Of a stretch of DNA of 64,000 nt, positions 1-64,000 are shown one piece after another (position 1 is the stretch's first letter; the number at the start of each line of letters is the position of its first letter). The stretch comes from Muricea muricata (lineage: Eukaryota; Cnidaria; Anthozoa; Malacalcyonacea; Plexauridae). Where the stretch lies: the NCBI GenBank assembly GCA_963855995.1, contig OY979720.1:15706430-15770429 (forward strand), read 5' to 3'. Both the position numbers and the translations under genes were made by a program. Below the pieces are notes generated by a model. The model was not told the origin of the DNA. It ran no database searches and saw nothing but the letters and a program-made list of their open reading frames with translations.

Positions 1-700
1 AACTACGGTAACTAAAGTTGGCGGTCTTAACGTATCTTCTTCTGAAGTTATAGCCAAAAATAAATTGGTCATTTTTGAGTATTTGTTTAAAAATCTCATT
101 TTGAAGTCGTTACGTTGATTTGGACTTCAGTTTAATCTTTTACCTATAAGCTTTGAAACTAGTGAAAGTTGATTACAATAAAAGTTTCGAGTCCTTCCGC
201 TAGTCTCCCAACTTGGGAGATCAATTTCAATTTAATCAGTGTCAGCTTATTTCTTGTTTTCATATATATTTGTAATTTGTTCAAGAAATACCAAATCAAA
301 GTTTCGGCCCGGAAAGTGAACCGAGAACTTTTGACAAAGCCCCATTGACCTGTCCATCTCTCGATCAAGAAACAGTCAGATAGAAGTATCAGGTTATTTT
401 AGCATTCTCACTTCTGCTTCCATGTACAAATTTGGAACAAAATGCGGGAACATAAGCAATGTTTGGTAAATGTTTATTTTGAACAGCCGTTTGCGAAGCA
501 ATGTTTGTCCAACTCGGCCGAATATAATTTCCAATTACTCGATTTTTTTACACATTTTTCATATATGGGCTACGCAGTTACTACTTCGAGCATATCTTGC
601 ACAGTGTATTATACAATATAACGTTGGTCAATAGCTGTGTTTAGATCAGGCGATCCAAACATAGTAATAATTATATGAGGTCAAGATTTAGGCTATAATA
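1..700. other. Intergenic, no gene seen
   Basis: AT-rich sequence without a convincing exon, RNA gene or terminal-repeat element. The short open frames here have no recognisable domain and no plausible splice context. Confidence 0.5.
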
Positions 701-918
701 TATAGGAATTGTCTATCGAAATGATTGTGATTGATTAAACAGAAGATAGAAATGATAAAAACAGGAAATCACTCGCGTCCGAACGGCGTGCGCTTGAAAA
801 CATTTTCCACAGTCCTGGTAATGAGAACTTTCCTGCCCATTTGATGACGTAAGCTGATTGTCTGAACTCGAGTTTGATTGGACAAGCAGGATGTTGTTGG
901 TGAAAAAAGTTTAGCTAA
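701..918 (+). promoter_or_regulatory. Upstream region of PAN/EGF gene A (duplicated at 57.54 kb)
   Basis: This stretch immediately precedes the putative signal-peptide exon at 919. A block from about 721 to 835 recurs in the same orientation at about 57541-57640, upstream of another EGF exon. The shared words include GATTGTGATTGATTA, ACAGAAGAT and GTCCTGGTAATGAGAA. Conservation next to two related gene copies suggests a promoter/5'UTR duplicated with the gene. No clear TATA box is placed, and the transcription start is unknown. Confidence 0.35.
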
Positions 919-999
919 ATGGCGAGTAAATTTCTCCTCGTCGCGGTCTTGTTTTTATGCAGGGACTGTCTTTTGCTGTCTCTAGCAAAAACAATCGAG
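919..999 (+). CDS. Gene A exon 1: signal peptide
   Basis: The ATG at 919 opens 27 codons with a lysine at residue 4 and then a strongly hydrophobic core (FLLVAVLFL...LLLSLA), a classic secretory signal. It ends at a good donor (GAG|GTAAAG). It lies just upstream of the PAN exon at 1374, and every other intron of this gene is phase 1. The odd point is that this donor is phase 0, so direct joining to the next exon would break frame. Either a small exon is missed, another donor is used, or an indel is present. Assignment to gene A rests on position and signal-peptide character. Confidence 0.5.
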
Positions 1000-1373
1000 G
1001 TAAAGCAAATGGAGTTTTTTTTCTGTACACGAGTACTCTGCCACGTTTAATATTTAATGCACAAATAATTCTTTCATAGTTGAAAAGACCATGCTTTTAG
1101 CTTTTAGCTTTTAGATAAGAAAAAAATGGAGGAATAGGAATAAAAAAAATATTGCCGCAAATAAAAAAAGAAAGTTTTCTGATTACTCGCCTGCGATGAA
1201 AAACAGTGATAATTTTAAGATATCAATTCAGTCCTAATTAATAGACAAATTTGGTTATGTGAATAATCCAAATTTGGGAATTGGGTGGCAACAGAAAAAT
1301 CATTGTCAGCCAAATTTGTCTATTTCCTAAAGTTGAACCTTAATTAATTGTACATGATCTTGTATTGTTGTAG

Positions 1374-1592
1374 CGTCAGTGGTGTGGCATCATGCTGCCA
1401 CGGGATGCTTCGATCGGAAATGCTACAACCTAAATTCTGCCGCAACAATTGAAGATTGCAAAAAACGCTGTGAAAACAAAACACGTTGTGTCTTTGTGGC
1501 GTACAACGAAAAGAAAAGAAAATGTGCCTTGTGTGAAGGGACGTACAAACGCGTCACTACCTGCCCATATAATGTTGAGATCGTCGCAAAAG
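1374..1592 (+). CDS. Gene A exon: PAN/apple-like domain 1
   Basis: A phase 1-1 exon bounded by TTGTTGTAG| and G|GTACAA encodes about 72 residues with a PAN/apple-type cysteine pattern: CF..KCY near the start, DCKKRCENKTRCVFVAY in the middle and CALC...TTC towards the end, finishing I-V-A-K-G. The central C-x3-C-x5-C followed by a hydrophobic strand matches the other three PAN exons in the window (4448, 60551, 62490), and the terminal V/I-x-K-G is shared. PAN modules bind protein or carbohydrate ligands outside the cell; no ligand can be assigned. It could be an apple subtype specific to the lineage. Confidence 0.75.
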
Positions 1593-1984
1593 GTACAAGA
1601 AATTTCTGTCTATTATTTCCCCCTCTTCGTTATACAATCTGAGGAAAATTCACCAGCGCAAGGGCTTCAATCCAGTTTTAAATAGGTATGGATCATGTAG
1701 TCTTCAAAGACTACCGTAATTAATTCCGCCAAGAAAACAAAGAAAAAATGCATATACAAAGAAACTACCATATGCCTCTTTAAGCAGGTCAAAGCTTTAT
1801 TGGTTCCATCTACTCAGTTTACTGTCTTAAAATCAGGTATTGCAAAATTATTGCATCATGCTAAGGAGATTAATTACAGTACAGGAGATTAATATCTTAC
1901 ATTGAAAAGAAAATTTGTTCGGATTTCGAGGGAAACATTCTACAACTACAGGCTGTAATTTTGATGACTGCATGATAGAATTCA

Positions 1985-3231
1985 GAAAGCTATTGACTTA
2001 AGTAAAGCTTTTGATACTGTAGATCGATCATCAGATTTTACTTCATAAGTTAGAAGCATATGGAATTAAAGGTATTGTTAATGAGTGGCTTAAATCGTAC
2101 TTGCACAATAGAAGGCAATTTGCCACTATTGGTAGCATGAGGTCTGAAGAAAAAATTGTCAAATATGGCGCGTACCACATGGAAGTATATTGGGACCATT
2201 GCTCTTTCTTCTGTACATTAATGATTTCAAAAATTGTTCAGACTTGTTTGATTTTCCTTTATTTGCAGACAATTCGAATTTGTTTTTTGCGCACAAAAAT
2301 TTAAAATATCTTGAACAACTTGTTAATGTTCATTTAAGTAATATTCACATTTGGCTATGTGCCAATAAATTGTCTTTAAATATAAAAAAGACTAATTATG
2401 TAATTTTTCATTCCCCACACTTGTGTACAATCTGAAATTATTCCTAAATCAAATGGCATTGAAGCAGGAAAAGTGTGTAAAATACCTAGGTATTTACGTT
2501 GATTTACATCTAAATTGGAAAATACATGCTCATAATATTTCTAAAAAAATTAAGTATAGGGACTTTGTCAAAAGTACGATATTATGTTACCCCTAAAAAG
2601 CTTGTACAATTATATTATTCTTTGATATACCCATTTCTGACCTATGGTGAACTATTATGGGGAAATACATATACTTCTACTCTAAATCCATTAATATTAC
2701 TTCAAAAGAGAGTTGTTCGGATAATCTGTTTTGCGAAATTTGATGATCATTCTAGCTCTTTGTTTAAAAATCTTAATTTGTTAAAGTTCGAAAATTTAAT
2801 TTATATTACTAATTCGTTGTTTATGTATGATTATTATCGTAATGTTTTTCCAGATGCATTTACTGATTTTTTTGTTCAAGTTAAAAGAAAACATAATTAT
2901 AACACAAGATTAGCTTCAAAAAATACATATTATATTCCTACAGTAAGAACTAATTATGGAAAATTTTCACTTCGATTCCAAGGTCCCAAGGTTTGGAATG
3001 AAATAAATGATAATTTGAAAATTTTGTCCAAGGGTGCATTTAATCGGGAACTTTCTTCTAGTTTCATTGAGAAGTACTAGTGATGTTAAAATTTCGGATA
3101 AATTTAATTATAGTTAATTATTGTAACTTATTTGTGATTATTTTTTTCGGTTTTCTTTTTTTGTCATTGTTTTGAACAATTTGATGTCGACTATACTATG
3201 TTTTATATAATTAAGAGGTTGTATGACTCGA
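1985..3231 (+). mobile_element. 5'-truncated non-LTR (jockey/CR1/L2-like) retrotransposon, dead
   Basis: It lies in the intron between PAN1 and EGF1. The reading frame begins inside the reverse transcriptase palm at DLSKAFDTVD (about 1996), continues with HNRRQF, GPLLFLLYIND (2190) and the catalytic FAD motif near 2265, then a C-terminal part (2526-3080) with LLQKRVVRII and the run-out NTRLASKNTYYIP / RTNYGKF..GPKVWNEI, typical of jockey/CR1/L2-clade elements. Frameshifts separate the pieces, and the second catalytic aspartate reads N, so the copy is inactive. Endonuclease and 5' sequence are absent, as expected from incomplete target-primed reverse transcription. The 3' end abuts the TTAA element at 3232; its exact position is inferred. 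Confidence 0.85.
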
Positions 3232-3760
3232 TTAAAGGCAAATGGCAACAAAATCTTTTTTATCGTCTCATTTGAAAGAGACTCCAAAACAATATATAGA
3301 AGTCTATTACCGAATTTTTATATCTGCCTTATTTCTTGAAATATTTTCATCTGAAATTTTAAGTTGTACGCCACCTTGGATTTTTGTGGATACGCACAAT
3401 ACGTCACAAAAGGGGTCACGCGATTTTTTATTCTTACCAAACAATGATTAATATGCTCTCATAACCCCATGTACGGTAGGTGTTTCGGATTTCAGCACGG
3501 ACTAAGAAAATTTCAAACAATATTTTATTGTTGATAGGTATTTAAGAGTAGCTTCGACTGGCTTATCCCTGTTGTGACGTCACCAAAACATTGTTAATGA
3601 AGTTAAAAATTAATCCAAGATGGCGGACAGTTCGTTGAATTAAGTGAGAATATCTCCCGAGGTAAAACAGATATAAAAATTCTGTAATAGACTTCTATAT
3701 ATTGTTTTAGAGTCTCTTTCAAATGAGACAATCAAATTTTTTGTTGCCATTTCCCTTTAA
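3232..3760. mobile_element. MITE with TTAA target duplication (Kolobok/piggyBac-like)
   Basis: Terminal inverted repeats run roughly 3236-3325 and 3650-3756. The termini read AGGCAAATGGCAACAAAA on the left and AGGGAAATGGCAACAAAA on the reverse-complemented right, both flanked by TTAA (3232-3235 and 3757-3760). Length is about 520 bp with no transposase. TTAA duplications are known for Kolobok and piggyBac families; the family assignment is inference from the TSD alone. Confidence 0.75.
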
Positions 3761-4044
3761 CGTAAGTTATTTCAGATAACCTGTACTATTAATTAGGTTC
3801 AATTACAAATGCTTCAATTCACTGTATTGTATATGTGTGGTATTAATAAATGTTAAGTTTGTCTGATATATCCAAGGGCAACCAAAATTTTGGGAGCTCC
3901 GCCAGCCCCTGCTTAAAAATTAGGGTGGCTTTAAGAAGAAGATGGCCTCAAACCGATTCTCTTGCGAGACCTTACCCGATTAGCCAAACAGCGAAACTTC
4001 GATAGGTTAATGCTAATTGGAAATTTTATGTATCGCACACACAG
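3761..4044. other. Intron of gene A, no further feature
   Basis: Intronic sequence between the MITE and the first EGF exon. No domain-coding stretch or inverted repeat is seen. Confidence 0.5.
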
Positions 4045-4173
4045 ATAAGAATGAATGTGCCTTAGGCGAAGACAATTGTAAAGAAAATGAAGTTTGCAAA
4101 AACATACCTGGAAGCTATAAATGTGACTGCAAGCCTGGGTACTACAAAGAATCTGAACATCAATGCATGAAAG
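4045..4173 (+). CDS. Gene A exon: calcium-binding-type EGF domain 1
   Basis: A phase 1-1 exon (CACACAG| ... AAAG|GTAAAG) encodes one EGF module of 43 residues. With the split first codon it starts D-K-N-E-C, the calcium-ligand start of cbEGF modules. It then has six cysteines, the hydroxylation-type segment C-K-N-I-P-G-S-Y-K-C-D-C, and ends C-M-K-G. It is preceded by PAN1 (with a retrotransposon in the intron) and followed by PAN2. Confidence 0.88.
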
Positions 4174-4447
4174 GTAAAGGGCATACGATAGTTGATAAAA
4201 ACTAGCTTCTCTACTATGAGGAAAGTGTCCTTATATTTTTCATATTTTGTTTTTCTGTTTTAGAAATGCCACGGCTATGTCTTTATTAGAAATAAATTTT
4301 CTACAATTTTGTTTGTTTCAAAACATTTTTATGTTCCATAGTGTGTGTCTTTATAATTAATAGAAATATTCTTTCATAGTGATTTTTTTATCTTCTCAAA
4401 TTTCTGAAATAACTAAAATATTAACTGATGCATCAACATATTTGCAG

Positions 4448-4687
4448 TCCCAGACGTGGAATGGATAGACTATAAAGACAAGTGTTTTGAAGTGAAGAAA
4501 TTTTTTTCCGTGGTTGATACGACCAATGCTGAAGCCTGTAAACTGACATGTCAAACCAGTTCCAAATGTGTGATGGTGGAATACCAACCCGGCGTTAAAA
4601 AGAAATGTAGAATGGCCGAACACCGCAAGTTCCAACAGATCCGTTCTTGTGATCATGGATCCAGGAGGACTGATCTGTTTGTAAAAG
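4448..4687 (+). CDS. Gene A exon: PAN/apple-like domain 2
   Basis: A phase 1-1 exon between ATATTTGCAG| and AAAG|GTAAAT codes for about 80 residues: an aromatic start (VEWIDYKDKCFEV), the core EACKLTCQTSSKCVMVEY, a later KKKC and SCD, and the end DLFVKG. The C-x3-C-x5-C-VMVEY block is nearly the same as C-x3-C-x5-C-VMVKF in the minus-strand exon at 60551 and C-x3-C-x6-C-VMIKY at 62490. This identifies one module family in both genes. An extracellular binding role is expected; the ligand is unknown. Confidence 0.8.
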
Positions 4688-4754
4688 GTAAATATTTCTT
4701 TTCAACTCTTGCGATTGTTGTTGTTCATGTTAATCTTCTTGGCCCGTGTTTCAG

Positions 4755-4877
4755 CTATTATTGAATGTGACAGCGAAAGGAAGAAATGTCCACAGCGTTC
4801 GTATTGTCATGCCTTGAACGGCAATCGTCGTTGTCGATGTCGTTTTGGTTACAAAGGAGATGGAAAAGTCTGCCACG
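4755..4877 (+). CDS. Gene A exon: EGF-like domain 2
   Basis: A phase 1-1 exon (GTTTCAG| ... CACG|GTATAA) encodes 41 residues with six cysteines, including KKCPQRSYC and CRCRFGYKGDGKVC. It lacks the D-x-N-E-C calcium start (reads I-I-E-C-D) and resembles the second EGF of minus-strand gene D (D-E-C-D...KCPKHSEC), so this is a conserved paralogous position. Only a 67 bp intron separates it from PAN2. Confidence 0.85.
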
Positions 4878-4918
4878 GTATAAATGCTGGCCCAAAAAAT
4901 CTTTGGGCTCTATGAGGA

Positions 4919-5045
4919 ACACACTTGTAGGGAGGTTAGTCCGGGATTGGACGCACCGAGGGACCGAGCGGAGCGAGGTGAGTTCGGGAAACTTCCAGCC
5001 ACCCGAGGTGCGTCCAATCCCGGACTAACATCCCTACAAGTGTGT
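4919..5045. mobile_element. Short foldback MITE in gene A intron
   Basis: Inverted arms of about 40 bp begin ACACACTTGTAGGGAGGTTA and end with its complement, with inner matching blocks GGATTGGACGCACC / GGTGCGTCCAATCC around a GC-rich loop. No coding capacity. A related fragment (GGACGCACC) occurs near 5607. Confidence 0.7.
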
Positions 5046-5194
5046 CGTTTTTATCTCATGCCACTTCGGTTAAAATGTACCGACGATTTTACTTTATACA
5101 GTATATAATTTCGCGTTTCGATAACAAACATTTTAGAGGCCAACATACTATAGAATCAAACTACATGCAAGCTGAAAAATGCTGTACAATATTA

Positions 5195-5452
5195 CCATAG
5201 ATATTAGAAAAAGGAATGGATTGGCAACTCTTTTGTTATCTATGTTTTATCTTCAGTTGAGCACACCGGAAGCAAACATTGCCTAACTTGTATGGTAATT
5301 ATGCTCATGAACTCAATTTCGTTTATGCGCATAATTACCATAGAGAGTTGTGCAATGTTTGTTTCCGGTTTATTCAAAATAACTGAACCGAATATCGTGT
5401 ATAGCATTGAATAGCGTTGCCAATCCATTCACGTTTCTAATATCTATGATAT
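5195..5452. mobile_element. Hairpin MITE in gene A intron
   Basis: Two inverted blocks (CATAGATATTAGAAA with AATGGATTGGCAAC at the left; GTTGCCAATCCATT with TTTCTAATATCTATG at the right) enclose about 180 bp that also fold internally (GGTAATTATG / CATAATTACC near 5295-5340). Confidence 0.65.
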
Positions 5453-5825
5453 TACCTTATTCTTAACGAGAAAATGTATGCCTTTGTACCAAAACATTGC
5501 CAAAATTTATTATATAAATCAAATAAACCCGACCGCGAAGAACAAGTTTCGGTTACCATATTTTCGCATAAAACATATATGTCAGGTCAGCAGGTGGGCT
5601 CGGCTTTGGACGCACCTCCTCTCAGCCAATAGGAAAGCGGCTAACGCTAGGTACGAGATAAATTTCACTTATTTGCATATGTGAATCTAATTAATCATAA
5701 TATAATAAGATTAACTAGTATACTATACTACACTACTAGAAATACTTTTAACAGAAGCACATGCAATAAATATCATATATCAATACGCTCATATATATCT
5801 ACAGATCTTTTTTTTCTTGATAAAG

Positions 5826-5951
5826 ATTTGAACGAGTGTAAAAAGTATGAAAACTTATGTGCAGAGAATGCCCAATGTCGGAACACTGTTGGCAGTTACA
5901 AGTGTGTTTGCATTCAAGGTTACCATGCTGACGGACAATTGTGCGTAAAAG
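5826..5951 (+). CDS. Gene A exon: calcium-binding-type EGF domain 3
   Basis: A phase 1-1 exon (TTGATAAAG| ... AAAG|GTATGG) reads D-L-N-E-C-K-K-Y-E-N-L-C ... C-R-N-T-V-G-S-Y-K-C-V-C ... G-Q-L-C-V-K-G. It has six cysteines, the D-x-N-E calcium start and the N-x-x-G-S-Y/F hydroxylation/packing segment. It is closely similar to the EGF exons at 8962 and 57753, which are tandem-duplicate descendants. The intron to its right leads to the terminal exon. Confidence 0.9.
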
Positions 5952-6231
5952 GTATGGAGAGACCTTAACATTGCCGTTAACGCCAAATGACTAACCTCTC
6001 TCAGCCGGTCAATAAATACTGAACGAGTATCACTGCATGTTTAAGTCCTTTTAAAAAATCGTATAGTTTAAACATTCACAATATCGATTTTTTTATTAGA
6101 AAATGAAGTTTCTTAGGTTTGCCGTTTGGCGTAAACGTCAATCTAAATCTCTCTAATGGTATAAAGAATCCACTGAATCGCAAACATCGACCTATCCTAG
6201 TCAATTAACACCAATCTTCTGTCTTTTCAAG

Positions 6232-6407
6232 ACAACTCCAACTTCAAGATAAATCCTCAAGAGGATATCACTGCATACCAAAAGAAGAACAAAGGCACCT
6301 TCCGTACGGTTATCAATTTTTTTGGCAATTCAGGATCTCGTCCTATTGACACCTCAAGTCAATTCATAATCCTTTGTGGCATGTCAATTGCAATCTACTT
6401 TGTATAA
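6232..6407 (+). CDS. Gene A terminal exon: linker and GPI-signal-like hydrophobic tail
   Basis: After the acceptor CTTTTCAAG| the phase-1 frame runs 57 codons to TAA at 6405-6407. A polar segment (D-N-S-N-F-K-I-N-P-Q...Y-Q-K-K-N-K-G) is followed by small residues (G-N-S-G-S) and then a final hydrophobic run FIILCGMSIAIYFV with no basic cytoplasmic tail. That layout is typical of a GPI-attachment signal; a short C-terminal membrane anchor is the alternative. A decayed copy lies at 58059, which supports this as a real exon that was duplicated with the gene. Confidence 0.7.
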
Positions 6408-6449
6408 GCCTTACTCACTGATTAACAGACAACACCAGAATTAAAGAGC

Positions 6450-6455
6450 AATAAA
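6450..6455 (+). terminator. Polyadenylation signal of gene A
   Basis: An AATAAA lies 43 bases after the stop codon of the terminal exon, in an A-rich context. Its position fits a short 3'UTR. It is not confirmed by transcript data. Confidence 0.55.
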
Positions 6456-6727
6456 GAAAGAAACAATTTTGTGGCCTTATCAAAGCTCCTTTTACTCGAC
6501 CAAATTTTCTTTGACTATTTTCAAAGTATTTGTTTTCACCGTATATATAAATTGGGCATTTTTAACAAAGTAGTTCCATGGTGGATTAATTTAGTACTCG
6601 GCTCGCTAATTATATGATGCAAATAATTTTATTGCTTAATTGGTCCTAATTTTATCGTAATTGGCCATAATTGCATTTACAAACGATCGTTTTAAAAAGG
6701 CGTGAACATTGTAACAGAAAAATAAAA

Positions 6728-6815
6728 ATGTCAAAGGTATCGACAATTGTATCGTTTTTGTTTTTGATACTTTGTATTTACCTGGACGAAAACATCGTGG
6801 AGTCAAGAAGATATT
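6728..6815 (+). CDS. Gene B exon 1: signal peptide
   Basis: The ATG at 6728 starts 29 codons with lysine at residue 3, a hydrophobic core (IVSFLFLILCIYL) and a polar end (ESRRY), then one base of the next codon before a near-consensus donor (T|GTAAGT). The intron is phase 1, exactly what is needed to join the EGF exon at 8962. This marks a second gene start, about 320 bp after gene A's stop. The shorter start was preferred to the upstream open frame because the signal peptide then begins at the N-terminus. Confidence 0.65.
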
Positions 6816-8244
6816 GTAAGTCGCCTCTGTATGCTATATATACTGTAATTGTTTTGCCTTCCATGCTGAATGCCTTAAGGTATCATAAATTTCGAATATT
6901 ATCCAAATATTATCGAACATTATCTTATTTGAATAATTAACATACAAGGCATCACAATACAAAATATATGTCCATGAATACAATTATACCCTTTGTAAAA
7001 TGGCATGTAAAACTCATGTGATAGTGTTATTAATTAAACATGTCATGTGTTTAAGGAAAAAGAATGTTAAAAAATCTTTAAAAATGTTTTTCAAATATTT
7101 TGTTAGTTTTGTTCCAAACTTTTTATGTAATTAGACGCGTATAATTATTTACAATTATTTGCAATTATATTAGTCAAGCAGGCAGAGGTAATTTTACCTA
7201 CCTTCTCGAGGGACAAATTAATTTTGCTCCTAAATTGTACGTTGGATGCCTAATATCACAATTTCGAATGTTGTTTGACCCGATTTATCTTGTAGGCTTC
7301 GATCAACACGTTTTTCTTCAGTTTTATTATAAAACTACTATGTAGTCAAAAATAGTAAACTTTCAAATTCGCTCATTTGAAAAATAACTTGTATCATAAG
7401 AAAGCTCATAAAAAACAACATATAAGGCATAATTACGGGCACCCTTGTATTTCAAGCCGTTTTTGAGTTATTGCTGCTTCAAAATGGAAAGTGTCCTAAA
7501 ATGGCGCTAATTTCCTAGGCACTAGTCGGAAAATAAGTTTTCAAACGCTCATAACTCAACAAAAATGTGAAAAATAAAAGTAACCATAATAATGTGTTGT
7601 ATGTAATTTCTTATTACCTTTTTAATAACGTAAGTGGTTTTTCCTAGAAATAGCTAAATCTGAAATTTCACCTTTCTCAACTTTCTGGTGGAAAATAGAT
7701 AGCTCTCGCTCCACGACCAGGAATTATCCTATAGGAATAATAGGTATAGAATGCATACTCGGCACTAATCATGTGGCTCCATTTTTTTTGAGCAGCCTGC
7801 CCTTCGAAATCTTGGTAATAATTCCGTGTTCTCAGTATGGCGAATATAAATCTTAATTCAAGCCCTAACTCCAACCTATATTTGTCATGGATTTTTATTC
7901 GGTAGCTAGTTCCAGGCACTTTACTCACGGTCAGGTCAGCTGGTATATCTTAATTGTTTTATTAGAAGTAAAATATTTTACAATTTTGTTTGTTGACATT
8001 TTCATTTTCCACTGTGTGTGTATCTGTTTTAATTAAATTATATAGTCTTTCATTGTATTCTTTATCTTTGATTTTCTGCCACGGTAATTGCTACCCAAGA
8101 AAATCATGAGTTCAATTCACTTGTTCGCATTTGTAAATTTGTTTGATCATAATGCAATAAGATTCACATAAACACTTTTAACGCAATCAACTATCATACG
8201 TCAAGCCCTATATTTTTCAGAATAATTTCTTACTAAATCCATAA
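6816..8244. other. Intron of gene B with duplicated gene A intron blocks
   Basis: About 7935-8095 resembles gene A's 4235-4400 (shared word TACAATTTTGTTTGTT and the following GTGTGTGT context). About 8100-8205 resembles 5670-5790. The PAN2 and EGF2 exons that separate these blocks in gene A are absent. A minus-strand open frame at 7677-7928 has no recognisable domain. Confidence 0.45.
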
Positions 8245-8640
8245 ATAAACCCGATGCACCCAACACAACAAGCCCATTGCACCCAACAGACAAAACCCAC
8301 CCAACAAAAGGAAACCCACCAAAGAAACCAAACGCAGGTGACAAATCCAACGCATTCAACTAACACAACGCACCTAACAGATAAAAAAACCCCCGACGCA
8401 CCCAACAGACCCAGCAGGTCCAACACACTTAACAGAACCAACAAACCCAGCAGGTCCAACACACTTAACAGAACCAACAAACCCAATGCATCCAGCAAAC
8501 CCAATGCATCCCCAACAAACGCAAACCCACCTAAGAAACCAAACGCAGGCAACAAACCCAACGCACCAAACAAGCCCAACGCACCTAACAGACCCGAAAA
8601 AACCCCGACGCTTCCAACACACACAACGCACCAAACAGGT
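8245..8640. repeat. C/A-rich degenerate minisatellite
   Basis: Imperfect tandem words of the type AACCCAACGCACC fill about 400 bp. One 36 bp unit beginning CCCAGCAGGTCCAACACA is repeated back to back near 8410 and 8446. Both strands are open (Asn/Pro/Thr-rich on plus, Gly/Leu/Val-rich on minus), which follows from the repeat composition and is not evidence for a protein. Confidence 0.85.
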
Positions 8641-8961
8641 TGTTTCTTTTCAATTTTTTTTAAATAAACTTCTTTACACGGTGATTATGCAGTGCTGTTG
8701 CGTCTATCTATTTGGATCACGTGTGATGTCGTAAGAGAGTAAGTCTCTTTCGTCAAGTTAAAATACTGTAACTTTAGTAATAAGCAAAGACTTTTCAATA
8801 TGCATTAAAAAGTTCTACGAAAGTCCCAAAAAATTATTGAATTTTATTTGGAACTATTTTGTAACGTATCATACATTAAACGTTTTACTTCTCATATATA
8901 TACAGTAAACGTTTACACTTTACAGACACGATTGATCTATAATTTTTTTTTCTTGGTAAAG

Positions 8962-9087
8962 ATTTAAACGAGTGTGAAAAGTACGAAAACTTATGTGGCG
9001 AGAATGCTCAATGTCGCAATACTATTGGCAGTTACAAGTGTGTTTGCTTAGCAGGCTTTCATGGTGAGGGACAACTGTGCACAAAAG
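8962..9087 (+). CDS. Gene B exon: calcium-binding-type EGF domain
   Basis: A phase 1-1 exon (TTGGTAAAG| ... AAAG|GTTTGA) encodes D-L-N-E-C-E-K-Y-E-N-L-C ... C-R-N-T-I-G-S-Y-K-C-V-C ... G-Q-L-C-T-K-G. All six cysteines and the D-x-N-E calcium ligands are present. It differs from the gene A exon at 5826 by scattered substitutions only. No terminal exon is found before the repeat block at 9829. The gene is therefore either truncated or continues across about 48 kb to the exons at 57753 and 58059. Confidence 0.85.
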
Positions 9088-9828
9088 GTTTGAAAGCAAA
9101 CGCCCCCACGTTATGGTAAAGACATGACCAAGATTGCAGTGTCCCAAAAAATCCAATTAAATTAGTTAATTAGTTGAATTAAAAACAATTGAATTATGTA
9201 TATTCTTTAGAAATTCTTTATGATTTTGAATTGGATATATAATTATATGTTAATGGTTACAAGTTTTTTAGGTTACTCTGTAGATCTCGTAAACAGTTTA
9301 AATTTTAATACTATTTTTCTAATTAAGCTATTTTTAAAGCTCTTTTCAAAAATTAGATACGGAAAACTAAGATAAAAGTTCATAAACCATGACAACTTTG
9401 TAATGTATTGTTGTGTTGTTGTTACACTAGTCTAATTCTTGATCATTTCTTGACCGAAATCAATAAGCAAGGTGCTTACATTTTCTCCTTCACCCTCGTA
9501 TTCGTCTTCGCTTTTGTTCATCTGCTGTTTTAAGACATATTGTGTCAATAAAGCAGGATATTAACAAGTGTACAATAGCTTTCAAAGTTGGTACTTTGAA
9601 AGTTGGTACTTGAATAGTAACATTGAACCCGAATTATTACCCGAATTAGCCATCCACCATCCCGGATTATTTTGGATATACATGTACGTCACAAGCAGGG
9701 GGATGCAAAATTATATTTTCGTGTCTATTTTAAATACTATATTCATTAGCAACATTTCTAACATCTACTTTTTTTTGTTTGCAATCAAGTACCCCACTCA
9801 GACCATTCTCTAAAGTCTATACATCTAG
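9088..9828. other. Unassigned, no gene seen
   Basis: AT-rich sequence after the gene B EGF exon. No PAN/EGF or tail exon is recognisable; a short open frame at 9568 has no domain. Confidence 0.5.
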
Positions 9829-12482
9829 TTTACTTATTTGGCGAAAGAAACGCCTGTAGGGCGTTTTTGTATTTTTTTTATTTGCATGCTGATGAGCAAG
9901 GAATGACTTGTTGAAGTTGTCATTGGCAGTCAACTGTCCTTCCGTGGCCGAGAGGTAAAGGTCTTCTGGACTACCCATATCGTTTGACTTTGATTTTGGG
10001 TGGATCACCAACTAATGATGGTGAGAATAAACGTTATAATTTGCCTCCTTGGTATTTTTTTTAACTTGATTGTTGGGGACAGGCCTGTAGGGTGAATTAA
10101 AGATTTCTCGTCGTTATATCAACAGCGACGAGAAGAGTTCAAGGCACCAATAGCCACTAAACTCGTTCGCAAAACTACAGTGTACTGGTTAGCAGGCTAC
10201 ACCATAACAGTATGCCAAAAATATAAGGCGAACGTCTTCCGAAAGCTCACGGTAAAGAAGCATGGATGCGCAAAGATGCGAAAACACTTTAAAGCGTTTA
10301 AAACAAGTGTTTTCTTTTAGGGAAGCGTCAAAGACGAAGACGACAGTTCAACTATGACCACAGTTTAAGTTGTTTGACTACGTTTACTGATCATAATTAT
10401 TATCGACTATCCGTCGGTCGTTTCTTTCTTGATCGAGCTTTATATGCCATTGTGTTCAGTGTCCTTGATATAGGAGTCATATATTTATGGCCTTGGGTTA
10501 AATTCCCAAACACTGAATGGCAGTCTTCAACTCTTTCAAGTAATGAGATAGCATTTCAACAAGATAGCGCTGCGTTATTGCTTTGCCTAGTTACTAATAA
10601 GTCACAATGCAACCAAACACATAGTATATCCTTAACTGAGAACTATGCCAATTCAGTTTCCATTATTTTGATATTAAATTACCAACCGGTCTGTGGCAAA
10701 TGTTTAATACACCCATTGTTCGTTTTGTACCTATTTTGTTCAACTCCAGCCACTGTAGTCCGTATAGTTAACAGTCAATAGTCTTCAAAAAGGTATCCAC
10801 CGAATCGGATAGAAATTCAGACATAAAAACGACGTCTAAGATGAAAAAAGAAGTGTCATATACAACTTCATGTTGCCAACTGATGTCAGTGGCGCCACGA
10901 AGAATTACAAATTGCTGCTTCAATATCAACATTTTATGCATTAAATAACGTACGCATTTCGCTTGAATTGATATGGGTGTAACTTTGAAGATCTTTTCCC
11001 CCAATTAGCTTAATAAACCATGTATTAATTGTGGTAGAGTCGAAAAATATTGTTATAAATAGACGCAAGTGTTACACGTTCACTTTGTCGTTCATGTTTC
11101 TTTGTCGATTTCAGAATACGTAAAATTGACCAATCACAGCAAAGCACAAAAGTTCTAAACATTTGCCACAGACCAGTACCAATGTTTTTTGGATAGTTGC
11201 TCTCAAACATTGCCGACACTGGTAACGTTGTAGATCGGAATTTTAAGACAAGGAGTCCTGTACTATGACTCGTAATAATCTGTAAAATGCGTGGTTTGAT
11301 TGAATAAGCTTGGTTATAAATAAGCAACGAGCGTCAAGCTTTTGCGTTGACAGGGAACTGTTAATCCTACCATGGACACTTATATCACGATACTTACCAC
11401 CAATAAGCACATGAGGCATTTTGTAGGTTATACCACCAGAAAACGGCATCACCGCCGGTTATTACATTTTGACATAGCGACTAGGCAAAGCAATAACGTA
11501 GCGCCATCTTGTTAAACTGCTGTTTAATTACTTGAAAGAGCTAAATACTGTCATTCAGTGTTCGGGAATTAAACCCAAAGCCATAAATACATGACTCCTA
11601 TATCAAGGACACTGGACGCAATGGCATATAAAGCTCGAAAAAGAAAAACGGCTTAGGGAAAGTCCATCATATTTATTTAAACTTTCACTTAACACGCCAT
11701 GAAAGATCGTTACACATAGCTGAACAACTTAAAACTTGACTACATGGCTTTGATCTAGTAAGCGTTGTCGTCTTTGACTCTTTCATGAAAGAAAACACTT
11801 GTTTTAAAGGCTTTAAAGTGTTTGCGCATCTTTGCGCATCCATGCTTCTTGTACCGTAAGCTTTGGGAAGAAGTCAGCCATAGATATTTGGCACAGTGTA
11901 GTGGTGTAGCCAGCTAAACCACTACACTGTAGTTTTACAGACGAGTGTAGTGGTTTAGTGGTGCCTTGAAGTCTTCTCGTCGTTATTTCTCGACGAAGAC
12001 AACTTGTCCTCTTGAAAGGGAAATAACGGCGAGAAGTCTTCAATGCACCAACCCTACAGGCCTGTCCCCAACAGTCAAGTCTAGGAAATTTGCTTAAATA
12101 TTAGTTAAAAACACTAGGCAAATAACGTTTGCCTCCCTGTCCTCGCGGTACTGCCTAGTGTTTTCCTGCACTCCACGCCCAGCTTTGACTTACGTTTTGG
12201 GTGGATCGTCGACCGGTCTTGTCCAACTAGCGAGTGAAGAATTAAATTCTTACCAACCCTCAGTTGGACTTGACCTGTCAACGATCCACCCAAAATCAAA
12301 GTCAAACGATATGAGTAGTCCGGAAGACAGTTACCTTTACCTCTCGGCCACGGAGGGAAAGTTGATTGCCATTAACATCTAGAACAGGTCATTCCTTGTT
12401 CATCAGCATGCAAATAAAAAAAAAATACAACAACGTCCCGTACAGGCGTTTCTTTTGCGAAATAAGAAGATAAACTAGAAGT
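9829..12482. mobile_element. Foldback element FB1 (about 2.65 kb, long inverted ends)
   Basis: The left end (9829 to about 10590) is the imperfect complement of the right end (about 11500-12482). Paired landmarks are GAAACGCCTGTA at 9848 with TACAGGCGTTTC near 12442; CCGTGGCCGAGAGGTAAAG at 9943 with its complement near 12335; GGGGACAGGCCTGTAGGG near 10075 with its complement near 12050; and CTTGATATAGGAGTCATATA near 10463 with its complement near 11590. The central 0.9 kb does not pair and has no recognisable gene. The same element forms the turnaround of the giant inverted repeat (34193-37612). Each end carries a tRNA-Ser/Leu-like A box. Confidence 0.8.
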
Positions 12483-13265
12483 AAAGAAATTAGAGAATGG
12501 TCTGAGTTAAAAATAATGGCAAAAACTCTTCATTCTCGCAATAAAATCTTACCTTAAGCTTCGTACACAGATCATTAAACACTACACATACGGGTATTTT
12601 CGTGTGGACAATGGTCACCTGACGTCATTTACTGCTTGGTGCTTGGAGAAGAAGCTTCGTTGAAAATATCTGATCAGGGAGTAAAATTTACACACCACAA
12701 GTCCTGAACTTGCTATAGAATTGAGATTGTTTCCATAGAAATGGTGAGGAGACATACCTCGGAGACATCTGCAGGAAAATGGAGCCAAAATGACGAAGAA
12801 ATAGGCAACAAATTGCGAAAGAAAACGTATCGTGGTCGTAAAAATTCAAAATCAAAATGGCGTCACCTTCTGCTCCAATCTGAAGATGCAACGTAAAAGG
12901 CTGTAGTTTAGTTGGACATCAACAATATTACATTTTGTCACACATGTAAGTATTCTCTAAATATTTTAAGCGTGTTTTAGCTATCAAATTTTGACATTAC
13001 TGAAAAAATTCGGTCCCCTTACAAGTTCCATGTAGTGATGTATAATTTAGGTTCTATTTTTCTCGCTCTAGCTGGAGAACAGAACCGCTCTAAATGAAAC
13101 ACCGGTGATAGGACTAAATCAGATCCTTTTCGAGGTAAAGTACGTACTTTTATTTTTAAGTCTGCGTCATCAAGCTTCGCAACTTATTCAGCTAACCTGG
13201 AGACATTAATTTCATTTGAGGGATTACAATATTTGAAATACCTAACATATTATGTTGCATTTCAG

Positions 13266-13350
13266 ATAGTCCAAAGCTATTGGTAGACAACCACTCGACA
13301 ATTGCGAGGCGAAAACTTACATTCGCAGGGACATTCAAAAGGATTTGGAG
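13266..13350 (+). pseudogene. 85 nt exon remnant, protein-level match to 38347-38431
   Basis: It is bounded by TTTCAG| and GGAG|GTGAGA. In the same phase as the copy in the right arm, the two translations share S-K/R, R-Q, two basic residues, N/D, F/I-Q-E/K-D-L. Both copies are exactly 85 nt and both keep splice sites although the surrounding sequence has many indels. Here an early in-frame TAG is present, so this copy is dead. The family is not recognised. Confidence 0.5.
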
Positions 13351-14029
13351 GTGAGAAAACTTGTAGATATTACTTACTGTTGCTGTAAATTCTCCATTCC
13401 ATCCCACCTCCTCTATTTACGAATTTACTTTCAAAAATTATCTTAAGCTTTGTTCCTAACTTGCTTTTTATGATCAAAATTATTTTGGCAATCCAAGAAA
13501 TTAATAATTCCTCGTTTTAAATCCTCCCTTTCCAGTAAGACGATTGGGGATTAACAGAGTTTATGGCAATTATTATCATGTATCAACTGCTGAATCAATA
13601 CTTTCTTTACTATTTTTATAAACGTTTTTACCAACTTACTTTTAGTCCTTCTTTTTTTCAACAAAACCTGTTCTGTCCAATGAAATATTTCACACTATAC
13701 AAAAAAGAGGAAACACAGATTTCCATTTCAAATTCTAAGGAATTCCGAGCTAGGGTCGAAGGAAAACTTGCTCCAATCTTCATCCAGTTTATTTCCTTCT
13801 TTTTTTCCAGTATCCCTGATAGGGTAATATCTTCCTCCTTTACTCCAATTCTTGTGTATGCTAGTTATTCATTCGTCGTAGTTACTGAAGAATCATTCGT
13901 TCAATGTATCATTATATTGTAACCACATTGGAACACGCACTTTTTTACTCACTTGTTTTTAATTCTATCTTGTCATTATCTGGCCCTAACAGCCTTGCCT
14001 AATTACCTGGGTTATGTTAATCACTTATA

Positions 14030-14225
14030 TTTTACAATTTTAACCACGCAGTCAACACTCCCAAACCGGAGTACCCAGAGTAAGCCTGTGGGCAAAGCAT
14101 TGACTAACTCCTCACATAAGCGTCACGAGTCTAAAATGGGGACTGAACTCACGATCTCAGAAGTGACAGGCGCTTGGTCTTACATTTGCGCCCCTTGGTC
14201 ATTGCTGTGCAGGAGAAAATAATCC
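14030..14225 (-). mobile_element. tRNA-derived SINE, diverged copy
   Basis: This is the minus-strand equivalent of the better-kept SINE at 32391-32590. The B-box-like TGAACTCACGATCTC and the A-box-like GCGCCCCTTGG lie at 14143 and 14191, and the tail contains AAACCGGAGTACCC. It is located at the collinear position of the arm copy, so it was already present in the ancestral element. Confidence 0.55.
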
Positions 14226-15894
14226 TGCACGAGAAATGTAAATTCCTTGACATTAGCTAGTGTTTCACTGTAATTATTTTATAAAACAATTACGAAAAGT
14301 TGCCTAGGCAGGATAGCGTCATCCATGTGCTTGAGATGTTTTTTAAAGTTTTCCAAAAATAAGTCGACTTCTCGCGCACATGGATGTCGCTATCCTGGAC
14401 AGAAAACTATTGGTTTTTTTCTTCTCAGTCATTTCGGGAATCAAAAACTGTATCCTGTATTGCGGAAGCTGGTTTTAATCCGAACTACTTTTGCAATCTT
14501 ACCTGTGTTTATATTACGTCACGACAGAACAATCACCATTCAACTGTTTATTCAAAAACTTCATTTTGCTTAAAAAATGAAGCATATTTTACTGTGCACG
14601 TTAGAGAACTGAATATGGCGCGCATAAATTCCTTCAAATGCCGCTATTTTGTGTTACGTTTTTAGCTAACCTCCATAAATAGAGTTCAGAGCTTACACCA
14701 ACACGGTTTTCACCTGGTGCATTTCTTGCAAACAGAATATTTTCATGCCAAGATTTTGCTAACGGATTTTAGTCATCTCGGAGTTCGAGTTTCTACCTTC
14801 GGCCATATACCACGCCTTAAGTTTCTCTGATACTTATTAACGTAGTTTCCTTATTCTTTGAGCAATTTTTTAACACCGTGATAATCTATTTATGCAAAGG
14901 AAGCCAAGTGAAAAAGTCAAAACTCTAACCAAGAACAGAACATGATGGAAAAGTGCTGATATGGACCCAAGAAGTGAATTACTCTACTCGTGTCTATCAG
15001 AAGATGTCAAGATGCAAATACTATAACAATGTACGGTTTGTCAAAGTAATTTACAATCGAATTTCCGTAGTTTCCAATATTTTGAAATACTGCTTTGTAA
15101 CATTACGAACTTTCTCTTTACTTTATAATGGTTGACGGGATACAAGTATGACTTTCACCTGTCGACGGATGTGAATTTCTACTAAAAGAGAAGTGTAAGA
15201 AAGTGTCAACCACATGAAACCATACGCAGCATGCATGATGAAACCAGACTAGTCCCAGTTGCAACAATCTAAAGATGGATTAAATGTAAGTTTGTTGATT
15301 TTATTAAGGTGGCTCCCTACGGTTTTAGTCAAAAAGTCCATTGTAGCCGTTAAGACCGTCTCATTTCCACATCTTTCATTATAAAACTATGAAATTCAGT
15401 ACACGTGTTATTGACGTCTTGCTGAAGATTTTAAAGCGGTGATTATGCGCTAAAAGATTGTTGCCATGGCAACAAATGGATAAGAACATGGCTTGCGTTT
15501 CGTCTTCTTTCCGCAATTTTCGAGATTTCCTTCGGTGAATTATTTTTTAATTGAACATGTTGTATGGTACTGACGTAAGGGTTTCACTTACACACTTTTA
15601 AAAAATTCTATCAATAGGTTTTTTTGTTATCCTACAAAATGTCAAAAATCAATATAAAAAAAAATCCCTTTGATAAAATTTTTCGAAAAAATGACATTTC
15701 AAGCACTTAAGCGATGGTAATTGATGAGCAAAATTTTAAAAAAATTCACTGAAGGAAACGGGCAAAATTTACAGTTTAATTTCATTATATTTTTTTGCTT
15801 CGACGTCATAAAATTTTTGAAACCAGTTTTTCACGCGTGGAGTCCGGCACATTTCGTGGACAACAACCAGAACAGCGAGAAATGCGTGTTTTTT

Positions 15895-16490
15895 ATATCG
15901 AAGTGGCTATTCGTACGGCACCCGTATCCCAACATTCGTTTGCTATTCGTACGGCATTCGTACTGCACATGCGCAATAAAGCAATGTTTAATTTATTCGT
16001 ACGGCGAATGTTTTTAAAATTTATTCGTACGGCAGCCAAAGGCGCCGCACAATATAGACATATAGTCGATCATTATTATTGCCGACTAATGACGAGATAC
16101 GGGAATGCAGCTTTTAAAACTATTCTCACTCACTGGGACTGTATCTACTTCACCAAATTTAGCTAAAGGGCGAGCCCGAAGGGCGAGTAATGATTGTCGC
16201 GCTTCGCGCTCCCTCTTTAGCTAAATTTGGTGAAGTAGATACAGTCCCAGTGAGTGAGAATAGTTTTAAAAGCTGCATTCCCGTATCTCGTCACTAGTCG
16301 GCAATAATAATGATCGACTATATGTCTATATTGCGCGGCGCCTTTGGCTGCCGTACGAATAAATTTTAAAAACATCGCCGTACGAATAAATTAAACATTA
16401 CTTTATTGCGCATGTGCAGTATGAATACCGTACGAATAGCAAACGAATGTTGGGACGGGTGCCGTACGAATAGCCACTTCGTTTTTATAT
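15895..16490. mobile_element. Nested foldback hairpin, about 275 bp arms
   Basis: It is nearly symmetric about 16190. GAAGTGGCTATTCGTACGGC at 15899 pairs with its complement near 16480, and ACTCACTGGGACTGTATCTA pairs across a short GC-rich loop rich in CGAAGGGCGAG and CGCTTCGCG. Internal GTACGGC words recur. A partial relative of the loop region lies at 56765-56845. Confidence 0.8.
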
Positions 16491-17049
16491 AGCCGTAGTA
16501 TATTTTCGTTTGAAATTTTTGGTTTAACCTTATTTAAGAAGAGATTAAAAGACATTCATATTGCCAAAAAGTAAAAACAAGACATAATAAGGCATCAAAT
16601 CAAACCACTGGTTCTTAAATTTATTCTTGTCATTAAAAGCCGATGTACGAAAATATTTTCAAAACTCATGACTGTATGCACGATGGTTTAATATAAGACT
16701 ATGTTATTAAAACACGACAGACATCCGACCTTAAACAATTAAACAAGAAAACTTACATAAGCTTCGGTAACATTTCAGAAGAGCCATGAATTCGATAAAG
16801 ACAATACAAAATGGTTCAGTCGGAGTCCATACACTTTCGTAAAATTTCGAGCAACAAAAATTACATTACCGGACATAAAAAAGCGTCTAAAAATTGTTTT
16901 AAAACTGATTTAAAGCACCAAATACTTGAACTTGGAAACACAAACGATTGTAAGGAAGAACTGTCGCCTTTTTGCGTGTAGAAACACAAAAATATCAGCA
17001 AAAACAATGTTTTCAACTTTGAATGTGAAAAATTTTATTATAGCTGGCC

Positions 17050-17320
17050 CATTGATCTGTATAATACTGGATCACGCATACATAATAAAATTTTGAAGTC
17101 ATCGCCGCCATCTTGGTACTCCAGGTCCAGTGTTCTTTGCGGGTGTAAGAGTAATCTTTTAAGCTGAGTTTTCAATTTCCGTAAATTTCCTTAAAATAAG
17201 GAAGTTTATTTATCTATTGAAAATGCTGATTGCCCGCCATCTTGGTACTCCAAATTCGTCATTTCTGCTGGCTTCACTTGAGGCATATGTATGTGTGATC
17301 CAGTATTATTCAGATCAATG
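17050..17320. mobile_element. Nested hairpin MITE
   Basis: Inverted termini of about 30 bp: CATTGATCTGTATAATACTG at 17050 against CAGTATTATTCAGATCAATG ending at 17320. A repeated CCATCTTGGTACTCCA lies in each half. Confidence 0.65.
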
Positions 17321-17988
17321 AGCTGGCCACGAACATTCCACGCGTGATTCTTGCGGACAGCGTCTGATCTCTATAAATCCGGTTATAACTGAACAAAACC
17401 ATAGGGAGCCACCTTAAGCATGAACTCGCTTTATTCATTTGTCGCTTTCATTTTCTAAGTCACTTCAGCTTTTGATTATTTTCTTCATGAACCTTTACGA
17501 AGCAAAGCAAATGGCAATAAAAATAATATCTCGAACCATCGTTGCTAGTGTCAGTAGTGCGGTCAAAAGCACTCAAAACATGGGGTCCTTCACCACCTGA
17601 AACGATATATAAAAGAATTCGACGTTTTGTCTTATTTTATTCAAACTTAAAAATGTACACAATTTACCTCGCTTATTTCCTAAAATATTTCATGTGAATA
17701 AAATTTCTATTTCATGATCCCAGTGACATCACAAGCAGGGTCAGCCACTTAAAACCAATGAATACATAATTTTGAAAATAGAAAGGAAAATATAGTTTTG
17801 CATTACAATCGACGAGTGGCTTATGATGATTTTCTAGGAATCGAATAAAATAGTTTTCCACGTAATTCTAAAAGTTGTTTAGAATATCACATACTCGAAT
17901 TATTGCCATTGCTATTGCCATCAACATATATCACAACTTGTCGATCTTATTGCTAATGTCTAATGGAAATATTTCTTGTTTTTGAAAG

Positions 17989-18080
17989 GGCGTGAAGTTG
18001 CTGACCATTCACCGAGAATCAAGCAAGTAAATGCAAAATCAAAGACCACCAGACAAGACCTACGTGCAATGTTTAGAAAT
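17989..18080 (+). pseudogene. Exon-like open segment in the diverged element
   Basis: A 92 nt segment bounded by GAAAG| and AAAT|GTAAGT is open in one phase for 30 codons with a basic, Lys/Arg-rich translation (residues such as HSPRIKQVNAKSKTTRQDLR). The donor is near-consensus. The collinear region of the palindrome arms has no counterpart. It could be a surviving exon of the element's gene or a chance open stretch. Confidence 0.3.
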
Positions 18081-18810
18081 GTAAGTTGATAGAAAAATAC
18101 TTTTGTCAAAAAATTAAATACGATTCTAAGATATTTATAGATCTAATGTTTTTTGTTTAAACATCACGAAACATAAGAAAACCTCCATTTCTTAGAAATT
18201 ACTTCTAATTAAACATAGAGGTAAATTGGGGCTGGCAGGCAATGGTCCTAAATTGACGTTCAATTACCAGTCACTTTCTGATATTTTTGTCAGCGCGGCG
18301 CTTGATTTGATGTTTTCCCCTTTGATTTACGGTTCAACGGCTTCATGAACCTATAACTTGGCTTTCAATACAGTCTTTTTCAAAAAGGGGATATAGCTTT
18401 TGAAAATGGTATTAAACAGTTTACTACATTTATTTTCAAGAAACTTGTTCAGTAGTTTGGACATATTTCTTATATAAAAGTGACCGACAGTTGGTTAAAT
18501 TTTACCCCATCAGGGTTATCGCTAACGATAGCAAGTATTTATGGAGTTCACTGGTCCACATATATGGACAAAAAGCCTTTCTAGTCGGGCAAATCCCCCC
18601 CCCCCAGCAACCTTGATGACATCGTGGATGACATCATAATTATGTAATTATTCAAAAGGTGACGAGACGTAAAGAAACGCAAGGGACAATGACCTGAATG
18701 AACGATCCTGGATAAACCTGACCCAAAAAATAACAATCCACAAGAATGAGAAAGCAAGACATTACTAATACGACAGTAGTGGCAATTATCCAAATGTAAG
18801 TTAGAAGAAA

Positions 18811-19434
18811 TAGAGATTACTTTTTGGTTGGTGAATGCGTACGATTTTTATTCACGAGTTGTGAAAGATCGTGAAACGAACGAGTGAGCGCAGCGAACAA
18901 GTGAGTTTAGCAACCTTCTCAACGAGTGAATAGTAAAAATCGTACAAACGAACCAAACATGAAGTAAATTGTTTATTATATGAGTGTAAAGATAAGTATA
19001 GAGATACCAAATATTTGATCTGATATACTGACGGACAACAAAATAGAAGCGAAATATAAAAACAAAATTTCTTACCATTTTAACGATTTGTTTTCGGGCA
19101 GAAAATACAACCATGAGGTTTATTTCATGTTAATGAAACCACAAATGTATTTCTTCATGATCTTTCGAGATTTTTTGCAGACAAAATACCATAAATCTCT
19201 CTCCTCAGTAAGTTGACAAAATCGGACTCCATGTCATTAGCCTGCGAACAGGCGTTAAATTTTTGGGTAAGAAAATGTCAGCCAATCAAAACGCTCATAC
19301 GACTTTTTCAACATGTGAAAAAATATCGTACAACCAATCAAAACGCTCATACGACTTTTTTCCCATGTGAAAAAATATAGTATGCCGTGAAATACGAGTT
19401 TTATTTCAGCCGAATACTACACGTAAATCTCTAT
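18811..19434. mobile_element. Insertion absent from the collinear arm copy
   Basis: The arm copy reads through from the equivalent of 18805 to 19440 (right arm near 41785-41805) without this about 620 bp. The insert has short inverted ends (TAGAGATTAC / GTAAATCTCTA) and internal hairpins, such as GTACGATTTTTATTCACGAG near 18840 against a complement near 18950, plus a duplicated CAATCAAAACGCTCATACGA (19275 and 19336). Confidence 0.6.
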
Positions 19435-20384
19435 ACTCATATAATAAAATAAGATACTTTTTATTTACAGATCAAAGAGGATTCAAATAATGCCAATTTT
19501 TAATGTTGAACAAAATCATCGCTTCCGATTGTGAAAAAAATCCACAAATTCAAAGAGAAAATTAAGGCTTGAAATCGATCGTTTTCAAAAAAGCACATGG
19601 AATGTTCGAACAGTGTTTGGCAGTCTTGAAAGCTGACACTTTTGCTTGGTTTCCAGTTTCGAGTGTAAAATTCACGCAAAAATATAATAGTCAATGTTAG
19701 CTGACAATATTTCTGAAAGAAGCAATACCTTGACTCCAGAATATTTTGCTTTCAACAGTTACATTGTGGTTGTTTCTAAAGAAACAAGAGACATCAAATA
19801 CTGCATGTCACATATATGTTGGATTGAACGTTTCACAAGTCCAAGTTTATCATTTAATTTCGGCTATAATTAATTAAGGATGTGTTTAACACAACGAGAC
19901 TTGAAATTTTTATTCTAATTCTCAGGAGAATATACCATTTTTAAATTGTTTCTAATTATGTAATTCATATATGCTTTCGAATCAGTAGGACTCGTGTTTT
20001 TTTTGCACATTTTGAATTCCCAAGGGAATACTGTTTGCTTAGTTGTTATGGTAATGTGTCAATTCATAGTGGAGACTTGACTTAATCCTCTTTGATTATG
20101 TATATAAGTATCTTGGTGCTTTCTGGTTTGCTTTGGTAAGCAGAAACAATGGAGGAATCATTGTTTGTGTGCACTAAAGCCAATTACGAAAGTGGTTTGA
20201 GAGCAGCTGCGACGTACCATGCAAAAGAAGGTGTTTCGGTTCAATAAGTATGAGAATTGCGGTAAAATTTTAAAAGTATTTAGATCTTTTTGAGATATTT
20301 AGAGTAACTATACTGGCTATAAGGACCTTAAATTGCATGGTAACTGCGGTTTAGGATGTAAACTCCTATACACGGGTCTTAAAT

Positions 20385-22309
20385 TAAAACAAGACGCCTG
20401 CTAAGGCGTTCACTCCGCCTGCCAAACGAAAATGGGCACAAGGCCAGGCAGGGCTGTAACTAGAGAGTTCATTGGGGGTGGGGTACATTCACTTATTTCT
20501 GTTCTGTCCAACTAATTCCTTTTTAAATCAATTATTATTACGGTACCTTCCAAGGCATTTTAAGACATTGCTAGCACATCTTATGCAATCACTAAGATAA
20601 CCAAAAATCAATGTCTGAGTGACCTGCCAGGCACTCTGTCCAGAGTCCTAGTAGGATTGCATTTTTTAGAATTTAATTTAGATTAAAGACTTTAATAGTA
20701 CATATGTTAAACAAGATTCTTTTGCCATAATGCCACCAACAAATAGCTGTTTTATTTTGCAAGTAAAGAAAATTTTACTAAAAATGTATACAATACATCA
20801 GTCTATTAAATCCATCAATTTATTAAATCTATTCTGTAGCACACTGCCTGAAGTCTCCACGATATAATTTGTTGGGAAAATGTTGGCTAGCCTTTTGATA
20901 TATTGACCAGCTTTGAATTAGATATTTGATGTGTTGATAAGGTGTCAGGTAAATATTTGGCATGTTTATAAAATGTTGGTAAGGATTTTGACTAGTTGAC
21001 AAGTTTTCGAGCAGACTTTTGACATGTTGATAAGATCTGAGTTAGTCTTTTGATATGTGGACAAGCTTTGAAATGGACTTTTGACATGTTGATATGCTCC
21101 TAGTTAGATTTTTGGCATGTTGACAAGATGTCGGTTAGGTTTTTGGCTTGTTGACAAGATGTCAGTAAGGCTTTTGGCTTGTTGAAAAGATGTTGGTTAG
21201 GCTTTTGGCTTGTTGACAAGATGCCGGTAAGGCTTTTGGCTTGTTGACAAGATGTCGGTAAGGCTTTTCACTTGTTGAAAAGATATCAGTTAGGCTTTTG
21301 GCTTGTTGACAAGATGTCGGTTAGACTTTGACCTGTACATGCCCACAAGTTGTCAGTTAGACTTTCGACATGCTGACAAAGTATTTACTTCCAGAAAGCT
21401 TCAGGTGTCAGTTAAAACATTGGTATATAGGCAGGGTGTCTGATAAAGTTTTGGCAAATTAAGAAAGTGCCAGTTGAAATTTTACTAAATTTAAGTTAAA
21501 TTTTGTTCTTTTTTTTATTTTGCATTTTTGAGTTTTTTTCTTGCTATTTTAATAATTATAGCAACAATCTTTACAGTAATCGACTTAAAAGTATTTCTGT
21601 GATCTGTATTTTCTGTGATATCCAATTTGAAATCCTTTTTCTGAGTCAACTATTCAACGTGACGTTCTAACAAAACAAGTATTAAAATCGCTCATAAAAA
21701 CAACAAAAATTAAAAATTAGACTAAGCTATTAAGTCTGAAGTCTCCACGATATAATTTGTTGGGAACTTTAGACTAACACATGTATTTCTGGAATTGGAA
21801 TGTAAAATGTCTCTTACCTTTTATTTGCCGTTTTAAAACATTTCTGGAGCAATTTTTTGATAAAGAACCTTCCTGTCCCTTTTTGTTGACTATTACATGT
21901 TAAAAATTGTGTTTTGTATGTAGATATTTCAGTAGAATTTGCGTTTGATTCTTGTGTAGAAATTTCTAAATTTCCTTAAAAGTAGGAATACAACATAAAA
22001 TGACGGAAGCACGCTCTCATCGCTCCTCGGTAAAGTTTCGCGGTGGAATTTGTCGTTTTAAAACATTTTGCATGAGAATTTTTGCACGTAAAACCTTCTT
22101 GCGGTTTAGATGTTCTAGCATACATGTTAAAATGCGTGTTTTGTTGACATATTCCGCTGGAAATTGAGTTTAAACGACGTGTTTAGGTCGGCTCACGCGG
22201 CTTGTGCCCAGCGGTATCACCCATTAGCGGCGGCACCGACTTCTGACACCGAAAAAAAAACAGAAACCGGGCGAATTTAAAACTCCGCCTCGCCTACGGC
22301 AGGCGGAGT
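20385..22309 (+). mobile_element. Compound repeat, left copy; direct repeat of 49476-49877
   Basis: The last about 400 bp (21915-22309) recur in the same orientation at 49476-49877 with roughly 90% identity by eye, both ending at GGCGGAGTAAAAA. The left copy begins with a related GC word (CTCCGCCTGCC near 20414) and encloses a minisatellite bracketed by two copies of GAAGTCTCCACGATATAATT (20852 and 21741). No gene is seen. Termini and class are undetermined; the CTCCGCCT / AGGCGGAG ends could be weak inverted termini. Confidence 0.6.
20885..21440. repeat. About 31 bp minisatellite (TTTTGGCTTGTTGACAAGAT type)
   Basis: More than a dozen imperfect units of the form CTTTTGGCTTGTTGACAAGA followed by TGTCGGTTAGG. 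The best-conserved units lie at 21130-21330, with decay on both sides. It is absent from the right-hand copy of the surrounding repeat, which is truncated before this point. Confidence 0.85.
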
Positions 22310-22497
22310 AAAAAGGCAATTTAATTTTAATTTTGTGAATTTCGATTACAAAACATGCCTTGGACTGTCGACCAATTGATTTCGTCAGGCGATTACAGAC
22401 TTGTGAGAGGAGGGGGGTAGCCTAATTACTAAAATGTAGTGAAAAAAGGACTTTCCATCTAATGGTGGGAGCAGGTTGGCGGGAACACTGGAGAATA

Positions 22498-22932
22498 AAG
22501 GTCCTGTCACAATGCAATTTTTCTTGCAACTTGAAATGCAATTCTACTATTGGGAGATGTAAAATTGGCAAATGCAAGTTTCCATCACAGTTTGCTGGGG
22601 TTTTTTAACGTACCAAACATTTGTCACAAATTTACTTAAGAGTAGATTTTCCCTGTAGCAAAAAAGATGGCAAATGTCGATTTTACCAGAGTGCATGGTA
22701 GTCTGAAATTGTTTAAAAAGGCAAATTAACGTCTTTTAAAGAACAGACAGAAGACAATAGGTTATTTTCACACTTGTGTTAAAATTTCAATCCAGTAGCT
22801 TTGTTTCTTGTCATCTTTTCCCACGTATTCTTTCTTGATACCTGCAATGCATTCTGGTAAAATCGACATGTCGCCATCTTTTTTGCTACGGTGAATGCAA
22901 GGAAAAGTGCACCGTGTGACAGGGCCTTAAGG
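22498..22932. mobile_element. MITE with GGnCCTGTCACA termini (left-arm copy)
   Basis: This is the arm partner of 48138-48572. Ends carry AAAGGTCCTGTCACAATGCA and its diverged complement GTGTGACAGGGCCTT, with an internal GTAGCAAAAAAGATGGC word. A further partial end lies at 22985-23010. Confidence 0.65.
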
Positions 22933-25900
22933 GTAAGAGGTGGATAGAGAAGGAGACGGAGCAGTTAGTTACAAGTGCAAGAAAAATTGTACCGTGTGAC
23001 AGGGCCTTGAGGGTGGGAGGTGGATAGGAGGAGACGGAGCAGGATGTGGGAGTCGTGCAAGGTCGGGGAGGTTAAAAAAGAACAAGGAATGTTATGTTTT
23101 TAATGCCTTTTAGACTTTTCTTGAGGCAATTAAAATTCAAACTGTCAAATCCAAACACTGTACAGAATGGCCGACTTTACGTGGTCTTTAGTTTTTACAC
23201 AACCACTTGCATTGTTATCTTTTGCAGTTTGTTTACCATTTCAGTTATCTATCTTCAATAGAATTCTTTGAAATTTGTTTGTAGATCGACAAAATGCTTA
23301 ACCTCCTCTCAACAACTGGCAGATTATGAAAAATGAAATTGTTAAAGGTATTGGAATATTGCATGTACAATATTGAATATGGGACAATTTGGGACAGTAT
23401 AATTTTGGACATGACGGTTTCATTCTCACCTAATTTGACGATTATTTTGTGGGTACACATACCGTGGAATCTCATGTGCTCCAGAAGCATTTTAATCTTA
23501 GAAAAAGTCAAATAATGATGAACTGTGTTTTAAAAGAAAGTTAGAATCTTATTTGGTTCAAATCAATTGAATTATGGCCCAAGAGTTCATGAAAACACAT
23601 ACAAAAGGCTTTCTTAAAAAACTGAAATATCAAATCTAGCAATTTTATATGTTATGCCTCTAAACAACACAATTCTGTTTCTAAAAATTGGTACCCTACT
23701 AGACCTATATGCATGATTATACTAATTTGGACATATTTATTTTTACCCATTAAAATATAAATTTGTGTTTAATCATTCGTGTTTGTCATTATTTGACTTT
23801 GTAATGTTGGTTAAACATAAGAAGATTGAGGTGACTTTGCCAGAAACAAAAACATCCATTATTATACTAAAATTTCAATATATGTAGCAATTAAAACTAA
23901 CCACAGGAAATATATTTCTACTTTTTAATTGAAATGTTTCTGTTATATGCACTATATCATATTTTTGATAAAAAATTACAACACCTATGTTATTTCCTGG
24001 TTTACTATCTCAATCATCTTTTGTTTAAGCTGGCTTTGAGTGTTCATTTGAAAGTTTGGAAAGTTCATTTGAAAATCACAATAGTTCTCAATGTTATATT
24101 GGACCCTTTAAAGTTAAAAAAATACTTTGTAATATTTTATACTACTGGTAATTTATCTTAGATACAGACTTTGTGATTTTGTACTAGAATGTTGACTTTC
24201 AAACTTTAAGATGAACTACTTATTAAGGACAAAATAAGCTAGCATATTGTCTTTTGTTTACAAAGTGGAACTTGTTTGGAATTGAGATGAACTGATGCAG
24301 TTGTTCTTTAACTTTATCAATTAATTACATATCTTAAATGAAAAAGAAAACCACAACTTGCCAAATAAATTCTGTGGGCTCTTTTTATTAGCAAAGAGAA
24401 GATGTGGCAGATGTAAGAATTTAAGAGTAAAAAAGTTTCCTTGGACTAAAAAAATTGACAGTATTCCAGATTTTCTAGATAAACAAGCAGTACAGATGTC
24501 GGCCAATAATAAGTATAAGTAACTACAATTTTTAATTTTAAAAGTTTTCTATTGATGCCTGGATACAGTAAATACTTTACCAGAGTTCTTCGTATTACAT
24601 CGACTTGAAAAAGTTTTAAGTCACATGAAGCTTTTAGTTGATACTATGCAATTTCAAATTTTACAGACTTCTTAATTAACATGCCAAATTTACCTTGTTG
24701 AACATAAGGTCTTTCCTGAGAAAAAGTAAAACTGTCTGGCATTATATGGAGTAGAATAATTTAAATTAGTTTGAGACTTTGATTTGATAACAATTTTGAT
24801 TTGTACTATTTACAATACAAGTGACCGGGTTGTATCGGATATACAAACCCAAGCTGAAGGCGAGATATCTGACATACACAGATGCGAATGTTGTAAATGG
24901 CTTGTGAAACTCGTCAATTTTATACATCAGATCTATAGCAAAGTGATTTTGAAAATACCGATTCTGTAAGATGAGAAAATGATTTCTTTTGTGTTTCCTG
25001 TATGATTTATTACTTTATAAGTTTCTTAATTAAAATTACAACATATTGCCTACTGGAACTTTTTATATTGTTTGGTTGTGGTGAATTTGTATTTTGGCAA
25101 TTGAAATATTTCTGAATTTGTATGTGCATTTCCTTTGCTTCAGTTCAAGTTTACATTTCAAATATTCCACTTTGTAATACTTGCGTGGTAATAATAATAT
25201 AAGAAAACAGGTTTACATGGCTCTTGAATATAGTCTTTTCAACAAGTAAGTAAAGATGAATTTATACTTCAAAGAGATATGTTCCTAACCTGACAATGGT
25301 ACCTTCCAAAAAGACTAAATTTAAATTGATTCTTCGAATAAATTTTTTACTTTTCAATCCAAGATCAATCTAAGTTATGTATTTCTACTTTTATTTTGGT
25401 CTCTTTAACACTGAAACTATCAATTGTATATAAAGCAACTTCACTATCGAGTGACTTCATTAGTTGCTGGGCAAAGCCAAAGCATTGATTTTTCGGCTGT
25501 TTTCAATGAAAAATAGAATTTTGCCCAAAGTTATCTCAAATAAATTATCACAATTTGAACAAAAAGCTTCTGTTCTTGTGCCCACCAGAAAAATGAGATG
25601 TCTGAGACTTTCTTTGTATTTTTTTGCGAAAAATAGATCGCATGCACTGTTATGCAAAGAAAAGTGTAAGAGATTGGTTTCTGAAAAATGTCGTGCTACA
25701 CACAATATTCTAAAAATGCTTGGTTTTTATTCTATGTATTTTTGAATTTTTTGTTAAAAAAAATAAAGGTAGCAATGTTTAGTGCATTTCACATTGTCAG
25801 GTTAGAAACGCAATAAGAAAAATGTGGCTCCGAACATTACAGCTTGGTCAATTTGGAATTTATAAAAAAATCGTTTCTTCGTTGTTTTTCGACGTTTTGA

Positions 25901-27609
25901 AGGGTTGTTTCGAGTACAAAAAAGTATTTTTAGGAAGAATTATGTGCCCACGTTACATGTCTCAAAGCCATCAAAATTCGTTGGTAATTCGTGCATGTAT
26001 TTTTTCTGACTTATAAAAGCACAATTGATTAAAAATAATATTTTTCTTTTGACAAAAATACCTTTCTTCTGTGAGGCTGGCTGTATTTGAAAAAGCGTTG
26101 GTCAACGCTCCGCCAAAACTCGTGGGTTTTCTCCGGGTACTCCGGTTCTTCCCACTGGGAGAGTTGACAGGGTAGTTACATATGGTTATAAAAATGTGAC
26201 TAACTTTTGAAAACCTTTCTACTTAGACTTGTTAAGCCTTCTCGTCATCTCTATCAGTTGCATGTTTTGAGCCACATGTTTTTCTTTGTAATTGTGAAAC
26301 AACTCGTTATATGCTGGGTAAACCTTTGCAAAACTCTCAAAATTTATCACTTCAAGTTGTTTCATTGTTATAATATATTTTGAAGTATAAACATTTACTT
26401 ACGTTGAAAAGACCCAAGTTTTTTAGGACTTTGTTCATTCACTTGTGTTATTGTTCTCTCTGCCATGTTCTGTTTTCTTCTGTTGTTATTTTAATAAGTA
26501 CAATGTGTGGTAGTTAATCTCTTTTTATTGTTATTCAAATTGTATGTAATCTTTACAAATTTTTTCAATAAATTGTTTACAAAATTTACTTGTGACCCCT
26601 TTTTAATTAAAAATTCAATTCCCATGGGAATTGAGAAATTGAATAAAAAAAATCCCCCTACCCCGGCCAGCTCCCCAAGTGCCACTTCCACCTAAGTAGA
26701 AGTACTTATACATGTAGTACAAGTACTTCTACTTATTCACGGTGGAAGTAGCACTCGGAGAACTGGCCGGGGTAGCCGGCAAAGAGAAGACCAACTTTGC
26801 AAGTGCTAATACAATTGCTAAGTTGATCTTCCCTAGAGAGCAGCCGCGCGTACCTAACAAATTAAAACAACAAACGTTAGTGACTTAAGTACTTAGCATG
26901 CAAATTTGATTCCCAAAGCCAAAATGTCAAGTGCCCCCCGCTGATCCTACCAACTGCCTACCTGCCTCAGTTCTAAGCTGTCTTCCTCAGTTCTAAGCTC
27001 CTGCATTCCATTCGTTACCTTCACTTTCCTCACCATCGCACAGTCACTCACAGCTGATAAACCCGCATGCACCACCACCACCCCGACTGCCACCCAATTT
27101 CGAAAATTAAAAGAGTTAAAATTTCGGTAAAGTATGCATTTTAAATGCAATTTATTTGGATATTTTAGATCAAACGTAAACAGAAAAAGCTCGTACATAA
27201 AAACAGGTGAGAATTCTATTTAAAATTTGCTTGCAAAATATAAAACTTAATTCGCATTTTTCTTAGTTAATAGTATAGATCAATTTAGTTGATGTTGAAA
27301 CCTACTCTTAACTGTTTTGTTAGAAGTGACGACAGATTTTGGTTTTTAAGCATACTTTCAAAAATTTTAATTCCTTTAATAAACCTAATCCCATGCAACT
27401 TACACACGGCGCACACCCTCGCAGTCCATACATTTAGCTAATAAATTACGTTATAAACAAAAAAGCAAAATAAAAAGATAAATTACGTTATCTCTAGCTA
27501 CTTAAACCCACTTAGACTGAGTTTTTGATTGAATTTTCAAACGTAAAACCTTAGCTGAATGGGCATGGGCTTTTCGTTGTGTTAACTGTTCCGGAGTAAA
27601 TATAAACCT

Positions 27610-27851
27610 GGGGCCGGTTGTATCAAAGGCGTTTAGCTTAAACGGTGGATAAGTGAAATTTAAAAATCAGTTTTACACCTAGTACGGAACCGAAATTATG
27701 AGTTGAAATAGAATAAATATTTAGTTTTATATATAATTGTTCTTCTCAGGTCAAATAACTTCAGCTGGTTTGTTTATACAACATGGAAACGTGTTTCATA
27801 TTTTTGACTTATCCACCGTTTAAGCTAAACGCCTTTGATACAACCGGCCCC
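27610..27851. mobile_element. MITE with GGGGCCGGTTGTATCAAAGG ends (left arm)
   Basis: Inverted termini of about 45 bp begin GGGGCCGGTTGTATCAAAGG and continue GCGTTTAGCTTAAACGGTGG on both sides. The partner copy in the right arm is at 43219-43460. The third body copy near 49960 lacks the insert, which gives an empty site. The target duplication is too short to define. Confidence 0.8.
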
Positions 27852-29489
27852 TGATACTTACCAAAGTCCAAGGCTGGGTCAAATAAGCATGAGAATTAGG
27901 CAAAAATAAAAAGCAATTGAAACTCAACAGATTCACTAAAGTTGTTTTTTTTTTTGGCAACTTATATCCTTAAGTGTAGATGACATGCAATTTTTAATGC
28001 CGTAATTCTCACACTTATTTAACCGAAACGCCTTCATTTGCATGGTACCTCGCAGCTGCTCTCAAACCACCTTCGTAATTTGCTTTAGTGTACACAAACA
28101 ATGACTTCATTGTTCCTGCTTACCAAAACAAATCTGAAAGCACCAAGATACTTATCATATTAATAATCAAAGAGGATTCGCATTATGCAGTAATTACCAT
28201 AAACGGACGCATCACCATTGAAACAAAGCATGCTGTATTCCCATGGGAATTTAAAATGCACAAAAAAATATAATGATCCTACTGATTTGCATGGATGTAT
28301 GAACCAAATTAGCTAAGAAACAAAGAAATGATATATTCCCTTGGGAATTTAATGTAGCAAAAAGATGGCGGGTGTTGATTTTACCAGAATGCCTTGCGGT
28401 CTGAAATCGTTTAAAAACTTAAGGTAAATTAACCTCGTTTGAGGAACAGACAGATAGGTTATTTTGTCACTTGTGTTAAAATTCCGTCCATTAGCTTATG
28501 TTAAATATCATTTCACTGCTATTCTTGATTGATACCCGCATTAAATTCTGGTAAAATCGACAAGCCACCATTTGTTTTGCTACGGTGAATTGGAATACAA
28601 GTCAAATTTTCTCGCTTTTTAACCAGAGAACACATTCTTTAAAGGTAGAACGACGGAATTGATCGTTTGCAATCGACGCCATCTTTGTTGACGTTTGAAA
28701 CACATGGCAACCACAAAGTATCTATTCATTACATCTGATCCTATCGAGCCATACATCTTTAAAGTATCATTCATAATACGCTAAAACTAACGATGAAATA
28801 GTAAATTGACACAAGTGTTTCGCTGTAAACAGCTGAAGTAATCTGCAGAGTCAACCAAGATGGCGCCCAATCACACGAAATGACGTCATGTGCAAACCAA
28901 GAATAGTGACAAAATGCATCAACTATAATTTAGTGGCATTATTACGAAACTTATTTTTGTAAAACGTTCAATCCTACATGTTATTTTGTTTTGTTTTTAG
29001 AAATATCCAAATCCAAATGTTAGAGACGAAATTTCCAGGCGTTAAGGTATTGTTTCTTTAAAAAATATTGTCGACATTTACCATATTTTTACCTGTTTTT
29101 TGACTCGAAAATTGACTGCCAAACTCCTAGATATTCTATTTAATTATTTTGTTGAATGTATTTGATATCAATGTTATTTCAATCCAATTTTTTTCACTTA
29201 ATTTGCTGTCTTTTCTTTTTCATTAACGAGAAATATCTATTAAATCCTCTTTGATCCCTCAATGATAAGTATCTTGTTTTCTACTAACTTGCACATTACC
29301 ACTACTTTCTATTACAATGTCGTGTCTTCTCATTCTTGTGGATTGTTGTTTTGTGGGTCTTGTCGTCCAGGATCGTTCATTCTTTTCTTTTCTTGTGCGT
29401 TTTTTTCACATCCCATCACCCTTTGCAATAGTAGAAAGAATTAAGTCATGAGATGATATTTACGAATAATTTATAAACTATAACATGAT

Positions 29490-29622
29490 AAGTTTCTTGT
29501 ACGTTTGCATGGTGAATACAATATACTTATTAAGCTTTGTGGAAACACCACGTAAATTTATTATTGCAATAATAAATTTACGTGGTGTTTCCACAAAGCT
29601 TAATAAGTAAACTATAACATAT
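29490..29622. mobile_element. Left-arm-only insertion with an 84 bp perfect palindrome
   Basis: About 134 bp present here are missing from the right arm. Positions 29525-29608 form a perfect 42+42 palindrome with no spacer (centre ...TTATTATTG|CAATAATAA...). The insert is flanked by a direct duplication of TAAACTATAACAT (about 29472 and 29609). The duplicated flank indicates insertion into the left arm, not loss from the right. Confidence 0.7.
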
Positions 29623-29987
29623 TAAGCACTTATTGGATGAGATTTTTGTGATATGCGAAATGATCAATGTCGAGGTAAGAGTTATCAGCCGAGCCGAAGG
29701 CGAGTCAGATAACTCTTACCAAGACATTGATAATTTTGCATATCACAAAAACCGAATCCGATAATTGCTTTATTATACATTGTAAGTCTTTTTCCTCGAG
29801 CAATTGACGAATTTCGCCTTCGGAAGAGCTTAAAAAGCAAGATGCCATAACATGAAACAGAAAATATCGAAAAAATGTTGTCGCCATGCCAACCATTGAT
29901 GCCAACGAATACCGCATACTGTAATAATCTGCACCGTAGGCTCAACATGCAGATAACTCAGTTATCTGCTAGCAGATAACTGAGCCA

Positions 29988-30213
29988 TAGAATAAGAATA
30001 CATAGAAGGGCCACTCGCGTCGGAGCCTTTGGAGTTTTTGAAGCCGCGCATGTCGCATTACGCACGTTATTAGCATTTTCTCAGCCAGTCAATTGCATTT
30101 TCTGGCCAATAGGAATGCTGAACTGGCTGGTGGCAGTCAGTAAACTGCATAAACATAGTGTGACATGTTGCACTGCTGAGTGGCCCTTCTATGTATTCTT
30201 ATTGTATGACTGA
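29988..30213. mobile_element. Left-arm-only MITE (TIR AAGGGCCACTC type)
   Basis: Inverted ends of about 30 bp contain ATAAGAATACATAGAAGGGC on the left and its complement on the right. ACTGAG is repeated at both junctions. The right arm has the uninterrupted sequence near 41225-41240. A diverged relative lies at 51452-51679. Confidence 0.75.
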
Positions 30214-30296
30214 GTTATCTGCAGATTGTGTGATAGTCGCATTTATCTGCATACAACTGACCAATCACAACTCATAAAACAACTGCAATGTATAGT

Positions 30297-30657
30297 AATT
30301 AACACTTATTGACTGAGACCGAGGGAAACAGTATGTTTTGTGGACCAGAGACTGTCGATGTCGAGGGTCCACAAAACATACTGCTTTCCCGAGGTCTCAG
30401 TCAATAAGTATTTTATTATATACTGAGTGCCAAAAGAGAAGAAAAGTACCACAAATCAATCAAACATGTGTAAAAAGGATTACCTTTTACCTGACATGGC
30501 TACGTGAGGCTTTGTGGATTTGTTGTCTACCGGTGAATAAAAGTAATGTCCACCGCTTAGCTACGTTGCCAAGGAGACAATAGAATTTCTCCACTATCAC
30601 GTGATACGTTCTTAACCAATAAGAAACAGGAATAAATGAACTTTGACACTCAGTATA
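30297..30657. mobile_element. Left-arm-only insertion with internal hairpin
   Basis: About 365 bp lie between sequence that is contiguous in the right arm near 41140. The 5' part folds (CTGAGACCGAGGGAAACAGT at 30323 against ACTGCTTTCCCGAGGTCTCA near 30400). The ends carry weak inverted words (CACTTATTGACTGAG / CACTCAGTATATT). No coding potential. Confidence 0.55.
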
Positions 30658-32390
30658 TTATAAAACAGTATTAATTAGGCCGGCCAAATTATTGTGTAAG
30701 CTGTTAATATGAAATTTTTTTTATTAAAATCTCGAGAATCATTAATAAATCGTGAGCAAAACACAAAAGAAAATCATAGCCGTGAAGGAGTCTTTATTTC
30801 TCACACGCACACAACTTGCAGCTACCCTAATTTATGAATTTAGATTAAAATATCTCGAGAATTAAACAACACGTAAGGAATGTGTAAATTCTTAAAGCTC
30901 TTTCGAACAATAAAAATTAATATCTCGCACTAATCTCTCTCAAAAGCTCTCTCAAATTTATTGCCGATATCTCTTTGAGAATTACTGTGCACGTGAAATG
31001 TAACTTATATCAAAACTAGCTTACTTCAAGCTGTTTGGGAATCAAGATTTTACGTGTCAACGAGATCAAATATGAATCTAAGATGGCAGACAGCGCATTA
31101 AATTTCTATCTTTACGACCAACTCCCCAACGAAAGGCTTTAATTCGCTCGAAAGTCGAATTTTGTTTTTTTTTATTGTTTCAGGTAGTGAAAGATCCTGT
31201 GTGCTTTTTACAGTACTACCGACACTAGCAACGTTAGTGCGAGATGTTAATTTTTATTGAAACAAAAGCTGAACTGCTAAAAAAATGGAAACGACAAGAT
31301 AAAATAAAAAAACTTACTTTCACTCTATCTTTGGATCTTCTTGGCTTCGGTTGTTCTCGTTTCATCATGCTGTTTATGGTTTCATCTGGTTGGCGCACTC
31401 TCTTCATGGAGCATCAAGGCGGTCCAGTAGGTAACTAGCTCACTCGTGTCCAGTCAACCAACATAAAATAAGGAGAAAATTAATGTTACAAAATATTTTA
31501 GAATATAGGACACTAAGCTTTAATTGAATTGACTTTAACAAACCGTACATTGTGATAGTATTTGCATCTTAACATCTGATGGAGACGGCTTGTGATTTAC
31601 TTCTTATGTCGATATGAATTCTTTCCCATCTTGTTGCATCATTAGTTGATGGTTGTTGTATTCACTTTTTACTTGGCATTCTTTGAAAAAAAAATTACGA
31701 TGTTCAGAAAACTGTTTACAAGATAAGCAAAGAAAACTACGTTCACAAGCATTAGAGAGGACTAAGTAATTATAATAGGCGTGACAGGTCACAGAGGTTA
31801 GTCGACGAAGAAACTCATGGACAAATTCCCGGCATGATGATACCCCGATAGCAAGAAATACAGCAAGTGTAGAACGTGTACGTGTGAGCTTAAACTGTAT
31901 GTATGCAACTCCAAGAAAAGCGCAACACAAAATGGCGGAATTTAAAGACATTTCTGGTGTCATTTCCAGTTCCCTAACTTTCGCGGACAAATATATTTAT
32001 ATATTTTTCTCAAATTTTTTTGAAGTAAATCTAGATAGATTTTGTGAATAAACAAATTAAAAAAAGTATTGCCCACGTTAGGAAACTAGAACGGGCGCCC
32101 AAGAATGCCCACAATTTCTCCAATCTGGATTATATTTATTGATTGCGCAAATGACTGATAAAAAATAAGAGAGTAATAAAATACCAAATGGTTTCCTCTT
32201 CAAGATAGTGTCATACATGCGCGCGGCATTTCGGGATATTTGGGAAAACTCGTGTTGAAGTTGAACCTAAGGCAACATGCCAAGTACATGGATGACGCTA
32301 TCCTACTCAGGAAACTATTTAGTAATTGTCTTACAAAATGATGACAGTGAAACACAAGTCAACGCCACGGCATTTAAATTTCTCGTGTAG

Positions 32391-32590
32391 GATTGTTTGA
32401 TCCTGCACAGTAATAGCCAAGTGGCGCAATCGTCAGAGCAAACGCCTATCACATGTGAGGTCGTGGGTTCAATCCTTACTTCAGACTCGTGACACCCATG
32501 TGAGGAGTTAGTCAGTCGTGGGTTTATTCCGGGTACTCCGGTTTGCAAATGTTGACTGGATGGTTAAAATTGTAAAATATCAGTAATCAC
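32391..32590 (+). mobile_element. tRNA-derived SINE (left arm copy)
   Basis: The head has an A-box-like GTGGCGCAATCGTCAGAGC (32421) and a B-box GGGTTCAATCC (32465), 44 bases apart as in tRNA genes. It is followed by a tRNA-unrelated part with TCCGGGTACTCCGGTTTGC. It does not fold as a full functional tRNA, and the same unit occurs three times in the window. Transcription by RNA polymerase III is expected for this class. Confidence 0.7.
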
Positions 32591-33370
32591 CGGAACACGG
32601 GTACTTAACTAAACTGCTGACGATGAGGCGGAACTCATAATGAATTAATGAAAATGTGTTTCACTGTAGTTATCATATAATGTAATTGCCAAGCTGAATG
32701 AATAATTCTCCAGTAACTACGTCATATGAATAACTTACAATTATGAGAGTAGTGGGGGGGGGGGGGCAGCATAAAGATTGAAGTAGTGTCAAGGAAGGGG
32801 TACTACCCTGACGGGTACTAGGCGAAGAAGTAGAGTAAACAGGAGGAAGAAAATTAAATTGGAGTAAATAAGGGGGATTGGGGTAAAGAAGGGGAGAAGC
32901 AGGATAAAGAAACCAGTGGAAGGGGGTGCTATCCTGGAAGGAGTACCCGGGAAAGAAGAGGGTGAACAGGAGGAAAAGTAGATTGGAGTACAGAAAGGGG
33001 AAATTAAACGGATCAGGAAATTCAGACTTGCAATTCAAATGAAAGGCAGCTCATTGGTCATGTAAACACTCGTTAAATCATGGTTCTCGCTTGCCTTTAG
33101 CTTGGAATCATCTTTGAATTTGAACTGAAAGTCTGAATTTGCATGTTTCTTGTATAGAGTGCAGTGTATCAGAACAGAAGAGGTTTTGAAGAAAAAGAAA
33201 GAAAGAATAAAAGTAAGTTAAAATTTGTAAAGAATAATGAAGAAACTATTGGTACAGCACTTGATACATGATGATAATCATCATTATAAACTCTCTATTA
33301 ATCCGGGGGGGGGGGTATAATAGAGAATTTGCAATGATAGTAAGTATATTGTAATATTTGGGTTTTTACC

Positions 33371-33455
33371 ACTAAATCCTCTTGAAAGTTCTTTTTGGCT
33401 GTGGCTTCTCTCATCACAGTTGTCTGTGCTTGTCTTGCAAAATCTCTGGAATATC
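33371..33455 (-). pseudogene. 85 nt exon-like segment (left arm partner of 38347)
   Basis: This is the reverse-complement partner of 38347-38431 with the same splice signals. It is described there. Confidence 0.4.
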
Positions 33456-34192
33456 TATAACGTGAAGGTCAATATTTAAGATCAGAAAAATAGAAACCGT
33501 AAAATAGAAAGAAATTTAAATCGTGGCGAATACTTTTTACGGTCTTGCTGGCATGACAAAAAGAGAGTATAGATTTATAAGATCATGTTGATTTATCCTT
33601 TATCTGAACTATATTTAACTTAGATTTTAAAATAGATTTCACCCTGGTAAGCAGACCGAATGGGTTTTCAAACAAGATAACATTTAATGACTAAAACGTG
33701 CACAGAATAGTTAGAGAATGCTTACATGTCGAATAAAAATCCAATACTTTTAATGTCCAACTACACAATAGCGATTTTCGTTGCATTTCTAGACTGGAGA
33801 AGAAGACGACGCCATTTTGATTTTGATTTCTCCCGACAACGGCAGATTTGTCTTCGCAATTTTTTTCCATTTCTTCGTCGTTTTAGCTCCAATTTGCTCG
33901 TTGTGTTTCTTTCGTACCTTCCTCGCCATTTCCGTACAATCAATGGACATTTATACTCAAGATTAAGACTGTATTGAGACTTTCAAAATGTTCGTCAGGA
34001 GACATAAAAATCGAAGCTTCTTCTTCGGGTTGCAGAAGCAAATGACGTCAGACGACCTTTGTCCGCCAGCAAATACCCGTATGTATAACATTCAATGATC
34101 TTTTTAGGAAGCTGAAAATCAGTTTTTATTGCGCGAACGAAATGTTTTTGCCATTATTTCTTACTCAGGTCTTTGTTCTACTACTTTACTTC

Positions 34193-37100
34193 CAGTTTAG
34201 TTAGGTAACTTGCCAAAAGAAACGCCTGTAAGGGAACATTTTGCATTTTTTTTTTATTTCGATGCTGATGAAGAAGAGAAGACTCGTTAGAGCTTTCATT
34301 GGCAAATATCTTTCCCTCCGTGGCCGAGAGGTAAAGACAACTGTCTTGACTTCGATTTTGGGTGGATCGAGGACCGGTCCAGTTCAACTGAGTTTGGTAA
34401 GAATTTAATTCTGATCGGTGCTCGATCCACCCAAAACTGAATTCAAAGCTGGGCGTGGAGTGCAGGAAAACACTAGGCAGTACCGCGAGGCCAAGGAGGC
34501 AAACGTTATTTTCCTAGTGTTGTTAACTAATATTTAAGCAAATTTCATTAACTTGACCTTTGGGGACAGACCTGTAGGGTTGGTGCATTGAAGACTTCTC
34601 GTCGTTATTTCCCTTCGTTCAAGAAGACAAGTTGTCTTCATCGAGAAATAACGACGAAAAGACTTCAAGACACCACTAAACCACTACACTTTAAAGCTAC
34701 AGTGTAGTGGTTTAGCTAGCTAAACCACTACACTGTGCCAATAATATATGGCTGACTTCTTCCTAACGCTTACGGTACGACCATGGATGCGCAAAGATGC
34801 GCAAACACATTAAAGCCTTGAAAGCAAGTGTTTTCTTTTAGGAAAGAATCAAGGACGACAACGCTTACTAAATCAAAGCCGTCTAGTCATGTTTTAAGTA
34901 CTTCAGCTATGTTTAACGATCTTTTACCAGATCTTTGCAAGAGGAAAAGTAAAATTTTGCATCATTATTATTAACTTTCCGTCAGTCGTTTCTTTCTTGA
35001 TCGAGCATTATATGCCATTGTGTTCAGTGTCCTTGATATAGGAGCCATATACTTATGGCCTTGGGTTTAATTCCCAAACACTGAATGGCAGTGTTTTGCT
35101 CTTCCAATGAGATAACAAGATGGCACTGTAGAACGCGTGGTTTTATATAAGCTACGAGCGTCAAGATATCCTTGATAGGTAACTATTGATCCTACAATGG
35201 CACTTATGTTCACTGCCAATAGGAACGTTTTCAACTCACAGCTTGTACATAATGGATTTTATAGGTTGTGTCACAAGGAAACTGCAGTTCGGTCGTAAAA
35301 TCAACTTGTTTTCAAGGTTGCCGGGTTTTAAACATTACTGACACTGTTAATGTTGTAGCTCGGAATTGTAAAACAACGGCGGCAATGCAGTTTTCTTGTG
35401 CCATAACCATATAAGCTACGACCGCCAAGCTTTATCCTTGATAGGAAACAATTGATCCCACCAACGACATTTGTATTCTCTACCGATAGGAACGTTTGAG
35501 ACTTACAGCTTGTACATAACGCATTTTATCGGTGAGTCGTAAAACCAACCTGTTACTGGTCAGCAAACTACCAGTTCCCTCGATCAACGATAGTCGATGA
35601 AGCTTGGCGCTCGTAGGTTGTGTAAAACCAAGCATTTTACAGGTTATAGCCAGGTTAGCAGTATCTGCAATGTTTCAAAGCAACCACGAATAGAAACTGA
35701 CAGCCAACGTTCTGAGTTAAGGTTTGTAGAATATACTACATGATTAGTTACAGCATGACCAGGCATATAGTAAATAACGCATTGCCATCTTGTTCCAAAG
35801 TTATCTTATTACTTGAAAGAGCTGAAGACTGCCATGCAGTGTTTGGGAATCAAACCCAAGGCCATAAATACATGACTCCTATATCAAGGACACTGAACAC
35901 AATGACATATAAAGCTCGATCAAGAAAGAAACGACCGACGGAAAGTCAATAGTATATGCAAACTTCGACTTTCCTTCTTGCAAAGGCCTGGTCATAAAAG
36001 ATTGTTAAACATAGCTGAGCAACTTAAAACATGCCTACACAGTTTTGATTTAATAAGCGTTATCGTCTTTGACTCTTTCCCGAAAGAAGACATATTCTTT
36101 ACAGGCTGTACAGTGTTTGCGCATCTATGCTTCATGCCTTCTTGAAAAGACCTCGCCATAAAAGATCGTTTAACTTAGCTGAACAACTCGAGCGCCAAGC
36201 TTCATCGACTATCGTTGATCGAGGGAAATGGTAGTTTGCTGAGCAGTAACAGGTTGGTTTTACGACTCACCGATAAAATGCGTTATGTACAAGCTGTAAG
36301 TCTCAAACGTTCCCATCGGTAGAGAATACAAATGTCGTTGGTGGGATCAATTCTTTCCTATCAAGGATAAAGCTTGGCGGTCGTAGCTTATATGGTTATG
36401 GCACAAGAAAACTGCATTGCCGCCGTTGTTTTACAATTCCGAGCTACAACATTAACAGTGTCAGTAATGTTTAAAACCCGGCAACCTTGAAAACAAGTTG
36501 ATTTTACGACCGAACTGCAGTTTCCTTGTGACACAACCTATAAAAGCCATTATGTACAAGCTGTGAGTTGAAAACGTTCCTATTGGCAGTGAACATAAGT
36601 GCCATTGTAGGATCAATAGTTACCTATCAAGGATATCTTGACGCTCGTAGCTTATATAAAACCACGCGTTCTACAGTGCCATCTTGTTATCTCATTGGAA
36701 GAGCAAAACACTGCCATTCAGTGTTTGGGAATTAAACCCAAGGCCATAAGTATATGGCTCCTATATCAAGGACACTGAACACAATGGCATATAATGCTCG
36801 ATCAAGAAAGAAACGACTGACGGAAAGTTAATAATAATGATGCAAAATTTTACTTTTCCTCTTGCAAAGATCTGGTAAAAGATCGTTAAACATAGCTGAA
36901 GTACTTAAAACATGACTAGACGGCTTTGATTTAGTAAGCGTTGTCGTCCTTGATTCTTTCCTAAAAGAAAACACTTGCTTTCAAGGCTTTAATGTGTTTG
37001 CGCATCTTTGCGCATCCATGGTCGTACCGTAAGCGTTAGGAAGAAGTCAGCCATATATTATTGGCACAGTGTAGTGGTTTAGCTAGCTAAACCACTACAC

Positions 37101-37612
37101 TGTAGCTTTAAAGTGTAGTGGTTTAGTGGTGTCTTGAAGTCTTTTCGTCGTTATTTCTCGATGAAGACAACTTGTCTTCTTGAACGAAGGGAAATAACGA
37201 CGAGAAGTCTTCAATGCACCAACCCTACAGGTCTGTCCCCAAAGGTCAAGTTAATGAAATTTGCTTAAATATTAGTTAACAACACTAGGAAAATAACGTT
37301 TGCCTCCTTGGCCTCGCGGTACTGCCTAGTGTTTTCCTGCACTCCACGCCCAGCTTTGAATTCAGTTTTGGGTGGATCGAGCACCGATCAGAATTAAATT
37401 CTTACCAAACTCAGTTGAACTGGACCGGTCCTCGATCCACCCAAAATCGAAGTCAAGACAGTTGTCTTTACCTCTCGGCCACGGAGGGAAAGATATTTGC
37501 CAATGAAAGCTTTAACGAGTCTTTCCTTGTTCATCAGCATCCAAATAAAAAAAATTGCAAAATTGTCCCTTACAGGCGTTTCTTTTGGCAAGTTACCTAA
37601 GTAAACATGAAG
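34193..37612. mobile_element. Foldback element FB2 at the turnaround
   Basis: Ends are set by homology to FB1: GAAACGCCTGTAAGGGAAC at the left and its complement at the right. Each half is about 1.42 kb and holds the same ordered blocks as FB1, including the tRNA-like TGGCCGAGAGGTAAAG (34321; complement near 37470), the GACGAGAAGTCTTC stem (34600; 37200) and CTTGATATAGGAGCCATATA (35031; about 36760). In each half an internal block of about 270 bp is tandemly duplicated (35140-35400 and 35405-35560). Because the arms continue outward, element and inverted-duplication symmetry coincide. Confidence 0.75.
35614..36188. other. Unpaired spacer between the giant arms
   Basis: This 575 bp does not pair with itself. 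Positions 35850-36130 are instead a direct-orientation diverged copy of 36750-37020 (shared CTATATCAAGGACACTGAAC and CGATCAAGAAAGAAACGAC), so it is leftover foldback-element sequence. A pre-existing asymmetric loop here means the turnaround is not a simple hairpin tip. Confidence 0.7.
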
Positions 37613-38346
37613 TAAAGTAGCAGAAGAAAGACCTGAGTAAGAAATAATGGCAAAAACACTTCGTTCGCGCAATAAAAACCGATTTTCAGCTTCCTAAAAA
37701 GATCATTGAATGTTATACATACGGGTATTTGCTGGCGGACAAAGGTCGTCTGACGTCATTTGCTTCTGCAACCCGAAGAAGAAGCTTCGATTTTTATGTC
37801 TCCTGACGAACATTTTGAAAGTCTCAATACAGTCTTAATCTTGAGTATAAATGTCCATTGGTTGTACGGAAATGGCGAGGAAGGTACGAAAGAAACACAA
37901 CGAGCAAATTGGAGCTGAAACGACGAAGAAATGGAAAAAAATTGCGAAGACAAATCTGCCGTTGTCGGGAGAAATCAAAATCAAAATGGCGTCGTCTTCT
38001 TCTCCAGTCTAGAAATGCAACGAAAATCGCTATTGTGTAGTTGGACATTAAAAGTATTGGATTTTTATTCGACATGTAAGCATTCTCTAACTATTCTGTG
38101 CACGTTTTAGTCATTAAATGTTATCTTGTTTGAAAACCCATTCGGTCTGCTTACCAGGGTGAAATCTATTTTAAAATCTAAGTTAAATATAGTTCAGATA
38201 AAGGATAAATCAACATGATCTTATAAATCTATACTCTCTTTTTGTCATGCCAGCAAGACCGTAAAAAGTATTCGCCACGATTTAAATTTCTTTCTATTTT
38301 ACGGTTTCTATTTTTCTAATCTTAAATATTGACCTTCACGTTATAG

Positions 38347-38431
38347 ATATTCCAGAGATTTTGCAAGACAAGCACAGACAACTGTGATGAGAGAAGCCAC
38401 AGCCAAAAAGAACTTTCAAGAGGATTTAGTG
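38347..38431 (+). pseudogene. 85 nt exon-like segment in the element body
   Basis: It is bounded by TTATAG| and AGTG|GTAAAA. The open phase gives YSRDFARQAQTT followed by MREATAKKNFQEDLV. The diverged copy at 13266-13350 has the same length and phase and a similar basic translation ending QKDLE. This is typical of an exon once under coding constraint. An upstream donor (38075) and a downstream open segment ending at 40482 may belong to the same gene. Family not recognised. It could be a captured host gene exon. Confidence 0.45.
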
Positions 38432-39211
38432 GTAAAAACCCAAATATTACAATATACTTACTATCATTGCAAATTCTCTATTATACCCCCCCCCCCCGGA
38501 TTAATAGAGAGTTTATAATGATGATCATCATGTATCAAGTGCTGTACCAATAGTTTCTTCATTATTCTTTACAAATTTTAACTTACTTTTATTCTTTCTT
38601 TCTTTTTCTTCAAAACCTCTTCTGTTCTGATACACTGCACTCTATACAAGAAACATGCAAATTCAGACTTTCAGTTCAAATTCAAAGATGATTCCAAGCT
38701 AAAGGCAAGCGAGAACCATGATTTAACGAGTGTTTACATGACCAATGAGCTGCCTTTCATTTGAATTGCAAGTCTGAATTTCCTGATCCGTTTAATTTCC
38801 CCTTTCTGTACTCCAATCTACTTTTCCTCCTGTTCACCCTCTTCTTTCCCGGGTACTCCTTCCAGGATAGCACCCCCTTCCACTGGTTTCTTTATCCTGC
38901 TTCTCCCCTTCTTTACCCCAATCCCCCTTATTTACTCCAATTTAATTTTCTTCCTCCTGTTTACTCTACTTCTTCGCCTAGTACCCGTCAGGGTAGTACC
39001 CCTTCCTTGACACTACTTCAATCTTTATGCTGCCCCCCCCCCCCACTACTCTCATAATTGTAAATTATTCATATGACGTAGTTACTGGAGAATTATTCAT
39101 TCAGCTTGGCAATTACATTATATGATAACTACAGTGAACACACATTTTCATTAATTCATTATGAGTTCCGCCTCATCGTCAGCAGTTTAGTTAAGTACCC
39201 GTGTTCCGGTG

Positions 39212-39412
39212 ATTACTGATATTTTACAATTTTAACCATCCAGTCAACATTCGCAAACCGGAGTACCCGGGATAAACCCACGACTGACTAACTCCTCACA
39301 TGGGTGTCACGAGTCTGAAGTAAGGATTGAACCCACGACCTCACATGTGATAGGCGTTTGCTCTGACGATTGCGCCACTTGGCTATTACTGTGCAGGATC
39401 AAACAATCCTAC
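39212..39412 (-). mobile_element. tRNA-derived SINE (right arm copy)
   Basis: This is the reverse-complement partner of 32391-32590: GGATTGAACCC (B box complement) at 39326 and GACGATTGCGCCAC (A box complement) at 39365. Confidence 0.7.
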
Positions 39413-40395
39413 ACGAGAAATTTAAATGCCGTGGCGTTGACTTGTGTTTCACTGTCATCATTTTGTAAGACAATTACTAAATAGTTTCCTGAGCAGGATA
39501 GCGTCATCCATGTACTTGGCATGTTGCGTTAGGTTCAACTTCAACATGAGTTTTCCCAAATATCCCGAAATGCCGCGCGCATGTATGACACTATCTTGAA
39601 GAGGAAACCATTTGGTATTTTATTACTCTCTTATTTTTTATCAGTCATTTGCGCAATCAATAAATATAATCCAGATTGGAGAAATTGTGGGCATTCTTGG
39701 GCGCCCGTTCTAGTTTCCTAACGTGGGCAATACTTTTTTCAATTTGTTTATTCACAAAATCCATCTAGATTTACTTCAAAAAAATTTGAGAAAAATATAT
39801 AAATATATTTGTCCGCGAAGGTTAGGGAACTGGAAATGACACCAGAAATGTCTTTAAATTCCGCCATTTTGTGTTGCGCTTTTCTTGGAGTTGCATAGAT
39901 ACAGTTTAAGCTTACACGTACACGTTCTACACTTGCTGTACTTCTTGCTATCGGAATATCATCATGCCGGGAATTTGTCCATGAGTTTCTTCGTCGACTA
40001 ACCTCTGTGACCTGTCACGCCTATTATAATTACTTAGTCCTCTCTAATGCTTGTGAACGTAGTTTTCTTTGCTTATCTTGTAAACAGTTTTCTGAACATC
40101 GTAATTTTTTTTTCAAAGAATGCCAAGTAAAAAGTGAATACAACAACCATCAACTAATGACGCAACAAGATGGGAAAGAATTCATATCGACATAAGAAGT
40201 AAATCACAAGCCGTCTCCATCAGATGTTAAGATGCAAATACTATCACAATGTACGGTTTGTTAAAGTCAATTTCAATTAACGCTTAGTGTCCTATATTCT
40301 AAAATATTTTGTAACATTAATTTTCTCCTTATTTTATGTTGGTTGACTGGACAAGAGTGAGCTAGTTACCTACTGGACCGGCGTGATGTTCCATG

Positions 40396-40482
40396 AAGAG
40401 AGTGCGCCAACCAGATGAAACCATAAACAGCATGATGAAACGAGAACAACCGAAGCCAAGAAGATCCAAAGATAGAGTGAAA
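40396..40482 (+). pseudogene. Basic open segment ending at a consensus donor
   Basis: 29 codons, KRVRQPDETINSMMKREQ and then a Lys/Pro/Arg-rich stretch, end exactly at AAA|GTAAGT. The counterpart at about 15200-15288 keeps the same donor but has indels that break the frame. The acceptor is unclear. It is probably a further exon of the gene represented by 38347-38431; function unknown. Confidence 0.35.
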
Positions 40483-43218
40483 GTAAGTTTTTTGATTTTA
40501 TCTTGTCGTTTCTATTTTCTTTAGCAGTTCAGCTTTCGTTTCAATAAAAATTAACATCTCGCACTAACGTTGCTAGTGTTGGCAGTGCTGTAAAAAGCAC
40601 ACAGGATCTTTCACTACATTAAACAATAAAAAAACAAAATTCGACTTTCGAGCGAATTAAAGCCTTTCGTTGGGGAGTTGGTCGTAAAGATAGAAATTTA
40701 ATGCGCTGTCTGCCATCTTAGATTCATATTTGATCTCGTTGACACGTAAAATCTTAATTCCCAAACAACTTGAAGTAAGCTAGTTTTGATAGAAGTTACA
40801 TTTCACCTGCAAAGTAATAGTTGAAGAGATATTGGTAATAAATTTGAGAGAGCTTTTGAGAGAGATTAGTGCGAGATATTAATTTTTATTGTTCGAAAGA
40901 GCTTTAAGAATTTACACATTCCTTACGTGTTGTTTAATTCTCGAGATATTTTGATTTAAAATCATAAATTAGGGTAGCTGCAAGTTGTGTGCGTGTGAGA
41001 AATAAAGACTCCTTCACGGCTATGATTTTCTTTTGTGTTTTGTTCACGATTTACTAATGATTCTCGAGATTTTAATAAAAAAATTTCATATTAACAGCTT
41101 ACACAATAATTTGGCCGGCCTAATTAATAAACTATTTTATTATACATTGCAGTTGTTTTATGCGTTGTGATTGATCAGTTGTATGCAGATAAATGCGACT
41201 ATCACACAATCTGCAGATAACTCAGTTATCTGCTAGCAGATAACTGAGTTATCTGGATGTTGAGCCTACGGTGCAGATTATTACAGTATGCGGTATTCGT
41301 TGGCATCAATGGTTGGCATGGCAACAACATTTTTTCGATATTTTCTGTTTCATGTTATGGCATCTTCCTTTTTAAGCTCTTCCGAGGGCGAAATGCGTCA
41401 ATTGCTCGAGGAAAAAGACTTAAAATGTATAATAAAGCAATTATCGGATTCGGTTTTTGTGATATGCAAAATTATCAATCTCTCGGTAAGAGTTATCTGA
41501 CTCGCCTTCGGCTCGGCTGATAACTCTTACCTCGACATTGATAATTCCGCATATCACAAAAACCTCATCCAATAATTGTTTAATATGTTATAGTTTATAA
41601 ATTACTCGTAACTATCATCTCATGATTTAATTCTTTCTACTATTGCAAAGGGTGATGGGATGTGAAAAAAACGCACAAGAAAAGAAAAGAATGAACGATC
41701 CTGGACGACAAGACCCACAAAACAACAATCCACAAGAATGAGAAGACACGACATTGTAATAGAAAGTAGTGGTAATGTGCAAGTTAGTAGAAAACAAGAT
41801 ACTTATCATTGAGGGATCAAAGAGGATTTAATAGATATTTCTCGTTAATGAAAAAGAAAAGACAGCAAATTAAGTGAAAAAAATTGGATTGAAATAACAT
41901 TGATATCAAATACATTCAACAAAATAATTAAATAGAATATCTAGGAGTTTGGCAGTCAATTTTCGAGTCAAAAAACAGGTAAAAATATGGTAAATGTCGA
42001 CAATATTTTTTAAAGAAACAATACCTTAACGCCTGGAAATTTCGTCTCTAACATTTGGATTTGGATATTTCTAAAAACAAAACAAAATAACATGTAGGAT
42101 TGAACGTTTTACAAAAATAAGTTTCGTAATAATGCCACTAAATTATAGTTGATGCATTTTGTCACTATTCTTGGTTTGCACATGACGTCATTTCGTGTGA
42201 TTGGGCGCCATCTTGGTTGACTCTGCAGATTACTTCAGCTGTTTACAGCGAAACACTTGTGTCAATTTACTATTTCATCGTTAGTTTTAGCGTATTATGA
42301 ATGATACTTTAAAGATGTATGGCTCGATAGGATCAGATATAATGAATAGATACTTTGTGGTTGCCATGTGTTTCAAACGTCAACAAAGATGGCGTCGATT
42401 GCAAACGATCAATTCCGTCGTTCTACCTTTAAAGAATGTGTTCTCTGGTTAAAAAGCGAGAAAATTTGACTTGTATTCCAATTCACCGTAGCAAAACAAA
42501 TGGTGGCATGTCGATTTTACCAGAATTTAATGCGGGTATCAATCAAGAATAGCAGTGAAATGATATTTAACATAAGCTAATGGACGGAATTTTAACACAA
42601 GTGACAAAATAACCTATCTGTCTGTTCCTCAAACGAGGTTAATTTACCTTAAGTTTTTAAACGATTTCAGACCGCAAGGCATTCTGGTAAAATCAACACC
42701 CGCCATCTTTTTGCTACATTAAATTCCCAAGGGAATATATCATTTCTTTGTTTCTTAGCTAATTTGGTTCATACATCCATGCAAATCAGTAGGATCATTA
42801 TATTTTTTTGTGCATTTTAAATTCCCATGGGAATACAGCATGCTTTGTTTCAATGGTGATGCGTCCGTTTATGGTAATTACTGCATAATGCGAATCCTCT
42901 TTGATTATTAATATGATAAGTATCTTGGTGTTTTCAGATTTGTTTTGGTAAGCAGGAACAATGAAGTCATTGTTTGTGTACACTAAAGCAAATTACGAAG
43001 GTGGTTTGAGAGCAGCTGCGAGGTACCATGCAAATGAAGGCGTTTCGGTTAAATAAGTGTGAGAATTACGGCATTAAAAATTGCATGTCATCTACACTTA
43101 AGGATATAAGTTGCCAAAAAAAAAACAACTTTAGTGAATCTGTTGAGTTTCAATTGCTTTTTATTTTTGCCTAATTCTCATGCTTATTTGACCCAGCCTT
43201 GGACTTTGGTAAGTATCA

Positions 43219-43460
43219 GGGGCCGGTTGTATCAAAGGCGTTTAGCTTAAACGGTGGATAAGTCAAAAATATGAAACACGTTTCCATGTTGTATAAACAA
43301 ACCAGCTGAAGTTATTTGACCTGAGAAGAACAATTATATATAAAACTAAATATTTATTCTATTTCAACTCATAATTTCGGTTCCGTACTAGGTGTAAAAC
43401 TGATTTTTAAATTTCACTTATCCACCGTTTAAGCTAAACGCCTTTGATACAACCGGCCCC
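43219..43460. mobile_element. MITE with GGGGCCGGTTGTATCAAAGG ends (right arm)
   Basis: This is the arm partner of 27610-27851, with the same inverted termini. The third body copy is empty at this site (near 49960, AAGTATTAGG). The insertion therefore happened after the third copy separated but before the two arms were formed. Confidence 0.8.
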
Positions 43461-46400
43461 AGGTTTATATTTACTCCGGAACAGTTAACACAACGAAAAG
43501 CCCATGCCCATTCAGCTAAGGTTTTACGTTTGAAAATTCAATCAAAAACTCAGTCTAAGTGGGTTTAAGTAGCTAGAGATAACGTAATTTATCTTTTTAT
43601 TTTGCTTTTTTGTTTATAACGTAATTTATTAGCTAAATGTATGGACTGCGAGGGTGTGCGCCGTGTGTAAGTTGCATGGGATTAGGTTTATTAAAGGAAT
43701 TAAAATTTTTGAAAGTATGCTTAAAAACCAAAATCTGTCGTCACTTCTAACAAAACAGTTAAGAGTAGGTTTCAACATCAACTAAATTGATCTATACTAT
43801 TAACTAAGAAAAATGCGAATTAAGTTTTATATTTTGCAAGCAAATTTTAAATAGAATTCTCACCTGTTTTTATGTACGAGCTTTTTCTGTTTACGTTTGA
43901 TCTAAAATATCCAAATAAATTGCATTTAAAATGCATACTTTACCGAAATTTTAACTCTTTTAATTTTCGAAATTGGGTGGCAGTCGGGGTGGTGGTGGTG
44001 CATGCGGGTTTATCAGCTGTGAGTGACTGTGCGATGGTGAGGAAAGTGAAGGTAACGAATGGAATGCAGGAGCTTAGAACTGAGGAAGACAGCTTAGAAC
44101 TGAGGCAGGTAGGCAGTTGGTAGGATCAGCGGGGGGCACTTGACATTTTGGCTTTGGGAATCAAATTTGCATGCTAAGTACTTAAGTCACTAACGTTTGT
44201 TGTTTTAATTTGTTAGGTACGCGCGGCTGCTCTCTAGGGAAGATCAACTTAGCAATTGTATTAGCACTTGCAAAGTTGGTCTTCTCTTTGCCGGCTACCC
44301 CGGCCAGTTCTCCGAGTGCTACTTCCACCGTGAATAAGTAGAAGTACTTGTACTACATGTATAAGTACTTCTACTTAGGTGGAAGTGGCACTTGGGGAGC
44401 TGGCCGGGGTAGGGGGATTTTTTTTATTCAATTTCTCAATTCCCATGGGAATTGAATTTTTAATTAAAAAGGGGTCACAAGTAAATTTTGTAAACAATTT
44501 ATTGAAAAAATTTGTAAAGATTACATACAATTTGAATAACAATAAAAAGAGATTAACTACCACACATTGTACTTATTAAAATAACAACAGAAGAAAACAG
44601 AACATGGCAGAGAGAACAATAACACAAGTGAATGAACAAAGTCCTAAAAAACTTGGGTCTTTTCAACGTAAGTAAATGTTTATACTTCAAAATATATTAT
44701 AACAATGAAACAACTTGAAGTGATAAATTTTGAGAGTTTTGCAAAGGTTTACCCAGCATATAACGAGTTGTTTCACAATTACAAAGAAAAACATGTGGCT
44801 CAAAACATGCAACTGATAGAGATGACGAGAAGGCTTAACAAGTCTAAGTAGAAAGGTTTTCAAAAGTTAGTCACATTTTTATAACCATATGTAACTACCC
44901 TGTCAACTCTCCCAGTGGGAAGAACCGGAGTACCCGGAGAAAACCCACGAGTTTTGGCGGAGCGTTGACCAACGCTTTTTCAAATACAGCCAGCCTCACA
45001 GAAGAAAGGTATTTTTGTCAAAAGAAAAATATTATTTTTAATCAATTGTGCTTTTATAAGTCAGAAAAAATACATGCACGAATTACCAACGAATTTTGAT
45101 GGCTTTGAGACATGTAACGTGGGCACATAATTCTTCCTAAAAATACTTTTTTGTACTCGAAACAACCCTTCAAAACGTCGAAAAACAACGAAGAAACGAT
45201 TTTTTATAAATTCCAAATTGACCAAGCTGTAATGTTCGGAGCCACATTTTTCTTATTGCGTTTCTAACCTGACAATGTGAAATGCACTAAACATTGCTAC
45301 CTTTATTTTTTTTAACAAAAAATTCAAAAATACATAGAATAAAAACCAAGCATTTTTAGAATATTGTGTGTAGCACGACATTTTTCAGAAACCAATCTCT
45401 TACACTTTTCTTTGCATAACAGTGCATGCAATCTATTTTTCGCAAAAAAATACAAAGAAAGTCTCAGACATCTCATTTTTCTGGTGGGCACAAGAACAGA
45501 AGCTTTTTGTTCAAATTGTGATAATTTATTTGAGATAACTTTAGGCAAAATTCTATTTTTCATTGAAAACAGCCGAAAAATCAATGCTTTGGCTTTGCCC
45601 AGCAACTAATGAAGTCACTCGATAGTGAAGTTGCTTTATATACAATTGATAGTTTCAGTGTTAAAGAGACCAAAATAAAAGTAGAAATACATAACTTAGA
45701 TTGATCTTGGATTGAAAAGTAAAAAATTTATTCGAAGAATCAATTTAAATTTAGTCTTTTTGGAAGGTACCATTGTCAGGTTAGGAACATATCTCTTTGA
45801 AGTATAAATTCATCTTTACTTACTTGTTGAAAAGACTATATTCAAGAGCCATGTAAACCTGTTTTCTTATATTATTATTACCACGCAAGTATTACAAAGT
45901 GGAATATTTGAAATGTAAACTTGAACTGAAGCAAAGGAAATGCACATACAAATTCAGAAATATTTCAATTGCCAAAATACAAATTCACCACAACCAAACA
46001 ATATAAAAAGTTCCAGTAGGCAATATGTTGTAATTTTAATTAAGAAACTTATAAAGTAATAAATCATACAGGAAACACAAAAGAAATCATTTTCTCATCT
46101 TACAGAATCGGTATTTTCAAAATCACTTTGCTATAGATCTGATGTATAAAATTGACGAGTTTCACAAGCCATTTACAACATTCGCATCTGTGTATGTCAG
46201 ATATCTCGCCTTCAGCTTGGGTTTGTATATCCGATACAACCCGGTCACTTGTATTGTAAATAGTACAAATCAAAATTGTTATCAAATCAAAGTCTCAAAC
46301 TAATTTAAATTATTCTACTCCATATAATGCCAGACAGTTTTACTTTTTCTCAGGAAAGACCTTATGTTCAACAAGGTAAATTTGGCATGTTAATTAAGAA

Positions 46401-48137
46401 GTCTGTAAAATTTGAAATTGCATAGTATCAACTAAAAGCTTCATGTTACTTAAAACTTTTTCAAGTCGATGTAATACGAAGAACTCTGGTAAAGTATTTA
46501 CTGTATCCAGGCATCAATAGAAAACTTTTAAAATTAAAAATTGTAGTTACTTATACTTATTATTGGCCAACATCTGTACTGCTTGTTTATCTAGAAAATC
46601 TGGAATACTGTCAATTTTTTTAGTCCAAGGAAACTTTTTTACTCTTAAATTCTTACATCCGCCACATCTTTTCTTTGCTAATAAAAAGAGCCCACAGAAT
46701 TTATTTGGCAAGTTGTGGTTTTCTTTTTCATTTCAGATATGTAATTAATTGATAAAGTTAAAGAACAACTGCATCAGTTCATCTCAATTCCAAACAAGTT
46801 CCACTTTGTAAACAAAAGACAATATGCTAGCTTATTTTGTCCTCAATAAGTAGTTCATCTTAAAGTTTGAAAGTCAACATTCTAGTACAAAATCACAAAG
46901 TCTGTATCTAAGATAAATTACCAGTAGTATAAAATATTACAAAGTATTTTTTTAACTTTAAAGGGTCCAATATAACATTGAGAACTATTGTGATTTTCAA
47001 ATGAACTTTCCAAACTTTCAAATGAACACTCAAAGCCAGCTTAAACAAAAGATGATTGAGATAGTAAACCAGGAAATAACATAGGTGTTGTAATTTTTTA
47101 TCAAAAATATGATATAGTGCATATAACAGAAACATTTCAATTAAAAAGTAGAAATATATTTCCTGTGGTTAGTTTTAATTGCTATATATATTGAAATTTT
47201 AGTATAATAATGGATGTTTTTGTTTCTGGCAAAGTCACCTCAATCTCCTTATGTTTAACCAACATTACAAAGTCAAATAATGACAAACACGAATGATTAA
47301 ACACAAATTTATATTTTAATGGGTAAAAATAAATATGTCCAAATTAGTATAATCATGCATATAGGTCTAGTAGGGTACCAATTTTTAGAAACAGAATTGT
47401 GTTGTTTAGAGGCATAACATATAAAATTGCTAGATTTGATATTTCAGTTTTTTAAGAAAGCCTTTTGTATGTGTTTTCATGAACTCTTGGGCCATAATTC
47501 AATTGATTTGAACCAAATAAGATTCTAACTTTCTTTTAAAACACAGTTCATCATTATTTGACTTTTTCTAAGATTAAAATGCTTCTGGAGCACATGAGAT
47601 TCCACGGTATGTGTACCCACAAAATAATCGTCAAATTAGGTGAGAATGAAACCGTCATGTCCAAAATTATACTGTCCCAAATTGTCCCATATTCAATATT
47701 GTACATGCAATATTCCAATACCTTTAACAATTTCATTTTTCATAATCTGCCAGTTGTTGAGAGGAGGTTAAGCATTTTGTCGATCTACAAACAAATTTCA
47801 AAGAATTCTATTGAAGATAGATAACTGAAATGGTAAACAAACTGCAAAAGATAACAATGCAAGTGGTTGTGTAAAAACTAAAGACCACGTAAAGTCGGCC
47901 ATTCTGTACAGTGTTTGGATTTGACAGTTTGAATTTTAATTGCCTCAAGAAAAGTCTAAAAGGCATTAAAAACATAACATTCCTTGTTCTTTTTTAACAT
48001 CCCGACCTTGCACGACTCCCACATCCTGCTCCGTCTCCTCCTATCCACCTCCCACCCTCAAGGCCCTGTCACACGGTGCAATTTTTCTTGCACTTGTAAC
48101 TAACTGCTCCGTCTCCTTCTCTATCCACCTCTTACCC

Positions 48138-48572
48138 TTAAGGCCCTGTCACACAGTGCACTTTTCCTTGCATTCACCGTAGCAAAAAAGATGGCGACAT
48201 GTCGATTTTACCAGAATGCATTGCAGGTATCAAGAAAGAATACGTGGGAAAAGATGACAAGAAGCAAAGCTACTGGATTGAAATTTTAACACAAGTGTGA
48301 AAATAACCTATTGTCTTCTGTCTGTTCTTCAAAAGACGTTAATTTGCCTTTTTAAACAATTTCAGACTGCCATGCACTCTGGTAAAATCGACATTTGCCA
48401 TCTTTTTTGCTACAGGGAAAATCTACTCTTAAGTAAATTTGTGACAAATGTTTGGTACGTTAAAAAACCCCAGCAAACTGTGATGGAAACTTGCATTTGC
48501 CAATTTTACATCTCCCAATAGTAGAATTGCATTTCAAGTTGCAAGAAAAATTGCATTGTGACAGGACCTTTA
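48138..48572. mobile_element. MITE with GGnCCTGTCACA termini (right arm)
   Basis: AAGGCCCTGTCACACAGTGC at the left faces GCATTGTGACAGGACCTT at the right, and both ends lead inward to TTGCA-rich words. About 435 bp with no transposase. It resembles the CCCTGTCACAC-type hAT non-autonomous families, by TIR only. Confidence 0.65.
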
Positions 48573-48758
48573 TTCTCCAGTGTTCCCGCCAACCTGCTCC
48601 CACCATTAGATGGAAAGTCCTTTTTTCACTACATTTTAGTAATTAGGCTACCCCCCTCCTCTCACAAGTCTGTAATCGCCTGACGAAATCAATTGGTCGA
48701 CAGTCCAAGGCATGTTTTGTGATCGAAATTCACAAAATTAAAATTAAATTGCCTTTTT

Positions 48759-49475
48759 TCAATAAATTTGAACCAGAACCAACTCTATACATAGAACTGT
48801 CTCAGCATACTTTCTTCGACAATCTCAACAATTCAAGACCTCATTCAGTTTCTATAGCGGATTTCATGGTATTATTATCGAACCAACTTCAACTGAAAAC
48901 GGTAGCCTTAATCTTACATGCGACCATAGCCATGCTTGGAAAGCACAAACTTACAATACTCGAAAATTGTACTTATTTCCAGTCTGATCTCTCAAAAATC
49001 GATCTCTATGCACAATCTAAGTACTTTGCTACAAATAATGATAGAAAATAAAGCATATTACCTTAAAACAAAGTTAGGATGCATGAAAATTTAGAGGACT
49101 TTCAAAGAGCAAAATCTTCGAGCTAGAGAAAAATTTTGAAAAAATAGTATTCGGAAAATCTTCGAGCAGCGACGGAAGCCGACGAATTCCGAGGAACGCC
49201 GAAACTACCACTTTGTGTCGACATGCTCCGAGCAAGTTCCTTGTTCCTGATTCAGAAGAAGCTGTATTACAGATCAGATATATACAGATAGGGAACTCGC
49301 ACTCAATAACCTCAATTTTTGTGTCCCCGTGCTCACGTCATTCCACGCGCCACGCAAATTGCTCTGGCAAGTGTCGTTCGTCGTGTTTTCAGTCAAAAGC
49401 ATAGGAAAAACGCCGTTCGAAAGTACAAAAATGAATATTTTTGCGAAGTTCCTTCACCGATCTTCATTTTGTATG
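48759..49475. other. Outer tail of the body copy, then unassigned sequence
   Basis: Positions 48980-49070 match 56340-56450 (shared AAAGCATNTTACCTT), so the body extends to about 49.1 kb. A plus-strand open frame of 110 codons (48719-49051) crosses the arm boundary. It has no recognisable domain. 49.1-49.47 kb shows nothing recognisable. Confidence 0.45.
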
Positions 49476-49877
49476 TATGTAGATATTTCAGTAGAATTTG
49501 CGTTTGATTCTTGTGTAGAAATTTCTAAATTTCCTTAAAAGTAGGAATAAACCAGAAAATGACGGAAACACGCTCTCAAAACTTCACCGCGACACATCGC
49601 TGGAATTTGTCGTTTTAAAGCATTTTGCATGAGAATCTTTGCACGTAAAACCTTCTTGCGGTTTAGATGTTCTAGCATGCACGTTTAAATGCGTGTTTTG
49701 TTGACACATTTCGCTAGAAATTGAGTTTAAACGCCGTGTTTAGGTCGGCTCACGCGGTTTGTGCCAGCGGTATCACCCATGAGCGCTGCACCGACTTCTG
49801 ACACCGAAAAAAAATAAAAAAAAAAAAAAAACAGAAACGGGGCGAATTTAAAACTCCGCCTCGCCTACGGCAGGCGG
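49476..49877 (+). repeat. Direct repeat of 21915-22309
   Basis: It begins at TGTAGATATTTCAGTAGAAT (the left copy starts at 21921) and ends with CGCCTACGGCAGGCGGAGTA and A's, as the left copy does. The pair flanks the whole giant inverted repeat in the same orientation. This copy lacks the left copy's minisatellite part. Confidence 0.8.
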
Positions 49878-50589
49878 AGTAAAAAACTTTAGTTGTTTTT
49901 CACATTTTACTCTTTGCATTCTCATGCTTATTTCACCCAGCCTTAAGCTTTGGTAAGTATTAGGTTTTTATTTAATTCGAACCAGTTAACACAACGAAAT
50001 GCCCATGCCCTTTCAGCTAAGGTTTTACTTTTGAAAACTCAATCAAATACTCAGTCTAAGTGGGTTTAAGTAGCTAGAGATAAGGTAATTTATTCTTTTA
50101 CTTTCCTTTTCTGTTCATAACGTAATTTATTAGCTAAATGTATGGAGTGCGAGGGTGTGCGCCGTGTGTAAGTTGCATGGGGTTTAGGTTATTAAAGGAA
50201 TTAAAATTTTTAAAAGTATGCTTCCAATAAAAAGACACTGTCGATTTGGCAAAGTAACACAGCTAAATTCTCGGTATTGTTTATCATTACTTCATATATT
50301 TTTATTTTGGTAAATGCCACAATACGATTTTTTCAACATTTGGAATTTGTGAAATTCAGAACAAAGACAACAAGCTCACCTGTTTGTACATAGGACCTTC
50401 GATTTTTTCTTTACGTTTGGCCTAAAATATCGAAACAAACAACATTCACTGTGCATACTTTACCAAAATTTTAACTCCTTTAATTTTCGGATTTGGGTGG
50501 CAGTCGGGGTGGTGGGGGTGCATGCGGGTTTATCAACTGTGAGTGACTGTGCGATGGTGAGAAAAGTGAGGGTAACGAATGGAATGCAG

Positions 50590-50668
50590 GAGCTTAGGAC
50601 CGAGGAAGACAGCTTAGAACTGAGGAAGACAGCTTAGAACTGAGGAAGACAGCTTAGAACTGAGGAAG
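50590..50668. repeat. 20 bp minisatellite (GAGGAAGACAGCTTAGAACT)
   Basis: Almost four tandem units are present in the third body copy. Both giant arms hold about two units at the equivalent site (44070-44110; complement at 26960-27000), so the copy number has changed since the bodies diverged. Confidence 0.85.
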
Positions 50669-51451
50669 GTAGGCAGTTGATAGGATCAGCGGGGGGCACT
50701 TGTCATTTTGGCTTTGGGAATCAAATTTGCATGCTAAGTTACTAACGTTTGTTGTTTTAATTTGTTAGGTATGCGCGGCTGCTCTCTAGGGAAGATCAAC
50801 ATAGCAATTTGCATTGGCATTTGCAAGGTTGGTCTTCTCTTCGCCGGCTACCCCGGCCAGCTCTCCGAGTGCTACTTCCACCGCAATTAAGTAGAAGTAC
50901 TTGTTGGACTTATGCACAAGTACTTCTACTTAGGTGGAAGTAGCACTTAGGGAGCTGGCCGGGGTAGGGGGATTTTTTTTATTCAATTTCTCAATTCCCA
51001 TGGGAATTGAATTTTTAATTACAAGGGGGTCACATGTAAATTTTGTAAATAATTTATTGAAAAGAATTTGTAAAGGTTACAATTTAAATAATAATAAAAA
51101 AGATTAACTATCAGATATTGATTACATCAATTAATAACATTAGAAGAAAACAGAAAATGGCAGAAAGAGAGCAATAGACATTGTCTTCATACAAGTGAAT
51201 AAACACAAGTGAATGAATGCAATCTTAGAACAAACATGGCATTTGCATGCTAAATGCTTATACTTCAAGATATAAATAACTGTGAAACAACTAAAAGTGA
51301 ATTTTTTCCAGTTTTGCGGAAATCGTCAATCTTACACAGAGTTGTTTCATGGTTAAAAAGAAAATATATGGCTCACACATGCAATTTATTTCGTTGAAGG
51401 GATATTTTCAATCACAGTTGTTAATTTTTTTATACTCCCTCTTAACTACAC

Positions 51452-51679
51452 CACAGTATAAACAGTAGGGCCACTCAGCAGTGCAACATGTCCCCCTATT
51501 TTTATGCAGTTATCTGGCCAGAATAATGGCGGAACGGCCAGTTCAGCGTTCCTATTGGCCAGAAAAGGCAATTGACTGGCCAGAACCTGCATAATGAACA
51601 TGCGTAATGAGGCATGCGTGGAGACACAAACTTCAAAGGTTCCGACTCGAGTGGCCTTTCTGTTTATTTCTATTCTGTG
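51452..51679. mobile_element. MITE related to 29988-30213
   Basis: It shares AGTAGGGCCACTC / GAGTGGCCTTTCTGT ends and interior words (AATTGACTGGCCAGAA, TCCGACTCGAGTGGCC) with the left-arm-only MITE. Inverted ends read CACAGTATAAACAG and CACAGAATAG. Confidence 0.65.
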
Positions 51680-54329
51680 ACTACACGGTAACAGCACAAC
51701 AGGTTCAATTAGAAGGCTTAGCCACATTTTTCTGATCTTACTGAAGATGCAAGTCAATTTGTGAAGCTTTGTGGTACAGCAACGGAGTACCCGTTAAAAA
51801 ATCACGATTTTCAGCAACATGGACTGTTTTTGCATTAGTCATACAAATGTAAGAGGTGAAAGTCGTTTTTCCAATAAAAAACTTGATTTGATGTACACAA
51901 ACTTATGATGAAATACTAAATTGAAAAGAAATTTCATATTTCAGAGCCATATATTTTCGGATTGTGTTTTTAACCTGACAATGTCGAATTGATTAGATGC
52001 TGCTAACTTCATTTTTTTAAACAAAAAATCCAAAACTATACACAAAAGAAAAACTAAACAGCTTTATAGGATATAGTGTAGAGCACTATTCTTTTTTTCA
52101 AAGACAAATCTGTTTGAAATTCTACTTGGAATAAAAACTTATCCAGTACCATAAAGTTCATAGAGTAATTTAGCAAAAATAATAAGAAGCTCACGCTTTT
52201 TAGGTGCACCCAGGAACAGACTGCACAAATTACGATACTGTGATTTGGGTGAGAATTTGATATATCTTCTTTGATATTAATATCTTTTTTGATATTCATA
52301 GTTTCGTTTGCCTGTATATTAGTCCAAATGCTACTTTTCTCATGCCAAAAAGCTGACAAACAACATTTTAGGTGCCTTGCTACAACTGAAGTTACTGAAT
52401 AGTGGCCTATGGTTTTTCAGGATTCGTTGAAAGTTAAAAAAATGCACAGATGCACTGCTCTCCCTGCAGTTTTTAATAATAAAAGTCATTATCAATAATG
52501 ACTTTGAATCGATTAAAACACATTGTTTCCTTATATCACTGAAACTTGTACCTTCAACATTGAAAGAAACTGAGCAAAAAGACGAAACACATACTATAAG
52601 ACTGATCTCACAATGAAAAGATAAAATCGTTTTGAAGAATTGGAAAATGCTTAATGATCGAATTTAGACAATTTTGGTAGGTATCATTAATTGTCAGGTT
52701 AAAAACAAATATCTTTGAAGTATAAATTTATCTTTACTTACTTCATGAAAAAACCATGCTTAAGAGCCATGTAAACCTGTTTTCTTCTATTATTATTACT
52801 ATGCTACAGTTACAAAGTGGAACTATTTGGAAAGCAAACTCGAACTGAAGCAAAGGGAATGGGTATACAACACACAAATTACCACAACCTGACAAGACGA
52901 AGCTCAAGCAAAAACATTTTTGAACGTTAAAGAAAATATGTTGTGATCATAAAAATTAATCTGTTATCAAGTCAATGTCTGGAAATAATTTATACCTTGT
53001 TTCCAACCCTAAGGCAAACCATTTTATTTGTCAACACCAGAGACTCAATGTTTAACATTTCGGAATTTTGCAAATCAATAAAATCTGAATTTGCCTAATA
53101 CCATGCAAATATTTAACTTGATTTATAATTGTTTAAAGTCTGTGTTATATGAAGAACTTCAATGCAGATCTTACTGTATCTTGAATATCAATGCAAAACG
53201 TTTTAAAAATCAGTAATTAAATTTTCATCATTAGACTTCCATGCTTCTTGTTTATTTGTATAATTTTGGGATCACTCTTATTTTGTTGCTGTTTGTTGTT
53301 GTTTTATACTGTTGCAACTTCTATGTAATAGTATAAAATTTCTACTTTCAGAAATATTTCAGTTCTTATAATCTTTTCAATATTAGCACAATGTAAAATA
53401 GCCAAGAAAATTAGTTGCCTAGTTGTTTTCTATTGCTTCAGTTCAACTCACTTCCAAACAAGCCCCACTTTGCAATTAAGTACAGATATGTGCCAAATTA
53501 TTTTAACCTCAACTAGTTCATCTTAAAAGAGGAAACTTCTGTTACAAAATCACAATCTCTGCTTTAAAGATAAAGTGTTATGAAATTTTTAATTTCAACT
53601 TTTTAGTGTTTGAACACTTCAATGGATTCTGAAATTTGGTTAAATAACAAAATAATGCTCCAATAACATCTACAACTACTGTGATTTTCAAATGAACTTT
53701 CCAGACTTTTAAGTGAATACTCAAAGTCAGCTTAAATATAAAAGAAGATTGAGATGGTAAACATGGAAACAAAATGCAGAAAATGTTTTAAAAACATTTT
53801 TTATCGAATTATATGAGCACTGTTTTTCAAACAGGAATATATTTGCAGGGAATAGAAATATGAGGCATAAAAAATGTAAGATGGATGGACACATTAAAAT
53901 AATGGTATGGTACTGAATGTTTTTTTTGGGATAAAACCATTTCAATCTCCTTTAAGACAAAAAACAGTAGCAAATTAATTACAAGTCAAATAATGACAAA
54001 CTCAATTTTTTTACAATTGAAACAAATTTTGAATTGAGAAAACATGCATATATATATATATTTACATCTACCACAAAATTACCTTTAGGATAAGTTTCAG
54101 AAAAAGATTGCTGTTTGAAATGCAGTTACTATGGCTTGTTAGGTAGAGAGTAATTAATATAAATTAATTTTAACTTGATTTTCAATTTAGACTTGTGAAA
54201 AATGCTTAATTGTAACAGATATTGACAGCACAAAATTTTAAACATTAAAAGTAACATAATTTAAGTCATTATTTTCTTAACATATGTACATTGTACATAC
54301 ATACAGATGGACCTATTAACTACAATTGA

Positions 54330-54450
54330 TTCAAGTTGTAAGTAAACCAGTGAAAACAAGACAAGCTATTGATGTCTTGAATATTCAAGCAAAACATACA
54401 CCAGGTCCAGGATTTGATGGTTTAAACATTTTAAAGGCTTTTTCATGTTT
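54330..54450 (+). pseudogene. Possible reverse-transcriptase fragment
   Basis: A short open stretch reads KPVKTRQAIDVL then HTPGPGFDGLNILKAF, resembling the PGPDG..LK segment just upstream of the palm in non-LTR reverse transcriptases. It is very short and without neighbouring motifs, so it may be chance. Confidence 0.3.
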
Positions 54451-55072
54451 TTTATATCAAGTATTAATATTAGATTAAACAGAAATACAGTATGATTGCA
54501 TAGAGTGACTCAAATCACTAAACACGATTTTAGCTTTTGTCAAACACGGCTCATCATTATTTGACTTTTTTCTGAGACTGAAATGCTTTGATTGAGCATG
54601 AGAATTTCCATGAAATAAGGTGGTTGCACATCAAATTGCATGAGAATGAAACCTCCATAAATTCCAAAATTATACTGTCCCAATTGTGGTTGTACAATAA
54701 TGAAACAATGTTGGTCAAAATTGTTTTTCTGGCCATATTTTTTGTGATGGCATAAACATAGCCACATCATGTGAAAAAAAAACATATGCGACATTCGAAG
54801 CACTTCAATATGATATAAAAAATGAAAATATTGAGACCTGTGCACTTTTCATCAACAGTGTTCACTTTCACACATTGCACCAGATGGACAAGCATTCATG
54901 GAACATTCAATGCACTGTAGGTTTAATGAAAGGTAAAATATATGATTAGTAGATTAAAATTTGATTAGACATGTCTGAATTTCATTCCTGATAGGTGGCA
55001 TATATGTTATTTCACTTTGCCCTTTGGACAGCAGCACCAAAAGGGTACATACCAACAACTGTTTGCCTGTAT

Positions 55073-55569
55073 CAGTGTGCAGGGTTCGAATTAGTGAGGA
55101 AAAATTGATGTGAAAATTTTCTTTATGAAAATGTTGAGGAAAATTTTGTTTTGTAAAGTGGAAACACTGACAAAATGGCAGCCGTTTCATTGTAAATTTT
55201 GTGAATATTTCTGAAGACATTCTACCTTTTTACACATACAAAAGCATGCCTAGATCTTCTTTTTGCACCTAAAAAATATATCTGGACCTTGATTGTTTAC
55301 TGTTACAAAATAAAAATTTGCACATTGTGTGGAAAAATGATGTGCAATTTTTACTATTTGGGTCTAAACGATGTGCAAATTGCACATTGCACACCATTAA
55401 TTCGAACCCTGTCAGTGTGACCAGATCTAGTAGATTTTTTACCATATCTAGTTGGATGGGCTTGGATATCCACCCTGCTTAAAGATTTGCAACAGTTACA
55501 ACAGAAGGGGGTGGTCCCACCAAATCTAAGCAGCTTTGGCAAAAAAAATTTGCACATATGGTCACACTG
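55073..55569. mobile_element. Outer hAT-type MITE with 8 bp target duplication
   Basis: Termini CAGTGTGACC (split by a later insertion after its first seven bases) and GGTCACACTG. Both sides carry GCCTGTAT (55065-55072 and 55570-55577), an exact 8 bp target duplication as expected for hAT transposition. Without the nested insert it is about 160 bp. Confidence 0.8.
55080..55411. mobile_element. Inner hAT-type MITE nested in the outer one
   Basis: Termini CAGGGTTCGAATTA and TTAATTCGAACCCTG. It is flanked exactly by TCAGTGTG (55072-55079 and 55412-55419), an 8 bp target duplication taken from the outer element's own terminal repeat. 332 bp, non-coding. Confidence 0.85.
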
Positions 55570-56483
55570 GCCTGTATTGCCTAACCCACCCAGTCAACAT
55601 TCTCTGAAGGTGGAACCAAAGAATGCATGCATTGCCAGACTAGCATTGACTTAAATGTACTCTTTTCATGAGACCATGCTTTGAATCACATTGAGACCCT
55701 ACTGAGAGCCAACCTCACAACCTTAGAGGGAAAAGGCAAGTGGTTTAACCACTTTGGTACAATAAATGTACACCAGCCAATGCAATTGTAGAACACCATG
55801 ATGATAGACATGCCTATGTGGCAACATGATCTGGCCACACATTACAAATAGACTTGTTATGTATTTTATGTTTGTATCTTTCCTTAAAAGAACCCCCCAT
55901 CAACATATAGCCATGTAGGAAAAGTAATTAATTAAGCTTCCTATGAAGCAAAGTTTTACTTGGGAGTGTCCTATAATATTTGTTCTCACCACCCCAACAA
56001 TTGGAGTAATTCGATCAATAAAACAATGAAATAATTTGATCTGGGCACACCACACTGGCACTCAATACTTAACTTTCTTTAGTTAACTTAGAAAAAATGA
56101 TTGTTATCAGAGACTAACAGTTATTAAAGTTAAACTACTTAGTTCTCAATTATGAAGTTAAATAGATGGGAGTGAAAAATAATTGTGCCTAATTTGCACC
56201 ATTACAGCTCAAACATTCACAGATTATCCTGGAATTTTCATGTTTACTCCGTTGGCAATCGACGATATAGCGAAGACCGAGGTTTTGACACGTGCAATAC
56301 AAATATTGTACAATTATTTGCAAATATTTCGTTAAATTGAGTCTGACAGTTCTCAAAATTGGTCTATATCATAAATCTAGATATTCTTTTATAACTGCGG
56401 ATAAAAAGTAAAGCATTTTACCTTGAAATAAAGAAAGGATTGCTTCTAATATCTTCAAGCTTAAGACTTCTTCTGCTTTGCTT

Positions 56484-56886
56484 GAAAGGCACTAGATAGG
56501 ATCGAGTAAAACCACGGCGAGCCCGCAATAGGTTAATATTTCATACATTTGACAGCGGTGCTTACAAGCACGGTTACATAAGCAGTATAAATATAGTTTT
56601 TAACGATCAACTTTCGATTGGCCGCATTAGCACAGTGGTCTAGGTCCCGCGCTCCTCACCTGTTTGTTCCGGGTTCGAGCCCAGTTACGCGCTTATGTTT
56701 TATACTTTTTTTTCTTAATTTTTTGAATACTTTTTTTTCTTATATTCTTATATTTTTTTCTTATTAAAACTATTCTCACTCACTGGGACTGTATCTACTT
56801 CACCAAATTTAGCTAAAGCGCGAGCCCGAAGGGCGAGTAAGGACTCGGCCCGCCGTGGTTTTACTCGATCCTATCTAGTGCCTTCC
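56484..56886. mobile_element. Foldback MITE carrying a tRNA-like promoter
   Basis: Inverted ends AGGCACTAGATAGGATCGAG (56487) and its complement (ending 56884), about 36 bp of pairing. It is flanked by GCTTTGCTT at 56475-56483 and 56887-56895, a 9 bp direct repeat likely to be the target duplication. Inside are a tRNA-like segment (56622-56694) and a fragment related to the 16.19 kb hairpin loop. Confidence 0.75.
56622..56694 (+). ncRNA. tRNA-like segment (pol III promoter), probably SINE-derived
   Basis: A box TTAGCACAGTGG (56629) and B box GGGTTCGAGCCC (56671) are at tRNA-like spacing, inside a MITE. The acceptor ends do not pair convincingly, so a functional tRNA is unlikely; an A/T-rich tail with T runs follows. 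Confidence 0.5.
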
Positions 56887-57379
56887 GCTTTGCTTCCCGC
56901 GTTGTTGCAAACTTTGCAAAGCGGAGAAAGCAATGCCAACGGCCCCACGACACAATCCGACGTACTGCGCAAGCAAGTCGATGAATCTCGAGCAGCTGGA
57001 AACAAACTGAAATCTTGGGGGGGGGGGGGGAAGCCCTTTCATTTCTCACCGTGGTGTTATAAATTTTAGGTGGGCATGAGCCAGTCACTGCCGGTGCCTT
57101 GTTTTCTGCTCTTTAGACCCCCTCACACGACTCCAGCAGTAGAATACAGGCGACGTAAAGCTTAATCTGGCCTAAGACTTTAATTTCTTTAGAAAGCTCC
57201 AAAAGTTGCTTACAAGCAAATGGGAACCACATAATATGCTCAAAGGTGTAAACTTAGATAGATCGATAGATAGATACTTAGACAGTGGACTTTTATTATT
57301 ATGCTGAAAATAGGAGAAGTTAAGATATTGGGGAGGGGGGTTGCACATTTTCCGGGGGGGGGATGGTCTTCAATATGTA

Positions 57380-57640
57380 AATGTATGGACATCGAACTAA
57401 TGAAGCCAGTGTTAGTAGTACAGCCAAAATCACAAAAAACATAGGATCTTTCACTACGTGAAATAAACAGTAATTTAACTCATCGATGAAAGCCTGAAAG
57501 ATTTCGCTGTTCATCGTAGCCACGCTGATTACCAACGAGTGATTGTGATTGATTAGACAGAAGATCACTTCCGTCCGAACTGCCTGAAAACGATTTCAAA
57601 GTCCTGGTAATGAGAATTATCCTGCCCAATAATTCACACA
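57380..57640 (+). repeat. Element fragment, then duplicate of gene A upstream region
   Basis: 57395-57480 resembles the arm sequence near 40570-40640 (AGGATCTTTCACTAC context). 57541-57640 resembles 721-840 upstream of gene A (GATTGTGATTGATTA, GTCCTGGTAATGAGAA, CCTGCCCA). It then switches to intron sequence like that before the EGF exon at 5826, so promoter and intron blocks were fused by deletion. Confidence 0.55.
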
Positions 57641-57752
57641 AATATTTCTAACAGAACCAAATATAATGCATACGTGTGCACATATTTGTTACTTGTCATA
57701 CACTAACATACACAGATTGTAGATAATCTAAAGATCTTTTTTCTTGACAAAG

Positions 57753-57872
57753 ACTTGTGTGAAAACTATGAAAACGTATGTGGGGAGAATGCTATATGTC
57801 GCAATACTATTGGCAGTTACGAGTGTGTTTGCTCACCAGGCTACCATGGTGACGGACAACTGTGCACAAAAG
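57753..57872 (+). CDS. Copy C exon: EGF domain with a damaged calcium site
   Basis: A phase 1-1 exon (TTGACAAAG| ... AAAG|GTACAA) encodes D-L-C-E-N-Y-E-N-V-C ... C-R-N-T-I-G-S-Y-E-C-V-C ... G-Q-L-C-T-K-G. All six cysteines remain. Compared with 5826 and 8962, six bases are missing in frame, removing the N-E of the D-x-N-E calcium start. It is followed at the expected distance by a copy of the gene A terminal exon. It may be a truncated gene or the 3' part of gene B across the repeat block. Confidence 0.7.
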
Positions 57873-58058
57873 GTACAAAGAGAGAGACTTTGACATTGTT
57901 TCTAACGCTAAACACTGCATCCATTGTCTTCCAGTGAGCCCATACCATTTTTTACGCTCTTTCAAAAAGTCTATATGGAAAACTAAAGATTTTAGGATGA
58001 AGTTGTCAAGGTGCATTTAGGCAGTAGTTAGTGATATTCTACTTATGTTTCTTTTAAG

Positions 58059-58147
58059 AGGATATCACTGCATTTGAAAAGAAGAGCAAAGGCACCTTGC
58101 ATACAGTTATCAAATTTTTTTGGCAATTTAGGACATCGTCCTATTGA
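58059..58147 (+). pseudogene. Copy C terminal exon, frameshifted tail
   Basis: It aligns with the gene A terminal exon from GAGGATATCACTGCA onward. The acceptor (CTTTTAAG|) lies 27 bases further into the exon, and one extra A near 58114 shifts the frame to a TGA at 58145-58147. The hydrophobic GPI-like tail is therefore lost. The former tail sequence downstream also carries a hydrophobicity-breaking change (T-I/A to E-T). Either a pseudogene or a secreted variant. Confidence 0.6.
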
Positions 58148-59188
58148 CACCTCAAGTCAATTCATAATCCTTTGTGGCATGTCAATTGAAACCTACTTTG
58201 CATAAGCCTTACTCACTGACGAAGTTTGTGTTGTTGAAATTGCATTAACAAAAGTTTGTATGAACTTTGTAATGTAAGGTATCGTTGTGTCATTGTTTTT
58301 ATACAAACGCGTACGACAAAACAATAACTCAAGAGCAAAACACAAAGGGAAAGGATTTTACCTTCCGCGAATTGAGCTTCAGAAATTGAAAATGCACACA
58401 CTCATCTTCAGTGAACTAGTTGTGACTTTTCCAGACATATAGCATAAGTATGGTTTTTGTTCATGTGCACGTAAGTCCGAAAATGTATCTTCGTTTTGAT
58501 TCTGTATACTGATAATGATAATGAGAGAATGAATACTACAATACGCTGATGTTTTGCGAAGTGAAGTTGTTATTGAGTAAGAATAGTATCAGTCAATATT
58601 TACGTGAATTACGATACATCAGTGGGCATTATACTGTAAAAATACCAATGACTGCAAAAATTGAAAATGTAGCTTTCCATCTTTAGAAGTACTGTTGTTT
58701 TAGCCGGATAAAGCCAGACCTTTATCAAACGTCAATGCATGTCGTGTTGTTTTTTCTACATAACCAGAAAAAATGCAAGGCATTATAAAACTTGAATGGT
58801 ACACAACTACATGAATTAAAAGCTACAGTACTGGGAATTTGATAATCAGTATGCGACAAATCAAGTTTTTACAAACTTTAAGTTAATAATGATAGATACG
58901 CATGTAATAACTAGTTAACTACCACCCACAACCGAACGCTGTTTTCCCAAGGGTTTTTTCCAAACATATTTACCCTTTTCGATAACAAAAAGCGTGACGC
59001 TTGATGGTATATTGATACAATAATCTTTACTTTTACTGTCAAGTAAGTGAAGTAACTGCTATACAGCTGTGGCCCAAACGACTTTCCAATGTGCTTGAGC
59101 AATAGAAAAAACTTCAATTGGGAGCCGTGCTTAAAGTGACGAACATCAACAGAACAGCTTAAGATCTCGATAGCGGCGGCTTTTTCAT
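58148..59188. other. Intergenic between converging copies C and D
   Basis: No exon of known type. Minus-strand open frames at 58213-58401 and 58911-59213 have no recognisable domain. No terminal exon for minus-strand gene D could be located here. Confidence 0.4.
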
Positions 59189-59597
59189 AGGTTAAGGATG
59201 CATAGATCCGCAACTCGGTATACTTCGCCTATGATTTCGCTGGCTCACGAGTCACGTCATATCCACACGCATTTTTGGAAAGAGCATAAGTTTAAATTTT
59301 AACAATTGTAGTGTAAAATGATATTTGCCGTTTCATAAGCGACCAGGTAAAAAACACAAGCTCATTTGTTGCTTGAAATATACAGGGCAACTTCTTTTGT
59401 ATAAATTTCTGCAAGCCAAGGTAATCTTGCGGAAAGTACACTTAAAATGGCTATTTAGTTGATATTTTTCTGTCTAATTACTTCGTCCATGTGTACCTGC
59501 CAGAAATGAGCGTGCGTATGACGTACCCGAGACAACTACGTAAGACAAGAAAATACCCCGAGTTTCATGCACGTCTATGCATCCTCAATCTATGACT
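59189..59597. mobile_element. Possible MITE with GGATGCATAGA ends
   Basis: AGGTTAAGGATGCATAGAT near 59190 faces TCTATGCATCCTCAATCTA near 59575-59592. Inner sequences are not clearly paired. It lies just downstream of the last recognised exon of gene D. Confidence 0.4.
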
Positions 59598-59624
59598 TTT
59601 TACTAAGCAATTTATTCAACTCAC

Positions 59625-59750
59625 TGTGAACGCATATGAATCCGTCGCCAATAAAATTACGATGACAGGAACATTTGTAACTGCCAGGCGTGTTGACGCA
59701 GTGCGCATGCTCACCACAGAGGTCTTTGTACAACGCACATTCATTGATAT
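59625..59750 (-). CDS. Gene D exon: calcium-binding-type EGF domain
   Basis: On the minus strand: acceptor ACTTCAG|, donor CACA|GTGAGT, phase 1-1. The translation is [12 protein letters not shown] ... [12 protein letters not shown] ... D-G-F-I-C-V-H-S, a complete six-cysteine cbEGF with the canonical D-I-N-E-C start. Most 3' exon recognised for this gene. Confidence 0.9.
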
Positions 59751-59963
59751 CTGAAGTTTAAGATAATCAAACTGATGAGAAATTTTAACATTGAAAACTC
59801 GTATACGGCAGTTCTGGCATGCAGTAAACTATTCTGTACGCCAATATAGCTATATTATTACTACATTCTCCATGGAAATGACACATCCTTGTTTCATCAA
59901 TTGTTTTTTGCTGATAGAATTTTCTTTACAAGATCCTCGTTAGTTGCACTGGCAAACGCTAAC

Positions 59964-60086
59964 CTTTGCATTTTCTGCTATGTTCTTCAAACCCTTCATG
60001 ACATTTACAATATCTGTGTCCTTTTTCAGACGAACATTCTGAATGTTTAGGACATTTTCTTCCCAAGCCATCACACTCGTCCAGGG
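59964..60086 (-). CDS. Gene D exon: EGF-like domain
   Basis: Phase 1-1 (CATGCAG| ... AAAG|GTTAGC), 41 residues: A-L-D-E-C-D-G-L-G-R-K-C-P-K-H-S-E-C ... C-K-C-H-E-G-F ... K-C-K-G. It parallels gene A's EGF at 4755, which also sits directly after a PAN exon. Confidence 0.85.
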
Positions 60087-60550
60087 CTGCATGTCATAAT
60101 AGATAGATTATTTACACAACACAGTTGCATACTTTTGTAAATTTCCACTCAACAAGAAAAGACAACGTTATAAACGATTTAAAGAAGCGAAATGGATATC
60201 TATGCTTTTGCTACTTTTAGGTTTTCCGCTCATAGTCAGGTTTAATTATAGTTGTGTAAAACGTGGTTAAACATGGTTTTACATGAAATTAAAAGGAAAT
60301 TTCACCCATTGAGTTCGTTCATAAACCTGAAAATGTATTTTCACATATCGTGTATAGATCAATAGAAGTACTAATTCCCGAAGCATTTATGTCTGGACTT
60401 CCTAAATAAGAAACACCGTTGCCAAAATATGTTTGAATTTGTTCAGAAATTAAAAGCATTTTTGCTTGTTAAATTATGCAAATTTTGTCTGGGTGGGAAT
60501 ATTTCCCGAGGTGGGCAAGAAGGGAAACGCTAAGAGGAAGCATAACCTAC

Positions 60551-60790
60551 CTTTCACAAAGTAGTCATAAACATTCCTGAATTTTCCATCGCAACCGTTG
60601 CCAAGTGGCGCAATCTTACGCGACTCGCTGAACCAGCAGAGTGAAGCCGCTGCGCTAAACTTGACCATTACACATCCGGGTTCTGCTTCACATAATCGCG
60701 TGCACTCAGAGCTGGTCATAACGTGCGTGGGATTGTAGGAGTCCGTGTGGGCGCATAGACCACGCAGTGTAATCCAGTTCGTCGTGGGGT
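60551..60790 (-). CDS. Gene D exon: PAN/apple-like domain
   Basis: Phase 1-1, acceptor TCTCTAG| and donor AAAG|GTAGGT, 80 residues. W-I-x-L...G-L-C-A-H-T near the start, then SECTRLCEAEPGCVMVKF, a later L-C-W-F and N-G-C-D-G, and the end DYFVKG. It is the same module family as 1374 and 4448. Confidence 0.8.
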
Positions 60791-61041
60791 CTAGAGAAAA
60801 CAAAAGCTTGAGAAAACGATCAAGGGTCTCTTAATAAGTTCATTGGCGTAGCTATCTCGACAATTTAACCATGCTATGCCACTGTTCTAGAGGCGGACGT
60901 AGTGGCGTACAAGAAAACTGACCTGGTTTCGGTTGGATTTAAAAAATCTGAATCTGGTGGTCATGAAGGACGTAAGTTATTGGCAGTTTAGTTATTTATT
61001 CAGCTTGTGTGATTAAAGGGCGGCTCAGTTTTTCTTTAATA

Positions 61042-61445
61042 TTAGGCCAACTTAGACAACTTTACATTACCTTAACACACTTAGGCCTCCTCATATTATC
61101 ATGCACCACCTTAACCCACCATAGGCCACCTCAAACCACCATACACTAATGTACAGCCCTACCACCTTAGGCCAACTTAGTCCACAATTACACAACCTTA
61201 TTTACCCACCTAAGACCACCTTACACCACCTTAATTAATTAGACAAACCATCGACTCACATTAGACCCACTTTAGACCCACCTTAGATCCAACCTGGACC
61301 ACCTTGTACCCACCTTAAACCACCTTAGACCCACCATAGACGAACCTTAACCCACCTTAGGCTACCTTACACGATCTTAGATCACCAAAAAAGACCTTAG
61401 ATAACCTTAGACTACCTTAGACCACCTTACACCACCGTAAAAGGC
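61042..61445. repeat. Degenerate CCACCTTAGAC minisatellite in gene D intron
   Basis: Dozens of imperfect 10-12 bp units of the type CCACCTTAGAC / CCACCTTACAC cover about 400 bp with irregular spacing. It lies in the intron between the two PAN exons. Confidence 0.85.
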
Positions 61446-62489
61446 AGGCCTACAACTCTTTCTATTGAGTGACATTCCTGATAGTACCTCTTGGTAAAGT
61501 TTTCGAAGTTTCGACGGTTTCCACTGGTTTTACTTGTGCTTCAGGTTTAAATGTTTTGCTTGCTAGACAAATAACATAACGTTTAAAGCATATGCTAGAA
61601 AGATGAGTAATTATTTTCTGATCTAATTACTTTCTCTATTTCGGGCTAGTTTTGTGCTATTCACCTTCAGATTTCCGGGCACAGAAATTACTTTGTATTT
61701 TTTCAAGACAGGTGAGCGTAACGAACAAAATTAACTACCTTTTGGCATTTTTCAAAAGTTATTGTTATCACTGATAAAAACAAAATAGTTACACTGAATC
61801 AAGTTTAACACGCGTGTCGCAATTTTTGAAGTACTTAATGGGAATAGTATAAAGTACATGAAGTGACTGTAGCGCATTAATTTATTTAATTATTTTTAAG
61901 AAATTGGAATGAGTGGACTGCTAGTGGGCTCTGAGCTCGTCCATGAACTCTTCAGTCCTGCTATTAAGAAATTTAGTAGGAGGGTGATGATTTACGACAT
62001 CGCGGCATAATATGTTGAAGTTTGTAAAAAAATGAAATTAACATACTTTTTTATCTTGTATAGGTTGCCAAATCATTAGTAAAACTTGTAATTAATAAAT
62101 CAATAAAACGTTTTGGGAAATTACGATGCCTTGCTTTCCCAACTCATGGACCGATCGAATTTCTATCACTGGATCATCTGGTTTAGCATAAGGCTCATTT
62201 CTACTTTTAAGCATGGTCTACACTAGCGACATAAGCATGACCAATATAGCAAAGGATAACTTTTCCTCGGAGTTTTACGAACACAAAGCAAAAATAATTT
62301 TCTTTCTAATTTTATCATAGCTTATGCTCATAGTCTTTTGTTTGTGCCGCTTATGTCGATGCTTAATATGTCGCACAGTGCACTGTATTTGTTTGTTTTG
62401 TCTTTTGTTTTAACTTGTGTTTGTGCTTATGTTGCTAGTGAGGACCAGCCTTTAGGCAACCAAAAATATAATCATACTGAGGCGTATAC
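61446..62489. other. Intron of gene D, no exon recognised
   Basis: No PAN, EGF or terminal-repeat signal was found between the minisatellite and the upstream PAN exon. Confidence 0.45.
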
Positions 62490-62747
62490 CTTTAATGTAA
62501 AAATCATAACGATTTTCCGGTATGCAGGGTTTTCCTTTTTGAGGTTTTCGCAAACTGCTTGACTGGCAGAAAAAACACTTGCCCTTGGATGGCCTATATT
62601 TGATCATCACACAATTGTGCGGGTTCGCCATGCATCGTCCTTTGCAATCCTCCAAGCTTATTCTCTGCCTCAGGCGACTCTTGCATGTTGCACTTGCGCA
62701 GACCCCCGAGTGTAGAAGCCATCCATCTTTCATGGGTAAACTTGAAT
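62490..62747 (-). CDS. Gene D exon: upstream PAN/apple-like domain
   Basis: Phase 1-1 (CTTCTAG| ... AAAG|GTATAC), 86 residues: G-W-L-L-H-S-G-V-C near the start, DCKGRCMANPHNCVMIKY, CFFC, then KPCIPENRYDFYIKG. It is the fourth member of the window's PAN family. Its splice acceptor is only about eight bases from the end of a MITE (62756). The signal-peptide exon of gene D is not found and may lie beyond the MITEs or outside the window. Confidence 0.8.
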
Positions 62748-62755
62748 CTAGAAGA

Positions 62756-63155
62756 TACCGTAATCTCTCTATTTAGCCCCCTCTCAAATAAGTCCCCCCC
62801 TCTCTCATAAACCACCCCTCCCCCTTTTGAATAAAAAATAATGAAATAAGCCCCCTTCTCTAATAAGCCACCTATTTAATATATATATTATATGTTGTTA
62901 TATTATATATTGCATGTTGTTGTTATCATATATATTATATATTGCTATATTGCTAATATAAATGTTGTTGTTATATGATATACACTGTGTAATAATTTTG
63001 AGTTTATTGCAGTTCAGAGAAATAATCTCCATTGCTGGTTTTATGGATGAATAAATAAGCCCCCCTCCCTCAATTAAGCCCCTTCTCCAAAAAGGCCCCC
63101 TGTAAAGGTCCTGTAATGAATAAGCCCCCGGGGGCTAAATAAAAAGAGTACGGTA
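62756..63155. mobile_element. MITE with TACCGTA...TATTTAGCCCCC ends
   Basis: TACCGTAATCTCTCTATTTA at 62756 and the complement of TACCGTACTCTTTTTATTTA at the right end, both leading into runs of AAGCCCCC. The interior has several AATAAGCCCCC words and an AT-rich TATATATT zone. Family unknown. Confidence 0.7.
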
Positions 63156-63232
63156 ACACTATTTCAATTATTAAGTTATGTAATAATGCAAACTTTGTGT
63201 TACACAAGGAATGTCTTAAGGCATGTACTAAG

Positions 63233-63617
63233 AGCAATGGACGATTCCCCTTTTAGACAAACTTTTAAATTAAAAATTTTCTTTAGCACAGCTGAAAGGA
63301 GCATCCTAAATTTAGTAAAATGGTGAAGTTTAAACATCGCAAAGTATAGAAAATATAGCCTTGTGAAGTTTGCAAATTTTGTATACTTTTGTATTATGCG
63401 CGGAAAAGTGTAATCAGAATTCGAAACGTGATTACATTTTTCCGCGCATAATACAAAAGTATACAAAATTTGCAAACTTCACAAGGCTATATTTTCCACA
63501 TTTTACGATGTTTTGCAACCAGACTTCATTATTTTACTAAATCTAGAATGCTTTTTTCAGCTGTCCTAATAGATTTTCCTAATTCAAAAGATTGTCTAAA
63601 AGGGGAATGGTCCATTA
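63233..63617. mobile_element. Nearly perfect hairpin MITE
   Basis: It is symmetric about 63421. The central about 150 bp pair almost perfectly (GCCTTGTGAAGTTTGCAAAT against its complement near 63465-63485), and weaker outer pairing runs to CAATGGACGATTCCCCTTTT and its complement. Confidence 0.75.
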
Positions 63618-63879
63618 CATGTAAATATACAATATATAGCGCACTTGTTTATTGTACTTTCCATTACATTTTCTAGTAAGTTCATTAGGCCTTGGTGGTT
63701 TATCAAGAACACATTTAAACTTTAACATCACGTCGTAAGACATTCGCGGAGACAACTTTTGCTTATGGGTAACATTTGTAGCTTTTTATAGTAAATATCA
63801 AGTTTTTGACAACTTCCCTGTGGATAGACCATGTTTTGTATAAAATTTTAATCAAAATATATGAGCTTTCGGTCCATTA

Positions 63880-64000
63880 GACTCGAGCTATCATCAGGCA
63901 GGGACGTAGCCAGGGAGGGGGGGGGAGGCAGAGAGAGGCGCAGCTCTACTCCTTTTGTTGATGGAAAGGTTCAGGAAAGACGATGCGAGGAGGCCAAAGA
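63880..64000. repeat. Start of a dispersed repeat at the window edge
   Basis: GGGACGTAGCCAGGGA followed by a G run is a motif I recognise from dispersed invertebrate repeats. It is cut by the window end, so the class is not determined. Confidence 0.3.

Follow-up and report, generated by a model that had tools for sequence, protein, structure and literature searches.

Within a stretch of 64,000 nucleotides from the cnidarian Muricea muricata (the window; assembly GCA_963855995.1, contig OY979720.1, positions 15,706,430 to 15,770,429), an earlier note described a 26-kb inverted repeat with near-identical arms lying beside strongly diverged copies of the same sequence. The locus raises the question of how two such long arms came to be so alike next to relatives so different, and how the repeat came to lie among them.

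Geometry, content and uneven divergence of the arms

Self-BLAST bore out the inverted repeat, a palindrome that we call P.

22310..35613, minus strand: left arm of P, 13,304 bp
35614..36188, no strand: spacer, 575 bp
36189..48758, plus strand: right arm of P, 12,570 bp

The inner arm ends, 35613 and 36189, were placed by eye from the sequence. By self-BLAST, 22310-29486 is the reverse complement of 48758-41585 (99.64% over 7,177 columns), 29608-29984 that of 41597-41221 (96.6%) and 30656-35621 that of 41144-36183 (98.3%). A chance match cannot account for an inverted repeat of such length and likeness. Within the spacer, 35813-36130 is a third copy of an inner-arm repeat (84%). The sums of paired coordinates move in steps (71068-71071, 71205 and 71800-71804) that lie within a few bases of those reported earlier, and both self-BLAST and the arm alignment agree that the arms are collinear and differ by extras in the left arm plus rare substitutions. 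Aligned over 12,565 columns (left arm 22310-35612), the two arms differ by 110 substitutions (0.875%). They also differ by 12 small indels, each 1-3 bp long, and by three larger left-arm extras.

29474..29607, no strand: 134-bp extra with a long hairpin inside and a 13-bp direct repeat at its edges
29979..30208, no strand: 230-bp MITE-like extra with inverted ends and the 6-bp direct repeat ACTGAG
30299..30661, no strand: 363-bp extra with two inverted-repeat units (judged by eye)

The right arm shows a single empty site for the 230-bp extra, a relative of which lies at 51455-51676. The edges of the 363-bp extra were checked for a direct repeat and none was found. The hairpin or MITE-like units within these extras had gone unnoticed previously.

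The arms appear to carry no genes. They contain no open reading frame (ORF) of at least 150 aa, even when read from stop to stop, and the single such ORF in the window is at 2526-3080. Profile scans covered 200 ORFs, each 58 aa or longer and none within the left arm, whose ORFs duplicate those of the right arm. The right-half set (104 ORFs) gave EGF and PAN matches that trace to 57.7, 60.5 and 62.5 kb. Weak matches with no member ORF assigned were obtained for six families in this set (E 0.012-0.041) and three in the other (E 0.016-0.028). Codon periodicity was not seen, a single one of 90 windows falling under p=0.05. On the ORF lengths, the tracing of the EGF and PAN matches and the lack of codon periodicity, we reject coding arms. 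There were no RNA genes at Rfam gathering scores and no tRNA under bacterial settings. Three sequence patterns found no match in collections of prokaryotic and viral contigs, a result to which the scope of those collections gives little weight. P is confirmed as a genuine inverted repeat, in animal-like and apparently non-coding DNA. No host function is indicated and we read the structure as selfish or neutral.

The differences between the arms are distributed unevenly, the most uniform stretch being the following.

25640..28139, no strand: substitution-free arm-to-arm run of 2,498 columns, pairing with right arm 42932-45429

This run, which contains two 1-bp indels (25864 and 27945), compares with a mean longest identical run of 594 columns when the differences are shuffled, and none of 5,000 shuffles reached it. 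The variance per 500 columns was 34.2 against 4.6 for the shuffles, a value again reached by none of 5,000. A second identical run of 965 columns occupies 34291-35255, in the inner core. By contrast, 63 of 2,457 columns differ at 29608-32660 (2.56%) versus 47 of 10,108 in the rest of the arms, and this divergent stretch contains or borders all three large insertions. At 34121-34290 a further 15 differences form an island distant from any of them. Small inversions or conversion from a foreign source were considered for this island and for one at 30.96-30.99 kb, and inspection revealed no clear donor. Identity comes in tracts, as the shuffle test shows. Such patchiness is not predicted by a one-off recent duplication and is predicted by serial gene conversion from arm to arm; an allelic mosaic, if its two alleles differed in age, would give the same patchy divergence.

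The interrupted older copy and its junctions

The diverged copies on either side of P are present as described earlier but they are not separate. Together they make up one older copy, U', split by the palindrome and the segments next to it, a point missed earlier.

11460..20297, plus strand: first part of U', matching right arm 35734-43108 in the same orientation, with gaps
49881..54787, plus strand: second part of U', matching right arm about 43123-47800 in the same orientation

The first part breaks off at arm position 43108 and the second takes up at 43123 or 43133, a gap of 14-24 bp. The flanking parts are a single older relative, broken at the site matching arm 43.11-43.13 kb. The second part had been drawn to 56.5 kb; its clear match ends at about 54.7-54.8 kb, some 950 bp before the outer end of the arm, and only a weak collinear signal continues to about 55.6 kb. 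For these outer 950 bp (47800-48754 against 54613-55582) the alignment score was 568 and the best of 200 shuffles was 565. The score of arm window 48000-48600 was reached by 4 of 200 shuffles. Two windows wholly beyond 47.9 kb scored just above their 20 shuffles (377 against 352 and 292 against 272), the first collinear and the second matched elsewhere.

An inverted core is present in the older copy as well.

9774..10678, minus strand: P'L, the left inverted core of the older copy, decayed and in pieces that mirror 11480-12507

In the inner core, identity is 75.3% between the two arms of the older copy, 82.6% between the older right arm and P, and 98.8% between the arms of P over the 1,200 inner-core columns compared. 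Unique differences number 150 in the older left arm, 43 in the older right arm and 76 in P. Assuming a rough clock, these values make it seem that the inverted core predates the split between P and the older palindrome, P'. A 20-bp stretch common to the two older core arms and absent from P could argue otherwise, and could mean that those arms are sisters. The decayed core may indicate that the palindrome is old and that its arms have been re-homogenised. Thirty-six of the 110 arm-to-arm differences could be compared with U', and derived changes fell on both arms (12 right, 16 left, 8 unassigned). No GC bias of conversion was seen in the comparison of arms with U' (212 against 222, p=0.67). 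When the islands of arm-to-arm difference were compared with local copies, the right arm scored slightly above the left in most comparisons (63 against 50 with P'L, for example).

Four further segments lie between P and U'.

20298..21905, plus strand: X, between the U' break and R1, with a 31-bp minisatellite at about 20956-21329
21906..22309, plus strand: R1, a repeat of about 400 bp at the outer end of the left arm, closing with a hairpin next to an A-run
48759..49465, plus strand: Y, a 707-bp segment beyond the right arm
49466..49880, plus strand: R1', a second copy of R1, about 88% identical with the 3' end in common, where U' resumes

R1 and R1' stop at the identical base, each beside an A-run. 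The earlier note had not recognised that R1 marks two of the four junctions, placed to within an A-run. Y matches the adjoining left flank neither directly nor when inverted. No direct repeat flanks 22310 and 48758 flush; in the 25 bp on each side the longest common word is 3 bp.

Origin of the palindrome

We give somewhat better than even chances to P being a genuine long-armed palindrome whose arms are kept alike by arm-to-arm conversion and which was inserted into an older relative via R1. The unit would be a member of a small local repeat family, in which the older P' (9.8-20.3 kb and 49.9-54.8 kb) hosts the younger P. Its arms would be homogenised tract by tract through non-allelic gene conversion, seemingly least effective near the left-arm insertions. 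The younger palindrome may have entered the older one through recombination between R1 copies, ectopic exchange and the integration of a circle being two possible routes. Recombination of this kind would leave R1 at the outer end of the left arm and again where the host copy resumes. On its own it leaves X (1.6 kb) unaccounted for, and the insert as a whole has no flanking direct repeat. We infer conversion, insertion mediated by R1 and the order of these events from the arrangement described above.

It is unlikely that the arms are two alleles of one heterozygous diploid segment, put together head to head during assembly or in a chimeric read. Divergence of 0.875% and the presence or absence of MITE-like insertions could fit alleles of an outbred animal. 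An allelic fold-back, however, predicts the inverted left flank past the right arm and the adjoining 2.0 kb show none (score 786, equalled or exceeded in 72 of 100 shuffles). Farther away there are only diverged inverted matches, mostly in EGF-exon-like stretches near 4-9 and 59.6-59.9 kb, with 53-74% identity except for a 91-bp repeat at 87%. The 575-bp spacer at the axis, the inverted core of the older copy and the continuation of one interrupted copy on both sides also speak against an artefact.

P might instead be a single mobile element: a foldback-type DNA transposon of very large size, its terminal inverted repeats 13 kb long, that landed in its own older copy. We think this improbable. 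The palindromic layout and the nested older relative would suit such an element, and the lack of genes is what a non-autonomous one would show. The weak collinear signal, which would bring the older copy to the outer end of the arm (none of 200 shuffles as high), raises this reading slightly. Against it, those outer 950 bp are matched in U' very weakly at best, 22310 and 48758 lack a flanking direct repeat, and the left outer end coincides with R1. No transposase family was found among the 200 ORFs scanned (58 aa or longer, none from the left arm), although a non-autonomous copy would lack one anyway. We hold it similarly improbable that the palindrome is a spreading gene-free unit that uses recombination at R1 to copy itself into its relatives, perhaps in circular form, with conversion resetting the arms so as to leave nested palindromes of different ages.

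The earlier note had offered recent inverted duplication or conversion as alternatives. A single recent duplication without later conversion, whose arms are too young to have diverged, would explain the high overall identity and the collinear layout. It is disfavoured by the rejection of even divergence and by an inverted core that, under a rough clock, apparently predates the P/P' split, and we give it little credence. Conversion between the arms is favoured over duplication alone without being proved; an allelic mosaic could have the same look, and the GC comparison showed no bias. Least probable of all is that the flanking parts are separate fragments and that the palindrome took shape on the spot as a tandem array was repeatedly rearranged, for although many related fragments and two R1 copies occur locally, parts that meet within so few bases of one position on a 12.6-kb arm would be an unlikely coincidence.

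Comparison with known palindromes

P, read as a palindrome maintained by conversion, is a known type of structure and an instructive one. The best-known long conserved palindromes bear genes and lie on sex chromosomes, and gene preservation is often invoked to explain them. GC-biased conversion has been reported for mammalian X palindromes and is supportive rather than defining. Among the titles listed by our literature search, none concerned nuclear palindromes of corals or anemones, which is not a claim that none are in print.

In the portions of the literature considered here, the arms of large palindromes on the mammalian X and Y are read as kept alike by gene conversion (PMC3723533 for human Y P6; PMC8981503 for X). 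P resembles these in its long inverted arms, whose likeness is about 99% or above. Unlike them, it has no detected genes in its arms, its identity is lower and patchy, and GC bias was not detected. Caenorhabditis inverted repeats are described, in the sections cited, as maintained better than their sequence; they involve gene pairs, with intergenic arms of 160 bp and 124 bp in two examples (PMC1803023). As in that invertebrate, the arms of P are closer to each other than to those of a relative, and one relative is degenerating. The arms of P are, in contrast, 13 kb long with no genes detected, and what is compared here is a pair of copies within a single locus, not different species. For the foldback-like transposon Galileo, the passage cited gives second-longest repeats of 1,575 bp and a figure legend marks target duplications (PMC4168063). 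P shares with Galileo the long terminal inverted repeats around a middle, and differs from this account in its 13-kb arms, in the lack of a flanking direct repeat and in having no transposase found. A patchy palindrome with no detected genes, beside a decayed relative, would offer a clear test case for whether arm-to-arm conversion needs a selective reason, and for how heterologous insertions hinder it.

Structure and content of the palindrome

An earlier note proposed a 26-kb inverted repeat with near-identical, collinear arms that differ by left-arm insertions and rare substitutions. Alignment of the arms confirmed that this palindrome (P) is real, that it lies where the note put it, and that the arms are collinear.

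22310-35613: left arm of P
35614-36188: spacer of P, 575 bp
36189-48758: right arm of P

The arms differ by 110 substitutions in 12,565 aligned columns (0.875%), 12 small indels of 1-3 bp each, and three extra stretches of 134, 230, and 363 bp that are present in the left arm and absent from the right. The 230-bp extra is MITE-like: it has inverted ends and a 6-bp direct repeat, and the right arm has one matching empty site. A long hairpin lies inside the 134-bp extra, which is bordered by a 13-bp direct repeat. Two inverted-repeat units occur inside the 363-bp extra, and we found no direct repeat at its edges; thus, two of the three extras have direct repeats. These one-arm extras indicate separate histories of the arms, which speaks against a simple read-through (missed-adapter) artefact.

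The DNA is AT-rich. No coding signal was detected in the arms: they contain no long ORFs, a Pfam search of 200 ORFs that lie outside the left arm and are 58 aa or longer traced no convincing family to them, and comparison with the diverged copy that flanks P gave no indication of codon periodicity (values below 0.05 in 1 of 90 windows). The edges of the window contain EGF- and PAN-like ORFs as well as a fragment of a reverse transcriptase, which point to animal DNA, perhaps from a cnidarian.

EGF-/PAN-like and reverse-transcriptase features (the minus-strand PAN is below the Pfam cut-off)
2148-2432, plus strand: reverse-transcriptase fragment RVT_1, E 0.00014, below the Pfam curated cut-off
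4429-4912, plus strand: EGF-/PAN-like ORF, traced by Pfam
5651-5965, plus strand: EGF-/PAN-like ORF, traced by Pfam
8935-9089, plus strand: EGF-/PAN-like stretch, DNA similarity only
57707-57934, plus strand: EGF-/PAN-like ORF, traced by Pfam
59619-59828, minus strand: EGF-/PAN-like stretch, DNA similarity only
60477-60830, minus strand: EGF-/PAN-like ORF, traced by Pfam
62455-62772, minus strand: EGF-/PAN-like ORF, traced by Pfam

Related genes on either side of the palindrome may be oriented towards each other. Pfam counted further EGF and PAN members, and 1358-1639 is PAN-like by eye. The ORFs beside the RVT_1 fragment (2023-2301 and 2514-3077) had no Pfam match. Other repeats in the window include self-palindromic elements at 15899-16481 (95%) and 63236-63616 (84%), a repeat of part of the former at 56762-56853, and short-unit tandem repeats at 8400-8595 (CCAACA-type) and 61161-61443 (ACCACCTTAG-type).

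An older copy surrounding the palindrome

P lies within a diverged relative (U') found in two parts, both in the orientation of the right arm.

11460-20297: gapped match to arm 35734-43108
49881 to ~54.8 kb: gapped match to arm ~43123-47800

Relative to the arm, just 14-24 bp is missing between the parts, at an A-run of the arm. Because they adjoin at one arm position, both parts belong to one older copy. Over its outer 950 bp, the arm shows a collinear match to U' that is very weak at best (568 versus a highest score of 565 in 200 shuffles). In a local alignment tolerant of gaps, arm 44000-44600 and U' 50520-51153 are 94% identical across 585 columns, above the rest of U', possibly reflecting later exchange or constraint. 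Using the older copy as outgroup allowed comparison at 36 of the 110 arm differences, with 12 derived in the right arm, 16 in the left, and 8 unassigned. Inside U', P is accompanied by four segments.

20298-21905: X, left of R1
21906-22309: R1, a ~400-bp repeat
48759-49465: Y, outside the right arm
49466-49880: R1', second copy of R1

A 31-bp minisatellite (20956-21329) adjoins the U' break. R1 and R1' are ~88% identical and terminate at the same base, in a hairpin followed by an A-run. R1 ends at the outer end of the left arm and R1' ends where U' resumes, junctions that the A-runs make exact to ~5 bp only. Simple insertion of R1 into A-runs predicts a mirror of Y to the left of R1 and U' to the left of R1'. 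X did not match Y in direct orientation (score reached by 36 of 100 shuffles) or in inverted orientation (9 of 100), and the left neighbours of R1 and R1' look exchanged. Recombination between R1 copies would swap these neighbours, for instance if a circle of P-Y-R1 integrated at an R1 already present in U'. The outer end of the left arm would then be only the recombination point, and the source palindrome may be longer. X remains unexplained by this model. We detected no flush direct repeat flanking the whole insert, P, or R1'; for R1 itself, any such repeat amounts to at most 4 A's.

The older copy has an inverted core of its own.

9774-10678: P'L, the decayed left core, pieces of which mirror 11480-12507

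In the common core, the older arms are 75.3% identical, the older right arm and the P right arm 82.6%, and the two P arms 98.8%. Unique changes number 150 in the older left arm, 43 in the older right arm, and 76 in P. A rough clock places the left/right split before the split between P and the older copy, making the near-identity of the P arms secondary. These comparisons moderately support an inverted core that predates the P/older-copy split, with arms re-made alike. However, a 20-bp stretch common to the older arms is missing in P, and the fast older-left branch may mislead the clock.

Patchy divergence between the arms

Substitutions cluster along the arms. Left-arm 22310-29473 differs from the right arm at 23 of 7,161 columns, 29608-32660 at 63 of 2,457, and 32750-35612 at 23 of 2,858. 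The longest substitution-free run is 2,498 columns (with two 1-bp indels within) versus a shuffle mean of 594, and counts per 500 columns have a variance of 34.2 versus 4.6; none of 5,000 shuffles reached either value. The earlier note had suggested recent inverted duplication or arm-to-arm conversion. Serial conversion tracts predict such patches, whereas one duplication without subsequent exchange should give an evenness that we did not observe.

A mosaic of alleles of differing ages would also be patchy, so patchiness alone cannot separate conversion from two alleles joined as a fold-back in assembly. Such a join should repeat the left flank beyond the right arm, inverted and nearly identical. 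The adjoining 2.0 kb on each side had no inverted match, and inverted matches farther out are diverged and mostly EGF-exon-like. The continuity of the host copy around P, the spacer at the axis, and the older copy's own inverted core also oppose a fold-back, which we consider unlikely.

All three large insertions lie within or next to the long stretch with the greatest divergence. This placement is compatible with conversion being hindered by heterology. A second island at 34121-34290, with 15 differences and no large insertion nearby, departs from it. Differences are dense at both 34121-34290 and 30963-30992, several at adjacent bases. GC-biased conversion is reported for mammalian X palindromes (PMC8981503); we saw none in the comparison of the arm with U' (212 v 222). 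P is a real palindrome in which no genes were detected; it lies inside an older relative and is probably maintained by conversion.

Comparison with known systems

P resembles foldback transposons in layout. We found no flanking direct repeat, and Pfam identified no transposase among the 200 ORFs (58 aa or longer) outside the left arm; the outer end of the arm is at best very weakly shared with U'. The most familiar palindromes of this kind are those of mammalian sex chromosomes. The closest description is that of Caenorhabditis inverted repeats, in which structure outlasts sequence and which have decayed in one species (PMC1803023).
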